From positions 26,110 to 90,109 of the forward strand of contig CALMVZ010000018.1 in the NCBI GenBank assembly GCA_937873155.1: 64,000 nt of DNA, read 5' to 3'. The position numbers and the translations under genes were made by a program. Below are positions 1 to 64,000 of the stretch, in pieces. Under the pieces are notes generated by a model that did not search any database, had not been told where the DNA came from, and saw only the letters and a list, made by a program, of their open reading frames with translations. The number at the start of each line of letters is the position of its first letter. Position 1 is the stretch's first letter. Source of the stretch: an uncultured Bacteroidota bacterium (lineage in GTDB: Bacteria > Bacteroidota > Bacteroidia > B-17B0 > Aurantibacillaceae).

Positions 1-546
1 AAGCATAAAGATGAACTTGATAAAGAGCCTACGCATTTCTTAATTTCAGACATTTCAGGTGAAACTTTCAGGGAAGCAAAGAGGTCAACAGTTTTAATGA
101 AGGATTTGACAATTCTGAAAGCGGCAGATTTCATTTTATTCATTATTGATGGCGAAAAGATTGCGACAAAGGAAACCCGTCCAGTGACATTGGAAGATGC
201 TAAGACTTTTATTCAAAAGGCATTAGATGAGAATATTTTTGATTCAAATACAAATCTGAAGGTTGCTGTTTCCAAATGGGATTTCCTGCATTCTGACACG
301 ACATTCAACTTTGCAGATAAAATAGAAAGAGTTTTCAAGGAGAGATTTGAAAGCAAGTTAGGAAGGTTAGAATTCACAAAACTTGCAGCAAGATCCGAAA
401 ATGCGAGTGTCGAAGCAGGATTTGGCCTTTACGACCTTTTAAAAAGTTGGAAAACCGAATTCACCAACGAGAAAGCCTCTGAAATATCCGGAGGCAAACA
501 ACATTCAAACCGTGCATTTTACAAATATTCACTCCCTAACATCTGA
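1..546 (+). CDS. GTPase of a double-GTPase/GAP1 conflict system (C-terminal part, start outside window)
   Basis: The reading frame is open from base 1, so the gene starts left of the window. The visible part carries a switch-II-like SDISGE segment near the left edge and SKWD in the place of the NKxD guanine-specificity motif. The next gene has the same two motifs (DISGE, SRWD), and gene three resembles GAP1. That trio matches the predicted DO-GTPase1/DO-GTPase2/GAP1 conflict systems described from comparative genomics. The P-loop must lie outside the window. An internal ATG at 97 is not a credible start because the switch motif precedes it. Family assignment comes from motif and context only. 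Confidence 0.6.
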   Translation, partial: KHKDELDKEPTHFLISDISGETFREAKRSTVLMKDLTILKAADFILFIIDGEKIATKETRPVTLEDAKTFIQKALDENIFDSNTNLKVAVSKWDFLHSDTTFNFADKIERVFKERFESKLGRLEFTKLAARSENASVEAGFGLYDLLKSWKTEFTNEKASEISGGKQHSNRAFYKYSLPNI

Positions 547-551
547 CAATT

Positions 552-1412
552 ATGAATACAAATAGAATATTGTTTGCGGGGATGTATGATTCGGGAAAAA
601 CCACGTTCATTGCTGCATTATGGGCTTATGTAAATTCTGATAAAAAAGGCAAGCACTTAAAACTAAACACTCTCGCTAATTCTGAAAATGAATATTTAGA
701 TACGATTCGTGAAGAATGGTTACAGTGTAAGAAAGTGACTCGTACTAATTTGAATAAAACAGAGAACGTGAAAATGAATCTTCTGAAGGAATCGAATTCA
801 GAAAACGTTATTCTTGAAATACCGGATATTTCAGGGGAACTTTTCAGCAATCACTTCCAACTAAGAGAGTGGACAACAGAATACGATTCATTGATACATC
901 AAGTCACTGGAATTTTACTTTTCATAAATCCTAATGATAAAAAGAATAGAACAGAATTTATTGCTGATTCATTAGAAATTGTGAAGGGATTAGGAGGAAC
1001 ACCTGAAAGTAATGACAACGTTAACTTTGCTGCATGGAGTGAAGAACATACTTCTAACCAAGTAAAATTAGTTGAAACACTACAATTTATTGAAGCGAGG
1101 AAAGATATTGTTGAGCCTATTAAGGTTTCCGTCATAGTCTCTCGCTGGGATTTAATCGAGGCTGAAGATTGTCCTTCTCCAGAACAATGGATTCAAACTA
1201 ATATGCCACTGCTTTATCAATATTTGAAATGCAATACTAACTACTTTAAACCATCGTATTTTGGAGTGAGTGCACAAGGATGTGATTATGACAATCAGAA
1301 TGATGTTAACAGAATGTTTGATATTGAACCGTTTGATCGACCATTTATAAGATTAGAAAACGAAGTAGTAAAAGATTTAACAGCACCTATAATTTGGCTA
1401 ACAGAGAAGTGA
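552..1412 (+). CDS. Second GTPase of the double-GTPase/GAP1 system (DO-GTPase2-like)
   Basis: A 286-aa P-loop GTPase. Near the N-terminus is a Walker A (GMYDSGKTT), then the switch-II segment EIPDISGE at about residue 92, and SRWD late in the protein as the NKxD equivalent. It begins 6 bp after the previous stop and overlaps the next gene, so the three are one operon. Known of the family: paired GTPases are thought to act as an NTP-dependent switch on an effector in anti-phage or anti-invader systems. The effector and trigger cannot be read from this sequence. Confidence 0.65.
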   Translation: MNTNRILFAGMYDSGKTTFIAALWAYVNSDKKGKHLKLNTLANSENEYLDTIREEWLQCKKVTRTNLNKTENVKMNLLKESNSENVILEIPDISGELFSNHFQLREWTTEYDSLIHQVTGILLFINPNDKKNRTEFIADSLEIVKGLGGTPESNDNVNFAAWSEEHTSNQVKLVETLQFIEARKDIVEPIKVSVIVSRWDLIEAEDCPSPEQWIQTNMPLLYQYLKCNTNYFKPSYFGVSAQGCDYDNQNDVNRMFDIEPFDRPFIRLENEVVKDLTAPIIWLTEK

Positions 1413-3523
1413 AAATAGAAATAAATCAAGCATTACATGGATACTTAAATGGGCATCAGTTATTAGCATGTTCTAAAGAGTTGAGCATTTACGCAAAGAA
1501 AACACTGCTATTTCAGTCGGATTTAACTGGCTCTATGGTCGAATCAGGCTATGACAGCTACATAACAGGATACCCAATAAAAGACAGTAACATCTATGTT
1601 TTTGCAAAAACATGGTATGCAAATGAGATGTCGAGACCTGGTTGCGTATGGACACATAGTTTATTGTTAGATTTTGCAGATATAGGAAAGATACCGGAGC
1701 TTGATTGTCTTTACAGTCTTTTTAAGCGTCCTGAAGTCAATCAATATTTGAACTTTGCAGAAGCTATAAGTTTTGAAATACCCTTTGATGACAGAAATTT
1801 ATCAAAATTAGAATTAGATAATCAGCACAAGTTTCTTATCAAAGCTATTTATGAAAACCCCGCAAATAGCGTTTTAGCTTCTTCATCAGGATCAAAAATA
1901 TTCGAAACAAATATATTAAAGCTTTGGAGTAACCAATGGCCTCGGTTGAGACGGAACTTTACATTTTGTAGTGGCTCTTTGAGCCTAAAGACTCTTGAGG
2001 AAAAAGAATTTGATTTACAAATAATACCTGAAAGAAATATCACTTCAGTTGAAAGACAATCAAAGCAAGGAAAACTTCTCGATTACAACTCAGAGTCCAA
2101 TTCTGAATGGATTAAAATTATTGAAAAGTATCCCAAAGAGAACCTCAGGAAGTTTTTATGGTCGTTTGGTTCCGATATTGAAGGTGAGCGAATAAATTAT
2201 ATCCCATTATTAAAACTATTTGATGCGATAAATAATTCTTCCTTTAGCCTTTCGGATATCAATCAGTATGTAAATGAGTTTTTCCCATCTCTTAATAAAG
2301 GTAAATTTTTAAAGAAAAGTTTATTTGGTTCTAAATCCATGCTTCCGGTAAGTGAAAAGGAAATTGTAAGATTCCTTCTTACTTCGGAGGAGCAACCAAA
2401 CGTGGATTTTAATGAGCTATCCATTAACGAAAGGGTTGCAGCACTTATTAATAGTAATGAATTCTCAACCAACGAATTTGCTGAATTATTTAAGAATATC
2501 AAGTACGAACGAATTGATAATTCAGTTTGGGATAAACTAAAACTATCACACGAACTTATATTACAACTAATTCGTATTGACAGCGACTTGATACCAACTT
2601 TAGTTGAGAAATGGCCATCAATAGCAAACAGTAAAGAGATATGGCAATTGGATTTTTCAGTACAAAGGCAGATATTTTATTCCATCTTAAAACTTGACGA
2701 TATTGATTGGCATTCTATTACAATAAATGTGCTTCAATCAAAAAGTGAAATCATTTTTGATTTCAGAAAAAATTTAGGTGCGAGAATTTCCGCTTTCTCT
2801 TTGGAATGGACTAACGCTTCTTTAAACAACATTTTAATAGAAGAATGGTCGAAATATATTGCGGAGAGTGAAGGTATTTTTAAAGAATGGATAATCTCAA
2901 ATAAAACAATTCTTAACAGGAACATATATCAGCAAATTTTTAAGTACCTATCTCCTTCGGAAATTGGATATCTGTCTCTTGAACCGAAATACCTTATTGC
3001 AGGATATGAGGATTTCAAAACTAATAGTACCAAGAACTTTTTAAATTCAGTTTCAATAAAATTACTTGCTGTTGGACTGAACAATAAATTATTTGGATCA
3101 CATCTTTTGGTAGAGCGAACTTTTCCGGTTGTCTATGATCAGGTTTGTAAAAATGAAATTGGAAATAATATTTGGAAAACGATTAGTAAAGAATCGGCTA
3201 TAAAAGACCATGCAGATTTTAATCCCTTCCTTATTTGGACATTTTTTGAGAAAAAAAATAAAAACAAATTTGAGGCAGAATACTGGGATATAGGGAGAAA
3301 TTTAATTATTAAAGTGGTTAACCAATATCTACTTAACGGATGGCCTCTTCAATCGTTTGTGGCCACATTTCAGGGTAAAAAGGAATTTAAGGATAGTATT
3401 TTATATTGCTCAACATTTGAGGCAGGACTTTCGTACATCGAGAAACTTTACGAGAATGTTGAAAATGGAAAACTAAAAATCAATCCTAATCAAGTGACGA
3501 TTTTCAATAAATTATTTAGATAG
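1394..3523 (+). CDS. GTPase-associated protein 1-like (GAP1)
   Basis: A 709-aa protein with no catalytic motif I recognise. Its N-terminus (INQALHGYLNGHQLLA, then SGYDSYITGYPI and WTHSLLLDF) matches the GAP1 N-terminal pattern found next to double GTPases. The longest reading starts at a TTG (1394) inside the previous gene. A GTG at 1409 giving a 4-bp overlap with the upstream TGA is at least as likely. It closes the GTPase operon. The family is predicted to be a large scaffold or regulator partnered with the GTPases, and no biochemical role is visible here. Confidence 0.6.
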   Translation: MANREVKIEINQALHGYLNGHQLLACSKELSIYAKKTLLFQSDLTGSMVESGYDSYITGYPIKDSNIYVFAKTWYANEMSRPGCVWTHSLLLDFADIGKIPELDCLYSLFKRPEVNQYLNFAEAISFEIPFDDRNLSKLELDNQHKFLIKAIYENPANSVLASSSGSKIFETNILKLWSNQWPRLRRNFTFCSGSLSLKTLEEKEFDLQIIPERNITSVERQSKQGKLLDYNSESNSEWIKIIEKYPKENLRKFLWSFGSDIEGERINYIPLLKLFDAINNSSFSLSDINQYVNEFFPSLNKGKFLKKSLFGSKSMLPVSEKEIVRFLLTSEEQPNVDFNELSINERVAALINSNEFSTNEFAELFKNIKYERIDNSVWDKLKLSHELILQLIRIDSDLIPTLVEKWPSIANSKEIWQLDFSVQRQIFYSILKLDDIDWHSITINVLQSKSEIIFDFRKNLGARISAFSLEWTNASLNNILIEEWSKYIAESEGIFKEWIISNKTILNRNIYQQIFKYLSPSEIGYLSLEPKYLIAGYEDFKTNSTKNFLNSVSIKLLAVGLNNKLFGSHLLVERTFPVVYDQVCKNEIGNNIWKTISKESAIKDHADFNPFLIWTFFEKKNKNKFEAEYWDIGRNLIIKVVNQYLLNGWPLQSFVATFQGKKEFKDSILYCSTFEAGLSYIEKLYENVENGKLKINPNQVTIFNKLFR

Positions 3524-3561
3524 CTTCGATTTAGGTTTAGCATTAAATGATTTCACCAGTC

Positions 3562-3867
3562 TTACTTTTTTGTCATTTCAATTTTAACGTCTTTAAGTTG
3601 AATAAAAAGTTTCTTTTCCTTTTCATTCAAAATGAAGATATGTTCTGAGCTTTTAAGTTTGTCCGTTTTTATATAAGAATAAAAGCACTTACTGTATATG
3701 GTATAGTAAGCGTACGTTTCATTAAATACGAACTCAATTGTATCGTTCATAAAGTGTCGGCCTTTCTCACTCTCGACCATTATCTGAACGGTTAAAAAGC
3801 AACCACGATAAAGTTCCTTTGAATCTAAAAAGTCTCTTATCGAATTGAAGGAATTGATGACATCCAT
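3562..3867 (-). CDS. Hypothetical protein, 101 aa
   Basis: A short, mostly beta/charged soluble protein that I do not recognise. It has no signal peptide and no membrane segment. Its start is 14 bp below the stop of the upstream minus-strand gene (3882), so it is probably the last gene of a three-gene minus-strand unit running from 5385. It is convergent with the GAP1 operon, with only 38 bp between the stops and no clear terminator hairpin. Confidence 0.5.
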   Translation of the reverse strand: MDVINSFNSIRDFLDSKELYRGCFLTVQIMVESEKGRHFMNDTIEFVFNETYAYYTIYSKCFYSYIKTDKLKSSEHIFILNEKEKKLFIQLKDVKIEMTKK

Positions 3868-3881
3868 ATAAATCCAATTTC

Positions 3882-4748
3882 TTATTTACTCAATTTTATT
3901 GCTATTGAATTCGGGAGTATTATTTCCTTTGATGGTTTTTCCACAACGAATTCGTGAAACAAACTTTTTACACCTTTTTCCTTTAAGCAACATTCACTGT
4001 ATGTCTTATCTGTTTGGTTACATGGGCAAGTTTCATCAGGACTATACGTTTTAAATAAATTATGTGAAACGTATTTCACTACAAAATCAATGTCCCATGT
4101 ATCAAAAGGCTGATTTATTAATTTCATCAAATACTCAAGTGAACTGTAATCATAGTTATCTTCCACTCCTTCACCTTCACCACTCTTTAAGAATGCCACA
4201 GCATATTTGTGTACAGGGTTTTCAACCACTGCCACCCCAACTAATTCGCTTTTGGTTACTTTCCACAAACACAATTCTCCATTGTAAATTTCTCCAGTGA
4301 TATGACCACAACTATCCCTTAATTTGTAAACCTTTCCGCAAATACTACACTCTTTTTCTTTTTCAATTAATTCTGTACTAAAAAACAGTCTGTACGGATA
4401 AATCGATTGATATTTCCGAATCACATCGTTAATGAATTTAAGTTGGTATGGATTTTCGTTTATCGAAAAATGCTTTTTTAAAAATAATAATCCGATCTCA
4501 GCTTTTTCAAGTAAACACCAAGCATTGTAAAAATCCCTTTGCTTTATTTTATTAAAGGCTTCCAAATACCGTTGCTGAATTTTGCATACTTGTTCCAAAA
4601 TCCATATTTCTTTTGCCAAAGGTTCATCACTCAGTTTTACTGCTTCAGCCTTTTTACGCTTTAATATTTCTGCTAATTCAGAATAGTTGATTTCTTTAGT
4701 TGAAACCGATGAAAGCTCTTCTTTAATTTTATCTATCTCCATCGCCAT
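3882..4748 (-). CDS. Zinc-binding protein with C-terminal SEC-C motif
   Basis: 288 aa. Residues 134-160 contain a treble-clef-like set of cysteines (ECSICGKV, then DSCGH, then ELC). Residues 241-254 (CPCNQTDKTYSECC) fit the SEC-C zinc motif CxC...CC. The N-terminal 130 residues look helical. SEC-C motifs occur in SecA and in many stand-alone proteins, including some from defence loci, so the motif alone gives no function. The start overlaps the upstream gene's end by 20 bp, suggesting translational coupling. A second in-frame ATG lies at 4742. Confidence 0.6.
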   Translation of the reverse strand: MAMEIDKIKEELSSVSTKEINYSELAEILKRKKAEAVKLSDEPLAKEIWILEQVCKIQQRYLEAFNKIKQRDFYNAWCLLEKAEIGLLFLKKHFSINENPYQLKFINDVIRKYQSIYPYRLFFSTELIEKEKECSICGKVYKLRDSCGHITGEIYNGELCLWKVTKSELVGVAVVENPVHKYAVAFLKSGEGEGVEDNYDYSSLEYLMKLINQPFDTWDIDFVVKYVSHNLFKTYSPDETCPCNQTDKTYSECCLKEKGVKSLFHEFVVEKPSKEIILPNSIAIKLSK

Positions 4749-5385
4749 TTAATTTATTTAGTCCCTCAACCACAGTTTCTAAGTCTTTAGCTGTTCCCTC
4801 AAACTCAAACTCTTTACAGGCTCCGGTAGTATCCACAACCGTATAGGAAAATTTAATTTTCGGAGGGTTATGATATTTTTTTACAGGTGGCTTTTCTTCT
4901 TCAACCGGCTTTTCTTTTTCAACAACAGTTACGTTTGTATTTACCACAGTTGTGTTGGGAGAGTTATTCACGGTTGTGCTTGCTCCATTTGTTGTGCTTA
5001 CGACTTGCGTGGATGATGATTGGTCATCTTTAAAATACTTTTGTTGAGCATAAAGCAAAATTAACCCGATTAAAAGTGGCAATGCCATCTCTTTAACAAT
5101 AAAATTACCAATTCTTTTATAGTCACTATGCAAAGCAAGTTCTTTGAAATTATCGCTGTCAACGCAGATATCTATAATTGTATCCTCCGGCATTTTTGAT
5201 TTTAGAAATTCATAAAGCTCACTGGTATGTACAGGGAATAATGGCCCTTCATGATTCCTGAATCCTTCAGTTGGGAGGATCAAAATGGATGCATCTGCCA
5301 GTGATTGCTTCAATTCTGCTGAAACAAAAGGTTTATTTAACCATGTTTCAAAATTTTCGGTTGTTTCTTTAGATGTTAGACTCAT
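4729..5385 (-). CDS. Single-pass membrane protein of unknown function
   Basis: 218 aa. About 95 N-terminal residues look globular, followed by a hydrophobic stretch (ALPLLIGLILLYAQ, roughly residues 97-110), a Thr/Val/Asn-rich linker and a C-terminal beta-rich tail. First gene of the minus-strand group 5385-3562 and overlapping the SEC-C gene. It lies between the GTPase system and the phage-like control region of element 1, the same relative place the defence operon holds in element 2. I do not recognise the family. Confidence 0.5.
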   Translation of the reverse strand: MSLTSKETTENFETWLNKPFVSAELKQSLADASILILPTEGFRNHEGPLFPVHTSELYEFLKSKMPEDTIIDICVDSDNFKELALHSDYKRIGNFIVKEMALPLLIGLILLYAQQKYFKDDQSSSTQVVSTTNGASTTVNNSPNTTVVNTNVTVVEKEKPVEEEKPPVKKYHNPPKIKFSYTVVDTTGACKEFEFEGTAKDLETVVEGLNKLNGDGDR

Positions 5386-5445
5386 GCTTTTTTTATTATA
5401 AATAGTTTGATTTTTTCAAAAGTTCATCCTTTATATGCACTTACT

Positions 5446-5970
5446 TTAAAAAAGTTTTATTGTAGGCTTAAATTTATTCAATAAAAACCCATTTTCATCC
5501 ACCCACTCCGGCATCGCAAAAAGTTTTTCCCGGAACCCCGGAATTTTCACCGCTTTAATCCTTCCGGTTTTTACAACAGATCTCAAATAAACCGACAGGG
5601 TTGTTTTCGGATCGTTGTAAAAAGAATACTGCTTATCCAGTTTCAGGAGGTGGTTGTGAATCTCCTTACTGGTAAGGGGTCTGTTTTCAACTGAAAGCAG
5701 GAAGACAAACTTGGTCGAGTAAGGCCAGTCGGCCTTAAAACCTTCAAAATTTAGCCCTTTTTCTGCCTTTTCAGGGCTTTTCTCCTCCGCCGTGGTGGTG
5801 TTTGTCTTATCCAGTTTCTCCTGGAGCGTGTCGAGCTCTTCCCGCAATTCCAAAATGTGGTCAATAAGCTCATTTTCCGACCATCCTTCGAATTCCTGAC
5901 GGTCTTCCTGCCGTTTTAAATGGCGGTATTTGTGCTTCCACGCTGATTTTTTTGGTGTATTCTCGCTCAT
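5446..5970 (-). CDS. Winged-helix-like regulator of element 1
   Basis: 174 aa. The basic N-terminus is followed by a short helical segment (WSENELIDHILELREELD) and a C-terminal half that reads like a winged helix (PLTSKEIHNHLLKLD, then LSVYLRSVVKTGRIKAVKI with a beta hairpin). The element 2 gene at 42241-42741 is clearly homologous over the whole length and is also divergent from an XRE/ImmA-type gene. The arrangement resembles a lysogeny switch. DNA binding is inferred from fold-like patterns, not from a family match. Confidence 0.6.
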   Translation of the reverse strand: MSENTPKKSAWKHKYRHLKRQEDRQEFEGWSENELIDHILELREELDTLQEKLDKTNTTTAEEKSPEKAEKGLNFEGFKADWPYSTKFVFLLSVENRPLTSKEIHNHLLKLDKQYSFYNDPKTTLSVYLRSVVKTGRIKAVKIPGFREKLFAMPEWVDENGFLLNKFKPTIKLF

Positions 5971-6151
5971 CTATATTTTATCTATAACAATTTAATATAA
6001 GTTCTTTTATTAATCTAAATACAATTAATAGTATTTCTAAAACAAATCTATATCTTTTTTATATCACTTTGACACAGGTAAACTAAAATTCCAAGTCAAA
6101 AAAGTTTTCTGATTGTAAATCAATATAATACACTTTTTTAATAACTATTTT

Positions 6152-6193
6152 ATGCACATTTTAATACACGATATGCAAATCTTTATACCTTTG
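6152..6193 (+). promoter_or_regulatory. Promoter and putative operator of the XRE/ImmA-type gene, element 1
   Basis: TACCTTTG at 6186-6193 fits the Bacteroidota -7 box TAnnTTTG, 29 bp before the start codon. Just upstream are two direct copies of ATGCA (6152-6156 and 6173-6177), 21 bp apart. The same pair occurs upstream of the element 2 homologue (42940, 42960; 20 bp apart). Two-turn spacing and conservation suggest an operator. The rest of the AT-rich 251-bp intergenic region (5971-6221) shows no gene. Confidence 0.5.
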
Positions 6194-6221
6194 ATTTCGG
6201 AAACGATTTTTAAAAAGCAAG

Positions 6222-7256
6222 ATGGTTCAACTACAAAAAATAAATCCAAAAATGTTAATGCTCGCCCGTGAAGCAAGAGGTCTTACTCAACTTGAACTGG
6301 CAGATCAGGCAGGAATTAACCGTTCCAATATCAGCCGATTTGAACAGGAGTTCACCGGGCTTACGGATGATGTGCTTGAGAAATTAATCAAAGCTCTTCA
6401 GTTTCCTGAAGTTTTCTTTTCACAGGAACAGGAAATACTCCCGCCCGCATTATACCGCAGACGTGATAAAGTACCTTCAAAAGTGCTTTCCTATATCGAT
6501 GCAAACATAAACATCTACCGCATTAACCTGCACAGGCTTATTGATGCCATGAAAATGGAAGCACCCAAATTACCAATGCTTCCTGTTTCAGAAACAGGAT
6601 CACCTGCTGAATCAGCGATGCGCCTCCGTAAACAATGGAAGGTTGCCAAAGGTGAAATTCCAAATCTTACAGAGTTATTGGAGTCAAACGGCATCATGAC
6701 ACTTGCTGTAGATTTTAAAACAGACCGTGTGGACAGCAGAAGCATTTTGATTGATAACCAGTTTCCGGTAATCTTTTACAACAAGACACTTCTTGGTGAC
6801 CGTTTACGATTTACACTCGCCTATGAATTAGGACACATCGTTATGCATACAAGACAGGCGTTTCTTTCAACGGATGAAGTCGGACATGAAGCTAATCTGT
6901 TTGCTGCTGAATTCCTGATGCCGGAAAAAGATATCAAAGGAGAATTTAAAGAACAACTCACACTCGATGTGCTTGCACAGATGAAAGCAAAATGGAAAGT
7001 ATCCATGCAGGCACTGTTATACCGTGCAAGCGATGTGGATATGCTTACCGATAATCAAAAGCGATACATCATCGGGCAGTTCAATGCTTTAAAAATAAGA
7101 AGAAGAGAACCGCCTGAACTGGACGTGGTAATTGAAAGAGGGAACTTGATTCGTGACATGATGACCAAATACAGAACAAAACAAAAAATGAGTCTCAAAC
7201 AAATTGCCGAATTCTTCTGCCTGCATGAGGATGAGTTTTTAGCAAGATACAATTAA
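6222..7256 (+). CDS. XRE repressor fused to ImmA/IrrE-like (M78) domain
   Basis: 344 aa. Residues 8-62 are an XRE helix-turn-helix (LTQLELADQAGINRSNISRF). Residues about 180-280 are an ImmA/IrrE (Peptidase_M78) domain with AYELGHIVMH at 200-209. Fusions of this type act as phage repressors and anti-repressor proteases. Oddity: the first histidine of HExxH is tyrosine (Y201) here and in the element 2 copy, so zinc binding or proteolysis may be lost or altered. First gene of the rightward early region and probable lysogeny regulator. Confidence 0.85.
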   Translation: MVQLQKINPKMLMLAREARGLTQLELADQAGINRSNISRFEQEFTGLTDDVLEKLIKALQFPEVFFSQEQEILPPALYRRRDKVPSKVLSYIDANINIYRINLHRLIDAMKMEAPKLPMLPVSETGSPAESAMRLRKQWKVAKGEIPNLTELLESNGIMTLAVDFKTDRVDSRSILIDNQFPVIFYNKTLLGDRLRFTLAYELGHIVMHTRQAFLSTDEVGHEANLFAAEFLMPEKDIKGEFKEQLTLDVLAQMKAKWKVSMQALLYRASDVDMLTDNQKRYIIGQFNALKIRRREPPELDVVIERGNLIRDMMTKYRTKQKMSLKQIAEFFCLHEDEFLARYN

Positions 7257-7284
7257 CAACATAGTAACGATAAATTTTAGATAT

Positions 7285-7518
7285 ATGAGTATGAAAGTGA
7301 GTATGAGAATCGGCATCAAGCCGTACACAAAGAAAGAGCTTGCAGTGCTTTATGAGTTAAGTCCAAGAGCATTCTACACCATGTTTAAACCGCATGAAGA
7401 TGCCGTTGGAAAAAAGTTAGGAAGATACTACTCTGTAAAACAAGTTGAGGATATTTTCAACAAGCTCGGTTTACCACCCTGCCTGTTGAATGATGAATTT
7501 GAAAAAGCAAAATCATGA
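7285..7518 (+). CDS. Small DNA-binding-like protein, KPYTKKELAVLY type
   Basis: 77 aa. PYTKKELAVLYELSPRAFY followed by a positively charged turn and QVEDIFNKLGLPP reads as a short helix-turn-helix protein of the Bacteroidota DUF4248-like kind. The element has a second member at 8826, and element 2 has two (44062, 45175). Its position just after the repressor gene suggests a delayed-early regulator. DNA binding is an inference from the pattern. Confidence 0.6.
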   Translation: MSMKVSMRIGIKPYTKKELAVLYELSPRAFYTMFKPHEDAVGKKLGRYYSVKQVEDIFNKLGLPPCLLNDEFEKAKS

Positions 7519-7534
7519 AAATAAAAAACAAGTT

Positions 7535-7969
7535 ATGAAAACCGAACAGAACGAACACCAAGCGGTGCAGCCACGATTATTTAAACAGGATTTAAAATTT
7601 ATGAACTGGTGGCATGTGACAAACGACTATTTAAAAACAACTTCTTTAACTCAGGATGAGAAAAAAGAAGTAATGATACGGATACATGATTTTTCACTTC
7701 ACCTGCAAAACACAATCCTTCATTATTCTGCTGAAATCAAACAACACAATATGCAGACGTATGAATCGATTGAATCAGGATTAAAAGAAACACTCCGCAG
7801 AGCAAAAATAAGTATGGCCCGAAACCACAGATTTAACAATGTGTTTGCAGGATACTGGAAATTTCTTGCGGGAGTTTTAAAAAATGAATCAGAAATCTTA
7901 AACGATGATAAATTAAAAACTGTCTTTCTCAATTTTGATAAAACAGTTGATGCTCTTCAGGTAAATTAA
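7535..7969 (+). CDS. Hypothetical early protein, 144 aa, element 1 only
   Basis: Helical soluble protein that I do not recognise. The start chosen is the ATG at 7535 (MKTEQNE); the frame opens earlier (7490) but that would overlap the previous gene. Tryptophan-rich opening (FMNWWHVTNDYL) and amphipathic helices follow. There is no counterpart in element 2, which goes straight from the small HTH gene to a terminator. It ends just before a strong terminator. Confidence 0.55.
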   Translation: MKTEQNEHQAVQPRLFKQDLKFMNWWHVTNDYLKTTSLTQDEKKEVMIRIHDFSLHLQNTILHYSAEIKQHNMQTYESIESGLKETLRRAKISMARNHRFNNVFAGYWKFLAGVLKNESEILNDDKLKTVFLNFDKTVDALQVN

Positions 7970-7989
7970 AATACCTTTTACAAAACATT

Positions 7990-8018
7990 AAGCCGGGTTC
8001 TGCCCGGCTTTTTTGTTT
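7990..8018 (+). terminator. Rho-independent terminator of the early unit, element 1
   Basis: Perfect 8-bp stem AAGCCGGG / CCCGGCTT with a 5-base loop (7990-8010), followed by a T-rich tract. Lies 20 bp after the stop at 7969. Element 2 has a different hairpin in the same place (44342). Confidence 0.85.
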
Positions 8019-8030
8019 TATACACTTTTT

Positions 8031-8183
8031 AAAAGGTTCAATAAGGTTCAAAAAAGTTTTTTTGATACGGTTAAGTACAGTTGAGTACAGTTAACTACAC
8101 TTAATTACAGTTAGTAACAGTTGCACACAGTTAGATACAGTAATATACGATAACATACACTTAACTACAGTTGAGTACAGTTG
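8031..8183 (+). repeat. Helically phased 10-bp repeat array(s), element 1
   Basis: Two families follow each other in the same 10-bp register. At 8031-8050 are two units of nnAAGGTTCA. From 8061 to about 8180 are 12 units with consensus TTRRnTACAG (best units 8071, 8081, 8161, 8171; weaker ones such as taatatacga at 8141). One unit per helical turn means all sites face the same side of DNA, as for cooperative binding. The array ends about 34 bp before the promoter-like TTTGT at 8214. Too short-period for CRISPR. An origin or activator array are both possible. Confidence 0.85.
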
Positions 8184-8203
8184 TCGGCACGCTCAGTTTT
8201 TAG

Positions 8204-8218
8204 TTGACGGAACTTTGT
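8204..8218 (+). promoter_or_regulatory. Promoter-like TTG-N7-TTTGT before the 188-aa gene
   Basis: TTG at 8204-8206, seven bases, then TTTGT at 8214-8218, preceded by a T-run. Element 2 has the same T-run and spacing at 44535-44549, and both virion-operon promoters share the TTG-N7-TTTGT core. It is about 40 bp before the start codon at 8257. The canonical TA of TAnnTTTG is missing, which would fit a promoter needing an activator bound at the adjacent array. Confidence 0.5.
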
Positions 8219-8256
8219 CCTGTCAAACAAAATCAAGTAACTAAAAACATCATCAT

Positions 8257-8823
8257 ATGAGCGCAATTAAAAAAACAAAAAAAAGAAATCAGTCAAAAGG
8301 AAAAGTAATTCAACTGCGATTAATTCCAAATGAAAGCAATCAGCAAAAAGAAAAACTGGTAAACGGTTTATGGAAAGTTGCACAAAGCGCACTTTGGAAT
8401 GGCAGAGATTTTTCAATCAGCGAACAGGAAGAATTAAAACAACTCGTTGCTGAACATTTTGAAAACAACAAAAACATCAAGCGTAATTTCAAAGACCTTG
8501 TTGAGCGCATCTGTTTAGCTAAACGCTTTGTATCCCGCAGAAAAGGAAGATACATCTCCAAACCAATCGACTGGTTAAACATCAACTACAAAAACGGATT
8601 ATCCGGTACAGCTTCTTGGTTAGAAGATGTTAAAGAACAACGCAAATCCGTACCTCATTACAACGAAGGCATTACAACACTTGCCAACGGAATTTTGAAA
8701 TACATGGAGTCACCAAACATCATCGTGTTTCAGAGATACCGCAGGATGCTTCTTGAGCAAAAACAAGCCGACCTGCTTTCCATTTTTCAGATTACCATCA
8801 TTAACCTTCAATACGGACTTTAA
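8257..8823 (+). CDS. Conserved element protein, 188 aa, unknown
   Basis: Very basic N-terminus (KKTKKRNQSKGK), then a helical body with conserved CLAKRFVSRRKGRYISKPID. Homologous to element 2's 191-aa protein (44599-45174) over almost all of its length. It is followed 2 bp later by a small HTH gene, and in both elements the pair lies between a phased repeat array and the virion-operon promoter. That place and the basic character suggest a regulatory or DNA-related role. No known family recognised. Confidence 0.6.
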   Translation: MSAIKKTKKRNQSKGKVIQLRLIPNESNQQKEKLVNGLWKVAQSALWNGRDFSISEQEELKQLVAEHFENNKNIKRNFKDLVERICLAKRFVSRRKGRYISKPIDWLNINYKNGLSGTASWLEDVKEQRKSVPHYNEGITTLANGILKYMESPNIIVFQRYRRMLLEQKQADLLSIFQITIINLQYGL

Positions 8824-8825
8824 TC

Positions 8826-9044
8826 ATGTCAGAAGAAACAAAAAATAAAAACGGCTTTATGATCCGTGCTTACACAAAAAAGGAATTGCGCCAGTTGTAT
8901 GGTCTTCCAAATTCCACTTTTAAAAGATGGTTACTTCCTCTGCGCAGCATGCTGAAAGCGCAGAGGAACAACTGGCTCACGGCAGCAGAAGTTGAACTCT
9001 TTGTAAAGGAATACGGATATCCCGGTGAAAAAACATTCAGCTAA
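8826..9044 (+). CDS. Small DNA-binding-like protein, AYTKKELRQLYG type
   Basis: 72 aa with AYTKKELRQLYGLPNSTFKR then WLLPLR, the same motif as the protein at 7285 and element 2's 44062 and 45175. The pattern resembles short excisionase/DUF4248-type helix-turn-helix proteins. Its stop lies inside the start of the next repeat array (9041 on), which precedes the virion operon. It is therefore a good candidate for the activator of that operon; this is inference. Confidence 0.6.
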   Translation: MSEETKNKNGFMIRAYTKKELRQLYGLPNSTFKRWLLPLRSMLKAQRNNWLTAAEVELFVKEYGYPGEKTFS

Positions 9045-9100
9045 TAAAGTTCAATAAGAACCAAAAAGAACCAATAAGGCTCAATAAGGTTTAAAACAGG
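9041..9100 (+). repeat. 10-bp phased array before the virion operon, element 1
   Basis: Six consecutive 10-bp units with consensus TCAATAAGGT: ctaataaagt, tcaataagaa, ccaaaaagaa, ccaataaggc, tcaataaggt, ttaaaacagg. The same family appears as two units at 8031-8050. The array starts about 80 bp before the promoter TTTG at 9127-9130, matching the 78-79 bp geometry of the CAATnnCTAC arrays in element 2. Confidence 0.8.
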
Positions 9101-9116
9101 AATGCACGTCAAACCC

Positions 9117-9131
9117 TTGCCACACCTTTGT
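9117..9131 (+). promoter_or_regulatory. Virion-operon promoter, element 1
   Basis: TCAAACCCTTG followed by seven bases and TTTGT (TTG 9117-9119, TTTGT 9127-9131). The flank from TCAAACCC to CCG is almost identical in element 2 (45462-45490), while surrounding bases differ, which marks it as functional. Transcription would start a few bases downstream, leaving a leader of about 40 bases ending in an unusually strong GGAGG Shine-Dalgarno at 9166-9171 for a Bacteroidota host. Confidence 0.55.
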
Positions 9132-9175
9132 TCCGTGATTAAGAACAAAAACTAAAAAAACAAAAAGGAGGTAAC

Positions 9176-9361
9176 ATGAAAGAAAATCAAACAAGCACAG
9201 ACAGCACAAGCAATATGTTTCTCACCGGAACAATTCTGCTTGCCAACCTGGACTACTCAGGTCTTGCCGATTATGCGCTTAAAGCACTTGTAGGCGGAGT
9301 GATATGGATGTCATTCAAAGTAGCGGGAGATTATATCAGTGAACGATTAAAAAGAAAGTAA
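9176..9361 (+). CDS. Small membrane protein, first gene of the virion operon
   Basis: 61 aa. Hydrophobic segments NMFLTGTILLANLDY and YALKALVGGVIWMSFKVA are followed by a basic tail (SERLKRK). Preceded by a perfect GGAGGT ribosome site. Nearly identical at the protein level to element 2's 46100-46282, one of the best conserved pairs. The stop overlaps the next start by one base. A virion membrane protein is a reasonable guess; nothing enzymatic is visible. Confidence 0.65.
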   Translation: MKENQTSTDSTSNMFLTGTILLANLDYSGLADYALKALVGGVIWMSFKVAGDYISERLKRK

Positions 9362-9852
9362 TGGAGACTTGGAAAAAAATAGCAGTAGGAACAGTAGTGG
9401 GCGGTGCGCTCATTGGCGGGACGGTGTATGTGGTGCGCCTGAACAAGATGAACGCAGAACTGGAAACTGTACCGATGGCAAAAATACACAAGCTTGATCT
9501 TTCAGGGTTAACAATCAGAGTTGACGTGCAGTTAAAAAATCCGACACGCACTCCATTTAAAATCAAGTTCCCTTTTATCAAGCTCGTGTACAAAGGCACA
9601 ACGGTTGGCTCTTCTCAGGTAATAGACAAAGACATCAGCATCCCCGCTTTCGGTGAGGCAGTGGTTGAACAAATGATGATACGAGTTCCGCTGATGAATA
9701 TTTTTTCTCTGTCGGGTAGTTTGTTAAGAGCCATACAAAACAAAGAGCCGGTTAAGATTGATGTCAAGACACTCACAACAATTGATTTGGGATGGAAAAA
9801 AGTTCCTTACACAAAAACAGATACACTAACACTTAGTCAGCCTAAAGCATAA
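9361..9852 (+). CDS. Membrane-anchored LEA type 2-like protein
   Basis: 163 aa. An N-terminal membrane helix (IAVGTVVGGALIGGTVYVV, residues 6-24) precedes a beta-rich domain with LSGLTIRVDVQLKNPTRTPF, the pattern of LEA type 2/WHy domains (hydrophobic strand, xVxLxNPxxxP). Such domains form seven-strand beta sandwiches. Homologue in element 2 at 46284-46835. The gene shares one base with the next start. Probably a structural or membrane-associated component. Confidence 0.6.
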   Translation: METWKKIAVGTVVGGALIGGTVYVVRLNKMNAELETVPMAKIHKLDLSGLTIRVDVQLKNPTRTPFKIKFPFIKLVYKGTTVGSSQVIDKDISIPAFGEAVVEQMMIRVPLMNIFSLSGSLLRAIQNKEPVKIDVKTLTTIDLGWKKVPYTKTDTLTLSQPKA

Positions 9853-11666
9853 TGGAACGCAGAGAAGAAGTAAAAATAAAAAGCGGTGCAGAGTTCGATC
9901 ATCTTTTCCCAAAGGCAATGCTGATGACCATTACCAAAAAGAAAGGAGCAACAGTTTCTGATACAATTCGCTTCATTCCGCAGGTAGTAAGAGAAACGCT
10001 TTTTCATACTGATAAAATTGCAAAGCAGTTAAAGCGAAACACAGTGTACGAAACCTGCAAAGCGATATGGCATTTTGTTTACGACCACATTGCTTACCGC
10101 AAAGATGAAGATGGAAAGGAACAAATCAGAAGTCCGGCAAGAGCATGGCACGACAGGAAATACGGAGTGGATTGCGATTGTTACACGGTGTTTATCAGCA
10201 GTATCCTGAGCAATTTAAAAATCAGACACATCCTGCGAATCACCAAATACAAAGAGGATCACTTTCAGCACATCTACCCGATTGTTCCTTTAGGCGATGG
10301 CAGCTATATCACCATCGATTGTGTAGTGAGACATTTTGATTACGAAGAACCCTACAGCGAAAAAAAAGACACAAAAATGGACTTAGAATATTTAAACGGA
10401 GTCAACGACTCCTCAAACAAAAACATCGATGCTGTTGAACTGATCGGAATATATGATGACCGTGAAGCGATGGCAGAACTCGGCAGGCTTTTCAAAAAGA
10501 AAGCCGGAGGTGGCGCACCAAAACAAAAAAGCGGAGGCTTCAAACAAGTCTTCAAAAAAGGAGCAATAAAAGAAGCCTATAAAAAAGGCGGTATCAAAGC
10601 GGTGGCAAAAATGGGATTGCACATCACCAACCGTTTAAACCCTGCAACAGTGCTTATCCGGAACGGAATTTTAATCGCTCTTAAAACAAACATGTTCAAG
10701 ATAGCTCAACGTCTGCGCTATGCATACCTGAGTGATGATGAAGCCCGCAAGCGTGGCATTGACATGGCAAAGTTTGCAAGACTGAAACAGGTTAAAGACA
10801 AACTGCAAGGCATCTTCTACGGTGCAGGTGGTATCCCTGAAAACTTCCAAAAGGCTATCCTTACCGGAAGAGGTAATCGTGACAAACAAGTAAGCGGACT
10901 CGGATATGTTGCCGATGACATGAGCGGGCTTGACAAATATTCTTCAACAGAAGAGTTGTTAGGTAGCGATATCTATAAAAGCGAAGCCTTGGATCAGTTA
11001 AACGGACTTGGTGAACCCTACTCGGCAGCAGCATCCGTAACAGCAGCAACCACAATCCTTACAGCGATTGCGGGATTATTAAAAGGAATCGGAAACATCC
11101 TTCCTAAAAAAGACAAAGGAGCAAAAGACTTTGAAGAAGGTGGTGGCGAAGGTGGTTCAGTCGAATCAGGCGGCGGTGGAGAAAGCGGTGGAGAAACTTC
11201 TACCTCTTCATCAGGAGAAAGTGGTGGATCTGCGGATATGAATTTCGACAGCGGAAGTTCAAACAGCAGTAAACCGATGGTTACCACGAAAACAAGTGCG
11301 CCTTCACAAAACGAAGATAGTGGTGGCGGTGGAGACAGCGGTGGCGGAGATACAGGAGGAGACAGTTCCGGTGATTCAGGAAGCGCAAATAAATCTTCAA
11401 ACAGAGAAGCTTCATCAGGAGGTGATACTTCAAAGCCTGAAGGATTCTGGGACAAGAATAAGAAATGGATCAAGCCAGTAGGCATCGGAGTTGGCGCATT
11501 AGGCTTGATATACGCAGGATACCGAATGGTCACCGGAAGTAAAAAAGAAACGGCGAAACCCGCACTTTCAGGAATTCCAAAGAGCAAGAAGCAAAAGAAG
11601 AAAGGAGGTAAAAAGGCAGCGGTAAAGAGTAAAAAACAAAAGAAGCAGGCAGTTGAATTGCTTTAA
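9852..11666 (+). CDS. Transglutaminase-fold cysteine enzyme with Gly/Ser-rich linker and C-terminal TM
   Basis: 604 aa. Residues about 65-165 fit a transglutaminase-like fold with a visible Cys-His-Asp triad: C110 (VDCDCYTVF), H140 (HFQHIYPIV), D156 (YITIDCVV). A basic helical middle (NRLNPATVLIRNG at 260-272) follows. Then comes a Gly/Ser/Glu-rich stretch (about 425-540), a membrane helix (KPVGIGVGALGLIYAGY) and a Lys-rich tail. Junctions carry VSGLG (347-351), LNGLG (383-387) and LSGIPK, which resemble protease sites. It could be a maturation protease, a protein cross-linker or a wall peptidase. Element 2 copy: 46839. Confidence 0.7.
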   Translation: MERREEVKIKSGAEFDHLFPKAMLMTITKKKGATVSDTIRFIPQVVRETLFHTDKIAKQLKRNTVYETCKAIWHFVYDHIAYRKDEDGKEQIRSPARAWHDRKYGVDCDCYTVFISSILSNLKIRHILRITKYKEDHFQHIYPIVPLGDGSYITIDCVVRHFDYEEPYSEKKDTKMDLEYLNGVNDSSNKNIDAVELIGIYDDREAMAELGRLFKKKAGGGAPKQKSGGFKQVFKKGAIKEAYKKGGIKAVAKMGLHITNRLNPATVLIRNGILIALKTNMFKIAQRLRYAYLSDDEARKRGIDMAKFARLKQVKDKLQGIFYGAGGIPENFQKAILTGRGNRDKQVSGLGYVADDMSGLDKYSSTEELLGSDIYKSEALDQLNGLGEPYSAAASVTAATTILTAIAGLLKGIGNILPKKDKGAKDFEEGGGEGGSVESGGGGESGGETSTSSSGESGGSADMNFDSGSSNSSKPMVTTKTSAPSQNEDSGGGGDSGGGDTGGDSSGDSGSANKSSNREASSGGDTSKPEGFWDKNKKWIKPVGIGVGALGLIYAGYRMVTGSKKETAKPALSGIPKSKKQKKKGGKKAAVKSKKQKKQAVELL

Positions 11667-11693
11667 TAAAACAACAAAGAAAAAATCAAAAAC

Positions 11694-12320
11694 ATGAAGA
11701 AGAAAAATTCATACGAGAAAAAAGCGCAGAAAAAACAACTCCTTGAAGGAGTCGCTGCGGAGCATGCCAAAGGCGATATCAAAAAGACCGCACTGGAAAC
11801 AGGTCGTGATATTTTGATCGGTGCAGTTGGCGGTGGCTTGGCAGGTGCGGTACTCGGACGTTCTTCCTTCTTGGTGGGAATTGCTGTAACAGGTGTTGGT
11901 CATTACATGGGCAGTAATGGAGCAGCAGCTTTCGGTGTGGGCATGATGGCTTCGGGCGGTTATCAGGCAGTTGCCGGGGCAATGAACGGAACAGAAAAAG
12001 AAGGCTTCGAAGGCGTGAAAGAACGCATGGCAGCTTTCAAAGAAGAGTTCAAACGAAAACTGTTCCTTGACAAAATCATCAAGAGTAAAAAGAAAGAAGA
12101 AGATAAATCCGAAGAAGGCACAAATGGTATGGGCGAAGTTCAATACTTCACTTATCCCAACGGCAAAGAACTGGAAGGCGCAGCCGATCACTTGAATGTG
12201 TTAGACCGCATCGAAAAACAGGTGGAAGAATCAGCCAAAAAATTTGAAGCCAAACAATCTGTTTCAGGCGGATTGGAAGGAGAAATGGGAATGCTGGACA
12301 TCAGTGAACAGAATTTCTAA
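11694..12320 (+). CDS. Glycine-zipper membrane protein
   Basis: 208 aa. Basic N-terminus, then a Gly/Ala-rich hydrophobic block of about 55 residues (ILIGAVGGGLAGAVLG, FLVGIAVTGVGHYMG, AFGVGMMASGGYQAV) that could form two or three close-packed helices. A charged helical tail follows, containing TNGMGEVQYF. Homologue in element 2 at 48757-49437 keeps the same block and TNGVGEVQYF. Likely a virion membrane component placed just before the capsid candidate. No enzymatic motif. Confidence 0.6.
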   Translation: MKKKNSYEKKAQKKQLLEGVAAEHAKGDIKKTALETGRDILIGAVGGGLAGAVLGRSSFLVGIAVTGVGHYMGSNGAAAFGVGMMASGGYQAVAGAMNGTEKEGFEGVKERMAAFKEEFKRKLFLDKIIKSKKKEEDKSEEGTNGMGEVQYFTYPNGKELEGAADHLNVLDRIEKQVEESAKKFEAKQSVSGGLEGEMGMLDISEQNF

Positions 12321-12381
12321 ACCTGAAAAACATCATCATCACAAAAAAGAAAATAATTAATAACCATAAAAACGAAACATT

Positions 12382-13101
12382 ATGTTAGGCGTATTAGACG
12401 GAGTAGAAGAATACAACAATGCAGGAGCCTTATTAGGTTTGGATGCAGTTGACAATGAAGAATTGCTTGGCGCATTAAGACGCATGAATCCAATTCAGCG
12501 CATGCGTACCATCAACAAACTGGCAAGCGGTGTTCCTGCAAGCAAAGGATCACGTGCCGAAATGGAAAAACATTTTAATGAGTTGCCACAGCACATTAAA
12601 GATGGTTTGTTAAAAGGCGAGTTGCGTTTGGCTGATACTGTAATCTACAGCATCAAAGCGGTGAACTCAAAAACCATCAAGATGTTTGAAACACAGGATG
12701 ACAAAGAGGTTGGCTTGCGTAACATCAGCAATGCGAAATTGCCAAAGAACCAAGCCTTGCTTGTAAGCGGAATCTTTTTGCTTGCCGGAATTCCTGCCGA
12801 AGTAAACAAGGATAAAATCATCGGAGCGAAATACGATGGCATTGAAGATTTCGCTGCTTTATCAAACGGAGAGTTCTCTTTGAAAAGCAACAAAAAAATC
12901 ATCATGCCGGAAACCGTGAACACCATTTTTAAAACCAAAACAATGAACACTGTTCCTGTTGGGTATTATAAACTGGCAAATCCACGAATGATCCACGATG
13001 ACATCCTGATTGAAGCAACCATCGACTTGGGTTCAATGGAGGGCTTAGACCCGAAAACCCATGTGTATGTTGGATTGCATGGCACTATCACTACTCCATA
13101 A
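12382..13101 (+). CDS. Candidate major capsid protein, 239 aa
   Basis: The best conserved structural protein and exactly 239 aa in both elements. A helical N-terminal third (LLGALRRMNPIQRM, MEKHFNELPQHIKDGL) is followed by a beta-rich remainder with regular strand/turn patterns: NAKLPKNQALLVSGIFLL, GYYKLANPRMIHDDIL, and the end VYVGLHGTITTP. Its own leader and a stable hairpin right after the stop suggest tuned expression, as for an abundant product. A jelly-roll fold is an inference from the beta pattern; I have no sequence match. The N-terminus LDGVEEYNNAG could be a processing site. Confidence 0.5.
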   Translation: MLGVLDGVEEYNNAGALLGLDAVDNEELLGALRRMNPIQRMRTINKLASGVPASKGSRAEMEKHFNELPQHIKDGLLKGELRLADTVIYSIKAVNSKTIKMFETQDDKEVGLRNISNAKLPKNQALLVSGIFLLAGIPAEVNKDKIIGAKYDGIEDFAALSNGEFSLKSNKKIIMPETVNTIFKTKTMNTVPVGYYKLANPRMIHDDILIEATIDLGSMEGLDPKTHVYVGLHGTITTP

Positions 13102-13109
13102 CCGGAGTA

Positions 13110-13160
13110 CTGAGTCCGAAGTTACGCAGCCACATGTGCTGCGTAACTCGGAGGACTCAG
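13110..13160 (+). promoter_or_regulatory. Long hairpin immediately after the capsid candidate, element 1
   Basis: CTGAGTCC (13110-13117) pairs with GGACTCAG (13153-13160). Inside it AGTTACGCAGC pairs with GCTGCGTAACT (13138-13148). There is no T-run, so it is more likely an mRNA stabiliser, processing site or attenuator than a terminator. A smaller AGTGTC/GACACT hairpin follows at about 13167. Element 2 has an unrelated hairpin in the same place (50287-50326). Confidence 0.7.
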
Positions 13161-13214
13161 GGCATCAGTGTCAGGGACACTTCCAATTATTAAAAACAAT
13201 AAAAACAAAAAGAG

Positions 13215-13601
13215 ATGTTAAAACCAGTAAAGAAACGCTTTGACCTTCAGGTGACCGATGCAAACAAGACGGTAAGCAAAACTTACGAGCTTGATAAAAA
13301 TATCAAGGCGGTAAAAGGTGTACTGATTACATCGGATAAGGATGACCTGCTTTATTTCAGGGGAACACAAAAGATTGAGATCAACAAAGAAGAGTTCTTC
13401 CCTGATAATTACGAAAGCAAACTGCTTATGTCCGGAATCAATGTAGCTCCAAAACAACGCTACTATGATTTAGGAAATGTAGCACCGGGAAATGGTTTGG
13501 TAAAACTCACCTTTACCGATGCCGATGATTTGAGAACGCCCTTTGCTCCTTACCGTGTGTCCTTATACCTGGACTGTGAAATGGAGGATGAATTATCATG
13601 A
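13215..13601 (+). CDS. Beta-rich structural protein, 128 aa
   Basis: Alternating hydrophobic/polar strands with conserved FDLQVTDANKTVSKTYELD, LYFRGTQKIEINKEE and a C-terminal YRVSLYLDCE. Counterpart at 50358-50738 in element 2 shares the layout (FDVQVTAAGQTVKKTFELD). It directly follows the capsid candidate and its hairpin and overlaps the next gene by 4 bp. A second capsid or vertex protein of a single-jelly-roll kind would fit; this is inference from composition and position. Confidence 0.55.
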   Translation: MLKPVKKRFDLQVTDANKTVSKTYELDKNIKAVKGVLITSDKDDLLYFRGTQKIEINKEEFFPDNYESKLLMSGINVAPKQRYYDLGNVAPGNGLVKLTFTDADDLRTPFAPYRVSLYLDCEMEDELS

Positions 13602-13825
13602 AAGAGCAGGTCTTAATAACACAGTTACGCATTACCAAAGCCGGACAGGTGAAGCACTTTCAGGTAAAGCTTCCGAAAAATGCCAAACGCATCATCGGAA
13701 TTGAAGTTGGAGGTCGTTTGATAAAAACACCTAAAACGGATGGAACGAACGGAACAGGCGGAACAATTGGAACAGATGGAACAGTCATCGGTGTAACACC
13801 AAAAGAACAAATAGCAAAGCAATAA
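13598..13825 (+). CDS. Short structural protein with Gly/Thr collagen-like tail
   Basis: 75 aa. The N-terminal 45 residues (LRITKAGQVKHFQVKLPKNA, KRIIGIEVGGRL) match the start of element 2's 209-aa protein at 50775. The tail is a low-complexity run of Gly-x-Thr type triplets (TDGTNGTGGTIGTDGT). In element 2 this part and the next gene form one polypeptide. Here a stop and a new start 8 bp later split it. Not an obvious frameshift, since both halves have clean ends. Confidence 0.55.
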   Translation: MKEQVLITQLRITKAGQVKHFQVKLPKNAKRIIGIEVGGRLIKTPKTDGTNGTGGTIGTDGTVIGVTPKEQIAKQ

Positions 13826-13832
13826 CAAAACC

Positions 13833-14177
13833 ATGCGAGCAGAAATTTTAAAATCACTGATTCCTTTTAAGCGCAATACACTCATCGGAGAACTGAAACT
13901 GCAAAGTTGTGAAGAGGCAAATATCTTTTATTCCACCCATCTGCAAACAGATGAGAACCTTGGTGCAGGAGATTTTTCGCAGAACCGCAACTGGAAAGCA
14001 AGCGCATTTACGCATCAAAGTAAAAGCGAAGAGGATATTGTCGTAGTTGATGGAGAAAGTACCATCATTCAGGGAATTTACAAAGACCGTATTGGTGAGA
14101 TGAACAAAGGAGATTTTGAATACATCGTCAATGTCTATGTGTGGATTGAAATTGAAGAAGAAGGAGGTAAATCATGA
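13833..14177 (+). CDS. Structural protein matching the C-terminal half of element 2's 209-aa protein
   Basis: 114 aa, beta-rich. GELKLQSCEEANIFYSTHLQ and the final STIIQGIYKDRIG / YIVNVYVWIEIE segments align with GKLKLKSMERTYIFYEEWLH and TTIVNGIYEDTIG / YTVKVFVWVETE in element 2. Starts 8 bp after the previous stop and ends in an ATGA overlap with the next gene; a GGAGGT ribosome site for that gene lies in its last codons. Likely a minor capsid or spike component. Confidence 0.55.
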   Translation: MRAEILKSLIPFKRNTLIGELKLQSCEEANIFYSTHLQTDENLGAGDFSQNRNWKASAFTHQSKSEEDIVVVDGESTIIQGIYKDRIGEMNKGDFEYIVNVYVWIEIEEEGGKS

Positions 14178-14524
14178 ACATAGCATTAGCATTGGAATAC
14201 ATCCCCCGCAGAATGGATGAACTGGGATTTGGAAAAAATTATTACATCCGCTTTCGCCACTTGGTGTTACAGCCAAACGAGCATGTGGATATTGAAGCCT
14301 ACAACCAGTTTTACATCATGGTGGATGAACCCTCAAACATCAACATCACTTCCGAGTTCGGAATCTTTGATTTGAGTGTAGACAGAACTAATGAGCAGTT
14401 GTACGAACATCAGGGATATATCAGTATTCAGAACTACTCATCATCCGTAAATCATGTTCGCTTTATTCAGGTAATACCAAAACACATCGCATTAAAACAA
14501 TTGAAAAATGGCAAAGATAATTGA
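14174..14524 (+). CDS. Beta-rich structural protein, 116 aa
   Basis: Conserved with element 2's 108-aa protein (51406-51732): FRHLVLQPNEHVDIEAYNQF and the end of the protein, SIQNYSSSVNHVRFIQVIP, are matched closely there. Consistent with a small beta sandwich of the capsid or spike group. Preceded by GGAGGTAAATC as ribosome site and overlapping both neighbours, so tightly coupled. Family not recognised. Confidence 0.55.
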   Translation: MNIALALEYIPRRMDELGFGKNYYIRFRHLVLQPNEHVDIEAYNQFYIMVDEPSNINITSEFGIFDLSVDRTNEQLYEHQGYISIQNYSSSVNHVRFIQVIPKHIALKQLKNGKDN

Positions 14525-15338
14525 AGCATATAACCCGCAAAAAATAGAGATCATCAAGCGTATGCTTGAGAAACAATCCTCCAAAGGAAGTCCGCTTGCT
14601 TACGAGGTATTTGTAGACAATTTTAAAGTAGTGATGAAAACAACTGATTTATCAGAGTTCGACAGCTACGAAGATGTAATGACCAACGATACAAAATACA
14701 TCCGAATCAATGTTTACAACTCTCCTGCGGAAACCATCAGCCACACCAAATATGTGTTTGAAGTAGAAGAAAGAAAACCACAGGTACAGCAGGCATTGGG
14801 TGAAGTAACCGACATCAATGCTAAAATAAAAGAATCAATTGCTGTGGAACGTGAGCGATGGGACAGAGATCAGTTAATGAAAGAACTGGATCGCACCAAA
14901 CTGGAATTACAGGAAGCCGAAGAGTACATTGATGAATTGACCGACAAACTGGAGAAGGTAAAACAAAAACCTAATCACTTCGGGAAACTGGATTTAGGTT
15001 CATTAGCAGGCTCTGCGATTGAAGGCGTGATGCGCAGAAACCCACAATGGTTAACCAAAGTTCCCGGACTGGAAGGTTTGGCGGGAGTAATAGTCGATGA
15101 AAACACCAATGGAAAACGCATCGATGCTCCGGCAGAAGAAACGGAAGTTACAGTGACCAAAGCAAACTCTACTCCTGCATTAACAGAAGAGGAAAAATCT
15201 TATCTCGCTTTTGGAAAAGAGGTGGCGGAAAATTTTGAAGATGAAGAAATATCGGTGTTAATGAAAATCATACACCAGTTAAGTAAAGATACTTCACAGC
15301 TCAAAACCGTTGCAGAACTGCTGAACGTTCCGGCTTAA
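14508..15338 (+). CDS. Coiled-coil structural protein, 276 aa
   Basis: N-terminal beta/helix domain (about 1-90), then a long heptad-rich coiled coil (WDRDQLMKELDRTKLELQEA, ITDKLEKVK-like register, about 115-160). It continues with KPNHFGKLDLGSLAGSAIEG and a helical C-terminal domain ending in TSQLKTVAELLNVPA. Element 2's 290-aa counterpart keeps every block, including LSGIGDMEQ before the coiled coil. Possibly a fibre, spike or scaffold. It overlaps the previous gene by 17 bp. Confidence 0.55.
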   Translation: MAKIIEAYNPQKIEIIKRMLEKQSSKGSPLAYEVFVDNFKVVMKTTDLSEFDSYEDVMTNDTKYIRINVYNSPAETISHTKYVFEVEERKPQVQQALGEVTDINAKIKESIAVERERWDRDQLMKELDRTKLELQEAEEYIDELTDKLEKVKQKPNHFGKLDLGSLAGSAIEGVMRRNPQWLTKVPGLEGLAGVIVDENTNGKRIDAPAEETEVTVTKANSTPALTEEEKSYLAFGKEVAENFEDEEISVLMKIIHQLSKDTSQLKTVAELLNVPA

Positions 15339-15424
15339 ACAATCAATTTTTAAATCATGACAGTACAAAATCATTCCGCAAAAATGCGGGATCAGGGAAG
15401 CACTGTCTCAAAACGAAAAAACAA

Positions 15425-15610
15425 ATGGCAAAATTCTCATTCACCATGACCATCGAAGCTTCTTCAGAGCAGGAAGCAGAGAAAAAAGTTAAAGCACTCG
15501 GAGTGCTTGCTTCCAAACTGAAAACAGTTGAAGTGGAAAAACTCGCACACATTGTAAAAAACGATCCGGCAAAAACAGCATTGGCAAAAGCATACTTAGG
15601 ACTTCAATAA
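15425..15610 (+). CDS. Small conserved element protein, 61 aa
   Basis: Starts with a beta strand (KFSFTMTIEASSEQEAEKKV) followed by a helix and a hydrophobic C-terminus (AKAYLGLQ). Element 2's 60-aa version (52625) has the same layout (KFEFEITISAPTEQDAVSKM). The 86-bp gap before it holds a small CCGCA/TGCGG hairpin near 15375-15387. No known family; conserved position suggests a virion or assembly role. Confidence 0.55.
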   Translation: MAKFSFTMTIEASSEQEAEKKVKALGVLASKLKTVEVEKLAHIVKNDPAKTALAKAYLGLQ

Positions 15611-15611
15611 A

Positions 15612-16334
15612 ATGGAAACCGCAATCACTACATATCAACCACAACCAGTTCCGGTTCAGGCTGTGCAGCCCACACAGCAGGATAAGGAAACATGGACACT
15701 GAAGGAGAAAATCCTGTTCAGTTTACTTGGTGTGGTGGTGGTTGGAGGAACCATCTACATCGGCAGGAAAATCATTCTCGATAAAATCGCCAACAAAGAA
15801 GAGAACAAGAGTTTTGAAGATGGCACATCCGCCACTTCTGCTAAACAAATAAAAATGGCTTTTGAGAATGACGGATGGCCGGGAACAGATACAGAGAGTT
15901 TGCGAAGCACACTCCGTGAAATCCCAAGCAAAGAAGAGTTCGCCAAAGTCGTAAAGTCCTATCAGAAACTGTACAACGGCAATCTGATTAAAGACATGAG
16001 CGATGAGTTGCAATCCACCGAATACAATGAGATGCTGCAAATTCTCGCTGCCAAACCCGATAAAAAAGGACAAGCACCAAGCCCGATTGCATACACGGCA
16101 TGGGCAAAGCGAATGAAAGCAGCCTTTGATAAAGAGTACGGATTCTTTGGAGGCACAGATGCGGAAGCGATCATAGCGGTCTTTAATGAAATACCAACAC
16201 AGACAGCCTTTGTGAAAGTGGCTGTGGAATACAAACGATTGTACGGAACGAACATGCTTGAGGATATGAAAAGCGAGAGCGAGTTCGGACAGTATGATGA
16301 CTGGATGAAAATCATTACAGCAAAACGAAAATAA
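15612..16334 (+). CDS. Membrane protein with two annexin-like repeats
   Basis: 240 aa. A Pro/Gln-rich start leads to one membrane helix (ILFSLLGVVVVGGTIYIG, about 36-53). Two similar repeats of about 70 residues follow, each with Gly-Thr-Asp near residues 91 and 181, a Leu-rich helix, a tyrosine pair (KSYQKLYNGNL; VEYKRLYGTNM) and a closing helix. This is the annexin repeat pattern (GTD...L..L...Y...Y...L). Annexins bind phospholipid membranes. Element 2 has the same protein (52818). The assignment is by eye and would need a profile search. Confidence 0.55.
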   Translation: METAITTYQPQPVPVQAVQPTQQDKETWTLKEKILFSLLGVVVVGGTIYIGRKIILDKIANKEENKSFEDGTSATSAKQIKMAFENDGWPGTDTESLRSTLREIPSKEEFAKVVKSYQKLYNGNLIKDMSDELQSTEYNEMLQILAAKPDKKGQAPSPIAYTAWAKRMKAAFDKEYGFFGGTDAEAIIAVFNEIPTQTAFVKVAVEYKRLYGTNMLEDMKSESEFGQYDDWMKIITAKRK

Positions 16335-16335
16335 C

Positions 16336-17232
16336 ATGGAGCAGACAATAACACAGCAACAGCAACCATCAGGCAAGGGAAAAAAGATATTGCTTGTAGG
16401 ATTAGGAATAGCAGCCACAGGCACATTGGGATACTTTGGTTACCAATGGTGGCAAAAACGCAAACAGTCAGGAAGTGATGCGGATACTTCGGGAGAAACA
16501 CCTGACCTGGACTTAACTCCTCCTGCAAAAAATAGTTTTTCTCTTCCTGCTGCTCCTAAACGTAATGATGATTTTCCATTAAAAAAAGGCAGCAAAGGCG
16601 CACGAGTAAAACAGGTGCAGGAAGTATTGCTTGCTAAACTCGGAAAAGATGCACTCGGCAAAGCCGGAGCAGACGGAGATTTCGGAAGCAAAACAGAAGC
16701 GGCTCTTATTAAAGCAGGATATCCAAGCACCATTGATGAAAGCACCTTCAATGTAATGACACAGGGTGAAACTTTGGATGCTTCTGCAACAGCGAAAGAA
16801 TTGTACAGCGCAGCCATCATTAAAAACTTCACCGGAGCAATTAAAGCCCTGCAAAAGCTAAAATCAAAAGATGATTACACCACAGTCTCTGATGATTTTA
16901 AAACTAACTACCGCATCGGTGGAGTTCGACAAACGCTTGTCAACGGAATGCTCAACAGCTTTACCGATGAGAAGCAAAAGCAAGCGATCCGATTGCAGTT
17001 CACCCGCATGGGACTGAATTACGATGGAAAGAAATGGTCACTGTCCGGTATTGAAAGCTCCAGTATCATCACCAAACAGCCAACACTGGTGTGGGTGCAT
17101 TCAAAAAAAGCGATTAAAGTTCCATCCAATATGGTGCTTGGGAAAGTAATCGCACAAAAAGGAAATCACACATTATTTGAAAACAATGGAAAGCACTTTT
17201 TAGTGGAAACCAAAACCATCAATTACTTATGA
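16336..17232 (+). CDS. Membrane-anchored peptidoglycan-binding protein
   Basis: 298 aa. N-terminal membrane helix (KILLVGLGIAATGTLGYFGY) and an acidic linker come first. A PG_binding_1-like domain follows at about 78-140 (LKKGSKGARVKQVQEVL, then GADGDFGSKTEAALIKAGY). Next is a helical domain (about 155-235) ending in KKWSLSGIE, and finally a 50-residue SH3-like tail (WVHSKKAIKVPSNMVLG). Element 2's copy stops just after SLSGF and lacks the tail. A virion-associated wall-binding factor for entry is plausible. Overlaps the amidase gene by 4 bp. Confidence 0.65.
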   Translation: MEQTITQQQQPSGKGKKILLVGLGIAATGTLGYFGYQWWQKRKQSGSDADTSGETPDLDLTPPAKNSFSLPAAPKRNDDFPLKKGSKGARVKQVQEVLLAKLGKDALGKAGADGDFGSKTEAALIKAGYPSTIDESTFNVMTQGETLDASATAKELYSAAIIKNFTGAIKALQKLKSKDDYTTVSDDFKTNYRIGGVRQTLVNGMLNSFTDEKQKQAIRLQFTRMGLNYDGKKWSLSGIESSSIITKQPTLVWVHSKKAIKVPSNMVLGKVIAQKGNHTLFENNGKHFLVETKTINYL

Positions 17233-17672
17233 ATTCAAGAAACATCAAATACATCGTGGTGCATTGCACAGCAACGCCCACCACAACCACTCTCGAATCC
17301 ATCAAACGCTACTGGAAAGAACAGCGTGGATGGGGTGATACTCCCGGCTATCATTATTTCATTAAGCGTGACGGAACAATTGTTCAGTTGCTTGATGAAA
17401 AGAAAAACAGCTACGGAGTTTACAAACATAATTCTGAATGCATCAGCATCGCTTACGTTGGCGGTATTGATAAAGACGGAAAGCCTGTGGACAACCGCAG
17501 CGATGCACAAAAGCATGCGATGTTTGACATCATTGTACGCTTAACGGAAAAATATCCTAATGCAGAAGTACTTGGACACAGAGATTTTCCGGGAGTAAAA
17601 AAAGCCTGCCCCTGCTTTGATGTAAAAGAGTGGCTAAAGAATTACGAACCTGATTTTAATTCCGCAGCATAA
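17229..17672 (+). CDS. N-acetylmuramoyl-L-alanine amidase (T7 lysozyme-like endolysin)
   Basis: 147 aa, full-length Amidase_2/PGRP fold. First zinc histidine in VVHCTATP, conserved GWGDTPGYHYFIKRDG, then LGHRDFPGVKKACPCFDV with the second His and the Cys eight residues on, the spacing of T7 lysozyme ligands. Cleaves the MurNAc-L-Ala bond of peptidoglycan. First of a five-gene lysis set (amidase, L,D-transpeptidase-like protein, holin, spanin-like, small TM protein) conserved in element 2. Confidence 0.88.
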   Translation: MNSRNIKYIVVHCTATPTTTTLESIKRYWKEQRGWGDTPGYHYFIKRDGTIVQLLDEKKNSYGVYKHNSECISIAYVGGIDKDGKPVDNRSDAQKHAMFDIIVRLTEKYPNAEVLGHRDFPGVKKACPCFDVKEWLKNYEPDFNSAA

Positions 17673-18412
17673 TGGTATTACAGAAGTTAAGAGCAATACT
17701 AAAGCACAATGGTTTTAAACTCTATACCCGCCCGTATGAGTTGAACATTGTCGGCTTGCGATCTGCCAGTACAGTTCCGAATCGCTTTGATGACGAGATC
17801 CATGTGTTTTATAAGGTTAGCCCAATCAAATGGAACTATCACGTTTACAAAGCCACCACCGATCCGGGAACATTTTGGCTACGCAATCCGATGCAGCCAC
17901 AGGGAACTGCCATTCTCGCCCAAGGGCAATATGAGCATGCTTATGAGATGGGCTTACACCGTGGACAGTACACCGCTTTGGTACAGCGCAAACCTGTAAC
18001 TGTTATCCGGGATTATGACCGTGATGCCATGCTTGATTTTTACAACGGTAAAAAAACGAAGGGCTTGTATGGAATCAATGTCCACAGAGCCAATAAAACA
18101 GGAACAACCAAAACCGTAGATAAAAATTCAGCAGGATGTCAGGTATTTGAAAATGCAACAGCCTTTCAGCAATTCATGCTTCTGTGTGAACGCCATCGCC
18201 GGATGTACGGCAATAAATTCACTTACACTTTGATTGATTTCAGAGCAGTAAAAAGAGAAACCTACAGGCGCATCGCAGTTGGAGCAGGAATAGTTGGTCT
18301 GCTTGCATTAGGGTACATCGCTTTCACCGGAGGCGATAAACTCAAAAACATCGCTGAACAAATCAGCGAAACATTTAATCACCTATTTAAAAAACAAGAA
18401 CAGCAACCATGA
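17672..18412 (+). CDS. L,D-transpeptidase-like cell-wall enzyme with C-terminal TM
   Basis: 246 aa. FYKVSPIKWNYHVYKATTDP and WLRNPMQPQGTAIL are typical of a Bacteroidota phage and prophage family, and GINVHRANKTGTTK ... KNSAGCQVF carries a His plus S-x-G-C signature like that of YkuD L,D-transpeptidases. A membrane helix lies near the C-terminus (VGAGIVGLLALGYIAF). Likely acts on peptide crosslinks of peptidoglycan during lysis or entry. Overlaps the amidase stop and the holin start. Element 2 copy at 54879. Confidence 0.6.
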   Translation: MVLQKLRAILKHNGFKLYTRPYELNIVGLRSASTVPNRFDDEIHVFYKVSPIKWNYHVYKATTDPGTFWLRNPMQPQGTAILAQGQYEHAYEMGLHRGQYTALVQRKPVTVIRDYDRDAMLDFYNGKKTKGLYGINVHRANKTGTTKTVDKNSAGCQVFENATAFQQFMLLCERHRRMYGNKFTYTLIDFRAVKRETYRRIAVGAGIVGLLALGYIAFTGGDKLKNIAEQISETFNHLFKKQEQQP

Positions 18413-18645
18413 AAGTAAAAGACATCTTACACCAGTTACTAAAAGACAAAGACGGAAATTTCTCTTTACGAGAAGCCGTTACGCTGACCTACGTTCTTAT
18501 GTCAATCATTAGCTGGGTGTCACAGCAGTTCTTTGGTATGGAGGTTCCTGAATACATGTTCTATGCATTCATCAGCATGATTGGTGCAGGTACGTTCGGT
18601 TACTCTCTTGAGAAAAAGTCGTCGTCAGCGACGACAGGCAATTAA
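18409..18645 (+). CDS. Holin-like membrane protein
   Basis: 78 aa. Short N-terminal helix ending in DKDGNFSLREA, then two membrane segments (VTLTYVLMSIISWVSQQFFG and MFYAFISMIGAGTFGYSL) separated by a short turn, with a charged tail. Size, topology and placement next to two wall hydrolases fit a phage holin. Strongly conserved in element 2 (55612). Confidence 0.7.
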   Translation: MKVKDILHQLLKDKDGNFSLREAVTLTYVLMSIISWVSQQFFGMEVPEYMFYAFISMIGAGTFGYSLEKKSSSATTGN

Positions 18646-18673
18646 TTATTAACCAATAAAAATTAGAAAAAAT

Positions 18674-19318
18674 ATGAAACGAGTTCCATTAGTTATTTTA
18701 TTTACAGCATTGATCACAGGTTTGTTCCTGTCACTGTGTACCTGCAATAACGGAGAGAAAGTGAAGACGGATAAAACGGAAATCATAAAGGCTTCAGAAA
18801 AAGCGGAGCGCATTGACACCAATTACAAAGCTGCTTTTGAATCCTTACAAACACACAGCGACAGTTTGCAAAAGGAACTATCCTTCACTCAAAACAAACT
18901 GAAAGCAACCAAGTTCAAGTTGAATCAATCGCAAATTGCGCTTGTTGCATTAGCTGAAAAACAAAGCGACACCTTGAGTTTTGAGCAATTGCTGAATGAT
19001 TGTGATTCCTTAAAACAGCAAACACTCGCTTATGTAGCATGGGTGGACAGTACACAAAGCATCTACGAAACCAACATCCTGCAACTTCAGGAAATGGTCG
19101 CAACGAAAGATTCGCAGATTGTGGTTTGTGCGGCCTCCTATTCACAGATAAAAGGTTTGTTGGATGACAATTTAGAAAGGGAACGAAAGCTCACCGATGA
19201 TTTGAATACAGCCTACAAATCTCAGCGCAGAAAAGTGCTGCAAAATAAACTGCTTGCCGGAGGCATGCTTATACTATCAGGAATCGCTACAACACTTTAC
19301 ATCAACGCCAATAAATAA
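18674..19318 (+). CDS. Spanin-like protein: N-terminal and C-terminal TM with coiled coil
   Basis: 214 aa. N-terminal hydrophobic segment (LVILFTALITGLFLSLCTC), about 140 residues of coiled coil, and a C-terminal membrane helix (LLAGGMLILSGIATTLYI). Two membrane anchors joined by a periplasmic coiled coil is the layout of unimolecular spanins, which fuse inner and outer membranes in lysis of Gram-negative hosts. The Cys pair could be a poor lipobox. Element 2's version (55885) has no lipobox at its N-terminus. Confidence 0.5.
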   Translation: MKRVPLVILFTALITGLFLSLCTCNNGEKVKTDKTEIIKASEKAERIDTNYKAAFESLQTHSDSLQKELSFTQNKLKATKFKLNQSQIALVALAEKQSDTLSFEQLLNDCDSLKQQTLAYVAWVDSTQSIYETNILQLQEMVATKDSQIVVCAASYSQIKGLLDDNLERERKLTDDLNTAYKSQRRKVLQNKLLAGGMLILSGIATTLYINANK

Positions 19319-19509
19319 TGAAAGAAAAAACAATCGTATCATCCGTTACACTCGCTGCTTCACTCATCAGCTACTTCTACGCCAAAGAAGCACAAAAGGA
19401 CACCATTCCATTTGTAATGATTGGCGGGTTCATGGGGGCTGTAATCGGTGAAGTGATTGTAGGAGCAATTAACAACAGTAAAAACAACCAAGACAAAAAG
19501 GAGGACTAA
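19318..19509 (+). CDS. Small membrane protein, 63 aa
   Basis: Begins KEKTIVSSVTLAASLISYFY, followed by FVMIGGFMGAVIGEVIVGAI, so two membrane segments and a charged tail. Matched in element 2 at 56520-56723. Shares its first base with the last base of the preceding gene. Could be an antiholin or a virion membrane protein; the sequence does not decide. Confidence 0.6.
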   Translation: MKEKTIVSSVTLAASLISYFYAKEAQKDTIPFVMIGGFMGAVIGEVIVGAINNSKNNQDKKED

Positions 19510-20070
19510 ATGGCAACAGAAATCATCAACAACGGATCGAGCCTTAAAATTATAACAGATGGCTCACCACGATTTGTTCTGAAAAATCAAATCAAAGAAG
19601 TGGAAGTGGTAAGAGATACCATTATTAAAATCGACATCGGTCAGGGAGCATTGTATAATGTGTTTGTAGACCAAACCGAAGTCACCAATCCGGCAAGTGC
19701 AACTGTGGAAGAGTTGAGAGATAAAATCATCGACATGCTTCAAACAGCAGCAGCGGTTGGTTTGGCTACGGAAGCAAAACAAACCGAAGGCAATGCGGAG
19801 ATTGTGAATTTGAAAAATTCGGTAGCTCAATTATCTGAAAAGGTAACAAGCATGAACGACAAAATCTTCTACGAGCCTAAACTGGTAGATGAAACAAATT
19901 CAAATGCAGTTTACAAAGGTTTTGCGAATCCGGGAGCAGCAACCGACCAAGCTGTATGGGCAATCTTAAAGGTGACTAACAACAAAGGAGTTCTTTCTTA
20001 TCACTGGGCAGGTGGTAATAAAAACTTCGATAAAGTTTGGGACAACCGTAAAGCACTTGTGTACAGCTAA
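19510..20070 (+). CDS. Structural protein, last gene of the virion operon, 186 aa
   Basis: N-terminal beta domain with KIITDGSPRFVLKNQIKEVE and a helical middle (coiled coil near 105-120). The C-terminus contains GAATDQAVWAILKV, then the motif AGGNKNFDKVWDNRKALVYS. The W-x-G-G-N...W-x-x-R-x-x-L-x-Y ending is common in predicted phage structural proteins. Element 2's 185-aa copy (56841) is close throughout. Preceded by GGAGG as ribosome site and followed by a terminator. Confidence 0.6.
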   Translation: MATEIINNGSSLKIITDGSPRFVLKNQIKEVEVVRDTIIKIDIGQGALYNVFVDQTEVTNPASATVEELRDKIIDMLQTAAAVGLATEAKQTEGNAEIVNLKNSVAQLSEKVTSMNDKIFYEPKLVDETNSNAVYKGFANPGAATDQAVWAILKVTNNKGVLSYHWAGGNKNFDKVWDNRKALVYS

Positions 20071-20082
20071 AGACTAAAACTA

Positions 20083-20110
20083 AAGCCGGGCTTGACTGCC
20101 CGGCTTTTAA
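20083..20110 (+). terminator. Rho-independent terminator of the virion operon, element 1
   Basis: AAGCCGGG (20083-20090) pairs with CCCGGCTT (20099-20106), an 8-base loop and a short T run, 13 bp after the last virion gene. The same stem sequence is used at 7990. Element 2 has a different hairpin here. Confidence 0.8.
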
Positions 20111-20119
20111 TTAAAAACT

Positions 20120-21946
20120 ATGAAAAGGAAATTAAATCAAAAAGGAGTATATGTTTTTGCTTTGGGCGATGTTCCTAAAATGAATATCCCTGAAATAAAA
20201 CTGCGTTATGTATCATCTGCAAACAAAACCTTTTCAGAGAAGATCACCAAATCACAGGATGCAGAAAAAATCTTCAGGCAGATATTCGGGAAAGATGAAA
20301 TTGAATTAAGGGAACAGGTAGTTGTATTGTATCTGAATAATGCCAATAAGGTAATTGGCTATTACCGCCACACCACAGGCGGATTAACCAGTTCATTAAT
20401 CGATACACGCTTAATCCTTGCAACAGCTCTTAAAAGTTTAAGTACCGGAATCATCATCTGCCACAATCATCCGAGCGGTGCGCTTGTGCCAAGCCAGTCG
20501 GATATAAAACTCACTTCCAGTTTAAAGACCGCTGCAAAACAAATGGATATTCAGCTCTTGGATCACATCATCATCACTAAAGAGAGTTATTATTCATTTG
20601 CCGACCAGGGAGAATTAAGTTTAAACGGAACTTCCGTAAAAGGAAAAGAAATCGTTTATCTCGATCTGTTCAGCGGTACTGGCGGATTTGCAAAGGGATT
20701 GCAGAATGCGGGCTTTTCATTTAGAAAACACTATTTCTCTGAGATAGATAAATACTCCATTGCTAACTATCAATACAATTTCAGAAATGCGAAAAACATC
20801 GGAGACATCCAAAAAGTCAAGGGCAAACAAATCGAACGCCCGAACATCATCACCTTTGGTTCACCCTGTCAGGATATTTCCATTGCTGGAAAATTCAAAG
20901 GGCTCAAAGGAAAAAGAAGCAGCCTCTTTTTTGAAGCTGTTAGAATCATCCGTGAATGCAGACCCGATGTTTTTATCTTTGAAAACGTCAAAGGACTTTT
21001 TTCCAGTAACGAAGGCAAAGACTTTGAGGTCGTACTTCAAACGCTTGCCGACATTGGGCTTTATGAATGCCAATGGCAACTGCTTAATACTTGCTGGTTT
21101 TTACCCCAAAACAGAGAGCGGATATACCTTGTCGGACATCTTAGAGGAACATCCACACCACAGATATTTCCTTTCGGAGAAAGCCATCAAAGGAATCATG
21201 CGATCCATCAAAAAGAATCTCAAAGGAAAAGTTTAAGTCCAACGATTGATACAAAGGTCGGTGAATCATCACACCGCAGTCCATACATCCTTCACTGGAA
21301 AAATTCAACCGATAAATGGGTAAAAGAACGCATGGATAAAAGCCCTGCGCTGAAAGCACAATCAGATTTGGTGAGACAACCGCTTGTTGTTAGTGGTGCA
21401 GCTTACCGTACACGAAATTACAAAGGGCAACCGGGTAAAATTGAAGTACGGAAAGATAAGAACGCCAATCAGCTCACCACTGTGCAAAAGGACAGCATGG
21501 TTTTATTCCATGTTCCCGAAGCGACACGAAAAGGATATGCTACCGCAACAGAAGGAGACAGCATTAACCTTTCATTTTTGGAAGCCAACAGAAGAAGAGG
21601 AAGAGTTGGAAAAGGCATCGCCAATACCATCGACACAGGTGTTCAGCAATACACACTTAAGCAGGGAAGCCTGAGAAGATTGACTCCTGTGGAATGTGAA
21701 CGCTTGCAGGGATTCCCGGACAACTGGACTAAATGGGGTTTGTTTGACGGAACTATGAAAGAGATATCCGATGCGCAGCGGTATAAAATGCTTGGCAATG
21801 CAGTGACAGTTGCTGTTGTTGAAGCCATTGCTATGCGACTGCTTGGTAAGACAGTCAAGCAGGTTGTACTTGAAAACGATGAACAAATTAAACTGCTGAC
21901 AATTGAACTGGAACTTGAATTACTGAATTTGAAACACGCTGCTTAA
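20120..21946 (+). CDS. RadC-like JAB domain fused to DNA (cytosine-5) methyltransferase
   Basis: 608 aa, element 1 only. Residues 1-165 are a RadC-type JAB/MPN domain with HNHPSG (115-120) and D128. Residues 177-600 are a complete C5 methyltransferase: motif I LDLFSGTGG (181-189), catalytic C250 in GSPCQD, ENV in FENVKG, QNRERIYLVG, and GNAVTVAVVEAI near the end. The linker carries LNGTS (168-172), similar to the junction motif of other element proteins. Likely modifies phage DNA against host restriction. RadC-like domains in mobile elements are often linked to anti-restriction. The fusion is unusual. Confidence 0.85.
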   Translation: MKRKLNQKGVYVFALGDVPKMNIPEIKLRYVSSANKTFSEKITKSQDAEKIFRQIFGKDEIELREQVVVLYLNNANKVIGYYRHTTGGLTSSLIDTRLILATALKSLSTGIIICHNHPSGALVPSQSDIKLTSSLKTAAKQMDIQLLDHIIITKESYYSFADQGELSLNGTSVKGKEIVYLDLFSGTGGFAKGLQNAGFSFRKHYFSEIDKYSIANYQYNFRNAKNIGDIQKVKGKQIERPNIITFGSPCQDISIAGKFKGLKGKRSSLFFEAVRIIRECRPDVFIFENVKGLFSSNEGKDFEVVLQTLADIGLYECQWQLLNTCWFLPQNRERIYLVGHLRGTSTPQIFPFGESHQRNHAIHQKESQRKSLSPTIDTKVGESSHRSPYILHWKNSTDKWVKERMDKSPALKAQSDLVRQPLVVSGAAYRTRNYKGQPGKIEVRKDKNANQLTTVQKDSMVLFHVPEATRKGYATATEGDSINLSFLEANRRRGRVGKGIANTIDTGVQQYTLKQGSLRRLTPVECERLQGFPDNWTKWGLFDGTMKEISDAQRYKMLGNAVTVAVVEAIAMRLLGKTVKQVVLENDEQIKLLTIELELELLNLKHAA

Positions 21947-22813
21947 ATGAAAACACCAATTACATACTACGGAGGGAAACAGACAATGGTAAAATATCTG
22001 CTTGACCTGATACCGGCTCACCGCATTTACTGCGAACCATTCTTTGGGGGCGGTGCTTTATTCTTTGCAAAACCTAAATCAGAAGTGGAAGTCATCAACG
22101 ATAAAAATGGTGAAGTGATTAATTTCTTCAAAGTCATTAAAACCAAATTCCCTGAACTGCAAAAGGAAATACAGGCAACCCTACACAGCCGTGAGCTCTA
22201 TAAAAAAGCAATGGTGGTGTATGAAAACCCGGATTTGTTTCCGGATGTAAAACGTGCATGGGCTCTGTGGACTTTGACCAATCAGGGCTTTGCGGGGCTT
22301 ATTGGTTCATGGGGCTTTGGCAAAACGAACTCCAAAGAAAAATCACTTGCCAATAAAAGAGAAGATTTTACTCATGCTTATGCACAGCGTTTAAAAATGG
22401 TGCAGATTGAAAACAACGATGCGTTAAAAGTGATTGACCGCTGTGATGCAAAGGATGCTTTCATTTATGCCGACCCGCCATACATCGGCTCGGACATGGG
22501 GCATTACAAAGGATATTCTGAAAATGATTACAGGGAACTGTTAACTGCACTTTCAAAAGTGAAGGGTAAGTTTTTACTGAGCTCATATCCTTCGCCTATA
22601 CTCAGCCAGTTCATTAGGAAATATAAATGGCGGACAAAGAAGGTGGAGAAATCAGTGGCTGTTACCAAGCACACCGATAAAAAGAAAACAGAGATGCTTG
22701 TTTTCAATTATGACCCGCAGAAGATCACACCAATGAAAACAGATCCGAAACTGAAAAGCATCTCAGTAAAAGAAATTGAATCAAAACTTAAACGCTTAAA
22801 ATTCGCAGCATAA
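21947..22813 (+). CDS. dam: DNA adenine methyltransferase (Dam/D12 class)
   Basis: 288 aa. D12-class signatures: ITYYGGKQTMVKYLLDLIP at the N-terminus, CEPFFGGGALFFAKP (motif I), and ADPPYIGSD (DPPY catalytic motif). Expected to methylate adenine, probably in a GATC-like site, though the target is not predictable here. Starts right after the RadC-Dcm stop and shares one base with the ATPase start. In element 2 the same methylase is fused to the ATPase. Confidence 0.88.
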   Translation: MKTPITYYGGKQTMVKYLLDLIPAHRIYCEPFFGGGALFFAKPKSEVEVINDKNGEVINFFKVIKTKFPELQKEIQATLHSRELYKKAMVVYENPDLFPDVKRAWALWTLTNQGFAGLIGSWGFGKTNSKEKSLANKREDFTHAYAQRLKMVQIENNDALKVIDRCDAKDAFIYADPPYIGSDMGHYKGYSENDYRELLTALSKVKGKFLLSSYPSPILSQFIRKYKWRTKKVEKSVAVTKHTDKKKTEMLVFNYDPQKITPMKTDPKLKSISVKEIESKLKRLKFAA

Positions 22814-25155
22814 TGAAGGGAACGAAAATAACAACCGACAACTACTTTGAAACCATCGAGGAGATTGGTTTTGAAAATCTGCCAAAAGTATTACAGGAAT
22901 CGCACATGGTGATTCTCTCTAAAACCGATGAGGGTGAGGACTGGGACAGATATAAAAACGAACCTGATTTAAAACGCATGATAAATCTTGCCTTTAAAAA
23001 ACTGGAGGAGTTTGTGAATTCCGGCAGTAAAGCTTTGTCAGGCACAGAACATCCTGAATTGAAAAGAGCCAAGGAGGATGCAAAGAATTATCACAAATTA
23101 AGCACCGACCAGTTAAAGATGATTTATCGACTTGAACAGGATGCCGAACTGGAAGATGGTGAGAGCGAATGGATCACCATCAGAAAAAAAGCGATTGAAA
23201 AGGAAATGAAAAAAAGAGGTGTTCAGTTGGAAGGATCTGAATCCGGTACACCAAAAAAGAAAAATCCTTATGGTGAAATTTCTACTGAAGTAAGATTCAT
23301 CAACCGCTTCTTGGATTTCAATGACAAAATACTTTACAAAAAGACCTTTGAGATTTTTATTGATGAATTACAAAGGGCAATTTCAGAAAAGCAAATCACA
23401 AAGAAATCTCCGGTTGCCAAAGATATCATGGCTATTCAGCAGGCGGTGCTTAATGCCTTTAACAGCATGAGCAACGCCAAACATTTTGTACTGAAACCTG
23501 CCACAGTTAAACGGTTAAAAGCCATTATTGAAAAATATGAGAATGCTTACGATGATATTGACGAGTCATACATCAAAGTGAAAAAGAAAAAGATGGACTT
23601 GAGCGGAATCAATCAGCCCTCACCACAGGTGAATGTAATGCCAAGTACCGACTTTTCAAATCTTCACTTTGACACTATTGGCTTCAAAGACAAATGGCTT
23701 GCATTTATAGGCGATCCTGCGCCCGGATTTACTGCAATGGTATTCGGTATGCCTAAAATGGGGAAAAGCTATTTGTGCGTAGATTTTGCCGGTTATTTGG
23801 CACGAAATCATGGCAGGGTACTGTACGTTGCCAAAGAAGAGAAACTGGATGCCACGCTTCAAAAGAAATTAAAAGACAAAGACGTTGCTCATGAGAACCT
23901 CTTTGTTGCGGATGCTTTACCTGCTGACCTTTCTGCATATGACTTTATCTTCCTGGACTCGGTCAACAAACTTGGTCTTCAGCCCAAAGACCTTGACAAA
24001 CTGAAAGCCGACAATAAAGGAAAATCCTTCATTTATATTTTTCAGGCTACCAAAGGCGGGAAATTCAAAGGCAATAATGAATTTCAGCACGATGTGGATG
24101 TTGTGATTGAAGTGCCTGAACAAGGAAAAGCTGTGCAGTTCGGACGATTCAATCAGGGAGGAGAAATAGACATTTTTGAAAATTCATCTTCTTTATCGGG
24201 TGTTCCCTTGCGTGTTCCGAAAGATGTGTCGATGTTAGCAGGAAAGAAACAAGAGCCAATGGAAAACGGTAAAATCGGAAAAGAACTAAAGGTTAAAATT
24301 GAGCATCACTCATGGGGAGATGTTGTAGTTTTAAAACATGGTATTGACTGGCATGCCATATTACACCCTGACGACATTAAAGCTATTGCAAAGCTTCACA
24401 TTTGGGAAAAGGTTACCATCAAAGATGAGCAAGGTTATACATGGGAAGTCAGAAATAACGGAGAAGGGTTCAACCTGAATAATCTTTACAGCAACTACAA
24501 AGGGCATTTTAAAATTGACAGAGAATATCTGAATGCCCAGTTAAAAGGGAAAGCGTTGAAAAAAACTGCACCCGTAAAAGAGAAAAAGTATCCGGCGTGG
24601 ACTTCTCCTGAACACATGAATGCAAGCGATCACGGAATGCTTCGCCATATTTATGACCTTTACTCTGAAGGAAGAATGCAAGAGGCTATGGATTACGCCA
24701 GTCACGTAGGAGACACAGCAATTCGTGAAGAGATACCGGGCGAGATTTGGAAAGCGATGGGTGGTCAGTTAACTCCAACAGGAAAAGCTAAACTGAAAAA
24801 GAACCGTAAACTTTTAGTTTCATCAAAGAGAAAAACTATCACTAAAAAAACAGAACTTGGAATTGCACTCGAAGAACTCGCTATTGAAATGTTGCCCGAA
24901 GATGCCGACAGAACTGAAATCGTAGAAATAATTTATTCACAACCAAAACGTGTTGAGGAGATGGCAAAGTCAATGGCTGAACAAGCAATTGAAGATGAAC
25001 ATCTGAAAATAAAAATAAAATCTCTCAAATACAGAGAAAACGATTCAGATAATATCACAACGGGTGCATCATACTTTGATGTTGTTTTGGAAGGAGAGAA
25101 AAGCGAAATCAAAAAGATTGCAGGGGAGGATAAATTGTTTTACTGTGAATGGTAA
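22813..25155 (+). CDS. RecA-fold ATPase, 780 aa, possible packaging or replication motor
   Basis: An N-terminal part (1-150) absent from element 2 comes first. Next is a helical region from KKKNPYGEI with conserved FEIFIDELQRAI, a linker with MDLSGINQPSPQVN, and a RecA/RadA-like core with Walker A GMPKMGKSY at about 312-320, VLYVAKEEKLD, and Walker B YDFIFLDS at about 376. LSGVP follows the core, and extra C-terminal domains are again missing in element 2. The core resembles RadA/Sms or DnaB rather than FtsK/HerA packaging ATPases. A packaging role is only suggested by the lack of any terminase. Shares a base with dam. Confidence 0.65.
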   Translation: MKGTKITTDNYFETIEEIGFENLPKVLQESHMVILSKTDEGEDWDRYKNEPDLKRMINLAFKKLEEFVNSGSKALSGTEHPELKRAKEDAKNYHKLSTDQLKMIYRLEQDAELEDGESEWITIRKKAIEKEMKKRGVQLEGSESGTPKKKNPYGEISTEVRFINRFLDFNDKILYKKTFEIFIDELQRAISEKQITKKSPVAKDIMAIQQAVLNAFNSMSNAKHFVLKPATVKRLKAIIEKYENAYDDIDESYIKVKKKKMDLSGINQPSPQVNVMPSTDFSNLHFDTIGFKDKWLAFIGDPAPGFTAMVFGMPKMGKSYLCVDFAGYLARNHGRVLYVAKEEKLDATLQKKLKDKDVAHENLFVADALPADLSAYDFIFLDSVNKLGLQPKDLDKLKADNKGKSFIYIFQATKGGKFKGNNEFQHDVDVVIEVPEQGKAVQFGRFNQGGEIDIFENSSSLSGVPLRVPKDVSMLAGKKQEPMENGKIGKELKVKIEHHSWGDVVVLKHGIDWHAILHPDDIKAIAKLHIWEKVTIKDEQGYTWEVRNNGEGFNLNNLYSNYKGHFKIDREYLNAQLKGKALKKTAPVKEKKYPAWTSPEHMNASDHGMLRHIYDLYSEGRMQEAMDYASHVGDTAIREEIPGEIWKAMGGQLTPTGKAKLKKNRKLLVSSKRKTITKKTELGIALEELAIEMLPEDADRTEIVEIIYSQPKRVEEMAKSMAEQAIEDEHLKIKIKSLKYRENDSDNITTGASYFDVVLEGEKSEIKKIAGEDKLFYCEW

Positions 25156-25261
25156 AACCAAAGAGAGTTCATTGAAACAATGAAGGGGTTTACCGTGTTG
25201 ACGATATTAGTATTTTTTGTAATTTAGGTTTTTAATATTGGAATCATAACTTCCTCGAACC

Positions 25262-25711
25262 ATGAAAAAATTACTTTTATTTTTTGTTTTAATAAGTTTT
25301 ACAGTGCATGGCAAAGCCATAGGTATTGTAGTAAATACTGATACAACAAAGGCTCAGTTTGCAAATGGAGAAGCTGAATTATTCAAGTTTATTGGCAATA
25401 ATATTGAATATCCTCAATGGGCAAAAGAACATTGTGTTGGAGGGGTAGTTTATGTTTCATTCACTGTTCTTTCTGATGGGAAGATTGATAATATCATTAT
25501 TAAAAGAGGCGTTGGATTCGGATTAGACGATGAAGCTATCAGAGTTATAAAATTAACAGATGCTAAATGGTCATCTGCAAAATCTGACGGAAAGGACATT
25601 GATTCAACGGTAATGATTCCAATAAAATTTAATGTTAAAGGCTGCAAACAACCGACAGGGAAAAAATTAGACGAACTAAAGAAAAAATACTCTGAACAGG
25701 ATAATAAATGA
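25262..25711 (+). CDS. TonB C-terminal domain-like secreted protein
   Basis: 149 aa with a signal peptide (KKLLLFFVLISFTVHGKA). Residues about 40-125 fit a TonB_C-like domain: GGVVYVSFTVLSDGKIDNI, then ALDDEAIRVIK-type spacing and a closing VMIPIKFNV. It lacks the membrane anchor and proline-rich spacer of a full TonB, so it may be a periplasmic relative. A normal chromosomal Bacteroidota gene, and the first credible gene outside element 1. Confidence 0.65.
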   Translation: MKKLLLFFVLISFTVHGKAIGIVVNTDTTKAQFANGEAELFKFIGNNIEYPQWAKEHCVGGVVYVSFTVLSDGKIDNIIIKRGVGFGLDDEAIRVIKLTDAKWSSAKSDGKDIDSTVMIPIKFNVKGCKQPTGKKLDELKKKYSEQDNK

Positions 25712-25752
25712 TGAGGCAATTGCAGACTTTACAAGCACTTTCAATTGGCACT

Positions 25753-26073
25753 TCATGTTTCATTTGTCTTTCTTGAAAGTCTATTAAATAGACACATTTC
25801 AAATTGACTTTTATTACCTAAAGATTTCTGTCCCTTTAAACAAATGGAAATGTTCTTTAAAATATCTTCCATTTTAATTTGATCCCTGAAATAAGTTTGT
25901 GAAGCAATTATGTGAGCTTCTATCTCTAAAATATTCTCAGATAAGTTTGAAAGGGCGTTTATATGGTTTTGAATTGAATCGTTCCATAACGGTTGAATAT
26001 AACCTGACTCAATCGCCTTCCATTTTAGTTTAGCATGATATAAATCGAATAAAAAATCTTCGTAATCAGACAT
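25753..26073 (-). CDS. Hypothetical protein, 106 aa
   Basis: Mostly helical soluble protein (SDYEDFLFDLYHAKLKWKAI start). I place the start at the ATG at 26073; the frame extends to 26133 but would then overlap the lipoprotein gene and add an uncharged, unlikely N-terminus. It lies downstream of an RHS-amidase tip and a lipoprotein in a minus-strand set, so an immunity-type role is possible. No family recognised. Confidence 0.5.
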   Translation of the reverse strand: MSDYEDFLFDLYHAKLKWKAIESGYIQPLWNDSIQNHINALSNLSENILEIEAHIIASQTYFRDQIKMEDILKNISICLKGQKSLGNKSQFEMCLFNRLSRKTNET

Positions 26074-26096
26074 TATTATTTTTATAATGATCCATT

Positions 26097-26669
26097 TTAC
26101 TGATCTATTATTCCATCTTCGTTGCAAAAACAATCTGAAGGGAAATATTTTTTACAATCAGGATTCATACAACCAAAATATCGCTGCTCCTTTTTATTAA
26201 ATAATATTATCCATCCTCCTGCGTCAAGTCGGTAATTGTATTTCTTTGACTGAAATATCATTTGCCCTTCAATTCCACAATTCCAATCAGCATAACAACC
26301 ATTCCATTCGTTTCCTGAAATTTCATAAAATGTTGCTATGATTTTAATCAATTCAGATTTTGAAGGAATTTGCCAATTGGAACAATTTTTATCGTTAGCT
26401 CTTTTAATTTGATATGAAATTATACTGTCTTCAGGAAACAGTTTAATTTTCTTTTGGAATAGTTTAACTGATACTCTACCAGAAACGTTAGAATCAGTTG
26501 CAATTGAATCATGCTCCTCCGCTATTACTGGCTCATTTAATAAAGTGTCTAATTTCTCGATAGTATCAGGTATATTGCTATCCTTTTGATTAGCAGTCTC
26601 GTCACAACCTATCATAACGAAAAGGGAGAACATAGTAACAAGAAAAATAAAATAATGCGCTTTTTTCAT
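26097..26669 (-). CDS. Lipoprotein, candidate immunity protein for the RHS amidase
   Basis: 190 aa. Signal sequence with a good lipobox (FSLFVMIGCDE), then a Ser/Asp-rich linker and a C-terminal domain with several Trp and Cys (CSNWQIPSKSEL, WNGCYADWNCG). It begins 11 bp after the RHS-amidase gene. A peptidoglycan amidase toxin acts in the periplasm, so a periplasm-facing lipoprotein encoded next to it is a logical immunity candidate. Function is inferred from context only. Confidence 0.55.
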   Translation of the reverse strand: MKKAHYFIFLVTMFSLFVMIGCDETANQKDSNIPDTIEKLDTLLNEPVIAEEHDSIATDSNVSGRVSVKLFQKKIKLFPEDSIISYQIKRANDKNCSNWQIPSKSELIKIIATFYEISGNEWNGCYADWNCGIEGQMIFQSKKYNYRLDAGGWIILFNKKEQRYFGCMNPDCKKYFPSDCFCNEDGIIDQ

Positions 26670-26680
26670 TTTAAATAGAA

Positions 26681-27589
26681 TTATTTTATATCCTCTTTTA
26701 TTGCATCTAGCACAGTTTGTCCTTCGCCTTTAGTCTTTCTTTGAACACCCTCATGCGTCATTACTTGATGAATTTCAAGATTATAGCGATACATTAATTC
26801 ATTTACGAGGGCAGCGGTAGCAATTTGTTGCTGAGAGGTCAATGGATCCCATGACTTCGTGTCTTCATTATAGTTACCTATAACCTCAATTCCTATCGTA
26901 TTCGAATTTAATATTTTACCGAAAAACTCTTCATACATTTGTCCGGACTGTTTGTCTCTCAAATGTATGGTATATTTCTGTAAGTTACCAGTTTGATAAA
27001 TTGTTCCGTCTTCTCCAACTAAAAAGTGCGTTGCAGGAGGGTTTGTCGCATTTTTCCATTGATTATATTGGCTTTCACCATTCGAACTCACTGTACGGTG
27101 CAAAATTATAGCTTCAACTTTATCTGCCATTTTTGGCCCACGTTGCACACCATCGATTGGATCATATTTATATGGAGCCTCACCATTTATATTACTAATT
27201 TTTCCTTTAGTACGTTCTGCTTCAACTAAAACAGCCTTAGTAATACCAAAATCATCATCTCTGAATATTGATGTTCCTTCTTTTTTATTATCAATTGAGA
27301 ATGTTCCATCGCTACCTTTCCTAACTCTTCCTTTTAAATCGTGCTCTTTTCTATATGCTCTTGCTTCACCACGTGTTGCGAATAGACCGCTTGGATCTAC
27401 AAAAATAATCGGATTATTATTGAATGTTGCATAAGGGCTTTGCCAAGGCTGCGTAATTGGATCAACATTCCATCTCCTTCCAAGTCTTGCATCGTATTCC
27501 CAATGAGCTGCTGTGTAAATGTTTCCAGAGCCTACGATCTCGTCATCTTTCTCCATCCCATTCATCCCGTACGGATAGGACTCTAAGCG
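26681..27589 (-). pseudogene. Orphan RHS tip with amidase toxin domain, 5'-truncated
   Basis: An RHS repeat-associated core fragment (YDARLGRRWNVDP, then FNNNPIIFVDPSG) is followed by an Amidase_2-like domain: AIILHRTVSSN, ATHFLVGEDGTIY, NTIGIEVIGNY, VMTHEGV. The frame opens at a stop codon just past 27589 and reads RLESYPYGMNGMEKD, which is interior RHS sequence, so there is no proper start. An ATG at 27565 could be used. This is a displaced toxin cassette of the kind found downstream of full RHS genes, or the remnant of one cut by element 2. Confidence 0.7.
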
Positions 27590-27670
27590 TTACAGAAACA
27601 AACTAAAAATACTGACTCAAAAGGTTTCAGGACACTATTCAAAGAACGACTCGAACGGTATAAAGATAAT

Positions 27671-27696
27671 AAAAAAAGGAAGCCCGTAGACTTCCT
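27671..27696 (-). terminator. Terminator of the recombinase operon
   Basis: Read on the minus strand: GGAAG, 8-base loop, CTTCC, then seven T. It lies about 55 bp after the recombinase stop. A second short GGC/GCC hairpin sits at 27706-27717. I use this as the approximate left edge of element 2. Confidence 0.65.
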
Positions 27697-27750
27697 GAAA
27701 ACATTGGCTTTTTAGCCTATTTTATTGGGGTTTTAGGACGAGAATTCGCT

Positions 27751-28623
27751 CTAAGCTAAAGGATGGAAGCGGTTTACAATTGCCCGCTTGTCGTCCGCCG
27801 AGGTTTGGCGGTATCTTTCGGTGGTTGATATCCAAGCATGGCCAGCCATCAGCTGAACCTGCTCTAAAGGGAATCGCTTTTCATTGATCCAGTTTGAGAT
27901 CACACTTTGCCGGATACTTTCAGGAGTGAGATTGCGATCAGGAAACAAAGGTTTAAAAGTTGAAACAATATAGTGAACCATATCTTTTGTGATTGGCGTT
28001 CCTCTTGATCCAACAATTAATTTGTCACTTTCTATTTTTAGAAGGTCTCTCCTGGACTCGTTAATGTAATCATCAAAAATTTTATACTGCTTCGGGTGAA
28101 GTTCTAAATGCCTCCTTGTTCCGCTTGGTGTTGCCTTCACATAAACACGGCCTTCATCAAGATTGATGTGCTGAACTTTCAGGTTTTCAATTTCCTGAAT
28201 TTGAAGAGCCTGATAAATCAAAAGTGAAATGACTACCTGATTTCTTTTTCTTAATGCAGGGAATCGTTCATCACGCTCCATCAAAAGCTCCAGTTCGACA
28301 GAAGTAAAAAGGTCGCTATGAATAACTCCTTTTTTTCTGATCGCTTTGAATTGCATCGTTCGACAAGGGTGATCGTTGCGCTGGCCGGTTTCAATCAAGT
28401 AATCGTAATACTTTTTTATCGAAGCAAGAATTGAGTTTTTGTAATTCGAATTTTTGTGGTACTTCAGATATTCGCTCAGAGCGTTATGCACATCCCGAAA
28501 AGAAAATGAATTCAGATCAGGGAACATTTCAATAAACGGTTTCACCTGAAAGCAATACGTTTTTACCGTTTCCTTTGTGTGTCCTTTTTTAATTATGTAT
28601 TCTTCAAAACTTGCGGCTTCCAT
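27751..28623 (-). CDS. Tyrosine recombinase, catalytically degenerate partner
   Basis: 290 aa with the N-terminal SAM-like and C-terminal catalytic regions of the XerC/D family. The active-site tyrosine (Y271, in STTERYRQ), GH motif (MAGHAW) and box II arginine R238 are present. The box I arginine is glutamine (Q141 in QALQIQEIENL, where GLRxxE is expected) and the box II histidine is glutamate (E235). It should be weak or inactive alone. The gene overlaps the complete recombinase gene by 20 bp, so the two are probably made together as a heteromeric recombinase. Confidence 0.75.
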   Translation of the reverse strand: MEAASFEEYIIKKGHTKETVKTYCFQVKPFIEMFPDLNSFSFRDVHNALSEYLKYHKNSNYKNSILASIKKYYDYLIETGQRNDHPCRTMQFKAIRKKGVIHSDLFTSVELELLMERDERFPALRKRNQVVISLLIYQALQIQEIENLKVQHINLDEGRVYVKATPSGTRRHLELHPKQYKIFDDYINESRRDLLKIESDKLIVGSRGTPITKDMVHYIVSTFKPLFPDRNLTPESIRQSVISNWINEKRFPLEQVQLMAGHAWISTTERYRQTSADDKRAIVNRFHPLA

Positions 28624-29563
28624 AAGTCGGTGCGTTAATTTTATTATAAAGATTTAATCGTTGCTTTCTGCGTCTTGAATAAACGGTCGTGGTATCCATG
28701 ATCGCATGGCCTAAAAATTCCTGTACAAATTCGGCTTCAGCACCATTGTCCAGCAAGTGCGTTGCAATGCTATGGCGTAAACAATGCAGAGTAATATTTT
28801 TAGCAAGGATCACTGGGTTTTGAGTTCGAGCAAGTATTACTTTCAGAACTTCTCCGCAATGATCCCCTTTCATTCTGCCTCCGACTTTATTTACAAAGAG
28901 TGATGGCGTTGTTTCATTTCCTTCCTGTGCAAATAAAGCAGGTCGTTCATCGGCAATATATTCTCTCAGAGTTTTCACTCCAGCATCCGACAAGGGAACT
29001 GTTCTGCTTTTCCCACCTTTACCATCCCGGACAACAACAACGCCCTTGCTTAAAATAACATCGTTGGTATCGAGCAGTTCTATTTCAGTTCTGCGAAGCC
29101 CACAACCGTAAGCAATAGCCATCAGGGCTTTCTCCATTTTGGTTATGCAAGCCTTGTCCACTTCTTTTATTTCAGCAATGGTTAATATTTGTCGCTGGCC
29201 GTGCGTTCCAATATTCAGCTTTGGCAAGTGAGCAGCTGAAGCGGTTATTTCACCCATGTCCATCAGGTAATCAAAAAACAAACGCAGTGAAAACAAATGG
29301 CTTCTAATCATCGATTCACTTAAACCACCTTCACGGCGTTGGTTCGGGCGTTCACGCAAATATTCATAATACCCGACAACATCAAAAGCAACTACCTTGG
29401 TGATTTCAGTTATGCCCCGGTTTTCAACGAAAAACAAAAACTCACGCACCTGTGCAGCGTAAGAAGTGTTCTTGCCCCGTGAATACCCCTTCAGGCGAAT
29501 GAAGTCGGCAAACTCGCTGTAAAGGCGCTCAAATTCGGGGTTATTTATTGGTAGGCTTTTCAT
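28604..29563 (-). CDS. Tyrosine recombinase/integrase, complete active site
   Basis: 319 aa. N-terminal core-binding domain (RLKGYSRGKNTSYAAQVREF) and catalytic domain with all expected residues: R157 (CGLRRTE), K near 185 (GKGGKSRTVP), H260-x-L-R263-H264 (LHCLRHSIATHL), H286 (LGHAIMD) and Y295 (TTTVYSR). Presumed integrase/excisionase of element 2. Upstream gene of the overlapping pair and 76 bp downstream of the DnaG-like/AAA+ gene. Confidence 0.85.
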   Translation of the reverse strand: MKSLPINNPEFERLYSEFADFIRLKGYSRGKNTSYAAQVREFLFFVENRGITEITKVVAFDVVGYYEYLRERPNQRREGGLSESMIRSHLFSLRLFFDYLMDMGEITASAAHLPKLNIGTHGQRQILTIAEIKEVDKACITKMEKALMAIAYGCGLRRTEIELLDTNDVILSKGVVVVRDGKGGKSRTVPLSDAGVKTLREYIADERPALFAQEGNETTPSLFVNKVGGRMKGDHCGEVLKVILARTQNPVILAKNITLHCLRHSIATHLLDNGAEAEFVQEFLGHAIMDTTTVYSRRRKQRLNLYNKINAPTYGSRKF

Positions 29564-29639
29564 TTTTATTTCGGCTTCCTTTTTGGCTGATTTATTTTGC
29601 TATACAATGCGCACTCCTGAACTAATGGAACACTACGGC

Positions 29640-32177
29640 TCATTCGCCCTGTTTGTGCGGGTTTTGGTGTTCCATGCCTTCTGAACCAACAGCAACCAAC
29701 TGTTTTTTCAGGTCTTCCATCACTCGTTCCCTGATCTTTTCCATTTCATCCCAAAACACCACCTTGTATTTGAAGCCACGGTTGGCGTAGCCTCCGGTGC
29801 GCTGGATATATTCCAGCAGTTCCAGTTCCTCAAAATAGCGGAAGCATTGGGTCTTACTTATATTCAGGGCTAAACGAACGTCCCGTTGCGTGAAGGTGAA
29901 TTCCTTTTCCTTGGTTTTGGCTGCCAGCTTCATCACATATTCCTTCATGCGGTTATAAAATTGGCGAAGCGAAGAGTCCAGGTCGTCCACCTTCAGCATG
30001 ATCGCATCAAACAATATTTCACAAGCGATTTTTAAGTCCTCCGGTTCAGCAATTAAACGCCCACGTTCATCTTTTTTACGCTGGTATTGGTGAAGGATGG
30101 TTATTTGTTTAACGAACGCCTGATAATGGCTGTTTAGCCTTCGGAGCATTTTAGCATCGAAGGGCAGATAAACTTTATCGGCATAAGGGTTCACAACGTC
30201 CAAGGGCTGAATACATCGCATACAGTTTTGCAGAAACTCTTTTGCTTTGCGCTCTTCACGGTTATCAATAATTCCCGCAAGTTTCCGGTTCTGATGCGTG
30301 ATGATCCGTTTGGTTTGCTCATCGCTTTCATCCACCCCGCTGATCATGGAACGGCTCATGTTATCATAATACACCTCGGCCTTGGTTGTTGCCAAGAGCG
30401 AAGCGAAATGGCTACGTACCGTTTTTACTGCCGACATTAAATTGCCGTAGCGGTCTTTATAAGTGGTAGAAGATGAAATGTTCCCTGCACTTTGCAATTC
30501 ACGAAATGCGAATTGCGCTTCTTCATCAAGCCCATCGTAATCCTGAATAAGAATCAGTTTGTCAACCAACTCGTCCTTTGTATAGTGATAAAAGGATTTG
30601 CTGGTTACCCTTGTCATGCTGATCACATCTTCCGGTGGAAAGCAATCCCCAATGGTATTAATAAGGTGGCTCTTCCCTGAACCCGATGTTCCCTGAACCA
30701 AAGCGTGAAGCGGTGTTGACATTTTATAAGTCGATGCTATCACAAACAAAAGCCTTCGGGTGCTTTCCTCACCCACCACTCCGGCTTGCTGGATCAGTTC
30801 ATCAATTCCTTTCATAAAGTTTTTACCTTTCAGGAATTGGACGCAGTCGCTTTGCTTTTCAGGTGTGATCACATGGCCTTTGCGTTGCGACTGATAAGGT
30901 GTTTTAACTTGTTGTAGTTGCGCTTCCCTGAATTTTTCCAGCAAATCAGTAAGCATCAATAGATCGGTTTCCAGTTCATCAGCAGGTTGGTTGTATAATT
31001 CGGAGATCTGCTGAACATACAACACGATTTGTTCACGTTCATACAAATCGATCTTGGTTCTTTCTTTTCTGCCTGTCGCACCTTCCTCAATCATTATAGT
31101 GATCCGCATACTTCCGATATCCTGAACCATTGTACCAAGCACATAATAGTTGTTAAGCGGTCTGCGTAACACCAATTTATGTTCATGGAGTACTTCGAGT
31201 TTTGGGTTGTCAAAATCCTTATCACCATTTGACGATTGGTTAAGAAAGTTGTTCACGTTCCCTTCCCAATTTTGCTCCCCGGTGTTTTCAGCTTTGACCG
31301 TTTCCTTCACCGGAGAAAAAACAACCACTTCCTCTTCTTGGATGTTTTCTTTTGGGGTTATTGGAAGCGGTGTGTTTTCCACTTCGGTTACTTCCTCAAC
31401 AAGTGAGGATGATTCCAACAGCTTTTGAATTCCTGTGCTTCCTTCACGCAGGAATATCTGATTAAGGTTTTCCTTTTCAGGAACAACCACTTTTCGTAAG
31501 GGAACTCGCTGGATGAGACTCCTTAACTGATTTGCTGAATCTTTCATGTTTACTTGGTTTTTATTATTATCGATCCACATAATGGACTGAAGGGCTGATA
31601 AGCGTTTGATTGCTTCTTCATGCTGTTTTAAAATTTTTCCATCAGGAATGAATATCAATGAATCCCGGTTTTGAATACCGTTGCATTCTATTAATGTGGC
31701 AGCATCCAAAATATCCGTAGTAATGAAAAGGCGTGTGGTCATTTCGTTAGGATAGGCCGGATAAATACCTTCCTGATTTAATAAGGAGTGTTCTTCAGGA
31801 TCAGTTTTAATCCGGATCGCATAGAAGTTCACGATTCTGCCTTTGGCATTTTTCAATGGAAATAAGATTCCATAATTACCGAAGGTTTTATATCCGTCAA
31901 CTCCGTTACTGTTTTTCCGAGAGTACTTTCTGAAACCGATTTCAATTAACGCATCCTTATATTTTTGATCGCCATCAAAGTGAAGCTGGCCTGAATTGAA
32001 TCCTGCACCGATTCGTTCCGGTGTAAGACCTCTATTCGCAAGCCATGCTTGTGGAACTTTAGAATAAACATTACGCAATCCCTTTGTCATAGATTTATGA
32101 ATCTTGACAAAGAGATCATTGCGCTCCTGTTCTTTCTGAAGCGAAATACTTAATATTTTATTCCGTTCTTGTCCCAT
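29640..32177 (-). CDS. DnaG-like primase core fused to AAA+ ATPase and C-terminal wHTH
   Basis: 845 aa. The N-terminal 240 residues match the DnaG catalytic core pattern (WLANRGLTPERIGAGFNSG, then GILFPLKNAKGRIVNFYAIR) with a degenerate Toprim region: DILDAATLIE in place of the EGxxDA motif and WIDNNKN in place of DxD. The middle holds an AAA+ domain with Walker A GTSGSGKSH and Walker B LILIQDYDG. A winged-helix-like end follows (FTQRDVRLALNISKTQCFRY). Probably the replication protein of element 2. Overlaps the paralogue upstream by 28 bp. Confidence 0.65.
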   Translation of the reverse strand: MGQERNKILSISLQKEQERNDLFVKIHKSMTKGLRNVYSKVPQAWLANRGLTPERIGAGFNSGQLHFDGDQKYKDALIEIGFRKYSRKNSNGVDGYKTFGNYGILFPLKNAKGRIVNFYAIRIKTDPEEHSLLNQEGIYPAYPNEMTTRLFITTDILDAATLIECNGIQNRDSLIFIPDGKILKQHEEAIKRLSALQSIMWIDNNKNQVNMKDSANQLRSLIQRVPLRKVVVPEKENLNQIFLREGSTGIQKLLESSSLVEEVTEVENTPLPITPKENIQEEEVVVFSPVKETVKAENTGEQNWEGNVNNFLNQSSNGDKDFDNPKLEVLHEHKLVLRRPLNNYYVLGTMVQDIGSMRITIMIEEGATGRKERTKIDLYEREQIVLYVQQISELYNQPADELETDLLMLTDLLEKFREAQLQQVKTPYQSQRKGHVITPEKQSDCVQFLKGKNFMKGIDELIQQAGVVGEESTRRLLFVIASTYKMSTPLHALVQGTSGSGKSHLINTIGDCFPPEDVISMTRVTSKSFYHYTKDELVDKLILIQDYDGLDEEAQFAFRELQSAGNISSSTTYKDRYGNLMSAVKTVRSHFASLLATTKAEVYYDNMSRSMISGVDESDEQTKRIITHQNRKLAGIIDNREERKAKEFLQNCMRCIQPLDVVNPYADKVYLPFDAKMLRRLNSHYQAFVKQITILHQYQRKKDERGRLIAEPEDLKIACEILFDAIMLKVDDLDSSLRQFYNRMKEYVMKLAAKTKEKEFTFTQRDVRLALNISKTQCFRYFEELELLEYIQRTGGYANRGFKYKVVFWDEMEKIRERVMEDLKKQLVAVGSEGMEHQNPHKQGE

Positions 32178-32803
32178 ACTTTGTTTTCCTTCGAAGGCTT
32201 TGCAAGTGGTGAGTCTATATATATAACCTCCAACAGCGCAGTCAATCTTTTAATTGCCCGTTCATGTTCAGGCATCACCTTCCCATCATGCAGAGCAATC
32301 ACTGCCTCTTTATTATCAAGCACCTTCGATTCCAATATCGTTGCTGCTTCCATTACGCTGTTCACCACAAACAATCGTTTTGTAAGCTCGCTCGGATATC
32401 CCGGATAAAGTCCAGGTTCCTGATTCATATAGGCCGTGTTTTCACTCCTAATCCTGATCGAATAAAAATTTACAACCTCGTTACTCTCGTTTCGAAGCGG
32501 AAACATGATTGAGAAAATGCCGAACACCGTGTAAGGAACAGTATCGCTGTTTACTCCCACAGTTGATTTTTGCATGAAACCAACTTCAGCGAGTGCCATC
32601 TTAAATGACTGCTCCTGCCTGTGGTGCATTTGACCGGAATTAAAACAAGCCCCGGTTGTATCAATGCTCAATCCTTTTTTTGCCAACCATTCCCTTGGCG
32701 CATTTGATTTTGCAGCACGTATTCCATTTGAACACGATTTGTAAATGAATGCAATCCATCCGGTTTTGGTGGTTGGCAATTCTTTTTCTTTTTTCGTTTT
32801 CAT
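32150..32803 (-). CDS. DnaG-like core paralogue without helicase domain
   Basis: 217 aa from the preferred ATG at 32803; the frame reaches 32845. It repeats the first domain of the next gene: EWLAKKGLSIDTTGACFNSG, SIMFPLRNESNEVVNFYSIR, KRLFVVNSVMEAATILE, ending before the second Toprim acidic motif. The Toprim glutamate/aspartate residues are not conserved. It may be a regulatory or DNA-binding relative, working with the larger protein. First gene of the minus-strand replication/recombination operon. Confidence 0.6.
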   Translation of the reverse strand: MKTKKEKELPTTKTGWIAFIYKSCSNGIRAAKSNAPREWLAKKGLSIDTTGACFNSGQMHHRQEQSFKMALAEVGFMQKSTVGVNSDTVPYTVFGIFSIMFPLRNESNEVVNFYSIRIRSENTAYMNQEPGLYPGYPSELTKRLFVVNSVMEAATILESKVLDNKEAVIALHDGKVMPEHERAIKRLTALLEVIYIDSPLAKPSKENKVWDKNGIKY

Positions 32804-33001
32804 ATTTATCGTTTTTAGGAAAGCCAATACTAACGAGGCTTTCACACGACAAACATCGACACACCTTTTAGGACACGCAAGACAAGTCAGAGAATAAACT
32901 GCTCACCACAAGCAGATAAATAGTCGACACGATTTGCACGTTCCGAATTAGAATGCCATACGAGAAAATTTAAGTTTTTGCTTCTACTTCAAAACTTGGA
33001 G

Positions 33002-33080
33002 CAAATGTAGAAGTGGGGTTTTTGATGTATCCCCGGTTTTTAAGGAAAGGAATTTTATAGGTAGGAATTGGTAGGTATTG
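33002..33080 (-). promoter_or_regulatory. Phased array and promoter of the replication/recombination operon, element 2
   Basis: On the minus strand: CAATACCTAC (33080-33071), CAATTCCTAC (33070-33061), AAAACCGGGG (33040-33031), then TACATTTG (33009-33002), a perfect TAnnTTTG box 79 bp after the array start. The virion-operon region at 45406-45484 has the same units, the same CCGGGG block and the same 79-bp length. A CTTCTAC/GTAGAAG dyad (32982-32988, 33007-33013) overlaps the -7 box and could be an operator or leader hairpin. The remaining 32846-32981 shows no gene. Confidence 0.7.
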
Positions 33081-33248
33081 CTACTTCTTTTTTGTGTAGC
33101 CTAATGCCTCTGCAAATACTGGATGAGCATCCAACCATGTTTTTAGTTCCTTTAAATTATTAAAATCATTCGCACCCTTGCTTCGAGTGGAATCGTAGGT
33201 AACTGTTATTTTTATCGACTTGATTATTTCTTTCAGCTCGTTAGACAT
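33081..33248 (-). CDS. Small ORF, 55 aa, at the end of the defence operon
   Basis: ATG at 33248 gives MSNELKEIIKSIKITVTYDS and continues to KKK then TAG at 33081-33083. It starts 5 bp below the short-pAgo stop on the same strand and ends exactly where the phased array begins. It is charged, with KITVTYD strands and an ELKTWLDAHPVF helix. I know of no such partner in SPARTA systems. Possibly an accessory or inhibitor of the system. It could also be noise, but the spacing and codon-like composition favour a gene. Confidence 0.45.
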   Translation of the reverse strand: MSNELKEIIKSIKITVTYDSTRSKGANDFNNLKELKTWLDAHPVFAEALGYTKKK

Positions 33249-33253
33249 TTTGT

Positions 33254-34798
33254 TTAAACATAATGCTTAAAGGGTAAGACATCCGAAATTACGTTCTTTC
33301 CTGCTGTCAACACTTCACCAATAGAATCTGCAAACCGCAATGTCACAGGTTCACCATCTCCATAGATGCAGGCGTTGTAATTTAATTTTGTAAGAGCAAG
33401 TATGTCCTTACAAACTTGTTTTATATCTTCTTTGCCTCTCGTTACTTCAACAGAAATCGGATTTGGAGTCTCCAAGCCAATTTGAGTTTGAAGACGTGGA
33501 ATAAATCCCTTCGTCCACAAAAAGGCTTTGCTATCAGACATCAGCATTGCCATTCCTCTTGGAACACAGAATTTAAACTGTCGATACAATTTGAAATTGC
33601 TTGTAGATTGGATTCTCACACCCACAATCTCAGATTTCCCAGCAACTGCTTCAGAGAAACCTTCCCATTCATCATCATCGAAGTAGGTTTTTGCATGAAT
33701 AAAAATTTGCTTTGGATACTTACCATTACCCAATTTTGCTTTGAACGCTTCAAGAGATTGACTAATCAATTTATTTGCGTCATCCTTTGAGATGTGATAC
33801 TCCTTTGTTTCAGGATTGTACCAAGGCCCGATATTTCCCCGAAAGACCATTCCGTCACCGGAGTCAAGAAACATTTGGGCGGCACAGCAAGCATTTCTAC
33901 TCGCATCGCTTTTGTCGAGTTTCTTATATACTAAGCCTAAATAGCACACATCGTCTCTTACATCCCCTAATCGCCAAGGTAGGCCGCCCACTTTATAATA
34001 CATTGTGGTTGAAATATTCCATGCCTTTGCGGTGTCAAAAATTCTTTCCTTTTCAATTCGTTTCTCATTAGTCCAGGTCTTCTCATAAGCAATCGTACTT
34101 TCTCTTATTACCTGAGTCACGATTTTATCATTAAGCAATTTAGCTTTTAGTTGATTATGGAAGTTAATTTCAAAATCATAAGCCTCCTGCAATGCCTCCT
34201 TTTCCTCATTCATTTCGTCGAATAAAAAACTTTGGGTGCTATTGCGATCCTTTTTACTTAATCCAACTTTGATATTGTCTGCTGCCTTTGGAATTTTTGA
34301 ATTCGGTCGTCCGAATTTATATACGTCATCAGGGATCACAACAAACCACATTGAAATCGGTTGTTCTTCCTGTTTGTGATATAGAGCAAGTTTTTCAGAA
34401 TAAAGGTTAGTTAAATTATGTACCCTTTGATGGCCATCTTCGTAGTGTAAAAATTTGATAATATCACTCTCCGATACTTCAACTTCACTAAGATTATTAA
34501 AGTTAATGTGTATGCCAAATATTGATTCCAGCCCGGGGAAATATGGACGGGCGACATCCTTCTTTATACCGAAGATTGGTTTGTGAATCTGTTTAAGAAA
34601 ATCAATAAGATAGTTTCGCTGTTTTTCTGGTCCGATGATTCCAATATTAATTTGTCCTTTTATTTTATCCTTGTAAAAAGGACCAAATAGCATCAAGCCG
34701 TCTCTTGGATCAGAAGCCTTTTGATTGAAGCCAAAGGTTAAGTTTGGTTCATTTATATATGTCAACTCCGGTTCAATCATGTTTAATTTCCTCATCAA
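33254..34798 (-). CDS. Short prokaryotic Argonaute (MID-PIWI), SPARTA type
   Basis: 514 aa, the usual length of short pAgos with only MID and PIWI domains. The PIWI catalytic tetrad is absent: the strand that carries the first Asp in active Argonautes reads CYLGLVYKKLD, and later positions also lack acids. Paired with TIR-APAZ (26-bp overlap), it should bind guide RNA and target DNA and trigger NADase activity, causing abortive infection. Known of the family: active only as a complex with the APAZ partner. Confidence 0.85.
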   Translation of the reverse strand: MMRKLNMIEPELTYINEPNLTFGFNQKASDPRDGLMLFGPFYKDKIKGQINIGIIGPEKQRNYLIDFLKQIHKPIFGIKKDVARPYFPGLESIFGIHINFNNLSEVEVSESDIIKFLHYEDGHQRVHNLTNLYSEKLALYHKQEEQPISMWFVVIPDDVYKFGRPNSKIPKAADNIKVGLSKKDRNSTQSFLFDEMNEEKEALQEAYDFEINFHNQLKAKLLNDKIVTQVIRESTIAYEKTWTNEKRIEKERIFDTAKAWNISTTMYYKVGGLPWRLGDVRDDVCYLGLVYKKLDKSDASRNACCAAQMFLDSGDGMVFRGNIGPWYNPETKEYHISKDDANKLISQSLEAFKAKLGNGKYPKQIFIHAKTYFDDDEWEGFSEAVAGKSEIVGVRIQSTSNFKLYRQFKFCVPRGMAMLMSDSKAFLWTKGFIPRLQTQIGLETPNPISVEVTRGKEDIKQVCKDILALTKLNYNACIYGDGEPVTLRFADSIGEVLTAGKNVISDVLPFKHYV

Positions 34799-36194
34799 TT
34801 ATTTTTTCCTCCTCAGCTTCATCTTCACGTTCCTCCTCGACAAATATCTCTTGTCGGTTTATGTCAGTAGGATCAGTATAACCTACCTCAGACCAAAATA
34901 GCTCAACGTTTGTTTTCATTTTAATTGAAGAGTCGCTACTAATTGGGATTTCAATCAGTTCATTTTCATTCTTAAGACTGTTTATGTAACCAATCAATAA
35001 GTCACGCCACTCTTCATTAAACATTCTTTTTCCCTTTTTTCTGCGATGCGAGTGCTGGAGTTCCTTTTCTTCCCAAGCCTTAAAACCGTCTTCTGTAAAT
35101 ATTACGTGTGTTTTAACTGAAAATCCAAGAAATGGCTCTAAAGTCGGTCGAAAGGATAATGCGAAGTGCCATCTACCCAATTCCAAATACTTTCCAAATA
35201 GATTTTTTTTCTTTGGCTTTCTCGCATTAGAATAAGGGTAAAAGTAAGACACCTTTGATGTTGGCAGACTTTTGAAATTGTGATAATATGCATTTGATTT
35301 ATTCGCAAGCTCATACCAATACAAACCTTTTTGCTTTAAAAATAGATGCAAAGACCGTTTGAAAAGTTTTTTAAAATGATTCATACAGTCTTTATGAGTT
35401 GGAAAGACTTCCCTGTCAAAACCCAACAGCAAATCAGAAACACGAATTTCGTGTGTTTCTTTGGGCAGAACTTCTACCTCATCATGATCACGTTTAACAT
35501 TATAATTCAGGTCTTTTCTGAAAGTAGAAATGCAATTAGCAATTATAGAAATCGGATAATCTTGATTTTGATCAAAGATCGCTTTAGCCTGCGCTTCGTT
35601 CTCAAAGCGATAAATGAAAAATGACTCAGGAAAAGAATCTACGCTCCACCAATTTGTATAGTATAACTCTTTCTTTTCAATGATTGGACTCTTAACCGAT
35701 AAATTTGAAAGATACCATTCTGAAAATTCATTGTTAACCTGAGATGCGTTTCTCGGAATGTTGTCCTTATTAAATTTATCTAAAAGGGTTTCCAGTCCCT
35801 TGCCCCAATTATCAGTGAAAGAAATTTGATTTAATCGATCTGCTCCTATGAAAAGGTTATATGCAGAATGATCGATCTTCACCAACGTAATGAAATCAAT
35901 CAATTCCGGATGTTGTTTAGCTATACTCTCTGATAAGCTAAACTCTTTATAAACGCCGTCCTTTAGTTTTCCTGCTTGACCATTCTGCAATATTTTCTCA
36001 CTGTAAACAAGAAGAACTTTAACAGCTTCGTTTCTGATAACCAAGTCTATCTTTTCCCAAAACTTCTCTCCACCTAATAATTCGTTTTTATCTATCCAAA
36101 CTTTATATCCAAGTAACTCCAACCTGGACGCCAACCAAATCGAAAATTCGTTGTCATCAGGAGTAGCATGACTTATAAAGATTGTGTCTCTCAT
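34773..36194 (-). CDS. TIR-APAZ protein of the SPARTA system
   Basis: 473 aa. Residues 1-140 form a TIR domain (RDTIFISHATPDDNEFSIWL, then GYKVWIDKNELLGGEKFWEKI) expected to degrade NAD(P). The remainder is an APAZ-like region (YELANKSNAYYHNFKSLP, GKYLELGRWHFALSFRPTLE) that holds the short pAgo. The C-terminal tail is very acidic. The gene starts 3 bp below the ATPase stop and overlaps pAgo, so the system is translated in the same operon as the restriction genes. Confidence 0.85.
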   Translation of the reverse strand: MRDTIFISHATPDDNEFSIWLASRLELLGYKVWIDKNELLGGEKFWEKIDLVIRNEAVKVLLVYSEKILQNGQAGKLKDGVYKEFSLSESIAKQHPELIDFITLVKIDHSAYNLFIGADRLNQISFTDNWGKGLETLLDKFNKDNIPRNASQVNNEFSEWYLSNLSVKSPIIEKKELYYTNWWSVDSFPESFFIYRFENEAQAKAIFDQNQDYPISIIANCISTFRKDLNYNVKRDHDEVEVLPKETHEIRVSDLLLGFDREVFPTHKDCMNHFKKLFKRSLHLFLKQKGLYWYELANKSNAYYHNFKSLPTSKVSYFYPYSNARKPKKKNLFGKYLELGRWHFALSFRPTLEPFLGFSVKTHVIFTEDGFKAWEEKELQHSHRRKKGKRMFNEEWRDLLIGYINSLKNENELIEIPISSDSSIKMKTNVELFWSEVGYTDPTDINRQEIFVEEEREDEAEEEKIIDEEIKHD

Positions 36195-36197
36195 TTT

Positions 36198-38066
36198 TTA
36201 AATCAATAAGTCTCTTAGTTTTCTATTCTGATCATCAGTTACAATTTCCCATAAATCTTTGGCAGCTTCCGTGTCCTTTATTCTCAAAAAGTGCCTGATC
36301 TTATCGTGACCTTGCTTAAGTTTTATTTGAGCATTTACTACATCCGTTGTTCCATCAGATAATTTTACCCGTTCGATGAAGTCACAGTTCGGATTACTAA
36401 TCATCCAAGTTCCATTCAACAACTTAAAAACCCTGAGATTTTCCTTTAGTTGAATTTTATACTTCCAGTTCTCTCCATCATGCCCTATTTCAGACAAGTG
36501 AATTATCGTCGGATTTGCTTCGTTCACACCAATGAGATTGCGAAACGCCAGCTGCCTTAGCTGTATAACAATATTGATTATCGCATCCAGTTCTTGTTTA
36601 TATATAGGTGTGTCAATGTTATCATGAGACAATGGATTCAAAAGAAGGTCTTTGTATTCTTTTAATCGCTTGAAGTCATCAAAATTTCCACCGAACTCTT
36701 CGTAGGATTTCTTAAAATTATCAATGAGGGTATCTAATTGAAGCGGTTTAACACCTTCTTCAGCAGAAAGCTTTATTGTTTTATTCGAAGGCAACAAATG
36801 CTTTAGGATTCTCTCACATTCCTTTCTCAAATAATTTGCACACGTGGCATAATCAAACAACTTAAGATATTTTTTAGCCTGATCAAGATAATCCACACTG
36901 GCTGGAAGGAATGGAATAGGAATTAGCTGCGTATTTTCATCACGGTAGATTTCTTTTATACCCCATTTATCCAGCACACCGTCCGAGTCGAGTCTTCTTT
37001 TAACCATATTGAAAAAGCCTCGGTCATGCGTCATAATGACAATTTGATAATCATTGAATTCTTGCAAGACTAAATCCAAAACAATATCCCTGTTGGACAT
37101 ATCAAGCGATATCAAAAGATCATCAAGGACTAAAAGTTTAGGCGCAGCTTCAATATATTTTTCGTCAAGAATCGCAAAACGAATAGCCAAGGCAATTGTT
37201 GTTAGTCGTGCTTCATTCAAAAACGAATGAGGTCTTTCAACCTTTTCTTTGCCACCCGTTAAACCTGCGTGGATGTATTCCACTTCCAAAAGAATTTTAG
37301 GAGGAATTGTTTTGTGATTTCTTTTTGTGGTACTACCGGGCTCAAACTCATCGTAAGAAGTTGGTACGTATCGCAATTTCAATTTCAGCTCTTGCTTAAA
37401 CTTCGTTTGCAAATACTCGTTGGCCGATTCTATAATGTTATTTAAATAGGCTTCGAATTCCTCATTAAACTCTACTATTCGTTGCTTAAACCGGGGGTAG
37501 TCCGGATGGCGCATAACAGTCCTTGGTTGCATCCCCGGCTTTAAAAATAGCCACCAGTCAAGTGCATTGGTATTCCCAGGAGATATCTCCTTGGTAAAAT
37601 TAATGAACACGAGAATTTCCTTTTCAAATAAGGGAAATAGATCGATTTGATCTCGGTTACTAAAATCATATATTCTTGAAAGCAGACGATAATTAATGAA
37701 ATCACTTGTTTGAGCAATTTCCTTGACGACAGAATCGGTTTTGGTATTAATTAAATTAAACGATATCTTTTTAGTTAATACAGATTGATGTTCGTCCTCC
37801 AGATCTACGATAATGGCTCCTTCCGCAGGAGCAGCGGTAAATCGGTTCACCAAATTTTGAGGATCAGCTAAGTCGAAGTACTTCTTTATATCGGCATCGT
37901 TAGATTTGAAAACACTTTGCAAAAAAGTAAATAAGCCCCAATAGATTGAGCTTTTCCCGCTTCCGTTTTCTCCATACAGCAATAGATTTTTCCGGTTCAA
38001 TGAGATTTCATTGTCACCGTAGAAAAACTTAAAGTTATTTAAATGTATTTTACTTATTCGCCGCAT
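36198..38066 (-). CDS. RecF/SMC-like ATPase partner of the type IIG enzyme
   Basis: 622 aa. N-terminal half-ABC ATPase: Walker A LLYGENGSGKSS, Walker B KLLVLDDLLISLD, and a D-loop/H-loop region (IVIMTHDRGFF). The insertion is short compared with SMC proteins, and the C-terminal part looks helical (LKHLLPSNKTIKL ...). It overlaps the type IIG gene by 17 bp. ATPases of this class serve as partners in several defence systems (PtuA, GajA, RM-linked ATPases). Here it may license or direct cleavage. No nuclease motif seen in it. Confidence 0.65.
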   Translation of the reverse strand: MRRISKIHLNNFKFFYGDNEISLNRKNLLLYGENGSGKSSIYWGLFTFLQSVFKSNDADIKKYFDLADPQNLVNRFTAAPAEGAIIVDLEDEHQSVLTKKISFNLINTKTDSVVKEIAQTSDFINYRLLSRIYDFSNRDQIDLFPLFEKEILVFINFTKEISPGNTNALDWWLFLKPGMQPRTVMRHPDYPRFKQRIVEFNEEFEAYLNNIIESANEYLQTKFKQELKLKLRYVPTSYDEFEPGSTTKRNHKTIPPKILLEVEYIHAGLTGGKEKVERPHSFLNEARLTTIALAIRFAILDEKYIEAAPKLLVLDDLLISLDMSNRDIVLDLVLQEFNDYQIVIMTHDRGFFNMVKRRLDSDGVLDKWGIKEIYRDENTQLIPIPFLPASVDYLDQAKKYLKLFDYATCANYLRKECERILKHLLPSNKTIKLSAEEGVKPLQLDTLIDNFKKSYEEFGGNFDDFKRLKEYKDLLLNPLSHDNIDTPIYKQELDAIINIVIQLRQLAFRNLIGVNEANPTIIHLSEIGHDGENWKYKIQLKENLRVFKLLNGTWMISNPNCDFIERVKLSDGTTDVVNAQIKLKQGHDKIRHFLRIKDTEAAKDLWEIVTDDQNRKLRDLLI

Positions 38067-41000
38067 TCGAAAACTGCTTAATTGGCATTAATAAAGGAGC
38101 CATTCTAATATCCATGAGTTTCAGATTGTTTCGAACGGTATTATCCTTTTGCCTAAATTTTTGATAAAATACTTGGATGGACTTCTCGATTTCCTTCTTT
38201 GTCATTTTTAAGTCTTGGATTTCCTGACTTACAAATTTTGAAATTCTTACATCCTCCTTTTTAAAGTGAGCAGCGAGATAAAGTTCATAAACCATTGCAT
38301 CCATAATCTCTTCAAACTGCTGGATTAGGTGACTGTTCGGTACGTATTCATTCAGCTGCTTCTTCTCATCTAAGCCGTTTAAATACAAAAGACAATTGGA
38401 AATGAAAATAAACGGCTCCTGTTGTTCTTTATCAATAATTGGAATAGGAATCTCTCTTAATTCAGCAAGCGTAGTCTGACGAAAATCATCTTTAGTTGCA
38501 ATTGACGAAATGTTTAGATAAATGAAAGAAACCAATCGGCTCGCCATTAATCCTAAAAGAAACTTTATATCAAATCTTTTATCCGTGGACAAAAATGGAT
38601 TGATGTCCTTTTTAAACACCATTTTTTCCTCTGTGTATCCAACTGATAACCGATCCTGTCTATTAATAATGCGACGTATCAATAGTTTTGCATCCGCATT
38701 ATAGAATTTTTTTAATGAAGGCTTATCATCTAAGCTCGTGTAATAAACGTCTTCTACCTTTAAAAGGTAATTGTACACATTTCCTTTATTTAAAAATGGA
38801 AAGTGTTTCTCTTCATCAGGTTTTTGAATTTTTTTGAAACTGCTTCCGGCCAAGCCTTGAGTCGACATAGTAATTTCGCCTAACGAAATAAAATTGCCCA
38901 GGTCGTTAAGTATTTTATAAACGAAAGGATTAAGTATTACTTTATACTTTGGCTTTAATATTAACGAATTGACTATTGTCGTAAACTCAATATTGTCTAA
39001 CGTTGAGGGAGAGTCCTTTTTGTTGTAACTGTAAATATCGTAGTGATCTGTCACGCCATTTTTCAGAAAGTAGATTGCCGTTTCAACATAAGCATCAGGA
39101 AAAATATTAAATGGAAGATTAATCAGTTTCATTAATCCCTTCTCTTCGAAAATGTATTCTCTGAAAACAGAATAGTTTTCCCCTGTCTGCCATGTAACTG
39201 GAGCAATATAGGCAAGTATGCCGCCCGGTCTTAAAATGGTAAATGCTTCAACTATGAACAATACGGAGGTCTCAAATTTCCGTTCAAATTGCTCATACTT
39301 ATACCTGAAATACTCTCTATGTTGTTCACTAAAATCTTCCAAAGGAATATAAGGGGGATTACCAATTATAGCATCGAAACCAATAAAATCACCCTCGTTA
39401 TCCAGTACTTCCGGGAATTCGAATCTCCATTCAAAAGCATTTCTATAAAAGACATTACTTAGTATTTCTTCTTTCTCGACTTTAACTTTTTCAAAAGCTT
39501 TTTTTGCTTTCTCGAATTTGACCAAAAGCTCTTTAGGTATTTTTTCTTCCCATTGACGTTTTGCGTTAATATCAGACTCGAGGTTAATTACTTTACCTCT
39601 TGCTTTAGCCAGCTTATCTTTGAACGACTCATCAAGAGTATCTTTGAACGCTTCTTTTATTTTTGAAATAATATCGGAAATTTCCTTTTTTTTCTCTCGG
39701 TCATTAGTCGTTTTGTAATCGTGTACGGCCTTTTTATAATCCTGAATAGTATAATCGATATTCTTGAAAGCGCTTCTTAAATCGTCCTTGACATTAAATC
39801 TGTTTATTAAAGAATCGCCGCACTTGATATTAATATCAATGTTAGGCAATGTCTCAAGCTCGGCGTAGTTACTCTCTTTTGTATAATACGAATGCTTCAA
39901 TAATTCTATCCACAAGCGCAGTCGACAGATCTTGACTGAGTTGGGATTGATATCAACTCCAAATAAACAGTTTTCAATTATAATTTCCTTTTCGTGGAAC
40001 AAAGACTCCTGCACTCGCTGGCTTTCCGGGCTCTTTGGATTATAATCAAATAGCAAGCCTTCTTCATCAGTAACGATCAACTCGTCATTAACTACTTCGA
40101 AGTGGTAATCACGAAGCATTTTGCCCCTTCCATCAACTAAAACTTTTAATTCTCCTTTGACACAAATTATTTCATTAAGGGCAGACACCAAGAAGTGCCC
40201 TGAACCAACGGCGGGATCGCATACTTTTATTGAGTTGATAATTTCATTTGCCTCTTTTTTATCCTCAATTTTATTATAAATTTCTTCAATTGATCCACAC
40301 TTCCATCCTTTGGCTTCATTGAATTTAGAAATGATTACCTGCCGGATTGTTTCCTTACACATATGCATGGTAACGAAACCTGGAGTAAAAAAGGAACCTT
40401 CCTTGTATCCATTGATCTTTTCAAATATAAGGCCTAATACTGAAGCATTAATTAATCCTTTATTCTCCTCTTGAATTGCTTCTGAACCTACAGAACTGAA
40501 ATCATAAGAATTCAAAAATTCAAGAAGATATTGCAGAGTAGGAAGTTCTTTTGTTTTTTTTCGGCGATCAGATTTAAGTAAAATTGAACGCTCAAAAAGC
40601 GGCAATGATAATCGATTATCCAACAATCCGATGTCAAAAGTTGTGCGCTCCAATTCAGTTCTTTCAAATAAAGAACTGTTCAAATAAGGAACATTTTTGA
40701 ATTTGTCTTTTAAGTGATTATAGCGATTTGAAGGCCTTTCAGCTAAAACCTGAAAAAACAGATTCGCTAATTCATCAAAATCAAAAATGAAATTCGAATT
40801 AAGGAATAGGTATTGTCGGTCTCCTTTATGGTAGGTTGCTAATTGAGCTTCTAAAAGTTTGATAAAAAGAACTCTGTTAATCCATGTGATTGATAATTCA
40901 AGCGCAATATTGAACAGTTGCTCATCCTTATCCGCTCCAAATAGCGAAGCATTGGTCATCGACCTCAAACAATCTCTATCTTTAAGTTTTCGAATAGTAT

Positions 41001-41844
41001 TTTCGATCAAGGAGGCTTCATCCGCCTGTTTTTTTTGAGTAATTAATTTTTTACCGCCATCTTTAATTTCTTCCAGCCCTACTATGTGCAAAAGTTCAGT
41101 ATAGAATTTCGTATCAAGAGAGTTACTGTCATTCGCAAAAGGCTGTTTAAGTAAATGAACAGGGGAAAATATTTTAAACAAGGCGATTAACTTAGTATCA
41201 CCAGCAAATATTTTTTTTACAGGATCATAATACTCTCGCAGATCTATTTTCGTGCCGATTAAGATTTCATCAATCGATTCTAAGAACGGCTGTGCAATAC
41301 TTTCATAAAAGAAACGTGTATCATTACCACTCGCTTTCCAATTATCATAGTCTCTTCTCAGTTTAGAATTACGAAACACATTTTTTTCGAACCAAACTTC
41401 ATCAAAAATAAACCACTCAAAAATATTAGTGACTACCAAGAACCTGAGATCAATATTTTGATGATCTACACGTTCACGCAAATAGTAAAGGATTAATTCG
41501 TGAAGAGCTTTCACATTAGATTTTGAATCGGTAAGCATCTCCAGTCTGTTTACTGGCCTTTTAACTTCGAATAGAACTCCAACAGGTTCTTTTGCCGATT
41601 TGCCTGTGTGTATAACGAGATCATTTCTACCTTTTGTATTTACTTCATGATTCTCTTTATACCATGTTTCCTTTAAAAAGTCCGAAATGATGTTTTTTGA
41701 ATTCTCCTCCGACTCTTCTGTATTAACTCTTTCTAATAAACGAACTAAGTTGGCTTTCAATTTTTCAATATCATTCCGACCTACCTTTTCTTTCAGGTAG
41801 GCTTTATTCAAAGATTTACTTGCGTTTATTGTGGTGATCTTCAT
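38050..41844 (-). CDS. Type IIG-like restriction enzyme/adenine methyltransferase
   Basis: 1264 aa. An N-terminal nuclease-like region carries NDLVIHTGKS then GVLFEVKRP (D...ExK). The methyltransferase has motif I VCDPAVGSGHFLVSAL and motif IV IIGNPPYIPLE, followed by a C-terminal target-recognition region. This is the single-polypeptide architecture of type IIG/Eco57I-like enzymes, which methylate one strand and cleave unmodified DNA. Overlaps its controller gene by 4 bp and the ATPase by 17 bp. A type I-like helper role for the ATPase is possible. Confidence 0.8.
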   Translation of the reverse strand: MKITTINASKSLNKAYLKEKVGRNDIEKLKANLVRLLERVNTEESEENSKNIISDFLKETWYKENHEVNTKGRNDLVIHTGKSAKEPVGVLFEVKRPVNRLEMLTDSKSNVKALHELILYYLRERVDHQNIDLRFLVVTNIFEWFIFDEVWFEKNVFRNSKLRRDYDNWKASGNDTRFFYESIAQPFLESIDEILIGTKIDLREYYDPVKKIFAGDTKLIALFKIFSPVHLLKQPFANDSNSLDTKFYTELLHIVGLEEIKDGGKKLITQKKQADEASLIENTIRKLKDRDCLRSMTNASLFGADKDEQLFNIALELSITWINRVLFIKLLEAQLATYHKGDRQYLFLNSNFIFDFDELANLFFQVLAERPSNRYNHLKDKFKNVPYLNSSLFERTELERTTFDIGLLDNRLSLPLFERSILLKSDRRKKTKELPTLQYLLEFLNSYDFSSVGSEAIQEENKGLINASVLGLIFEKINGYKEGSFFTPGFVTMHMCKETIRQVIISKFNEAKGWKCGSIEEIYNKIEDKKEANEIINSIKVCDPAVGSGHFLVSALNEIICVKGELKVLVDGRGKMLRDYHFEVVNDELIVTDEEGLLFDYNPKSPESQRVQESLFHEKEIIIENCLFGVDINPNSVKICRLRLWIELLKHSYYTKESNYAELETLPNIDINIKCGDSLINRFNVKDDLRSAFKNIDYTIQDYKKAVHDYKTTNDREKKKEISDIISKIKEAFKDTLDESFKDKLAKARGKVINLESDINAKRQWEEKIPKELLVKFEKAKKAFEKVKVEKEEILSNVFYRNAFEWRFEFPEVLDNEGDFIGFDAIIGNPPYIPLEDFSEQHREYFRYKYEQFERKFETSVLFIVEAFTILRPGGILAYIAPVTWQTGENYSVFREYIFEEKGLMKLINLPFNIFPDAYVETAIYFLKNGVTDHYDIYSYNKKDSPSTLDNIEFTTIVNSLILKPKYKVILNPFVYKILNDLGNFISLGEITMSTQGLAGSSFKKIQKPDEEKHFPFLNKGNVYNYLLKVEDVYYTSLDDKPSLKKFYNADAKLLIRRIINRQDRLSVGYTEEKMVFKKDINPFLSTDKRFDIKFLLGLMASRLVSFIYLNISSIATKDDFRQTTLAELREIPIPIIDKEQQEPFIFISNCLLYLNGLDEKKQLNEYVPNSHLIQQFEEIMDAMVYELYLAAHFKKEDVRISKFVSQEIQDLKMTKKEIEKSIQVFYQKFRQKDNTVRNNLKLMDIRMAPLLMPIKQFSNAANK

Positions 41845-42128
41845 TTCTTAATTATATCTTTTTTCGCAATCTCCAAAGCTCTTATGCCCGCATCAGTATC
41901 CGTAATTACCTCAAGAATCCTATCTGCTATCCATAGTGATAACAACTCTTTTGAATCAGCTTTTAGTAATTCTGACAATTTCATCACTTGTTCTCTTTTA
42001 GGTTTGCGCTCACCTCTTTCCATTTTACTTAGAAAGGCAGTATCTACTTCAATAGAAGCAGCTACTTGTCTTAGCAATAAACCTTTAGTCTCTCGCAACT
42101 TTCTCAATTTCTCTCCAAAATGATTCAT
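41841..42128 (-). CDS. Controller (C) protein-like XRE regulator of the defence operon
   Basis: 95 aa. HTH_3 domain (LRKLRETKGLLLRQVAASIE, DTAFLSKMERGERKPKREQV) with a short C-terminal helix. The frame can be read from a TTG at 42161, but that start would lie inside the promoter's -7 box and the palindrome, so I start at the ATG at 42128. A 4-bp overlap with the restriction gene and a palindromic operator upstream match C proteins that time restriction after methylation. Confidence 0.75.
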   Translation of the reverse strand: MNHFGEKLRKLRETKGLLLRQVAASIEVDTAFLSKMERGERKPKREQVMKLSELLKADSKELLSLWIADRILEVITDTDAGIRALEIAKKDIIKK

Positions 42129-42144
42129 TTTGTTTGGGATTGAC

Positions 42145-42166
42145 TTGTCAAATTCTGACAAATGTA
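42145..42166 (-). promoter_or_regulatory. Palindromic C-protein operator overlapping promoter
   Basis: TTGTCA, 5 bases, TGACAA (42145-42161) is a perfect dyad. On the minus strand TACATTTG at 42166-42159 is a perfect TAnnTTTG box that shares its last bases with the dyad, so a bound regulator would block or shape initiation. The ATG of the controller gene is 31 bp after the -7 box. Confidence 0.7.
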
Positions 42167-42178
42167 CTTTTCCTGATG

Positions 42179-42256
42179 CAAATGAACGAAGAATGGTCTA
42201 AGTATTTTTCAACACTTTAGTAAGGTGGCGGTAATGGTAGTTATTGGAAGGTATTG
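42179..42256 (-). promoter_or_regulatory. Phased array and second promoter-like box upstream of the defence operon
   Basis: On the minus strand: CAATACCTTC (42256-42247), CAATAACTAC (42246-42237), CATTACCGCC (42236-42227), then TTCATTTG ending at 42179, 78 bp after the array start. This copies the geometry at 33002-33080 and 45406-45484 (79 bp each). The array partly overlaps the 3' end of the winged-helix gene. The box lacks the A of TA, so it is weaker than the C-protein promoter just downstream. Confidence 0.6.
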
Positions 42257-42741
42257 TAGATCGAAGAATACTCTTTTTTAAGCTCGCCCGACTTATCGAT
42301 CCATTCCGGCAAGACATAGTAGAGTGATCGAATACCTGGCACTTTGATCTTTTTAATGCGACCGGATTTCACCGCACGGTTTAAAGTAACGGTGAGATTG
42401 TTCCTTGGCTTTGTATAGTCTTTAAAATGCGTGTCATGCTTCCGCAACAGCTTATCCAGTTCTTCAGAAGTAAGGGGTTTCTTATTTAATGTGAGTAGGA
42501 AAGCGATCTTGGTTGGGTACGACCACTTCTGTTTGTAATCCGTTTCCGCAAGCTCTATTTGCGATCCTGAACCAGCCCCTGATCCACCATTCTTCGCAAT
42601 TTCTCCCATCTCATCAAGGCCAGCCCGAAGCTGAAGAACGTAGTCGATTAGGTCTTCCCGGCTCCAACTCTCAAATTCAAGATAAACCTGCTTATCCTTT
42701 TCCCGTTTGTATCTATTTTGCCAGTCCTTTTTTGCAGTCAT
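42241..42741 (-). CDS. Winged-helix-like regulator of element 2
   Basis: 166 aa. Homologue of element 1's 174-aa regulator: basic start, FESWSREDLIDYVLQLRAGL, variable linker, then PLTSEELDKLLRKHDTHF and LTVTLNRAVKSGRIKKIKV as the winged-helix-like half. Divergent from the XRE/ImmA-type gene across a 259-bp AT-rich region. Its last 16 bases overlap the defence-operon array. Likely half of the lysis/lysogeny switch. Confidence 0.6.
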   Translation of the reverse strand: MTAKKDWQNRYKREKDKQVYLEFESWSREDLIDYVLQLRAGLDEMGEIAKNGGSGAGSGSQIELAETDYKQKWSYPTKIAFLLTLNKKPLTSEELDKLLRKHDTHFKDYTKPRNNLTVTLNRAVKSGRIKKIKVPGIRSLYYVLPEWIDKSGELKKEYSSIYNTFQ

Positions 42742-42939
42742 GAGATAAAAGTACGAATTTTTTGCTTTGAATAGCCAAATTATAACATACTTTTTCTATT
42801 TGAATACTATTTATATAACTAATTTATAACATCAACATACTACTAAAATAGCATAAAAATTTACTTCCAGTTTTACTTTAACGAGACAAAATTAACGGGT
42901 CTCTGAATCAACAACTTAGTCAATTTTAATATCAATTTT

Positions 42940-42981
42940 ATGCACCGTTTTTAATTTATATGCAGTTTTATTCTACATTTG
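42940..42981 (+). promoter_or_regulatory. Promoter and putative operator of the XRE/ImmA-type gene, element 2
   Basis: TACATTTG at 42974-42981 fits TAnnTTTG, 20 bp before the start codon. ATGCA at 42940 and 42960, 20 bp apart, repeat the arrangement seen in element 1 (21 bp apart), while flanking sequence differs. The rest of 42742-43000 is AT-rich with no gene; it contains several ATACT/CATACTA words of unknown meaning. Confidence 0.5.
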
Positions 42982-43000
42982 TTTTGCCAACGATTAAAAA

Positions 43001-44035
43001 ATGACTGCATCTGAAAAAATAAATCCGAAAATGTTAACCCTCGCTCGTGAAGCACGTGGATACTCCCAAGCTGATCTTGCAGAAAAGTCCGGTGTAAGCC
43101 GTTCTAACATTTCACGCTTTGAACAGGATAGCATTCAAATGTCCAGCGACCTACTGAACAAAATCATGGGCGTATTAAAATTTCAGGACTCTCTTTTTTA
43201 TGCGGACACGGACATACTCCCGCCCGCATTATACCGCAGACGTGATACCGTGCCCGCAAAAACAATGATGCAGATTGATGCGAACATTAACTTGTATCAG
43301 ATGAACATTGCCCGTTTACTGAACGCAATGAAAAAAGAAGCAGTAAGCATTCCATCGCTTCCCATTTCTGAAACAGGATCGCCGGAAGCGGCAGCAACTA
43401 AACTCCGCAAGCTATGGAAGCTGAGTAAAGGCACAATTGAAAACTTAACGCAGGTGTTAGAGGAACAAGGTATTCTTACCATAGTGATTGATTTTGGAAC
43501 TGAACGTGTGGACAGCAGAAGTATTTTGATCGAGGATAAATTCCCGGTGATCTTCTACAATAAAAAACTCCTGGGCGACCGTTTGCGTTTTACATTGGCT
43601 TATGAATTAGGTCACATTGTAATGCACACTCGCACTTCCCTGAACACTTTTACAGACCTGTCGAAAGAAACAAATTCATTTGCAGCAGAATTTTTAATGC
43701 CGAAGGATGATATCCTGAAAGACTTAAACGAGAATTTGGATTTGGATCTGCTGGCAAGGTTAAAAGGGAAATGGAAAGCATCGATGCACGCCATACTTTA
43801 TCGTGCGGTGGATTTGCAAGTGATCACAGAAAACCAAAAGCGTTACCTGATCAATCAGTTCAATGCTTTAAAGATCAGAAGACGGGAACCAAAGGAACTC
43901 GATCTTGTGATTGAGAAAGGACGATTGCTTCGTGATCTGATCACCACCTACCGGACAAAACAAAAAATGAACATGAAAGAGATCGCAGAATTTTTCCATC
44001 TTTTCGAAGATGAGTTTTTAGAGCGATACAATTAA
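43001..44035 (+). CDS. XRE repressor fused to ImmA/IrrE-like (M78) domain, element 2
   Basis: 344 aa, same length as the element 1 protein and similar throughout. XRE domain at 8-62 (YSQADLAEKSGVSRSNISRF), conserved ILPPALYRRRD, and M78 domain with LAYELGHIVMHT. The first zinc histidine is again tyrosine. Enough differences in the recognition helix region exist that the two repressors may have different operator preference, which would allow both prophages to coexist. DNA specificity is not provable from sequence. Confidence 0.85.
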   Translation: MTASEKINPKMLTLAREARGYSQADLAEKSGVSRSNISRFEQDSIQMSSDLLNKIMGVLKFQDSLFYADTDILPPALYRRRDTVPAKTMMQIDANINLYQMNIARLLNAMKKEAVSIPSLPISETGSPEAAATKLRKLWKLSKGTIENLTQVLEEQGILTIVIDFGTERVDSRSILIEDKFPVIFYNKKLLGDRLRFTLAYELGHIVMHTRTSLNTFTDLSKETNSFAAEFLMPKDDILKDLNENLDLDLLARLKGKWKASMHAILYRAVDLQVITENQKRYLINQFNALKIRRREPKELDLVIEKGRLLRDLITTYRTKQKMNMKEIAEFFHLFEDEFLERYN

Positions 44036-44061
44036 TTAGTAACAAAGTAAATTTAGATAAG

Positions 44062-44310
44062 ATGAGTAATGTAACAGTTGAAATCAGGCCTTACAAGAAT
44101 AAGGAGCTGCGTAGTATGTACGGAATGGACGGAAATGAGAAAGCATTTAAAAGGATGACCGATAAATGGCTTCATCTGACAGGAAAACGACAGGGACAAT
44201 TTTGGGATACGCATCAGGTAAAAATACTTTTTGAAAAATGCGGAGTACCGGGAACGTTCCTCGCTGATGAATTGGAAAAGCATAATTCTAAAACTGATAA
44301 AGCAGCATAA
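44062..44310 (+). CDS. Small DNA-binding-like protein, element 2 (first copy)
   Basis: 82 aa. RPYKNKELRSMYGMDGNEKA then FKRMTDKWLHLTGKRQ and QVKILFEKCGVPG. Same family as 7285, 8826 and 45175. Placed right after the repressor as in element 1. It precedes a terminator and the AAACnCSG array, so it may bind that array to activate the next unit; this is inference. Confidence 0.6.
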   Translation: MSNVTVEIRPYKNKELRSMYGMDGNEKAFKRMTDKWLHLTGKRQGQFWDTHQVKILFEKCGVPGTFLADELEKHNSKTDKAA

Positions 44311-44341
44311 CCTAAAACTTTTTTTATGAAATTAATTTAAT

Positions 44342-44368
44342 GGCCGGATGATATCCGGCCTTTTGCAT
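44342..44368 (+). terminator. Terminator of the early unit, element 2
   Basis: GGCCGGAT (44342-44349), loop of three, ATCCGGCC (44353-44360), then TTTTGCATTTT. Same place as 7990-8018 in element 1 with a different stem sequence. Confidence 0.8.
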
Positions 44369-44400
44369 TTTATAATTCTCCAATAGTTTTCCTTTCCATT

Positions 44401-44522
44401 CAATACCCGCCAAACTCGGAAAAACTCCGCCCACTTCGTCTTTTTCACTCCGAACACCGAATTCTCCGGTAGAAAGTTTCCCAATGTTACTATGGTCGGC
44501 AAAACACCGCCAAACACGGGAA
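44401..44522 (+). repeat. Helically phased 10-bp array before the 191-aa gene, element 2
   Basis: About 12 ten-base units with loose consensus nAAACnCSGn: clear units at 44411, 44421, 44451, 44501 and 44511 (for example caaactcgga, aaaacaccgc), weaker ones such as tatggtcggc at 44491, and some unmatched (44441, 44471, 44481). It occupies the same place as the TTRRnTACAG array of element 1 but has another sequence. The constant 10-bp period with changed sequence suggests an element-specific binding protein. Confidence 0.65.
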
Positions 44523-44534
44523 AGCCCTTTTTCG

Positions 44535-44549
44535 TTGCTGCAACTTTGT
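44535..44549 (+). promoter_or_regulatory. Promoter-like TTG-N7-TTTGT before the 191-aa gene, element 2
   Basis: TTG at 44535-44537, seven bases, TTTGT at 44545-44549, preceded by a T-run exactly as at 8204-8218. About 50 bp before the ATG at 44599. Confidence 0.5.
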
Positions 44550-44598
44550 ATCCGAAAGCAAGAGAAATCACGAAAAATTAATCATAAAAAAAGAAAAG

Positions 44599-45174
44599 AT
44601 GAAAACGACACAAAGAACAGCAGCGAAAAAGCAAAGCAGAAAAAGAACAAGTAAAATCATTCAATTAAATGCCTTCCGTACGCCTTATACAAAGGACACA
44701 GATAAAATGATCACCGGCTTATTGAATGTAGCGCAAGCGGGATTATGGCCAAATCAAAATTTCTCCGAAAAAGAAAAAACAGTTTTTAAAGAACTGATCG
44801 CAGATCATTTCTCAAACGGAAAAAGCGACAAACGAAATTTCAAAGAACTGCTGGAGCGTATTTGTTTAGTCAAGCGTTACGTTGCACGAAAAAGAGGAAG
44901 ATACATTTCCAAACCACAGGATTGGTTAAACATCCATTACCCATTGGGACTTGCCGGAACAAGCGCATGGTTGGAAAGAGTAAATGAAGTTCGCTCGGAT
45001 GTTCCTGAATACAACAAGGGGATTCAAACATTCGCTAAAGCGGTTCTTTCCTTCATTGAAAGTCCAGGAGAGAACACCATTCACAAATACCGCAAACAAC
45101 TGATCGCTCAAAGACAGTTTGATCTTTTGCAAGTATTCTATACCACCATCATTAACCTTCAATTCTCTCTTTAA
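44599..45174 (+). CDS. Conserved element protein, 191 aa, unknown
   Basis: Counterpart of element 1's 188-aa protein: Lys/Arg-rich start (AAKKQSRKRTSK), FSEKEKTVFKELIADHFSNG, ERICLVKRYVARKRGRYISK and the ending TTIINLQFSL. It ends directly before the next small HTH gene. Always the gene behind the phased array and in front of the virion promoter. Function unknown; a regulator or DNA-interacting protein fits the charge and position. Confidence 0.6.
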   Translation: MKTTQRTAAKKQSRKRTSKIIQLNAFRTPYTKDTDKMITGLLNVAQAGLWPNQNFSEKEKTVFKELIADHFSNGKSDKRNFKELLERICLVKRYVARKRGRYISKPQDWLNIHYPLGLAGTSAWLERVNEVRSDVPEYNKGIQTFAKAVLSFIESPGENTIHKYRKQLIAQRQFDLLQVFYTTIINLQFSL

Positions 45175-45396
45175 ATGGAAACAACAGAAAATACAACAGT
45201 AAAATTTGTGATGAAAGCCTACACTAAAAAAGAACTCCGCTTACTCTATGGAAATATACCGGAGTCCACCTTCAGGCGATGGCTCAAACAAATTCCTGAA
45301 ACGGCCAACACAGGAAAAAAGAACTGGCTCGACATTCATCAGGTAGCAGCCATTTTAAAAGTAAGAGGCGTGCCGGGAGAAAGAGAATTCAAATAA
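45175..45396 (+). CDS. Small DNA-binding-like protein, element 2 (second copy)
   Basis: 73 aa, AYTKKELRLLYGNIPESTFR then RWLKQIPETA, with IHQVAAILKVRGVPG. Closest to element 1's 8826 protein. The stop is 9 bp before the CAATnnCTAC array of the virion operon, so it is the nearest candidate for the factor that binds it. Confidence 0.6.
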   Translation: METTENTTVKFVMKAYTKKELRLLYGNIPESTFRRWLKQIPETANTGKKNWLDIHQVAAILKVRGVPGEREFK

Positions 45397-45405
45397 AACA
45401 CTCTT

Positions 45406-45485
45406 CAATAACTACCAATGCCTACCTATTAAAATCAATGTACTAAAAACCGGGGATAGGTCTCAAACCCTTGATACACCTTTGT
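45406..45485 (+). promoter_or_regulatory. Phased array and virion-operon promoter, element 2
   Basis: CAATAACTAC (45406), CAATGCCTAC (45416), CTATTAAAAT (45426) and CAATGTACTA (45436) form the array; AAAACCGGGG at 45446-45455 stays in the same register. TCAAACCCTTG (TTG 45471-45473), seven bases, and TTTGT (45481-45485) form the promoter. Array start to TTTG end is 79 bp, identical to 33002-33080. The promoter core is shared with element 1 (9117-9131). Confidence 0.75.
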
Positions 45486-45522
45486 CTCCGCAAACGATAA
45501 AAACCGAATTAAAAAAAGAAAA

Positions 45523-46122
45523 ATGAAAACTATACAGATAAAAAACTTTCACATCCCAACCTTCTTACTGGAGAGTCTTCAGTTAGAAAGTGAGATCAAC
45601 GAAACAGAAAAATTAATCGCACACCTGAGTGCAAAAATGACACGGCTAAAAGAAGAAGCGCAGATGCTTGATATCATCAATGAAACAATTAAGCAATTCC
45701 AATTGATCGTTCCAAAAGCCTACCCGGAGATCAATGACAACACCGTTGTTAAGGAAATGCTGGAAGAGTTGCACATCGCAAACTTCGAATCCTTTGATGA
45801 ACTCATGGAACTGATGGCTGAGATTCTCTTCAGAATTTATTTCTCTGAAGGCGAAGACAAAGTGTTTGATGCAAAGTACGCAGACTACTTCGACCGCAAA
45901 AATTGCCAGGCACTTGCAGCAAACGGAATCTTCATCACCGAAAAGTGGATGGGACAATTAGTACGCTGCCTGAATGCAAAAGATGCCAACGAGGATATGA
46001 TCCTGCACAACCTTACACCGGAGTGGTTATGGCCACGCTGTTTCAGAATGCTGCTGGAACTCTACAAACTCACTCAGGAGTCAATCAACAATAAACAAAA
46101 TGGAAAAACCACAAGCAACTGA
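45523..46122 (+). CDS. Hypothetical protein, 199 aa, element 2 only
   Basis: Helical soluble protein: leucine-rich N-terminal coiled coil (ETEKLIAHLSAKMTRLKEEA) and a C-terminal part with GIFITEKWMGQLVRCLNA and TPEWLWPRCFRMLLELYKL. First gene of the element 2 virion operon and absent from element 1, whose operon starts with the small membrane protein. It overlaps that next gene by 23 bp. Family not recognised. Confidence 0.55.
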   Translation: MKTIQIKNFHIPTFLLESLQLESEINETEKLIAHLSAKMTRLKEEAQMLDIINETIKQFQLIVPKAYPEINDNTVVKEMLEELHIANFESFDELMELMAEILFRIYFSEGEDKVFDAKYADYFDRKNCQALAANGIFITEKWMGQLVRCLNAKDANEDMILHNLTPEWLWPRCFRMLLELYKLTQESINNKQNGKTTSN

Positions 46123-46282
46123 CAGCAGCAGCAATATGTTTCTCACCGGAACAATTCTGCTGGCAAACATGGACTATTCGGGGCTTACGGATTATGCCGT
46201 GAAAGCCCTGATCGGAGGAGCAATTTGGATGTGCTTCAAGATCGCAGGAGATTATTTCAGTGAACGAATGAAAAAAAAGTAA
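46100..46282 (+). CDS. Small membrane protein, element 2
   Basis: 60 aa, SSNMFLTGTILLANMDYSGL and VKALIGGAIWMCFKIAGDYF with a basic end. Almost the same as element 1's 61-aa protein (9176), one of the most conserved products of the elements. Start overlaps the preceding gene; the next gene begins 2 bp after the stop. Presumed virion membrane component. Confidence 0.65.
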   Translation: MEKPQATDSSSNMFLTGTILLANMDYSGLTDYAVKALIGGAIWMCFKIAGDYFSERMKKK

Positions 46283-46283
46283 A

Positions 46284-46835
46284 ATGGAAGTTTGGAAAAA
46301 AATAACAGTAGGAACCTTGGCCGGAGGAGTGATCATCGGAGGAATCATATTCATTCCGAAACTGATCAAGCTGAAAAATGCCTCGCCTGAATTGGATGTG
46401 ATCCCGACAGCGAAAATTCACAAGCTGGATTTCACAGGCATCACCATCCGCATTGATGTTCAACTGAAAAATCCAACTACCGCTGCTTTTAAAATGAAGT
46501 ATCCCTATATCCGGCTCTCCTATAAAGGTTCCGTGATTGGCACTTCTCAATCGGTGAACAAGGATATTGAAATGCCCGGCTTCGGTGAAGCCAACATCAC
46601 GCAGATTATGATGCACATACCCATCACCAGCGTGCTTTCTATGGCGGGGTCTTTACTGAAAGCGGTGCAGAACAATACCGAAGTTAAAGTTGACATCACA
46701 ACGCTCACGCGCATTGATCCTTATTGGGAATACGATGAGGATAAAAAAGAATGGAAACGCCTGATCAATCTTGGCAAAAAAAGTTTGATCCCTTACAACA
46801 AAGAACAAGCAGTAACACTAAGAAAGCAGAAGTAA
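46284..46835 (+). CDS. Membrane-anchored LEA type 2-like protein, element 2
   Basis: 183 aa. Membrane helix ITVGTLAGGVIIGGIIFIP, then FTGITIRIDVQLKNPTTAAF of the LEA type 2/WHy pattern. Twenty residues longer than the element 1 protein because of a charged C-terminal insert (YEDDKKEWKR-like). Same neighbours and spacing as in element 1. Confidence 0.6.
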   Translation: MEVWKKITVGTLAGGVIIGGIIFIPKLIKLKNASPELDVIPTAKIHKLDFTGITIRIDVQLKNPTTAAFKMKYPYIRLSYKGSVIGTSQSVNKDIEMPGFGEANITQIMMHIPITSVLSMAGSLLKAVQNNTEVKVDITTLTRIDPYWEYDEDKKEWKRLINLGKKSLIPYNKEQAVTLRKQK

Positions 46836-46838
46836 TTA

Positions 46839-48725
46839 ATGGAACGCAGAGAAGACATAAAAGTTAGACCTGGATATGAGTACGATCACTATTTCCCAAA
46901 AGCGAAACTCATCACCATCACCAAAAAGAAAGGAGCGACCGTTGCCGACACGTTGCTGCTGATCCCTGCGGTGGTTCGTGAAACCTTGTTCCATACAAAA
47001 CGCTTTGCTGGTGAAGTGATCAAGGCCGACACACTTGAAGAGACGTGCAGAAACCTTTGGCAGTTTGTAACCGATCACATCGCTTACAAAAAAGATGAGG
47101 ACGGCAAAGAGCAGGTTCGCTCACCAGCCCGTGCATGGCATGACAGGCACAACTCCGATGAGAACGGAGAACCAATGGGAGTCGATTGTGATTGTTACAC
47201 AGTATTCATCTCCAGCGTTCTTTCAAACCTTAACATCAAACATAAATTAAGAATAACCAAGTACAGCGAGAATCACTTTCAACACATCTACCCCATCGTA
47301 CCGCTTGAAAATGGAAGCTACATCACAATCGATTGCGTGGTAAGATCATTTGACTATGAAGAACCCTATACTGAAAAAAAAGACACAAACATGGATTTAG
47401 AATATCTGAACGGTGTAACAGACACCAGCAATTACAAGGTAGGCGACTCCCAAGACTTTATGGGTCTTATGGGTGAACAGGAAGCACTCGCCGAGTTGGG
47501 AAAAATATTTAAGCGTAAAGCCGCTTCGGGAGGAGGCGGTGGCGCACCCAAAAAGAGAGGACTCTTTAAACACAAGGCTGAAGGCGAAAACGGTGGAAAG
47601 AAAAAAGGCAAGGTAAAAGAATTTCTGAAAAAAGGACTTCACGTTGCCAACCGATTAAACCCCGCAGCTGCAACACTACGTGCAGGAGTATTGGCAGCGA
47701 TGAAGCTGAACTTTATGAAAATCGGTGGGCAAATCCGCTACGCATATCTCACCGAGGATCAAGCCAAACAAAAAGGTTTAATCATGGATCGCTACGCCAA
47801 GATGAAACGCATCAGAGAAAAACTGGAAAAGATTTTCTACGGTGCAGGTGGTAAACCTGAAAATCTGAAAAAAGCGATCCTAACCGGACGTGGCAATCGG
47901 AACAAAGAAGTTCCGGTGAATGGTTTGGGATATATCTACAATGAAAATGTAGAGGGCTTGCATGAGGATATGCCTTTGTCACAATTGATCGGACGTGATA
48001 TGTACTCATCAGAAATGGAAGGAGTGCATGGCTTGGGCGAACTTGGAGAGCCAGCGACAGCAGCAACCATCGCAGCAGCCACAACTGTTCTAACAACCAT
48101 CGCTGCGCTGATCAAAAGCGTGGGCAGCTTAGTGCCGAAGAAAAAAGGTGCGGATGCAGGTGGTGGCGATTCCGGTGGCGGTGATGGCGGTGGTGATTCA
48201 GGTGGAGAAAGCAGTGGCGGTGATTCAGGTGGAGATTCTTCATCTGACAACGGATCGGACAACTCTTCTTCTGATTCGGGTTCCGATGATTCTTCCGGTG
48301 GAGGAAGTGATGAAGGCACAAATGGATCAACCGGCAAAAACACTCCGGCCACAACTAAAAAGAAAGCAGCAGCAAACGATGACGGCGGTAGCGATGATGA
48401 CGATGCAGGAGATGGCGACAGCGGAGGCAGCTCACAGAAAAAAAGTGCAGCGAAAAACGATGGGTCAAATGCCAAACCTTCTTTTTGGGAGAACAACAAA
48501 AAGTGGATCAAGCCTGTGGGCATCGGTGTTGGTTCTTTGGGATTGATCGCTTTGATCTACCACCTTTTAAAACCTAAACCAAAGCCCGTGCATGGCATAC
48601 CTACCAAACGAAAAAAGAAAAAGTCCGGGAATATTTTAAACGGACTGAATGGAAAGAAAGGAGGTAATCATCAGGCGAGAAAACACAAGCCAAAGGAAAA
48701 AAAGAAAGTGGTTACCCTGCTTTAA
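46839..48725 (+). CDS. Transglutaminase-fold cysteine enzyme, element 2
   Basis: 628 aa. Triad in GVDCDCYTVFISSVL, NHFQHIYPIVPL and YITIDCVVR, as in element 1, with a short insert (NSDENGEPM) before the Cys. NRLNPAAATLRAGVLAAMKL middle, then a long Gly/Ser/Asp-rich stretch, membrane helix (KPVGIGVGSLGLIALIYHLL) and a Lys-rich tail. Junction motifs are VNGLG, VHGLG, VHGIPTK and LNGLNGKK. Conservation of triad and motifs with a diverged linker suggests an active enzyme. Protease versus cross-linker is undecided. Confidence 0.7.
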   Translation: MERREDIKVRPGYEYDHYFPKAKLITITKKKGATVADTLLLIPAVVRETLFHTKRFAGEVIKADTLEETCRNLWQFVTDHIAYKKDEDGKEQVRSPARAWHDRHNSDENGEPMGVDCDCYTVFISSVLSNLNIKHKLRITKYSENHFQHIYPIVPLENGSYITIDCVVRSFDYEEPYTEKKDTNMDLEYLNGVTDTSNYKVGDSQDFMGLMGEQEALAELGKIFKRKAASGGGGGAPKKRGLFKHKAEGENGGKKKGKVKEFLKKGLHVANRLNPAAATLRAGVLAAMKLNFMKIGGQIRYAYLTEDQAKQKGLIMDRYAKMKRIREKLEKIFYGAGGKPENLKKAILTGRGNRNKEVPVNGLGYIYNENVEGLHEDMPLSQLIGRDMYSSEMEGVHGLGELGEPATAATIAAATTVLTTIAALIKSVGSLVPKKKGADAGGGDSGGGDGGGDSGGESSGGDSGGDSSSDNGSDNSSSDSGSDDSSGGGSDEGTNGSTGKNTPATTKKKAAANDDGGSDDDDAGDGDSGGSSQKKSAAKNDGSNAKPSFWENNKKWIKPVGIGVGSLGLIALIYHLLKPKPKPVHGIPTKRKKKKSGNILNGLNGKKGGNHQARKHKPKEKKKVVTLL

Positions 48726-48756
48726 AAACGAAAACAAGAATTAAAAAAAAGAAAAC

Positions 48757-49437
48757 ATGAGCAACACAAAGAAAAATCACTACGTGCAAAAAGAAAGACA
48801 AAAATCCCTTACCGGGACAAGCTCTGCACACGAAGTGGAAACCAAGCACGATTTTAAAAAGACCGCTGCTTATACCGGAAGGGATATTCTTTTCGGGGCA
48901 ATAGGCGGAAGCCTTGCTGGTGCTGTCGTTGGTCGTTCTTCTCTGCTTGTCGGAATTGCAGTAACAGGTGCAGGACATTATTTCGGAAGCCCATCAGCAG
49001 CAATGTTTGGTGTAGGTATGATGGCTTCAGGAGGATACCAAACTGTAAGTGCAGCGATGAACGGAACAGAGAAAGAAGGCATCGAAGGAATCAAAGAACG
49101 CTTTGGAAATTTTAAAGAGAACCTGAAACGCCAGTTGTTCCTCGATAAAATTATCTCTGCGAAAAAAGAGAAAGAGAAAAGTGATGATGATGATTCCACC
49201 AACGGTGTGGGCGAAGTTCAATACTTCAAACATCCCAGCAGCGAGGAAGTCAACGGAAAAGAACTCGACTTTTCCGAAGCCAACCGGATCGAACAACAAA
49301 TCGAGCAAAGCGGAAAACAGTTCGCACAAATGAATGGAATGTCTGATGACTTCTCAGGAACAGAAGAAGACGTAAGCGGTACCGAAGATGATGTAAACGG
49401 AACCGATGGTCTTGAGGGCGAAGACAGGATCATGTAA
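48757..49437 (+). CDS. Glycine-zipper membrane protein, element 2
   Basis: 226 aa. LFGAIGGSLAGAVVGRSSLL, VGIAVTGAGHYFG and MFGVGMMASGGYQTVSA match element 1's 208-aa protein. The tail has TNGVGEVQYF, then an added acidic segment with repeated Gly-Thr/Gly-Met units (MNGMSDDFSGTEEDVSGTED) absent from element 1. These repeats look like multiple copies of the presumed cleavage motif. Confidence 0.6.
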   Translation: MSNTKKNHYVQKERQKSLTGTSSAHEVETKHDFKKTAAYTGRDILFGAIGGSLAGAVVGRSSLLVGIAVTGAGHYFGSPSAAMFGVGMMASGGYQTVSAAMNGTEKEGIEGIKERFGNFKENLKRQLFLDKIISAKKEKEKSDDDDSTNGVGEVQYFKHPSSEEVNGKELDFSEANRIEQQIEQSGKQFAQMNGMSDDFSGTEEDVSGTEDDVNGTDGLEGEDRIM

Positions 49438-49550
49438 AAACACCCAAGTAAATAAGTTCAATTTTTCAGGAAGGCATCTGTGGTGGAATGCCTCCCTTAG
49501 AAGAGAACTGCCTAAAAAAAGAAAAAGTTAAACCATTAAAACAAAAAACA

Positions 49551-50270
49551 ATGTTAGAATTAGAAGGACTCAATGAATACAACAACTCAGGCGCACTCTT
49601 AGGATTAGATGCCGTTGAGCATGAAGAATTGCTGGGAGCATTAAAGCGCATGAACCCGATCCAGCGCATGAAAGTGATGAACAAGCTGGCCGGAGGAGTT
49701 CCCGCAAGCAGAGGATCACGTGCGGAAATGGAAAAGCATTTCTCTGAATTACCACAGCACATTAAAGACGGTTTATTGAAGGGAGATCTGCGCCTTGCAG
49801 ACACAATCATCTACAGCCGTAAGCAGGTGAACTCAAAAACTGTGAAGCTGTTCGAAACCCAGGATGTGAAAGAGGTAGGTATCCGCAATATCAGCAATGC
49901 GAAATTGCCGAAGAACCAAGCCTTGTTGGTAAGCGGAATTTTTCTGCTTGCTGCAACTGCCGAGAACATGACCTCCGATAAAATCATCGCTGCGAAGTAT
50001 GATAAGATCGAGGACTATGCAGCCATTGCCAACGGAGAGTTCACCCTGAAGGCAAACAAGAAGATCATCATGACCGATGTGGACAATGCCATCTTCAAAA
50101 CCAATAACAATCATGCCGTTCCAATTGGTTACTACAAGCTGGCAAACCCACGCATGATTCAGGATGACATCCTTCTTGAAGCAACCGTAGAGTTGGGCTC
50201 GCTGGATGGGATCGATACCGCAAAAACAGTCCTGTATGTGGGCTTACACGGTACGATCACTACTCCATAG
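49551..50270 (+). CDS. Candidate major capsid protein, 239 aa, element 2
   Basis: The start is set at 49551 (MLELEGLNEYNNSG) because it aligns with the element 1 start; the frame is open from 49488 but that adds an unmatched Lys-rich 21 residues. Conserved blocks include LLGALKRMNPIQRM, LPQHIKDGLLKGDLRLADTI, NAKLPKNQALLVSGIFLL, GYYKLANPRMIQDDILLEAT and the end VGLHGTITTP. Same length as its counterpart. Beta-rich C-terminal two thirds; jelly-roll is a hypothesis. Own leader and downstream hairpin, as in element 1. Confidence 0.5.
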   Translation: MLELEGLNEYNNSGALLGLDAVEHEELLGALKRMNPIQRMKVMNKLAGGVPASRGSRAEMEKHFSELPQHIKDGLLKGDLRLADTIIYSRKQVNSKTVKLFETQDVKEVGIRNISNAKLPKNQALLVSGIFLLAATAENMTSDKIIAAKYDKIEDYAAIANGEFTLKANKKIIMTDVDNAIFKTNNNHAVPIGYYKLANPRMIQDDILLEATVELGSLDGIDTAKTVLYVGLHGTITTP

Positions 50271-50286
50271 TAGAGCCGGGTTTAAA

Positions 50287-50326
50287 GTTCCATGCTCGGA
50301 GTTTGAAAGAACCGAGAGCATGGAAC
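50287..50326 (+). promoter_or_regulatory. Hairpin after the capsid candidate, element 2
   Basis: GTTCCATGCTCGG (50287-50299) pairs with CCGAGAGCATGGAAC (50312-50326) with a two-base bulge and a 12-base loop, no T-run. Same position as 13110-13160 but different sequence, so the structure rather than the sequence is conserved. Confidence 0.7.
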
Positions 50327-50357
50327 AACAAACCTTCACCATTAAAAAACAAAAGAG

Positions 50358-50738
50358 ATGATAAAATTTTTTTCAAAAGACTTCGACGTGCAGGTAACTG
50401 CGGCAGGTCAAACGGTAAAGAAAACATTTGAGTTGGACAAGAGTGTAAAGACGATCACGCATTACACCATTCTCTCTAATCGCGAGGACTTGACATACTA
50501 CCGAGGATCATTCCGGCTGGAGATCAACAAAGATGAGATCGTCCCTGACGGATACAGCACAAAGAAAATCATGTGCTGGCCAACAGTAAGTGCAAACGAC
50601 CGCTTAAAGAGCATTGGCAGAAGAAGCACCGGGAACGGACTGATCACTTTTGAATACACCGATACCAATGATGGCCTCACCGCTTTTGTACCCTACACAG
50701 TTTCATTAAGTGTGGAAGGAGAAAGGGATACAGACTAA
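50358..50738 (+). CDS. Beta-rich structural protein, 126 aa, element 2
   Basis: Counterpart of 13215-13601: FDVQVTAAGQTVKKTFELDK, LTYYRGSFRLEINKDEIVPD, GNGLITFEYTDTNDG and TVSLSVEGE. Small beta sandwich likely; second capsid or vertex protein by position. Followed by a short GTCGC/GCGAC hairpin (about 50742-50754). Confidence 0.55.
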   Translation: MIKFFSKDFDVQVTAAGQTVKKTFELDKSVKTITHYTILSNREDLTYYRGSFRLEINKDEIVPDGYSTKKIMCWPTVSANDRLKSIGRRSTGNGLITFEYTDTNDGLTAFVPYTVSLSVEGERDTD

Positions 50739-50774
50739 TGGTCGCAGGGCGACTCCCATTAAGAAATAATAGAA

Positions 50775-51404
50775 ATGAAGAGAGCAAGACTAATCATAAA
50801 AGAAGTGCAGATCACAAAGCATGGCGAGATCAAAAATTTTCAGATCAAGCTGCCTAAAAACGTGAAGCGAATTGTTGCGGTGGAAACTGATGTTCGGATT
50901 GATTTAAGAATCGAAGGTATCAGTATCGGAGATATCAAGCCAGCACCACGATTTGAAACGTTACCCGTGATCGAGCCTAAAGCCTCTGCGGTAGGGAGTG
51001 GTTCACGAGGTGTGCCATTTCTGTCCTGGACTCAGCAACAGAATCCTGTCATGGGAAAGTTGAAGCTGAAAAGCATGGAGCGCACATACATCTTTTATGA
51101 AGAGTGGTTGCACTTCATTCTATTCAACGGAGGAATACCGGACATGAGCATGGGTCTGTTCGCACGAAGTCCCATCTCCCTGAACAAAAACAGGCAAGCC
51201 AAAAAAGTGGACGTGCCAGTGGAAACAACCATTGTAAATGGAATCTACGAAGACACCATTGGCAATTTCCTCAAAAGAGATATCGCTTACACAGTGAAAG
51301 TATTTGTGTGGGTAGAAACAGAAGAGGATACAGACGGAGTCGTGTTTGATTTTCAGAACGAACCGGGCGAAGTAAAAAAGGACGAAACAGTAAACGAGAA
51401 ATAA
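50775..51404 (+). CDS. Structural protein, 209 aa (single polypeptide equal to two element 1 genes)
   Basis: The N-terminal 45 residues (VQITKHGEIKNFQIKLPKNV) match element 1's 75-aa protein. The C-terminal part (GKLKLKSMERTYIFYEEWLH, TTIVNGIYEDTIG, YTVKVFVWVETE) matches the following 114-aa protein. The element 1 Gly/Thr tail is replaced by a Ser/Gly linker here. The fusion suggests the two element 1 products work together. Beta-rich, probably minor capsid or spike. Confidence 0.55.
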   Translation: MKRARLIIKEVQITKHGEIKNFQIKLPKNVKRIVAVETDVRIDLRIEGISIGDIKPAPRFETLPVIEPKASAVGSGSRGVPFLSWTQQQNPVMGKLKLKSMERTYIFYEEWLHFILFNGGIPDMSMGLFARSPISLNKNRQAKKVDVPVETTIVNGIYEDTIGNFLKRDIAYTVKVFVWVETEEDTDGVVFDFQNEPGEVKKDETVNEK

Positions 51405-51405
51405 A

Positions 51406-51732
51406 ATGGTAAAAGAATTAATCTCTGAATTCATCCGAAGCCGGATGGAAAAACTGAACTACGGAACGGAATACTATATCGATTTCCACCACTTCGTTCT
51501 TCAGCCCGGACAGCATAAGGATGTTGAAGCATATAATGATCTCTATGTTTTGGTGGAGCCTGTTGAGAATGTGAACATCAAATCCGAATTCGGAATGTTC
51601 GATCTCAGCTTTGACCGGATTGATGAATTGCAATACGTGCATCAGGGATTTATCTCCATTCAAAATTACTCTAAAACGGTCAGCCACGTCCAGTTCGTGC
51701 AAGTAACACCCATTTTAAGAACAAAGAAGTAA
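51406..51732 (+). CDS. Beta-rich structural protein, 108 aa, element 2
   Basis: FHHFVLQPGQHKDVEAYNDL, NIKSEFGMFDLSFDRIDELQ and SIQNYSKTVSHVQFVQVTP align with element 1's 116-aa protein. Starts 1 bp after the preceding stop and is followed 1 bp later by the coiled-coil gene. Likely capsid or spike component. Confidence 0.55.
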   Translation: MVKELISEFIRSRMEKLNYGTEYYIDFHHFVLQPGQHKDVEAYNDLYVLVEPVENVNIKSEFGMFDLSFDRIDELQYVHQGFISIQNYSKTVSHVQFVQVTPILRTKK

Positions 51733-51733
51733 C

Positions 51734-52606
51734 ATGGCAACAACAGAATATAAAGCATACGATCAGGGCGAAGTGGAAAGCATCCGTTTGATGCTGGAAG
51801 CAGAAGCCAAAGAAGGAACGCCACTCTGCTTTGATGTGAAGGTGAACGGCAATACCCGGATTCACAAGACCAACAAGGTGGAACGCTTTAACGAACTCTA
51901 CAATTTCATCAACGATACCACAAAGGAATTGGTGATCAATGTTTATCCCGATCCCAACAACAACAACCGCAAGGAATGGTACAAATATACTTTCGGAAAA
52001 ATCGAAGAGCCATTAAGCGGAATCGGTGACATGGAACAGAAACTCAATGAGCGCATGAAAGCCTTTGAAGAGAAACAGGCAGCAAAACGCATCGAGGAGA
52101 AACTCAAAGACACGCAGGATCAGCTGAACCAAGCGGAAGATTACATCCGTATCCTTGAGGACAAACTGGAAGCAGCCAAAATCAAACCGAACCACTTTGG
52201 CGAATGGGACTTAGGTAAACTCGGAAGCAGCATCATTGAAGGCGTAGCAATTCACCACCCTAAAATTTTGGAAAAAGTGCCTGTGCTAAACGGGATCGCC
52301 AAAGTGATACAGGAGGATGTAAAAAACAAACCACAACAATTGAATGGTTCTTTTGAAGGTGATGTGAGTTTCAAAGCGAAAGGAAAAACGCAGGAACGCT
52401 CTCCCGAAGCTGAAGCGCACGAACATACTGTAAGGCAGCTTGCTGATTTTATCGGGGAACACTTCGATGAGAAGCAGCGCAGAATCCTGGGTTTGGTGAT
52501 CGTGGAACTTGGAGAGAATACCAGCCAACTGCAAACGGTAGCGGAACTTTTGAATATCGATATCAATGCGGCATTTGAAGAGAGCGAAGAAGAACAGGAA
52601 GATTAA
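51734..52606 (+). CDS. Coiled-coil structural protein, 290 aa, element 2
   Basis: N-terminal domain, LSGIGDMEQKLNERMK, a coiled coil (KLKDTQDQLNQAEDYIRILE), KPNHFGEWDLGKLGSSIIEG, and an end with TSQLQTVAELLNIDINAAFE. Collinear with the 276-aa protein of element 1. Fibre, spike or scaffold are possible roles. Confidence 0.55.
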   Translation: MATTEYKAYDQGEVESIRLMLEAEAKEGTPLCFDVKVNGNTRIHKTNKVERFNELYNFINDTTKELVINVYPDPNNNNRKEWYKYTFGKIEEPLSGIGDMEQKLNERMKAFEEKQAAKRIEEKLKDTQDQLNQAEDYIRILEDKLEAAKIKPNHFGEWDLGKLGSSIIEGVAIHHPKILEKVPVLNGIAKVIQEDVKNKPQQLNGSFEGDVSFKAKGKTQERSPEAEAHEHTVRQLADFIGEHFDEKQRRILGLVIVELGENTSQLQTVAELLNIDINAAFEESEEEQED

Positions 52607-52624
52607 CCACAAAGAAAAAGCAAG

Positions 52625-52807
52625 ATGAAAAAATTTGAATTTGAAATTACGATCAGCGCACCGACCGAGCAGGACGCAGTCAGTAAAATGAAAGCCCTGA
52701 ATGCGCTGGGCAAACACTTGAGTCTTTCAGAATTACAAGCCTTGGCAAATACAGTAAGCAGCCCGACTGCGCTGGCCATCGCTAAAAGCAAATTAGGATT
52801 GAGTTAA
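52625..52807 (+). CDS. Small conserved element protein, 60 aa, element 2
   Basis: KFEFEITISAPTEQDAVSKM, then a helix ending ALAIAKSKLGLS. Counterpart of 15425-15610. Position between the coiled-coil and annexin-like genes is kept. Confidence 0.55.
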   Translation: MKKFEFEITISAPTEQDAVSKMKALNALGKHLSLSELQALANTVSSPTALAIAKSKLGLS

Positions 52808-52817
52808 AAGAAACGAA

Positions 52818-53594
52818 TTGAACCAGATCACTACATATCAGCCACAGCAATTACCAGCTACAAACGAAGCGCAGCCAAACCCTGCGGGAAACAATGTTGT
52901 TACCACCACTACACAACAAACTCCCAATGGAACATGGACGCTGAAAGAAAAACTCATATTCGGTTTGCTTGGCTTAGTAGGTATCGGAGGTACAGTTTGG
53001 CTGGGTAAAAAAATCATCCTGAATGCCCGGTCTAACAAAGAACAGAAAAACACTTTCGAAGACGGATCTTCAGCAACCATCGCCAAGCAGATTAAAATGG
53101 CTTTTGAAAACGATGGCTGGTGGGGAACAAACACAACTGCTCTGCGAGAGACTTTGGTTTCAGTTCAATCACAGGATGATTGGGATAAAGTAATTAAGTC
53201 GTATGAAAAACTTTACAGCACGCCAACTGAAAAGGCTAATCTGCTAAAAGATTTGAGCGATGAGTTACAGTCCACCGAATACAACGAGATGCTTCAGATC
53301 ATCAATGCCAAACCAAAGAAGCGTGGGCAGGCTCCAGCGGGAAATCAATACCGTGCGTGGGCTAAACGACTGAAAGCAGCATTTGATAAGGAGTACGGCT
53401 TCTTGCCGGGAACAGACGATGCAGCGATCACCGCCACCTTCAATGAAATACCAACGCAAGCGGCATTCATACAAACCGGAGTGGAATACAAAAGACTCTA
53501 CGGAACAAATATGCTGGATGATCTGAACGGAGAATCGGAATTCGGACAATACGATGAATGGATGGCCATCATCGTGAAAAAAAGAAAACAGTAA
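52818..53594 (+). CDS. Membrane protein with two annexin-like repeats, element 2
   Basis: 258 aa from a TTG start (the element 1 gene uses ATG; both begin with an ITTYQPQ block, so TTG is credible). Membrane helix LIFGLLGLVGIGGTVWLG. First repeat WGTNTTALRETLVSVQSQDD then KSYEKLYS with a five-residue insert; second repeat PGTDDAAITATFNEIPTQAA then VEYKRLYGTNMLDDL. Same fold pattern as element 1. GTD is GTN in the first repeat. Phospholipid binding at the internal membrane is a hypothesis. Confidence 0.55.
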   Translation: MNQITTYQPQQLPATNEAQPNPAGNNVVTTTTQQTPNGTWTLKEKLIFGLLGLVGIGGTVWLGKKIILNARSNKEQKNTFEDGSSATIAKQIKMAFENDGWWGTNTTALRETLVSVQSQDDWDKVIKSYEKLYSTPTEKANLLKDLSDELQSTEYNEMLQIINAKPKKRGQAPAGNQYRAWAKRLKAAFDKEYGFLPGTDDAAITATFNEIPTQAAFIQTGVEYKRLYGTNMLDDLNGESEFGQYDEWMAIIVKKRKQ

Positions 53595-53606
53595 GCAAAA
53601 GTCAAA

Positions 53607-54398
53607 ATGGAAGCAAACGCAACAATACAAAATAATCAGGAAGCATCTGCAAAGAAAAGCAGAACCAAAAAAGTGGTGCTGTTAGGGCTTGGAACTTTGG
53701 CTTTAGGAACACTTGCTTTTTTCGGCTTCAAACATTTTACAAAAAAACAAAACGAAAACAATGACGAAACCGATCAAACAACTGATGATTTGGATAGCAA
53801 AACGACTGTTCAGAATCCTCCTCGTAATAAGCCTCGTACCGGCTTACCTTCTCCTGGCATTGGCGATGCCTTTCCTTTGCGCTTCGGCTCTAAAGGAGAT
53901 AAAGTTAGACTTCTTCAGCAGGCTCTTATCAGAACCTATGGTGCTGGTATTCTTAAAAAGTTTGGTGCAGATGGAGACTTCGGCTCAGAACTTCAATCCG
54001 CACTCAGAAGCAAAGGATATGGAGTTCCGCTTTCGGAATCCGAATACAACAAAATCACCGGGAAAAAAGAAGAAGCACAAACACCGCCACCGCCACTCGT
54101 AACATTTGATCCGGCTGCGATTGCCAAAGCGATCTATACCGCAATAACCGGAAAGGATTTTAATACGACCATCACTCTTTTAAAAGCGATCAAAAGCACA
54201 ACAGATTATTCCTTGGTAAGTGAACAACTAAAAAACAATTACCGCATCGCCGGAGTAAGGCAAACGCTGGTAAACGCATCACTTGGCACATTCACCGAGA
54301 GTTCTCAAAAAGCAAAAGTGCAGGAAGCCTTTAAGAACATGGGATTAAAATACGATGGCACAAAGTGGTCACTCAGCGGGTTCAGAAATAACACTTAA
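53607..54398 (+). CDS. Membrane-anchored peptidoglycan-binding protein, element 2
   Basis: 263 aa. Membrane helix VVLLGLGTLALGTLAFFGFK, acidic linker, PG_binding_1-like domain (LRFGSKGDKVRLLQQALI, FGADGDFGSELQSALRSKGY) and a helical domain ending KWSLSGFRNNT. The element 1 copy carries an extra SH3-like tail after the equivalent SLSGIE. The point of truncation coincides with the recurrent L-S-G motif. Confidence 0.65.
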   Translation: MEANATIQNNQEASAKKSRTKKVVLLGLGTLALGTLAFFGFKHFTKKQNENNDETDQTTDDLDSKTTVQNPPRNKPRTGLPSPGIGDAFPLRFGSKGDKVRLLQQALIRTYGAGILKKFGADGDFGSELQSALRSKGYGVPLSESEYNKITGKKEEAQTPPPPLVTFDPAAIAKAIYTAITGKDFNTTITLLKAIKSTTDYSLVSEQLKNNYRIAGVRQTLVNASLGTFTESSQKAKVQEAFKNMGLKYDGTKWSLSGFRNNT

Positions 54399-54410
54399 CG
54401 AAAAGAACAA

Positions 54411-54857
54411 ATGAAAATTAACAGGAACATAAAATTCATCGTGATCCATTGTACTGCGACTCCTTCCAATACCACGATTGAATCCATCAAACGCTATTGG
54501 AAAGAGCAACGTGGCTGGGGAGATACTCCGGGCTACCATTACATCATCGAGCGCAACGGAAACATTGTTCAATTGCTGGATGAAAAACAAAACAGCAATG
54601 GTGTTTACGCCCACAACTCGGCCTGTATCAACATCGCTTACATCGGTGGAATTGACAAAGACGGAAAGCCAATGGACAACCGATCCGATGCACAAAAGCA
54701 CGCCATGTTCGATAAGATCGTGGAATTGACGGAGAAGTACAAAGGCGTGGAAGTATTAGGCCACAGGGATTTTCCCGGTGTAAAAAAAGCCTGTCCTTCT
54801 TTCGATGTAAAAAAATGGCTTTCAGAATACGAGCCGGATTTAGAAAGCGCAGAATAA
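54411..54857 (+). CDS. N-acetylmuramoyl-L-alanine amidase (endolysin), element 2
   Basis: 148 aa. VIHCTATPSNTT with the first zinc His, GWGDTPGYHYIIERNG, and LGHRDFPGVKKACPSFDV with His and Cys eight apart. Same T7 lysozyme-like layout as 17229. Starts the lysis set in element 2. Confidence 0.88.
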   Translation: MKINRNIKFIVIHCTATPSNTTIESIKRYWKEQRGWGDTPGYHYIIERNGNIVQLLDEKQNSNGVYAHNSACINIAYIGGIDKDGKPMDNRSDAQKHAMFDKIVELTEKYKGVEVLGHRDFPGVKKACPSFDVKKWLSEYEPDLESAE

Positions 54858-54878
54858 TAAAAAGAAAAAGAGAGAAAA

Positions 54879-55652
54879 ATGATTCTGCAAAAAATGAAAG
54901 CGATAATGAGGCACAAGGGCTTCAAAATATTCAGCCGTCCCTTTGAACTTAATATAGTAGGACTTAGAAGTAAAAGCACAATCCCGAATCGCTTTGATGA
55001 TGAGATTCACATCTTTTACAAAGTATCCAATTTGAACTGGTATTATCACATCTTCAAAGCCACCACCGATCCGGGGACGTTTTGGCTTCGGCAGCCGCTG
55101 CAACCGCAGGGCACAGCGATCCTTCAGGAAGGGCAGTTCCTTAACGCTTACGGTATGGGCTTGCATCGAGGGAAGTACCTTGCACTCGTGCAGACTGGAC
55201 CCGTTGCAATCATTAGGGACTATAACAGGGACGCTATACTGGATTTTAACAATGGAAATAAGACAACAGGTTATTTCGGAATTAACGTACATCGTGCTAA
55301 TAAAACAGGGACAACTAAAACTATTGATAAAAATTCAGCCGGTTGTCAGGTCTTTGAGAATGCAGACGATTTCTCCCTTTTCCTCAAGCTTTGCCAAAAG
55401 CATAAAAGTTTATACGGTAATCGCTTTACTTATTCCCTAATCGACTTCCGTGCAGTAAGAAGACAAAACGCAAGGTATGTGGCAGCAGGGATTGGCATCG
55501 CAGGGCTACTCGGATTAGGAATCCTCGCCATCACACAAAAAGAAAAAATAAAAAACATCGTGGAAGAAGTCGGTGATTTCTTTTCAGATATCATTCAAAC
55601 AAAAAATAATTATGAACCTCAAACAGATCATTCATCAAATCCTTCAGGATAA
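54879..55652 (+). CDS. L,D-transpeptidase-like cell-wall enzyme, element 2
   Basis: 257 aa. FYKVSNLNWYYHIFKATTDP, WLRQPLQPQGTAIL, GINVHRANKTGTTK and KNSAGCQVF as in element 1, with a C-terminal membrane helix (AAGIGIAGLLGLGILAI). The holin-like gene begins inside its last 41 bases. Confidence 0.6.
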   Translation: MILQKMKAIMRHKGFKIFSRPFELNIVGLRSKSTIPNRFDDEIHIFYKVSNLNWYYHIFKATTDPGTFWLRQPLQPQGTAILQEGQFLNAYGMGLHRGKYLALVQTGPVAIIRDYNRDAILDFNNGNKTTGYFGINVHRANKTGTTKTIDKNSAGCQVFENADDFSLFLKLCQKHKSLYGNRFTYSLIDFRAVRRQNARYVAAGIGIAGLLGLGILAITQKEKIKNIVEEVGDFFSDIIQTKNNYEPQTDHSSNPSG

Positions 55653-55836
55653 AGACGGCAACTTTTCGCTCCGTGAAGCCATTGCCTTAATCTATGTGCT
55701 TATGAGCATTATCGCTTGGGTATCGCAGCAGTTCTTTGGAATGCCCGTGCCGGAGTATATGTTTTATTCCTTCATCAGTATGATCGGGGCAGCAGCCTTT
55801 GGTTACTCTCTCGAAAGGAAAAGCGGAAAAGAATAA
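55612..55836 (+). CDS. Holin-like membrane protein, element 2
   Basis: 74 aa from the ATG at 55612 that aligns with the element 1 start (the frame is open from 55573). DKDGNFSLREAIALIYVLMS, IIAWVSQQFFG and MFYSFISMIGAAAFGYSLE give two membrane segments. Overlaps the wall-enzyme gene. Confidence 0.7.
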   Translation: MNLKQIIHQILQDKDGNFSLREAIALIYVLMSIIAWVSQQFFGMPVPEYMFYSFISMIGAAAFGYSLERKSGKE

Positions 55837-55884
55837 AGTCCAGGAGACGAAAAAAATAATTCACTCATCAATTAAAAAAACAAT

Positions 55885-56523
55885 ATGAAAACAGTTTATA
55901 TCATCATCGCCTTTTGTGCGGGGCTATTTTTAGGACACCTTTTGTTTCCAACCGGAAAAACGATAAAGCCTCCAATTGCAGAAGCAGTCCAGCAAACGAA
56001 GGATAAATTAAATAAGATCGACTCGGCCATGTTTGAAGGCAAGGTTCAGTTTCTTCAGCAGAACGACAGCCTGAAGCGAAAACTTGAAGTTGCCAATAGT
56101 CTTTTGAGCATACACAAAAGCCTGTTGTTCTCTGAACGAAACAAAGTAGACCAACTCACGGGCAGGATCACAGCTTCGGCTTCTACTCAACGCGACAGTA
56201 CGCTTGCCGATAGTCTTTGCACGGAAATAAATTCGTTAAACGCAAAAACAGATTCTTTGATAAATGTTTTTGAGTGCAGGGACTCTGTCATGCAATCAAT
56301 GGTGGCGATAAGGGATTCACAAATTGAAGTTTGCGACCGATCCTACCGTGAAGTTAAAGACTTATTGCTTGAACAATCCATGAGAGAGCAGCAACTCACA
56401 GAAAACCTGAATGTCGCTTTAAAGCAACTGAAGCGAAAACGGGTGCAGAACAAAGTCCTTGCAGCCGGGATGCTCTTTCTTTCAGGAATAACAACAACTC
56501 TTTATATAAAATCACGACAATGA
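55885..56523 (+). CDS. Spanin-like two-anchor coiled-coil protein, element 2
   Basis: 212 aa. N-terminal membrane segment (VYIIIAFCAGLFLGHLLF), coiled-coil middle with several DSL and SLC units, and C-terminal membrane helix (LAAGMLFLSGITTTLYI). Same layout as 18674. No usable lipobox, so an inner-membrane-anchored variant or another assembly role is possible. Confidence 0.5.
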   Translation: MKTVYIIIAFCAGLFLGHLLFPTGKTIKPPIAEAVQQTKDKLNKIDSAMFEGKVQFLQQNDSLKRKLEVANSLLSIHKSLLFSERNKVDQLTGRITASASTQRDSTLADSLCTEINSLNAKTDSLINVFECRDSVMQSMVAIRDSQIEVCDRSYREVKDLLLEQSMREQQLTENLNVALKQLKRKRVQNKVLAAGMLFLSGITTTLYIKSRQ

Positions 56524-56723
56524 TCAACGAAAAAACAATCGTCTCCTCAGTTTCCCTCGCCGCTTCGCTGGCGACCTACTTCTATGCAAGAACAGTTCAA
56601 AAGGATGTAGTGCCTTATGTTATGGTCGGAGGTTTTATCGGGGCTATACTCGGAGAAGCAATAGCAGGGCTCGTTCTGCACGACGACAAAAAAAAGGATA
56701 AGGACAAAGACAAGGAAAAATAA
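56520..56723 (+). CDS. Small membrane protein, 67 aa, element 2
   Basis: NEKTIVSSVSLAASLATYFY and VMVGGFIGAILGEAIAGLVL, then a Lys/Asp repeat tail. Counterpart of 19318-19509. Start overlaps the previous stop (ATGA). Confidence 0.6.
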   Translation: MINEKTIVSSVSLAASLATYFYARTVQKDVVPYVMVGGFIGAILGEAIAGLVLHDDKKKDKDKDKEK

Positions 56724-56840
56724 CCAAAGCCAAGGGGCAAGGAGTTGATTACAGGAATCTGAAATAATTGACACCACCAATTTACTGATCGCAAAATAAC
56801 TCAACTCTTAATCTCCGGCTTTATAAACAACAAAACAAAT

Positions 56841-57398
56841 ATGGCTACAGAAATCGTAAACAATGGCGCAAGCCTCAAAATCACAACGGACGGTGATGCC
56901 CGTATCATTCTGAAATCACAGATCAAGGATGTAAACGTGCTTCGTGATACCATTATCAAAATTGATATTGGTCAGGGAGCATTAAACAACGTATATGTGG
57001 ATCAGGCAACCGTTACAAATCCAGCGAGTGTATCCGTAGAAGATTTGCGGGATAAAATTCTCGCAATGCTGCAAGGCAGCACAGCAGGACTGGCTACCGA
57101 AGTAAAACAGGACAATGAGATTGCTACCATTCAGGATTTGAAAGTCCAGGTATCGGATCTGCAAACCAAAGTCGGATCAGTGGACAACAAGCTCTTCTTT
57201 GAACCTGCTTTAATTGATGAAAACAATCCCAACACAGTTTACAAAGGCTATGCGCTTCCCGGTGCAAAGACTAATGAAGCGGTATGGGCTATTGAACGCA
57301 TCACTTCCAAAAAAGGCATCCTGTCTTACCAATGGGCTGGTGGTAACAAATCATTCAACAAGATTTGGGACAACCGTGCTGCTTTGATTTACAGCTAA
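56841..57398 (+). CDS. Structural protein, last gene of the virion operon, element 2
   Basis: 185 aa. KITTDGDARIILKSQIKDVN, TKTNEAVWAIER-like segment and the ending WAGGNKSFNKIWDNRAALIYS minus its last residue match the element 1 protein. The 117-bp gap before it holds no gene. Followed by a strong terminator. Confidence 0.6.
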   Translation: MATEIVNNGASLKITTDGDARIILKSQIKDVNVLRDTIIKIDIGQGALNNVYVDQATVTNPASVSVEDLRDKILAMLQGSTAGLATEVKQDNEIATIQDLKVQVSDLQTKVGSVDNKLFFEPALIDENNPNTVYKGYALPGAKTNEAVWAIERITSKKGILSYQWAGGNKSFNKIWDNRAALIYS

Positions 57399-57407
57399 AA
57401 TGAAAAT

Positions 57408-57442
57408 AAATTCCCTCCGGTGATTGCCGGAGGGAATTTTAA
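57408..57442 (+). terminator. Terminator of the virion operon, element 2
   Basis: 13-bp stem AAATTCCCTCCGG (57408-57420) / CCGGAGGGAATTT (57427-57439) with a 6-base loop, A-rich before and T-rich after, so it may work on both strands. Equivalent to 20083-20110. Confidence 0.85.
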
Positions 57443-57457
57443 TACAGAAAGAAATTC

Positions 57458-59494
57458 ATGAGAACACCGATCACATACTATGGAGGCAAGCAGTCGTTGC
57501 TGAAGTATTTACTCCCGCTTATTCCACCACACAAAATTTATTGCGAGCCATTCTTTGGTGGCGGGGCTTTGTTCTTTGCCAAACCAAAATCAGAAGTGGA
57601 AGTGATCAACGACCTAAATGGTGAAGTAATAAACTTCTTTAAGGTTGTAAAAACAAAATTCACCGAGCTGCAAAAAGAAATACAAGGCTCTCCTCACAGC
57701 AGGGAACTCTTTAAACGTGCGAAAGCGATATACGATTTTCCCGATATGTTTTCGGACGTTCAAAGAGCATGGGCGTTTTGGGTTTTAACCAATCAGGGCT
57801 TTGCCGGGATTATTGGCTCTTGGGGCTTTGGTAAAACGAATTCAAAAGAAAAAGCGGTGGCTGGTAAAAGAGATTCGTTCACCAAGGAATACGCCGAGAG
57901 AATGAAGACAGTCCAGGTTGAACACAACAATGCGCTCACAGTTATCGACCGCTGTGATGACAAGAGCGCATTCATCTATTGCGACCCTCCTTATATCGGT
58001 TCAGATCAGGGGCATTACGAAGGCTACTCTGAATCTGAATACGAAGCCTTGCTGAATAAGCTGGCGAAGCTGAAAGGTAAGTTCCTTTTAAGTTCTTATC
58101 CGAACCCGATCCTGAACAAGTTTATCAAGAAGTACAAATGGAAAGTAAAAAAAATCAGCAAGTCGGTTGCTGTTACCAAATTAACCGATAAACAGAAAGT
58201 GGAAATGATGGTTATGAATTACGACATCGACACTACAAAACAAATGAAAGGTTTAAATGGCACAGGAAAAATTACCGATGATAACATGAAAAAGAAAAAT
58301 CCATACTCAGATATCGCCAAGGAATGTATGCTCATAGATCGATTCCTTGCGTTTCACGATCAGATACTTTATAAAAACACCTTTGGAATTTTTATTGATG
58401 AGTTGCAAAAAGCAATCGATGATAAAAAGATCACAAAGAAGTCTCCGGCAGCTAAAGAGATAATGCTCATACAAACGGCAGCGGTGAACGCATTTAATAA
58501 TATGTACAACGCCACGCACTTTGTTTTGAAGCCGGCTACAATCAAACGTTTAAAGGCCGTTGTTGCGAAATGGCAAAATTCTCACGAAGATATCGATGTG
58601 AAATACGCAAAGAGTAAAAAGCAAACCAAAGCCTTAAATGGTATTACGCCTTCACCACAGGTTAATATCATGCCCAGTACGCAGTTTGCGAACTTACACT
58701 TTAACACCATCGGGTTTAAGGAACGCTGGCTTCGATTTATAGGCGATCCTGCGCCGGGATTCACAGCGATGGTGTTTGGTATGCCTAAAATGGGCAAAAG
58801 CTATCTGTGCGTGGATTTTGCGGGATATTTAGCCCGAAATCATGGCAAGGTGCTTTACGTTGCAAAGGAAGAGAAGCTGGACAAAACTTTACAGGACAAA
58901 TTGAAAGAAAAAGAGGTTGCCCACGAAAACTTAACGGTGGCCGATGGTATTCCTGCCGATCTGAGTCCTTATGATTTTATCATTCTTGACTCTGTAAATA
59001 AACTCGGTCTCACTCCAAAAGATTTGGAGAAGCTGAAAGTGGAGAATAAAGGAAAGTCTTTTGTTTACATCTTCCAGTGTACCAAGGGTGGGAAATTCAA
59101 GGGCAACAATGAATTCCAGCACGATGTGGATGTTGTTATCGAAGTACCGGAAATTGGAAAGGCTACTCAGTATGGCCGTTTCAATCAGGGAGGGGCAATG
59201 GACATTTTTGAAAATGCAACCGCACCTGAAAATCTGAATGGCTTGGATGGAAAACCAAAGTATCCCTCATGGACGATGCCAAAGTGGTTAAATGAGTTTG
59301 ATCACCAAAGGCTAAAACACATTTACGATCTGTACAAAGCAGGGGAAATGAAAGAAGCGTTTAACTATGCTTGCATGGAATGCGACACCGTTATTCGAGA
59401 GGAGATTCCCGGTGACGTTTGGCTGAAACTTGGAGGAACGCTAACCAAAGCCGGAGAAGAAAAACTGCGTAAGCAGAAGCAAAAAAAGAAATAG
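57458..59494 (+). CDS. Dam methyltransferase fused to RecA-fold ATPase
   Basis: 678 aa. Residues 1-262 are a D12-class adenine methyltransferase (ITYYGGKQSLLKYLLPLIPP, CEPFFGGGALFF, CDPPYIGSD). The junction reads MKGLNGTGKI (about 264-273). The ATPase part begins at KKKNPYSDI, has LNGITPSPQVN, Walker A GMPKMGKSY near residue 441 and Walker B YDFIILDS. It lacks element 1's N-terminal 150 residues and late domains but keeps the last domain (HIYDLYKAGEMKEAFNYA). In element 1 the two enzymes are separate genes. An LNGTG in the junction suggests proteolytic separation. Confidence 0.8.
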   Translation: MRTPITYYGGKQSLLKYLLPLIPPHKIYCEPFFGGGALFFAKPKSEVEVINDLNGEVINFFKVVKTKFTELQKEIQGSPHSRELFKRAKAIYDFPDMFSDVQRAWAFWVLTNQGFAGIIGSWGFGKTNSKEKAVAGKRDSFTKEYAERMKTVQVEHNNALTVIDRCDDKSAFIYCDPPYIGSDQGHYEGYSESEYEALLNKLAKLKGKFLLSSYPNPILNKFIKKYKWKVKKISKSVAVTKLTDKQKVEMMVMNYDIDTTKQMKGLNGTGKITDDNMKKKNPYSDIAKECMLIDRFLAFHDQILYKNTFGIFIDELQKAIDDKKITKKSPAAKEIMLIQTAAVNAFNNMYNATHFVLKPATIKRLKAVVAKWQNSHEDIDVKYAKSKKQTKALNGITPSPQVNIMPSTQFANLHFNTIGFKERWLRFIGDPAPGFTAMVFGMPKMGKSYLCVDFAGYLARNHGKVLYVAKEEKLDKTLQDKLKEKEVAHENLTVADGIPADLSPYDFIILDSVNKLGLTPKDLEKLKVENKGKSFVYIFQCTKGGKFKGNNEFQHDVDVVIEVPEIGKATQYGRFNQGGAMDIFENATAPENLNGLDGKPKYPSWTMPKWLNEFDHQRLKHIYDLYKAGEMKEAFNYACMECDTVIREEIPGDVWLKLGGTLTKAGEEKLRKQKQKKK

Positions 59495-59537
59495 ATTTCA
59501 GTGGGTTCTTTGACATATTGGAGTTGCTGTACGACAA

Positions 59538-59562
59538 AAGCCCTGCGGTGTCCGCAAGGCTT
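59538..59562. terminator. Bidirectional terminator between ATPase and ParB-like gene
   Basis: AAGCCcTGCGG, 3-base loop, CCGCAaGGCTT (59538-59562) is a nearly perfect stem lying between the convergent stops at 59494 and 59583. A second GCC/GGC pairing follows at 59565-59574. Confidence 0.65.
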
Positions 59563-59582
59563 CTGCCTGAAGGCCGAAACTG

Positions 59583-60494
59583 TTACTTTTTCTTTCCGCT
59601 TTTCTTTGCGGGACTCTTCTTAGCTGCTGGAGTAGCAGGGGTTTTACTTTTATCTACGAAGTAGCTTTCAGCGAACTGTTTGGCGTGTTGCCCGTTCTCA
59701 AAAGCGATCAGCATTTTATCAAGCACTTCTTCACGTTGTTTGAATACGTCCTTCCTTCCTGCAATGATATCGGCTATTTCCTCTGCCCATTTGTAAAACT
59801 TACCGAAGGACTGGCTTTTCACTTTCTTAGTTCCCACGTGCTTCGGAGTTGCTTTTGCCTTGCCGGATTCTTTTGCTGCCTGAATAGCGTTTTCAATTTC
59901 CTTCACCGCTTTTTCAGGATCACCTTTCACCGCTTGCATAATTTGAATTACTGCGTGTGCGCTGATCTTGCCATCCTTAATGAAGTTCTGAACCTTCACA
60001 GGAGCTTTAGCTAAAAGGATCAGGTTCTCAATGTAGCCCCTCGCTTTTCCGGTCTTCTTTACAATGTCGGTTACTTTCCATTCGAAGTTCAGCAGTCTGC
60101 GGATCACTTCGGATTGCTCCAGCATCGTAAAAGGTTTACCATCGTTATTGATCAGGAATTCCAAAGTACGCTCTTCCTCACTCATCGGGCGGTCTTCAAT
60201 GATCACCGGAACTCGCTCAATTTTGTGGCCTTTGGATAAGGCCAGTTTTACAGCCCTCATTCTTCGGAAGCCTTCACGCAACATTACCTTTCCATCCTTC
60301 AGGTAACCTTTGAGTGGGTTACGGATACCGTTCTCTACTATTGAGAGCATCAATTCCTCAACATTGCCGTAATCTTCACGAGGGTTTTTCTTTTCATCAA
60401 CAATAATTTGTGATGGCGGTACTAATGAATAGTTACCTGTTTGGAATGCAGTTGTTGCTGTCTTACTTCCTGTTTTTGTTTCTGCTGTTTTCAT
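59583..60494 (-). CDS. ParB/RepB-like partition protein
   Basis: 303 aa. N-terminal ParB-type domain (LVPPSQIIVDEKKNPREDYG, VENGIRNPLKGYL, LREGFRRMRAVKLAL in place of the GERRxRA box). HTH region follows (WKVTDIVKKTGKARGYIENL) with a helical part and a Lys-rich tail. ParB proteins bind centromere-like sites in segregation; some relatives are regulators or nucleases. No ParA is nearby. No counterpart is visible by element 1. It suggests a plasmid-like state or a regulatory role for element 2. Confidence 0.7.
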   Translation of the reverse strand: MKTAETKTGSKTATTAFQTGNYSLVPPSQIIVDEKKNPREDYGNVEELMLSIVENGIRNPLKGYLKDGKVMLREGFRRMRAVKLALSKGHKIERVPVIIEDRPMSEEERTLEFLINNDGKPFTMLEQSEVIRRLLNFEWKVTDIVKKTGKARGYIENLILLAKAPVKVQNFIKDGKISAHAVIQIMQAVKGDPEKAVKEIENAIQAAKESGKAKATPKHVGTKKVKSQSFGKFYKWAEEIADIIAGRKDVFKQREEVLDKMLIAFENGQHAKQFAESYFVDKSKTPATPAAKKSPAKKSGKKK

Positions 60495-60783
60495 TTTACT
60501 TTGTTTTTAATTGGTTTAACGTGCATGGGTGGGATCATACGTTGTGCCACGAATCCATTGTGGGGCAATGGTTACAAAGAAAATGGCTTTTGTTGGCTAC
60601 ATTCCTGGGAATTCGGATTTAATGTCCGGAACTGGCAGTCAGAATTTGCCGGACAATACAGCAGTACAAGTGAAATTCGGAGTATATGGAAGAAAGTGGG
60701 CGAGCAGATTTCTCTTGCATTTGTGATAGGGAAAATGCATACGACATTCGAAAATTGGTATCTTTGAAACATAGCCTTAAACT
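60495..60783. other. Gene-free boundary region, right end of element 2
   Basis: 289 bp. Several short frames exist on both strands, none with a ribosome site, family pattern or counterpart. A TATCTTTG box at 60758-60765 fits TAnnTTTG and would serve the 60784 gene. I compared this stretch by eye with 27566-27750 for an attachment repeat and saw none longer than about 7 bases. The element end probably lies here. Confidence 0.4.
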
Positions 60784-61254
60784 ATGTTTGGAAAAAAGAA
60801 ATTGACGAAAAGTATAGCGGTTTATATTTCCGATAAATTTCAACATCTAATAATTGCTCCCCATCATGAAAATGATGCTGGAATAATTTATGAGCAAAAA
60901 GTATGTTTTGTTTCGGACTATCCAATAACTTCGGAAGAGTTGGGCAACGAAATAATAAGAAATTTAAATATTTACTCAATCAAAGATGTCAACCTGCGGG
61001 ATAGCAAGCAAAGCGATTGGCCTGCATACAAACACGGTAAATCTAAGTCAATAACTAAGTTTGAAAAAGATTACATTAACATTTTCATTCGTAGTGCAAA
61101 CGATAGTAATTTAGTGTTGACTGTGGAAGGATCGCCATTTAAAGACAGTGAACTCAAAGTAAGCTCTGCAATTTCATTTCATGCTGATAAAGATGAAATC
61201 GGAAATAGAATAAAAGCAATATATGATGCCAGTCTATCAGGAAAGATATTCTAA
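60784..61254 (+). CDS. Immunity-like protein, 156 aa
   Basis: Soluble alpha/beta protein. DWPAYKHGKSKSITKFEKDY, then NIFIRSANDSNLVLTVEG and HADKDEIGNRIKAIYDASL follow a pattern I associate with contact-dependent inhibition/RHS immunity proteins of Bacteroidota. Its place beside an RHS toxin locus supports that, though it lies on the opposite strand to the RHS gene. Promoter-like TATCTTTG 18 bp upstream. Assignment is tentative. Confidence 0.4.
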   Translation: MFGKKKLTKSIAVYISDKFQHLIIAPHHENDAGIIYEQKVCFVSDYPITSEELGNEIIRNLNIYSIKDVNLRDSKQSDWPAYKHGKSKSITKFEKDYINIFIRSANDSNLVLTVEGSPFKDSELKVSSAISFHADKDEIGNRIKAIYDASLSGKIF

Positions 61255-61261
61255 AACTGCG

Positions 61262-61714
61262 TTAAACTATATCCAGCACCGTATTTTCCATGAAGTGAAC
61301 TTCATATCCAATACCTTTCACATTCATGCTATCGTAGAATTCGGGTAGATCATACTTCTTGGTAATAGAATAGGTTTGCAGGTCTATTTTTATCAATTGC
61401 AACTGACTTGCAACGAAAAGGACACCGCCAAAAATCTTCGTAGTGCAAAAAAAGTCATCAAGAGTTAGCTTAAGGGGTATAGTTGAATTAGATGTGTCCA
61501 CGATGGCAAAATTCTGATCTATGCCAATTGCAAAAATGAACGGTTTTATTTCGGTAATTGCCGGAGAGAGTAGATCACTCTGCCAGGCTAATTTATAATT
61601 TGTTCCTTGGAGTAAGCTGAATTTACGGTTGAAAATATCATCATCCTTGAACAGAAGTTCGGCTGGTGAAGCAGTAAACTCGTTCTCAGATATTTCTTTC
61701 ACGGAAACCTTCAC
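61262..61714 (-). CDS. Hypothetical protein, 150 aa, possible RHS immunity
   Basis: Beta-rich: KVSVKEISENEFTASPAELL, PFIFAIGIDQNFAIVDTSNS, GGVLFVASQLQLIKIDLQTY. Looks like a partial beta-propeller or WD-like immunity protein. Last gene of the minus-strand set downstream of the RHS gene. Convergent with 60784, 7 bp between the stops. No family recognised. Confidence 0.45.
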   Translation of the reverse strand: MKVSVKEISENEFTASPAELLFKDDDIFNRKFSLLQGTNYKLAWQSDLLSPAITEIKPFIFAIGIDQNFAIVDTSNSTIPLKLTLDDFFCTTKIFGGVLFVASQLQLIKIDLQTYSITKKYDLPEFYDSMNVKGIGYEVHFMENTVLDIV

Positions 61715-61732
61715 GACCTAAAAAACTAAAAG

Positions 61733-62992
61733 TTATTTCATTTGTAGAATTGGAATGAGAAAACTCGCGATGGAGCAGTGGCCGCTGTCCTTCTGATTGT
61801 AAAGCTCATCCCATAAATTAGGTAGAAAGTCGACAACCCTTCCTGAATCAGTTTTAACGAATAGATGCTTTTCGATTTTATTCTGAGTCGTTTCCGAGTT
61901 AAATACCCAAGTTCCTCCTTTCTCCTTCATAATGCATTCACCCATATATGCAATAAGAGAAGGATAGATTTTATCCAAATGAAAGTCATCGAGAAAATAT
62001 TTGTTTAACTCGTCTTCAACTAATTTTAAACTTGAAATAGAATAGTCAAGTTTTTCAGAAGAGATACCCAATTCTTTAGACAGTTGTTGACTAATTGTCG
62101 TCCTATTTTTTACAAAGTCTTCCGGATTATCCATTAACGACTGAAAGACGTATTGTTCCTTGTTTATATAGCCTTTCCTCGCATTTTTAAAAAGATCATA
62201 TTCAGTCTTTGAATTGAAAAGCAGAGTATGATCTTCGTAAAAATTATATGCTACTTTTCCGTTTTTAAGGGAAGAAGCATAGTTATCGAGTTTAGAGCCC
62301 TCTTGTTGGGCTTTTTTCAAAACAGAAATAGGAACTGACTTTCCATTTTCAATAAACACTTGCTTAATGTCGGCTCCAATCGGCTTAAAGCTGGCTAATT
62401 GACTTTCAAACGGATTATAAATTCGTAGGTCTTCTAAAGAATTATAGATAAAACTTTCCTTCGACTTGTTTTCAATTACAAGTATATGACTGTCCATTTG
62501 AAATGCCTTTCTCTTACTATCCTTTAGCTCTTTAATTTCAACACATTTTTTTTGTGAAAGTAATTGTAGAGTTTGATTTTTATCGTTTTTGACCACGACA
62601 ACTGGCGAAGTTCCATCCAGTATTAAAAAAGCTCTCATCTTAATTTGGATTAAATCCTCTTTTGATGGGTAAACAAGAAAATAAACTTCACTTCTTTTTT
62701 CTTTTACGATAACTTTTTTACCTGATGAAAAAGCATCAGTTCCTAACATACTGCTCAATTCAGTATTTTTAACAAGTCCAGGGAATTCCTTTTTTATTCC
62801 ATCAAAGGTGCTTTCGCTTATAACTCGTAAAGGAATTTTATGTCCAGTTTCCTGAAACTCTATATTTATCGTTGTATCCATTTGCCTCACAAACATGGTA
62901 AAATTAGACCAATTATTCAAGTTTGCGGGAAAAACATCCTGAATACTTAAAGCTACCGCAAGGATGACCGATATACTCTTTATTCTAATCAT
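61733..62992 (-). CDS. Secreted hypothetical protein, 419 aa, downstream of RHS toxin
   Basis: I take the ATG at 62992, which gives a good signal peptide (IRIKSISVILAVALSIQDVF PANL); the frame extends to 63046 but would bury the signal. The body has beta-rich and helical parts and an ending with WDELYNQKDSGHCSIASFLI. Overlaps the RHS stop by 8 bp, hence translationally coupled. It may be an immunity or accessory protein exported to the periplasm. Unknown family. Confidence 0.5.
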   Translation of the reverse strand: MIRIKSISVILAVALSIQDVFPANLNNWSNFTMFVRQMDTTINIEFQETGHKIPLRVISESTFDGIKKEFPGLVKNTELSSMLGTDAFSSGKKVIVKEKRSEVYFLVYPSKEDLIQIKMRAFLILDGTSPVVVVKNDKNQTLQLLSQKKCVEIKELKDSKRKAFQMDSHILVIENKSKESFIYNSLEDLRIYNPFESQLASFKPIGADIKQVFIENGKSVPISVLKKAQQEGSKLDNYASSLKNGKVAYNFYEDHTLLFNSKTEYDLFKNARKGYINKEQYVFQSLMDNPEDFVKNRTTISQQLSKELGISSEKLDYSISSLKLVEDELNKYFLDDFHLDKIYPSLIAYMGECIMKEKGGTWVFNSETTQNKIEKHLFVKTDSGRVVDFLPNLWDELYNQKDSGHCSIASFLIPILQMK

Positions 62993-64000
62993 TATTTCCC
63001 GATTCATTTGTTGCGTTAAACAGCGTTTTAACTCCTCCCCAATCAATTTTTACCCCATCGCTATTATATTTCAAAGGTATCGGAATTTCCTTTCCAATTG
63101 AATTTAGCAAAGTTGGTATCGAAAAGCCTAAATCACCTGTAAGAGGGTTATAATTTGCCGTAACCTGATACAAATGTACGCCTTTCATTGTTGCATACTG
63201 CACAACTGATTGCTTTATTGCAACATCTGCAAAGGTCACAATAACCATTTGCGACTGCCCGGCCTCAGTGGCGTAACCTCCTTGCGAACTCTTCGAATTA
63301 GATGCGGCATTGATTTCACCCTTTATTTGTTTTGTCAAACCAACATCACTTGATATCCCTTTGACCTCATACATAATACTGCTCGTGAAAATTTCAAAGT
63401 AAGATTCGCCAAAGAAAGCTCCTTTTTTCTGTCTGTATTGCGATCCATCTCCAGTCGCATCAGGTCTTACCCTATAACCTGGAGTTCCACTCTCAAACAA
63501 CTGTGTGTTTCTAAATTTATTTCTATATTGGAGATAAGCACTTTCAAAGGCATAACCCTTCATTTTATTGAAAGTAAGGTTGTCGGTATTTCCACGAGAA
63601 ATTCCATTTTCTGCCATTTTTAATTCAAATACGCCATTTGTTAATGGGGCACTTGTACCACCAGAAGGGGTTATTTCAATTTCGGGAAGTTGAATGGCCT
63701 CACCACCCTTGTTTAAAGGGAATTCAGGATTGGTTCCACCTGTCTTCGGTTCGCCTTCGGCTCCTGATGGATCTGCAATTAATGTAGGATCATTATTGAA
63801 AGCTGCATATGGTGATTGCCAAGCGTAAGAAACAGGATCAATATTCCAACGTCTTCCCAATCGACTGTCGTACTGCCAGAATTCAGCGGTGTAAATACCT
63901 TCAGCAATCTCGACGTCTTTCTCTTGGCCATTCATGCCGTACCTATACTGACTGCCAGTAGTTTGCCTTCCAGGCATTGGACTACCGAATGAATAGTAAT
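62985..64000 (-). CDS. RHS protein C-terminal part with nuclease-like toxin (start outside window)
   Basis: The frame remains open to the right edge and reads YYSFGSPMPGRQT before YRYGMNGQEKD, classic RHS core, so the gene begins beyond 64000. Core ends YDSRLGRRWNIDP ... FNNDPTLIADPSG. After the DPSG boundary comes a variable toxin: PGYRVRPDATGDG, then FEIFTSSIMYEVKGISSD, a D...ExK arrangement that could be a PD-(D/E)xK nuclease. Nuclease assignment is tentative. Similar core to the truncated tip at 27589. Confidence 0.7.
   Translation of the reverse strand, partial: YYSFGSPMPGRQTTGSQYRYGMNGQEKDVEIAEGIYTAEFWQYDSRLGRRWNIDPVSYAWQSPYAAFNNDPTLIADPSGAEGEPKTGGTNPEFPLNKGGEAIQLPEIEITPSGGTSAPLTNGVFELKMAENGISRGNTDNLTFNKMKGYAFESAYLQYRNKFRNTQLFESGTPGYRVRPDATGDGSQYRQKKGAFFGESYFEIFTSSIMYEVKGISSDVGLTKQIKGEINAASNSKSSQGGYATEAGQSQMVIVTFADVAIKQSVVQYATMKGVHLYQVTANYNPLTGDLGFSIPTLLNSIGKEIPIPLKYNSDGVKIDWGGVKTLFNATNESGNND

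Follow-up and report, generated by a model that had tools for sequence, protein, structure and literature searches.

The window, a 64,000-nucleotide stretch of a contig from an uncultured Bacteroidota bacterium, holds two integrated elements, A and B, which together with a third copy of the block on contig C10 of the same genome are most likely (probability about 0.7) horizontally spreading temperate phages without tails, with a predicted single-jelly-roll capsid, probably an inner membrane, and perhaps a distant kinship with Salisaeta icosahedral phage 1 (SSIP-1). The operon is collinear between copies and spread through Bacteroidota, and between genera the element DNA is far closer than a core locus of the hosts. 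In other copies the insertion lies at a tRNA gene with a serine recombinase next to it, and cargo of defence type is present in three of the five copies scanned. The preliminary description had counted two elements; both are real, but the copy number of the genome is three.

By BLASTP, 26 ORFs of A correspond to 24 ORFs of B, all collinear, in agreement with the roughly 26 common genes first proposed. The A ORF pair 13598/13833 is a single ORF in B (50775-51404), and the separate Dam and ATPase ORFs of A are fused in B. Amino-acid identity of the pairs is 32–81%, while the DNA of the A–B repeat families has 71–78% identity, with the exception of one low-complexity family and of a 30-nt pair whose copies are 87% identical, so that the early picture of conserved proteins on diverged DNA is borne out. 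The DNA alignments of three relatives (L006-L008) to A start at 5431 or 5497, and the contig of a fourth (L005) begins further in. The ParB-like gene at 59583-60494 lies outside block B. The features are collected in Table 1. The TACAGTT-type repeats of A, not seen in B at the corresponding place, are possible replication-origin iterons, and the 188-aa protein is by its position a candidate replication initiator. The 128-aa protein is a candidate minor capsid or penton protein, and the P-loop ATPase, which reads as RecA-type by its motifs, is a candidate packaging or replication motor.

Table 1. Features of the two collinear blocks, by position in the window
Element	Feature	Position	Strand	Basis
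A	Collinear block	5446..25155	+ (first gene -)	BLASTP against B
A	174-aa divergent protein	5446..5970	-	Homolog of 42241-42741, 35% identity; no PHROG match
A	HTH + M78 (IrrE-like) metalloprotease, repressor-type switch	6222..7256	+	PF06114 2e-21, PF01381 8e-12
A	Tandem TACAGTT-type repeats, ~10-bp steps	8065..8182	+	Repeat family D9; 0/200 shuffles as strong
A	188-aa conserved protein adjoining repeats	8257..8823	+	No Pfam/PHROG match
A	61-aa small hydrophobic-type protein	9176..9361	+	74/85 loci; under the hydropathy cut-off used
A	LEA-type protein, N-terminal hydrophobic segment	9361..9852	+	PF03168 8.9e-5, under its cut-off; hydropathy
A	Transglutaminase-like protein	9852..11666	+	Matches SSIP-1 structural protein gp34 (hhalign 97%, E 7e-11)
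A	Protein with Gly-rich stretch, before capsid gene	11694..12320	+	84/85 loci; no support for membrane nature at the hydropathy cut-off
A	Predicted major capsid protein, 239 aa	12382..13101	+	Structure model; 1646 homologs
A	128-aa protein	13215..13601	+	83/85 loci
A	Two ORFs, 75 + 114 aa	13598..14177	+	Correspond elsewhere to a single longer ORF, mostly 153-209 aa; 114-aa form also in L005, L006, L007
A	116-aa conserved protein	14174..14524	+	81/85 loci
A	Operon proteins of 276, 61, 240 aa	14508..16334	+	BLASTP against B; locus comparison
A	Peptidoglycan-binding-type protein	16336..17232	+	PHROG endolysin profiles, best 2e-6; PF01471 0.012, under cut-off
A	N-acetylmuramoyl-L-alanine amidase	17229..17672	+	PF01510 9e-20; phrog_822 2e-50
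A	Endolysin-like protein, C-terminal hydrophobic segment	17672..18412	+	phrog_3000 (unknown function) 4e-34; phrog_33083 (endolysin) 2e-15
A	Three small proteins, holin/spanin-like	18409..19509	+	Size, position, hydrophobic segments only
A	RadC + C5-cytosine methyltransferase fusion	20120..21946	+	PF04002 2e-36, PF00145 2e-68; B without partner
A	Dam-type DNA methyltransferase	21947..22813	+	phrog_56 9e-73
A	P-loop ATPase	22813..25155	+	phrog_6891 2e-18; SSIP-1 gp40; 27/28 records
B	Collinear block	42241..59494	+ (first gene -)	BLASTP against A
B	HTH + M78-type switch protein	43001..44035	+	62% to A
B	Transglutaminase-like protein	46839..48725	+	52% to A
B	Predicted major capsid protein	49488..50270	+	75% to A
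B	Amidase	54411..54857	+	81% to A
B	Dam methyltransferase + ATPase, fused ORF	57458..59494	+	73% and 65% to two A ORFs

Profile scans agree with an element that has no tail. Pfam profiles were run on 20 of the 29 A ORFs and PHROGs profiles on 22 of the 29 together with eight B ORFs, the A ORFs at 7285, 8826, 13061 and 15425, four short ones of 60-77 aa, lying outside both scans. Among the proteins so covered, no portal, terminase, tape-measure or tail family was matched, as had been expected from the letters alone, nor was any HK97-type capsid or rolling-circle Rep family. One profile of the class 'head and packaging', phrog_1224, is described as an endolysin and matches the peptidoglycan-binding-type protein at E 0.002 in A and 0.005 in B. 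The matches of the amidase and of the HTH/M78 protein are firm, and a switch gene of the repressor type that had been claimed stands in both elements. The claim of a full lysis set holds for the amidase, but no firm profile match backs the holin- and spanin-like genes, whose names rest on size, position and hydrophobicity. Hydrophobic segments were found by hydropathy in seven A ORFs (the methyltransferase included) and in eight B ORFs, and are suggestive only as a sign of a virion membrane.

The predicted structure of the 239-aa protein (pLDDT 85) makes it a jelly-roll capsid candidate. The model has helices in residues 14-78 and one jelly roll in residues 82-239, and it resembles the shell proteins of viruses with a membrane, above all those of SPV1, with PHM enzymes scoring nearly as high. 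SPV1 is its best VIA match among the matches listed, while a PDB sequence search gave no sequence similarity between the two. At rank 4 stand the penton protein of FLiP, in Foldseek, and the BFVD entry I1ZBH9, whose length of 211 aa is that of SSIP-1 gp46 and ORF35. The content had been likened to that of Tectiviridae, Corticoviridae and Finnlakeviridae. Here one jelly roll is predicted rather than two; on this prediction the protein would not be a double-jelly-roll capsid protein, and with no Rep match in addition, the double-jelly-roll or Finnlakevirus reading was dropped.

The same operon is widespread in Bacteroidota. The capsid gene was found in 32 of the 87 genomes sampled from the host order, over a third, and 78 of 80 loci are named as Bacteroidota, the other two just as 'bacterium'. 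The viral collections searched nearly lack the block, and the capsid gene has no match in the phage records or the plasmid collection searched; a plasmid origin was rejected on the latter ground. In the longest common segment the element DNA is 94% identical between genera whose hosts have 73% identity at a core locus, which supports horizontal transfer. No description of such elements was found among the open-licence PMC papers listed, in keeping with the view that the group is undescribed, but the isolate SSIP-1 is linked to it by a structural gene and the kind is therefore not wholly new.

In 8 of 11 element copies a putative large serine recombinase overlaps the 3' part of a tRNA gene, consistent with site-specific insertion by an integrase of their own. 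The recombinases of these copies sit at different tRNA genes, and the empty insertion site is seen in two genomes of the same genus. For A and B, no serine recombinase is present on their 90-kb contig, the window and contig positions 1-26200 yielded no tRNA, and no integrase demonstrably belongs to either; unlike the eight other copies, A and B may be stranded. The description of both as integrated viruses stands in so far as they are horizontally moving, virus-like integrated elements, but their own integrase was not found. Insertion at dif-type (XerCD) sites was rejected, TTATGTTAA-like sites numbering 18 observed against 31 expected. Inverted repeats of at least 12 nt within 200 bases are lacking in the four A/B end regions, and long direct repeats gave no convincing att sites; serine recombinases need little of this kind. 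The tandem tyrosine recombinases at 27751-29563 are unlikely to be the integrase of A or B, since this pair is met again three times along the contig, next to genes that on visual inspection resemble primase and RHS genes, and the surroundings of other copies yielded none.

A life cycle can be proposed from these parts. The M78/HTH protein would keep lysogeny; upon induction the serine recombinase would excise a circle of about 29-41 kb, and the 188-aa protein may start replication at the iterated repeats. From the capsid operon would come a shell in which the jelly rolls stand upright, likely with a membrane beneath it; in this shell the transglutaminase-like protein would be a virion enzyme. 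The RecA-type ATPase would package or replicate the dsDNA, and the amidase, endolysin and small membrane proteins would lyse the cell. A and B, with no recombinase on their contig, are likely stranded in this cycle.

Bacteria might instead keep the particle as a domesticated remnant (a gene-transfer agent, a bacteriocin-like particle or another capsule) rather than as an infectious virus. Genomes with up to four capsid genes, the near absence of the block from viral collections, and the genome G050, whose two compact operons have no BLAST match to the switch, amidase, methyltransferase or ATPase genes in the 20-40 kb fetched, all speak for such a remnant. G050 is the sole case of this kind seen, however, and the patchy presence of the element among genomes, its DNA identity across genera, the recombinases at different tRNA genes and the empty sites make this explanation unlikely. 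Still less credit is given to a mobile defence island in which a capsid-like module serves for something other than a virion, or to a satellite that depends on a helper phage for part of its cycle. The defence-type cargo would suit it, and the packaging motor and replicase are not certain, but the cargo varies and is not always of defence type, and the protease, capsid gene, small proteins and lysis genes stand together in most of 85 loci; satellites usually carry fewer genes than such a set.

Least probable of all is a tailed phage in which divergence has made the portal, terminase and tail proteins unrecognisable, with the 239-aa protein as a decoration protein. The endolysin-like protein also occurs in tailed phages, the P2-like tailed phage ACA1 (on which the literature search found no paper) having the same endolysin; a cement protein of phage KHP40 stands at Foldseek rank 23 for the capsid model, and the best phage match of the ATPase is a very large uncultured phage. 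Against it stand the empty scans for HK97-type capsid, portal, terminase and tape-measure families and the three longest A ORFs, which are accounted for by the ATPase, the methyltransferase fusion and the protease.

Returning to temperate tailless phages, a broader proposal may be put forward tentatively, at slightly less than even chances: the elements would form a lineage of temperate membrane phages, deep and unclassified, whose capsid is of the single-jelly-roll kind; it would be common among environmental Bacteroidota, be missed by virus finders for want of a hallmark profile, use many tRNA sites and carry exchangeable cargo, including anti-phage defence islands, across genera. SSIP-1 would be its first isolate, and this large group might form a link between the single-jelly-roll viruses of bacteria and those of archaea. 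If this is true, tailless temperate phages are routine in some orders of Bacteroidota, although hardly any turn up in the phage and virus collections that were searched; the orphan phage SSIP-1 gains relatives, a bacterial branch is added close to the single-jelly-roll viruses, and a carrier of defence genes is identified. Direct testing is possible, because named strains (Chitinophaga, Puia, Longitalea, Flavisolibacter and others) carry the block. In four ordinary laboratory isolates among them, Chitinophaga eiseniae Ak56, Puia dinghuensis, Longitalea luteola and Flavisolibacter nicotianae, the reading frame of the ATPase is uninterrupted by stops.

Among known viruses, Helvetiavirae/Singelaviria (P23-77, SH1, HHIV-2) have two major capsid proteins (MCPs), the modelling here covering one protein, and their packaging ATPase is of HerA/FtsK type, in contrast to the RecA-type reading of the element ATPase. 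Portogloboviridae are alike in that SPV1 gives the best VIA match listed and has the single-jelly-roll shell proteins VP4 and VP10, together with an inner lipid layer, a circular dsDNA of ~20 kb and no recognisable replication initiator (PMC8459092), but the host of SPV1 is archaeal (Sulfolobales) and is not lysed, whereas the hosts here are Bacteroidota. Finnlakeviridae and PhiCjT23-like Flavobacterium phages are described as tailless membrane phages of Bacteroidota with temperate forms (PMC9719478), and the FLiP penton match adds to the likeness. These phages differ by an ssDNA genome, given as 6-9 kb with contigs of the group to 17 kb (PMC5894146), and by a double jelly roll, a rolling-circle Rep and dif-site integration.

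SSIP-1, perhaps a distant relative, for whose like no formal taxon exists, has a dsDNA of 43.8 kb and is described as membrane-containing, with two MCP types (PMC6356626). It differs in its host, Salisaeta, which belongs to the phylum Rhodothermota of the Bacteroidota/Chlorobiota group and not to Bacteroidota, in having two MCP types against one capsid-type gene here, and in that no integrase is named in its record. Capsid homology was not found by sequence: with gp45 and gp46 taken as the MCPs by size and place, profile comparisons gave no significant match. The gp45 model is poor (pLDDT 34), and its use as query in a fold search gave no match under E 0.001. The genome size is comparable (~29-41 kb here), and gp44-gp48 form a run of MCP-like and smaller structural proteins. 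The P-loop structural protein gp40 is of the same superfamily as the element ATPase (96%, E 2.7e-9), although gp40 prefers two other proteins of the genome. The transglutaminase-like protein is by profile comparison homologous to the structural protein gp34, with E 5.9e-12 when divergent members are included and decoys reaching at most 13%; the search in the opposite direction retrieves the element proteases alone, and with weak scores.

Element A (5446-25155) and element B (42241-59494) are best interpreted as belonging to a widespread group of tailless temperate phages. The capsids of this group are predicted to be of the single-jelly-roll type and are probably lined by a membrane, and Salisaeta icosahedral phage 1 (SSIP-1) may be its closest isolate. 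By BLASTP, 26 ORFs of A pair with 24 of B, collinear and on matching strands, with identities of 32-81%, and the DNA repeat families common to both are mostly 71-78% identical, which upholds the preliminary description of about 26 collinear genes with strong protein conservation over diverged DNA. In each, the first genes are a small divergent one and one for a switch protein, assigned HTH and M78 domains in A by Pfam, in agreement with the repressor genes described for each. Both are closed by a Dam methyltransferase and an ATPase, which form one fused ORF in B. The RadC-cytosine methyltransferase fusion of A is without a partner in B; in a relative's genome, G091, RadC is instead fused to a Strawberry-notch-type helicase. 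The division of one gene into two ORFs in A is not peculiar to this assembly, since the 114-aa second half is common to the related loci L005, L006 and L007. The same genome holds a third copy on contig C10.

Locations of features (window coordinates unless a contig is named)
Feature	Location	Remark
Tandem ~10-bp repeats, A	8065-8182	upstream of 188-aa gene
Transglutaminase-like protein (protease), A	9852..11666	
Predicted major capsid protein (239 aa), A	12382..13101	
Two ORFs in A	13598-14177	one gene in most relatives
RadC fused to C5-cytosine methyltransferase	20120-21946	two ORFs at same place in C10 copy
Capsid gene, third copy	G000:C10:263978-264694	
prs to tRNA-Leu	C10:248127-291454	43.3 kb
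Serine recombinase of G091	2958246-2959844	no tRNA overlap
GTPase-like genes (by eye) and GAP1-N1 protein (PF20012, 5e-32)	97-3523	left of A; no PADLOC match; perhaps a GTPase-based conflict system
Tyrosine recombinase pairs (three)	27751-32845; C18 (the window's contig, 90 kb) 8417-10241, 15653-17463	primase- and RHS-like genes alongside (by eye); apparently a separate mobile element
Short prokaryotic Argonaute (PADLOC pAgo_I, 4e-203) adjoining TIR-PNTD protein (1e-140)	33254-36194	between A and B; a SPARTA-like defence pair
Type IIG-like restriction-methyltransferase (2e-222), SMC-like ATPase, small HTH-like protein (by eye)	36198-42161	second defence-type set
ParB-like gene	59583-60494, opposite strand	just beyond B; just one of the 85 loci has a relative
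Further relative of element ATPase	G000:C26:77804-79594	nothing at 70-98 kb of C26 matches the capsid family

Searches of 20 of the 29 ORFs of A with Pfam, and of 22 ORFs of A and eight of B with PHROGs, detected none of the portal, terminase, HK97-type capsid, tape-measure or tail families, as the reported lack of terminase, portal, tail and tape-measure genes had led one to expect. The matches obtained are to lysis functions (amidase, 9e-20 with Pfam and 2e-50 with PHROGs; endolysin, 2e-15), methyltransferases, the switch protein and the ATPase (phrog_6891, 2e-18). The peptidoglycan-binding-type protein weakly matches (E = 0.002 in A, 0.005 in B) a PHROG that is described as endolysin and categorised as 'head and packaging'. 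The tandem repeats of A are as strong in none of 200 shuffles; no such repeats occur at the corresponding place in B, whose value is reached by 56 of 200. Of the 63 loci that have 300 or more upstream bases, 47 score above every one of 30 simple shuffles, a comparison that overstates the signal in AT-rich DNA; the period is 10 in 35 loci and 11 in eight. The repeats may mark an iteron-type origin.

An alignment-based search of 84,980 species genomes for the capsid protein yielded 115 loci; 78 of the best 80, which were retained for analysis, carry Bacteroidota names and the other two are named only 'bacterium'. The operon proteins recur together at most of the 85 loci of a TBLASTN set (protease-type 84, Gly-rich protein encoded before the capsid gene 84, 128-aa 83, 116-aa 81, amidase 63), three of which are short pieces of the window's own genome and several of which end at contig edges. 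The ATPase is present in 27 of 28 records, counting a match anywhere in the record, and ends the operon in 10 of 11 mapped copies; the remaining copy is truncated by a contig end. Within the order, 32 of 87 genomes have the capsid gene, the window's included (29 of the 62 good ones), with a maximum of four in one genome. It is also present in 17 of 60 relatives, and in 3 of 395 genomes of an even draw of the phylum searched with a narrower profile. Neither the 50,697 phage records nor the 72,556 plasmid records searched contain a match to it, and pattern scans of IMG/VR gave two loci. In five more diverged copies the protease is still followed by the capsid and then the 128-aa family; four of these have an ORF separating the first two genes and are preceded by an LEA-type gene. 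Three still more distant copies (G012:C28, G017:C28, G023:C63) show, in this order, protease, further ORF(s), capsid and two small proteins, with an ATPase match nearby in two, one of them weak; the G023 contig ends first. The group is therefore broad. Genome G050 contains two compact capsid operons separated by 105 kb, in which BLAST found no switch gene, amidase, methyltransferase or ATPase and whose lysozyme, checked in one, is of a different kind (GH108); domestication or decay is possible.

Several comparisons bear on horizontal movement. The longest DNA segment shared with A is 93.7% identical over 10.9 kb in L005, 86.7% in L006 and 85.8% over 11.0 kb in L007, and their remaining segments are 71-83% identical; L005 and L006 come from another genus of the family (G514 and G032). 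At rplY-prs, a single core locus in metagenome bins, these three genomes are 73, 70 and 69% identical to the window's, lower than the 75% found for three genomes of its own genus. In a maximum-likelihood tree of 92 capsid proteins, with duplicate pieces of the window's genome and some second stretches excluded, the three copies of that genome require three changes, all forced by starred branches: A and B fall in a 14-row clade, B in its own starred group within it, and C10 falls in a different clade.

Nine large serine recombinases occur in nine regions with 11 element copies, and eight overlap a tRNA gene (Leu-caa three times, Arg-ccg, Arg-cct, Phe, Ser, Ala) whose 3' end points toward the element; the ninth, in G091, overlaps none and sits at the ATPase end. 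Six copies have ~29-41 kb between ATPase and recombinase, and the outer ends of the elements are not fixed. On C10 the order is prs, element and cargo, serine recombinase and tRNA-Leu(caa), the 515-aa recombinase ORF entering the tRNA 3' end by 36 bases. The interval from prs to tRNA-Leu is only ~70-130 bases in G007 and G006, of the same genus and without the capsid gene, and another congener, G001, carries its own element at this tRNA. The far side of the tRNA likewise differs, by ~4 kb, so the site is generally variable, and the interval on C10 may hold more than one insertion. No serine recombinase accompanies A, B or the G514:C13 copy, inside which the contig starts. The proposal of integrated tail-less viruses is favoured by the lack of tail families in the profile searches and by tRNA-site insertion of other copies. 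A and B themselves look stranded.

Judged by profile names among selected cargo genes, three of five copies carry defence-type cargo. On C10, PADLOC profiles match five proteins encoded in the stretch from switch gene to recombinase: a DrmD/HKD-Snf2-type helicase, a type IIG-like enzyme, MkoA (8e-150), MkoB and, weakly, a restriction enzyme. PADLOC also recognises a type I restriction set in one G032 copy, and two of four proteins match in G012:C32 (HEC-06/Orf5-like, type IIG). Three scanned proteins of G020 and one of a second G032 copy match no defence profile.

When family profiles were compared with 56 of the 57 SSIP-1 proteins (gp43 excluded; reversed decoys reached up to 13%), the protease matched gp34 at 97% (E = 7e-11) and the ATPase gp40 at 96% (E = 2.7e-9); the remaining matches were HTH-type (73-81%) or below 39%. 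Searched against the window's genome, gp34 finds the three element proteases (E = 4e-4, 0.006 and 0.3) and no other protein, the one Transglut_core protein included. The ATPase link is weaker than it appears, because among phages the A protein best matches a 636-kb uncultured phage (2e-19), followed by a second uncultured record and then SSIP-1 (6e-4), and two different proteins of the genome are better matches to gp40. The profile comparison links none of the capsid, 128-aa, 116-aa and Gly-rich families to SSIP-1 proteins, and a search with gp45 returned no homolog besides itself. Kinship with SSIP-1 therefore rests on one gene and a likeness of layout judged by eye, not on the capsid. SSIP-1 itself is described in reviews (PMC6356626 and PMC6260650) as an unclassified membrane-containing phage with a 44-kb circular dsDNA genome, T=49 and two major capsid protein types; its host genus is filed in Rhodothermota.
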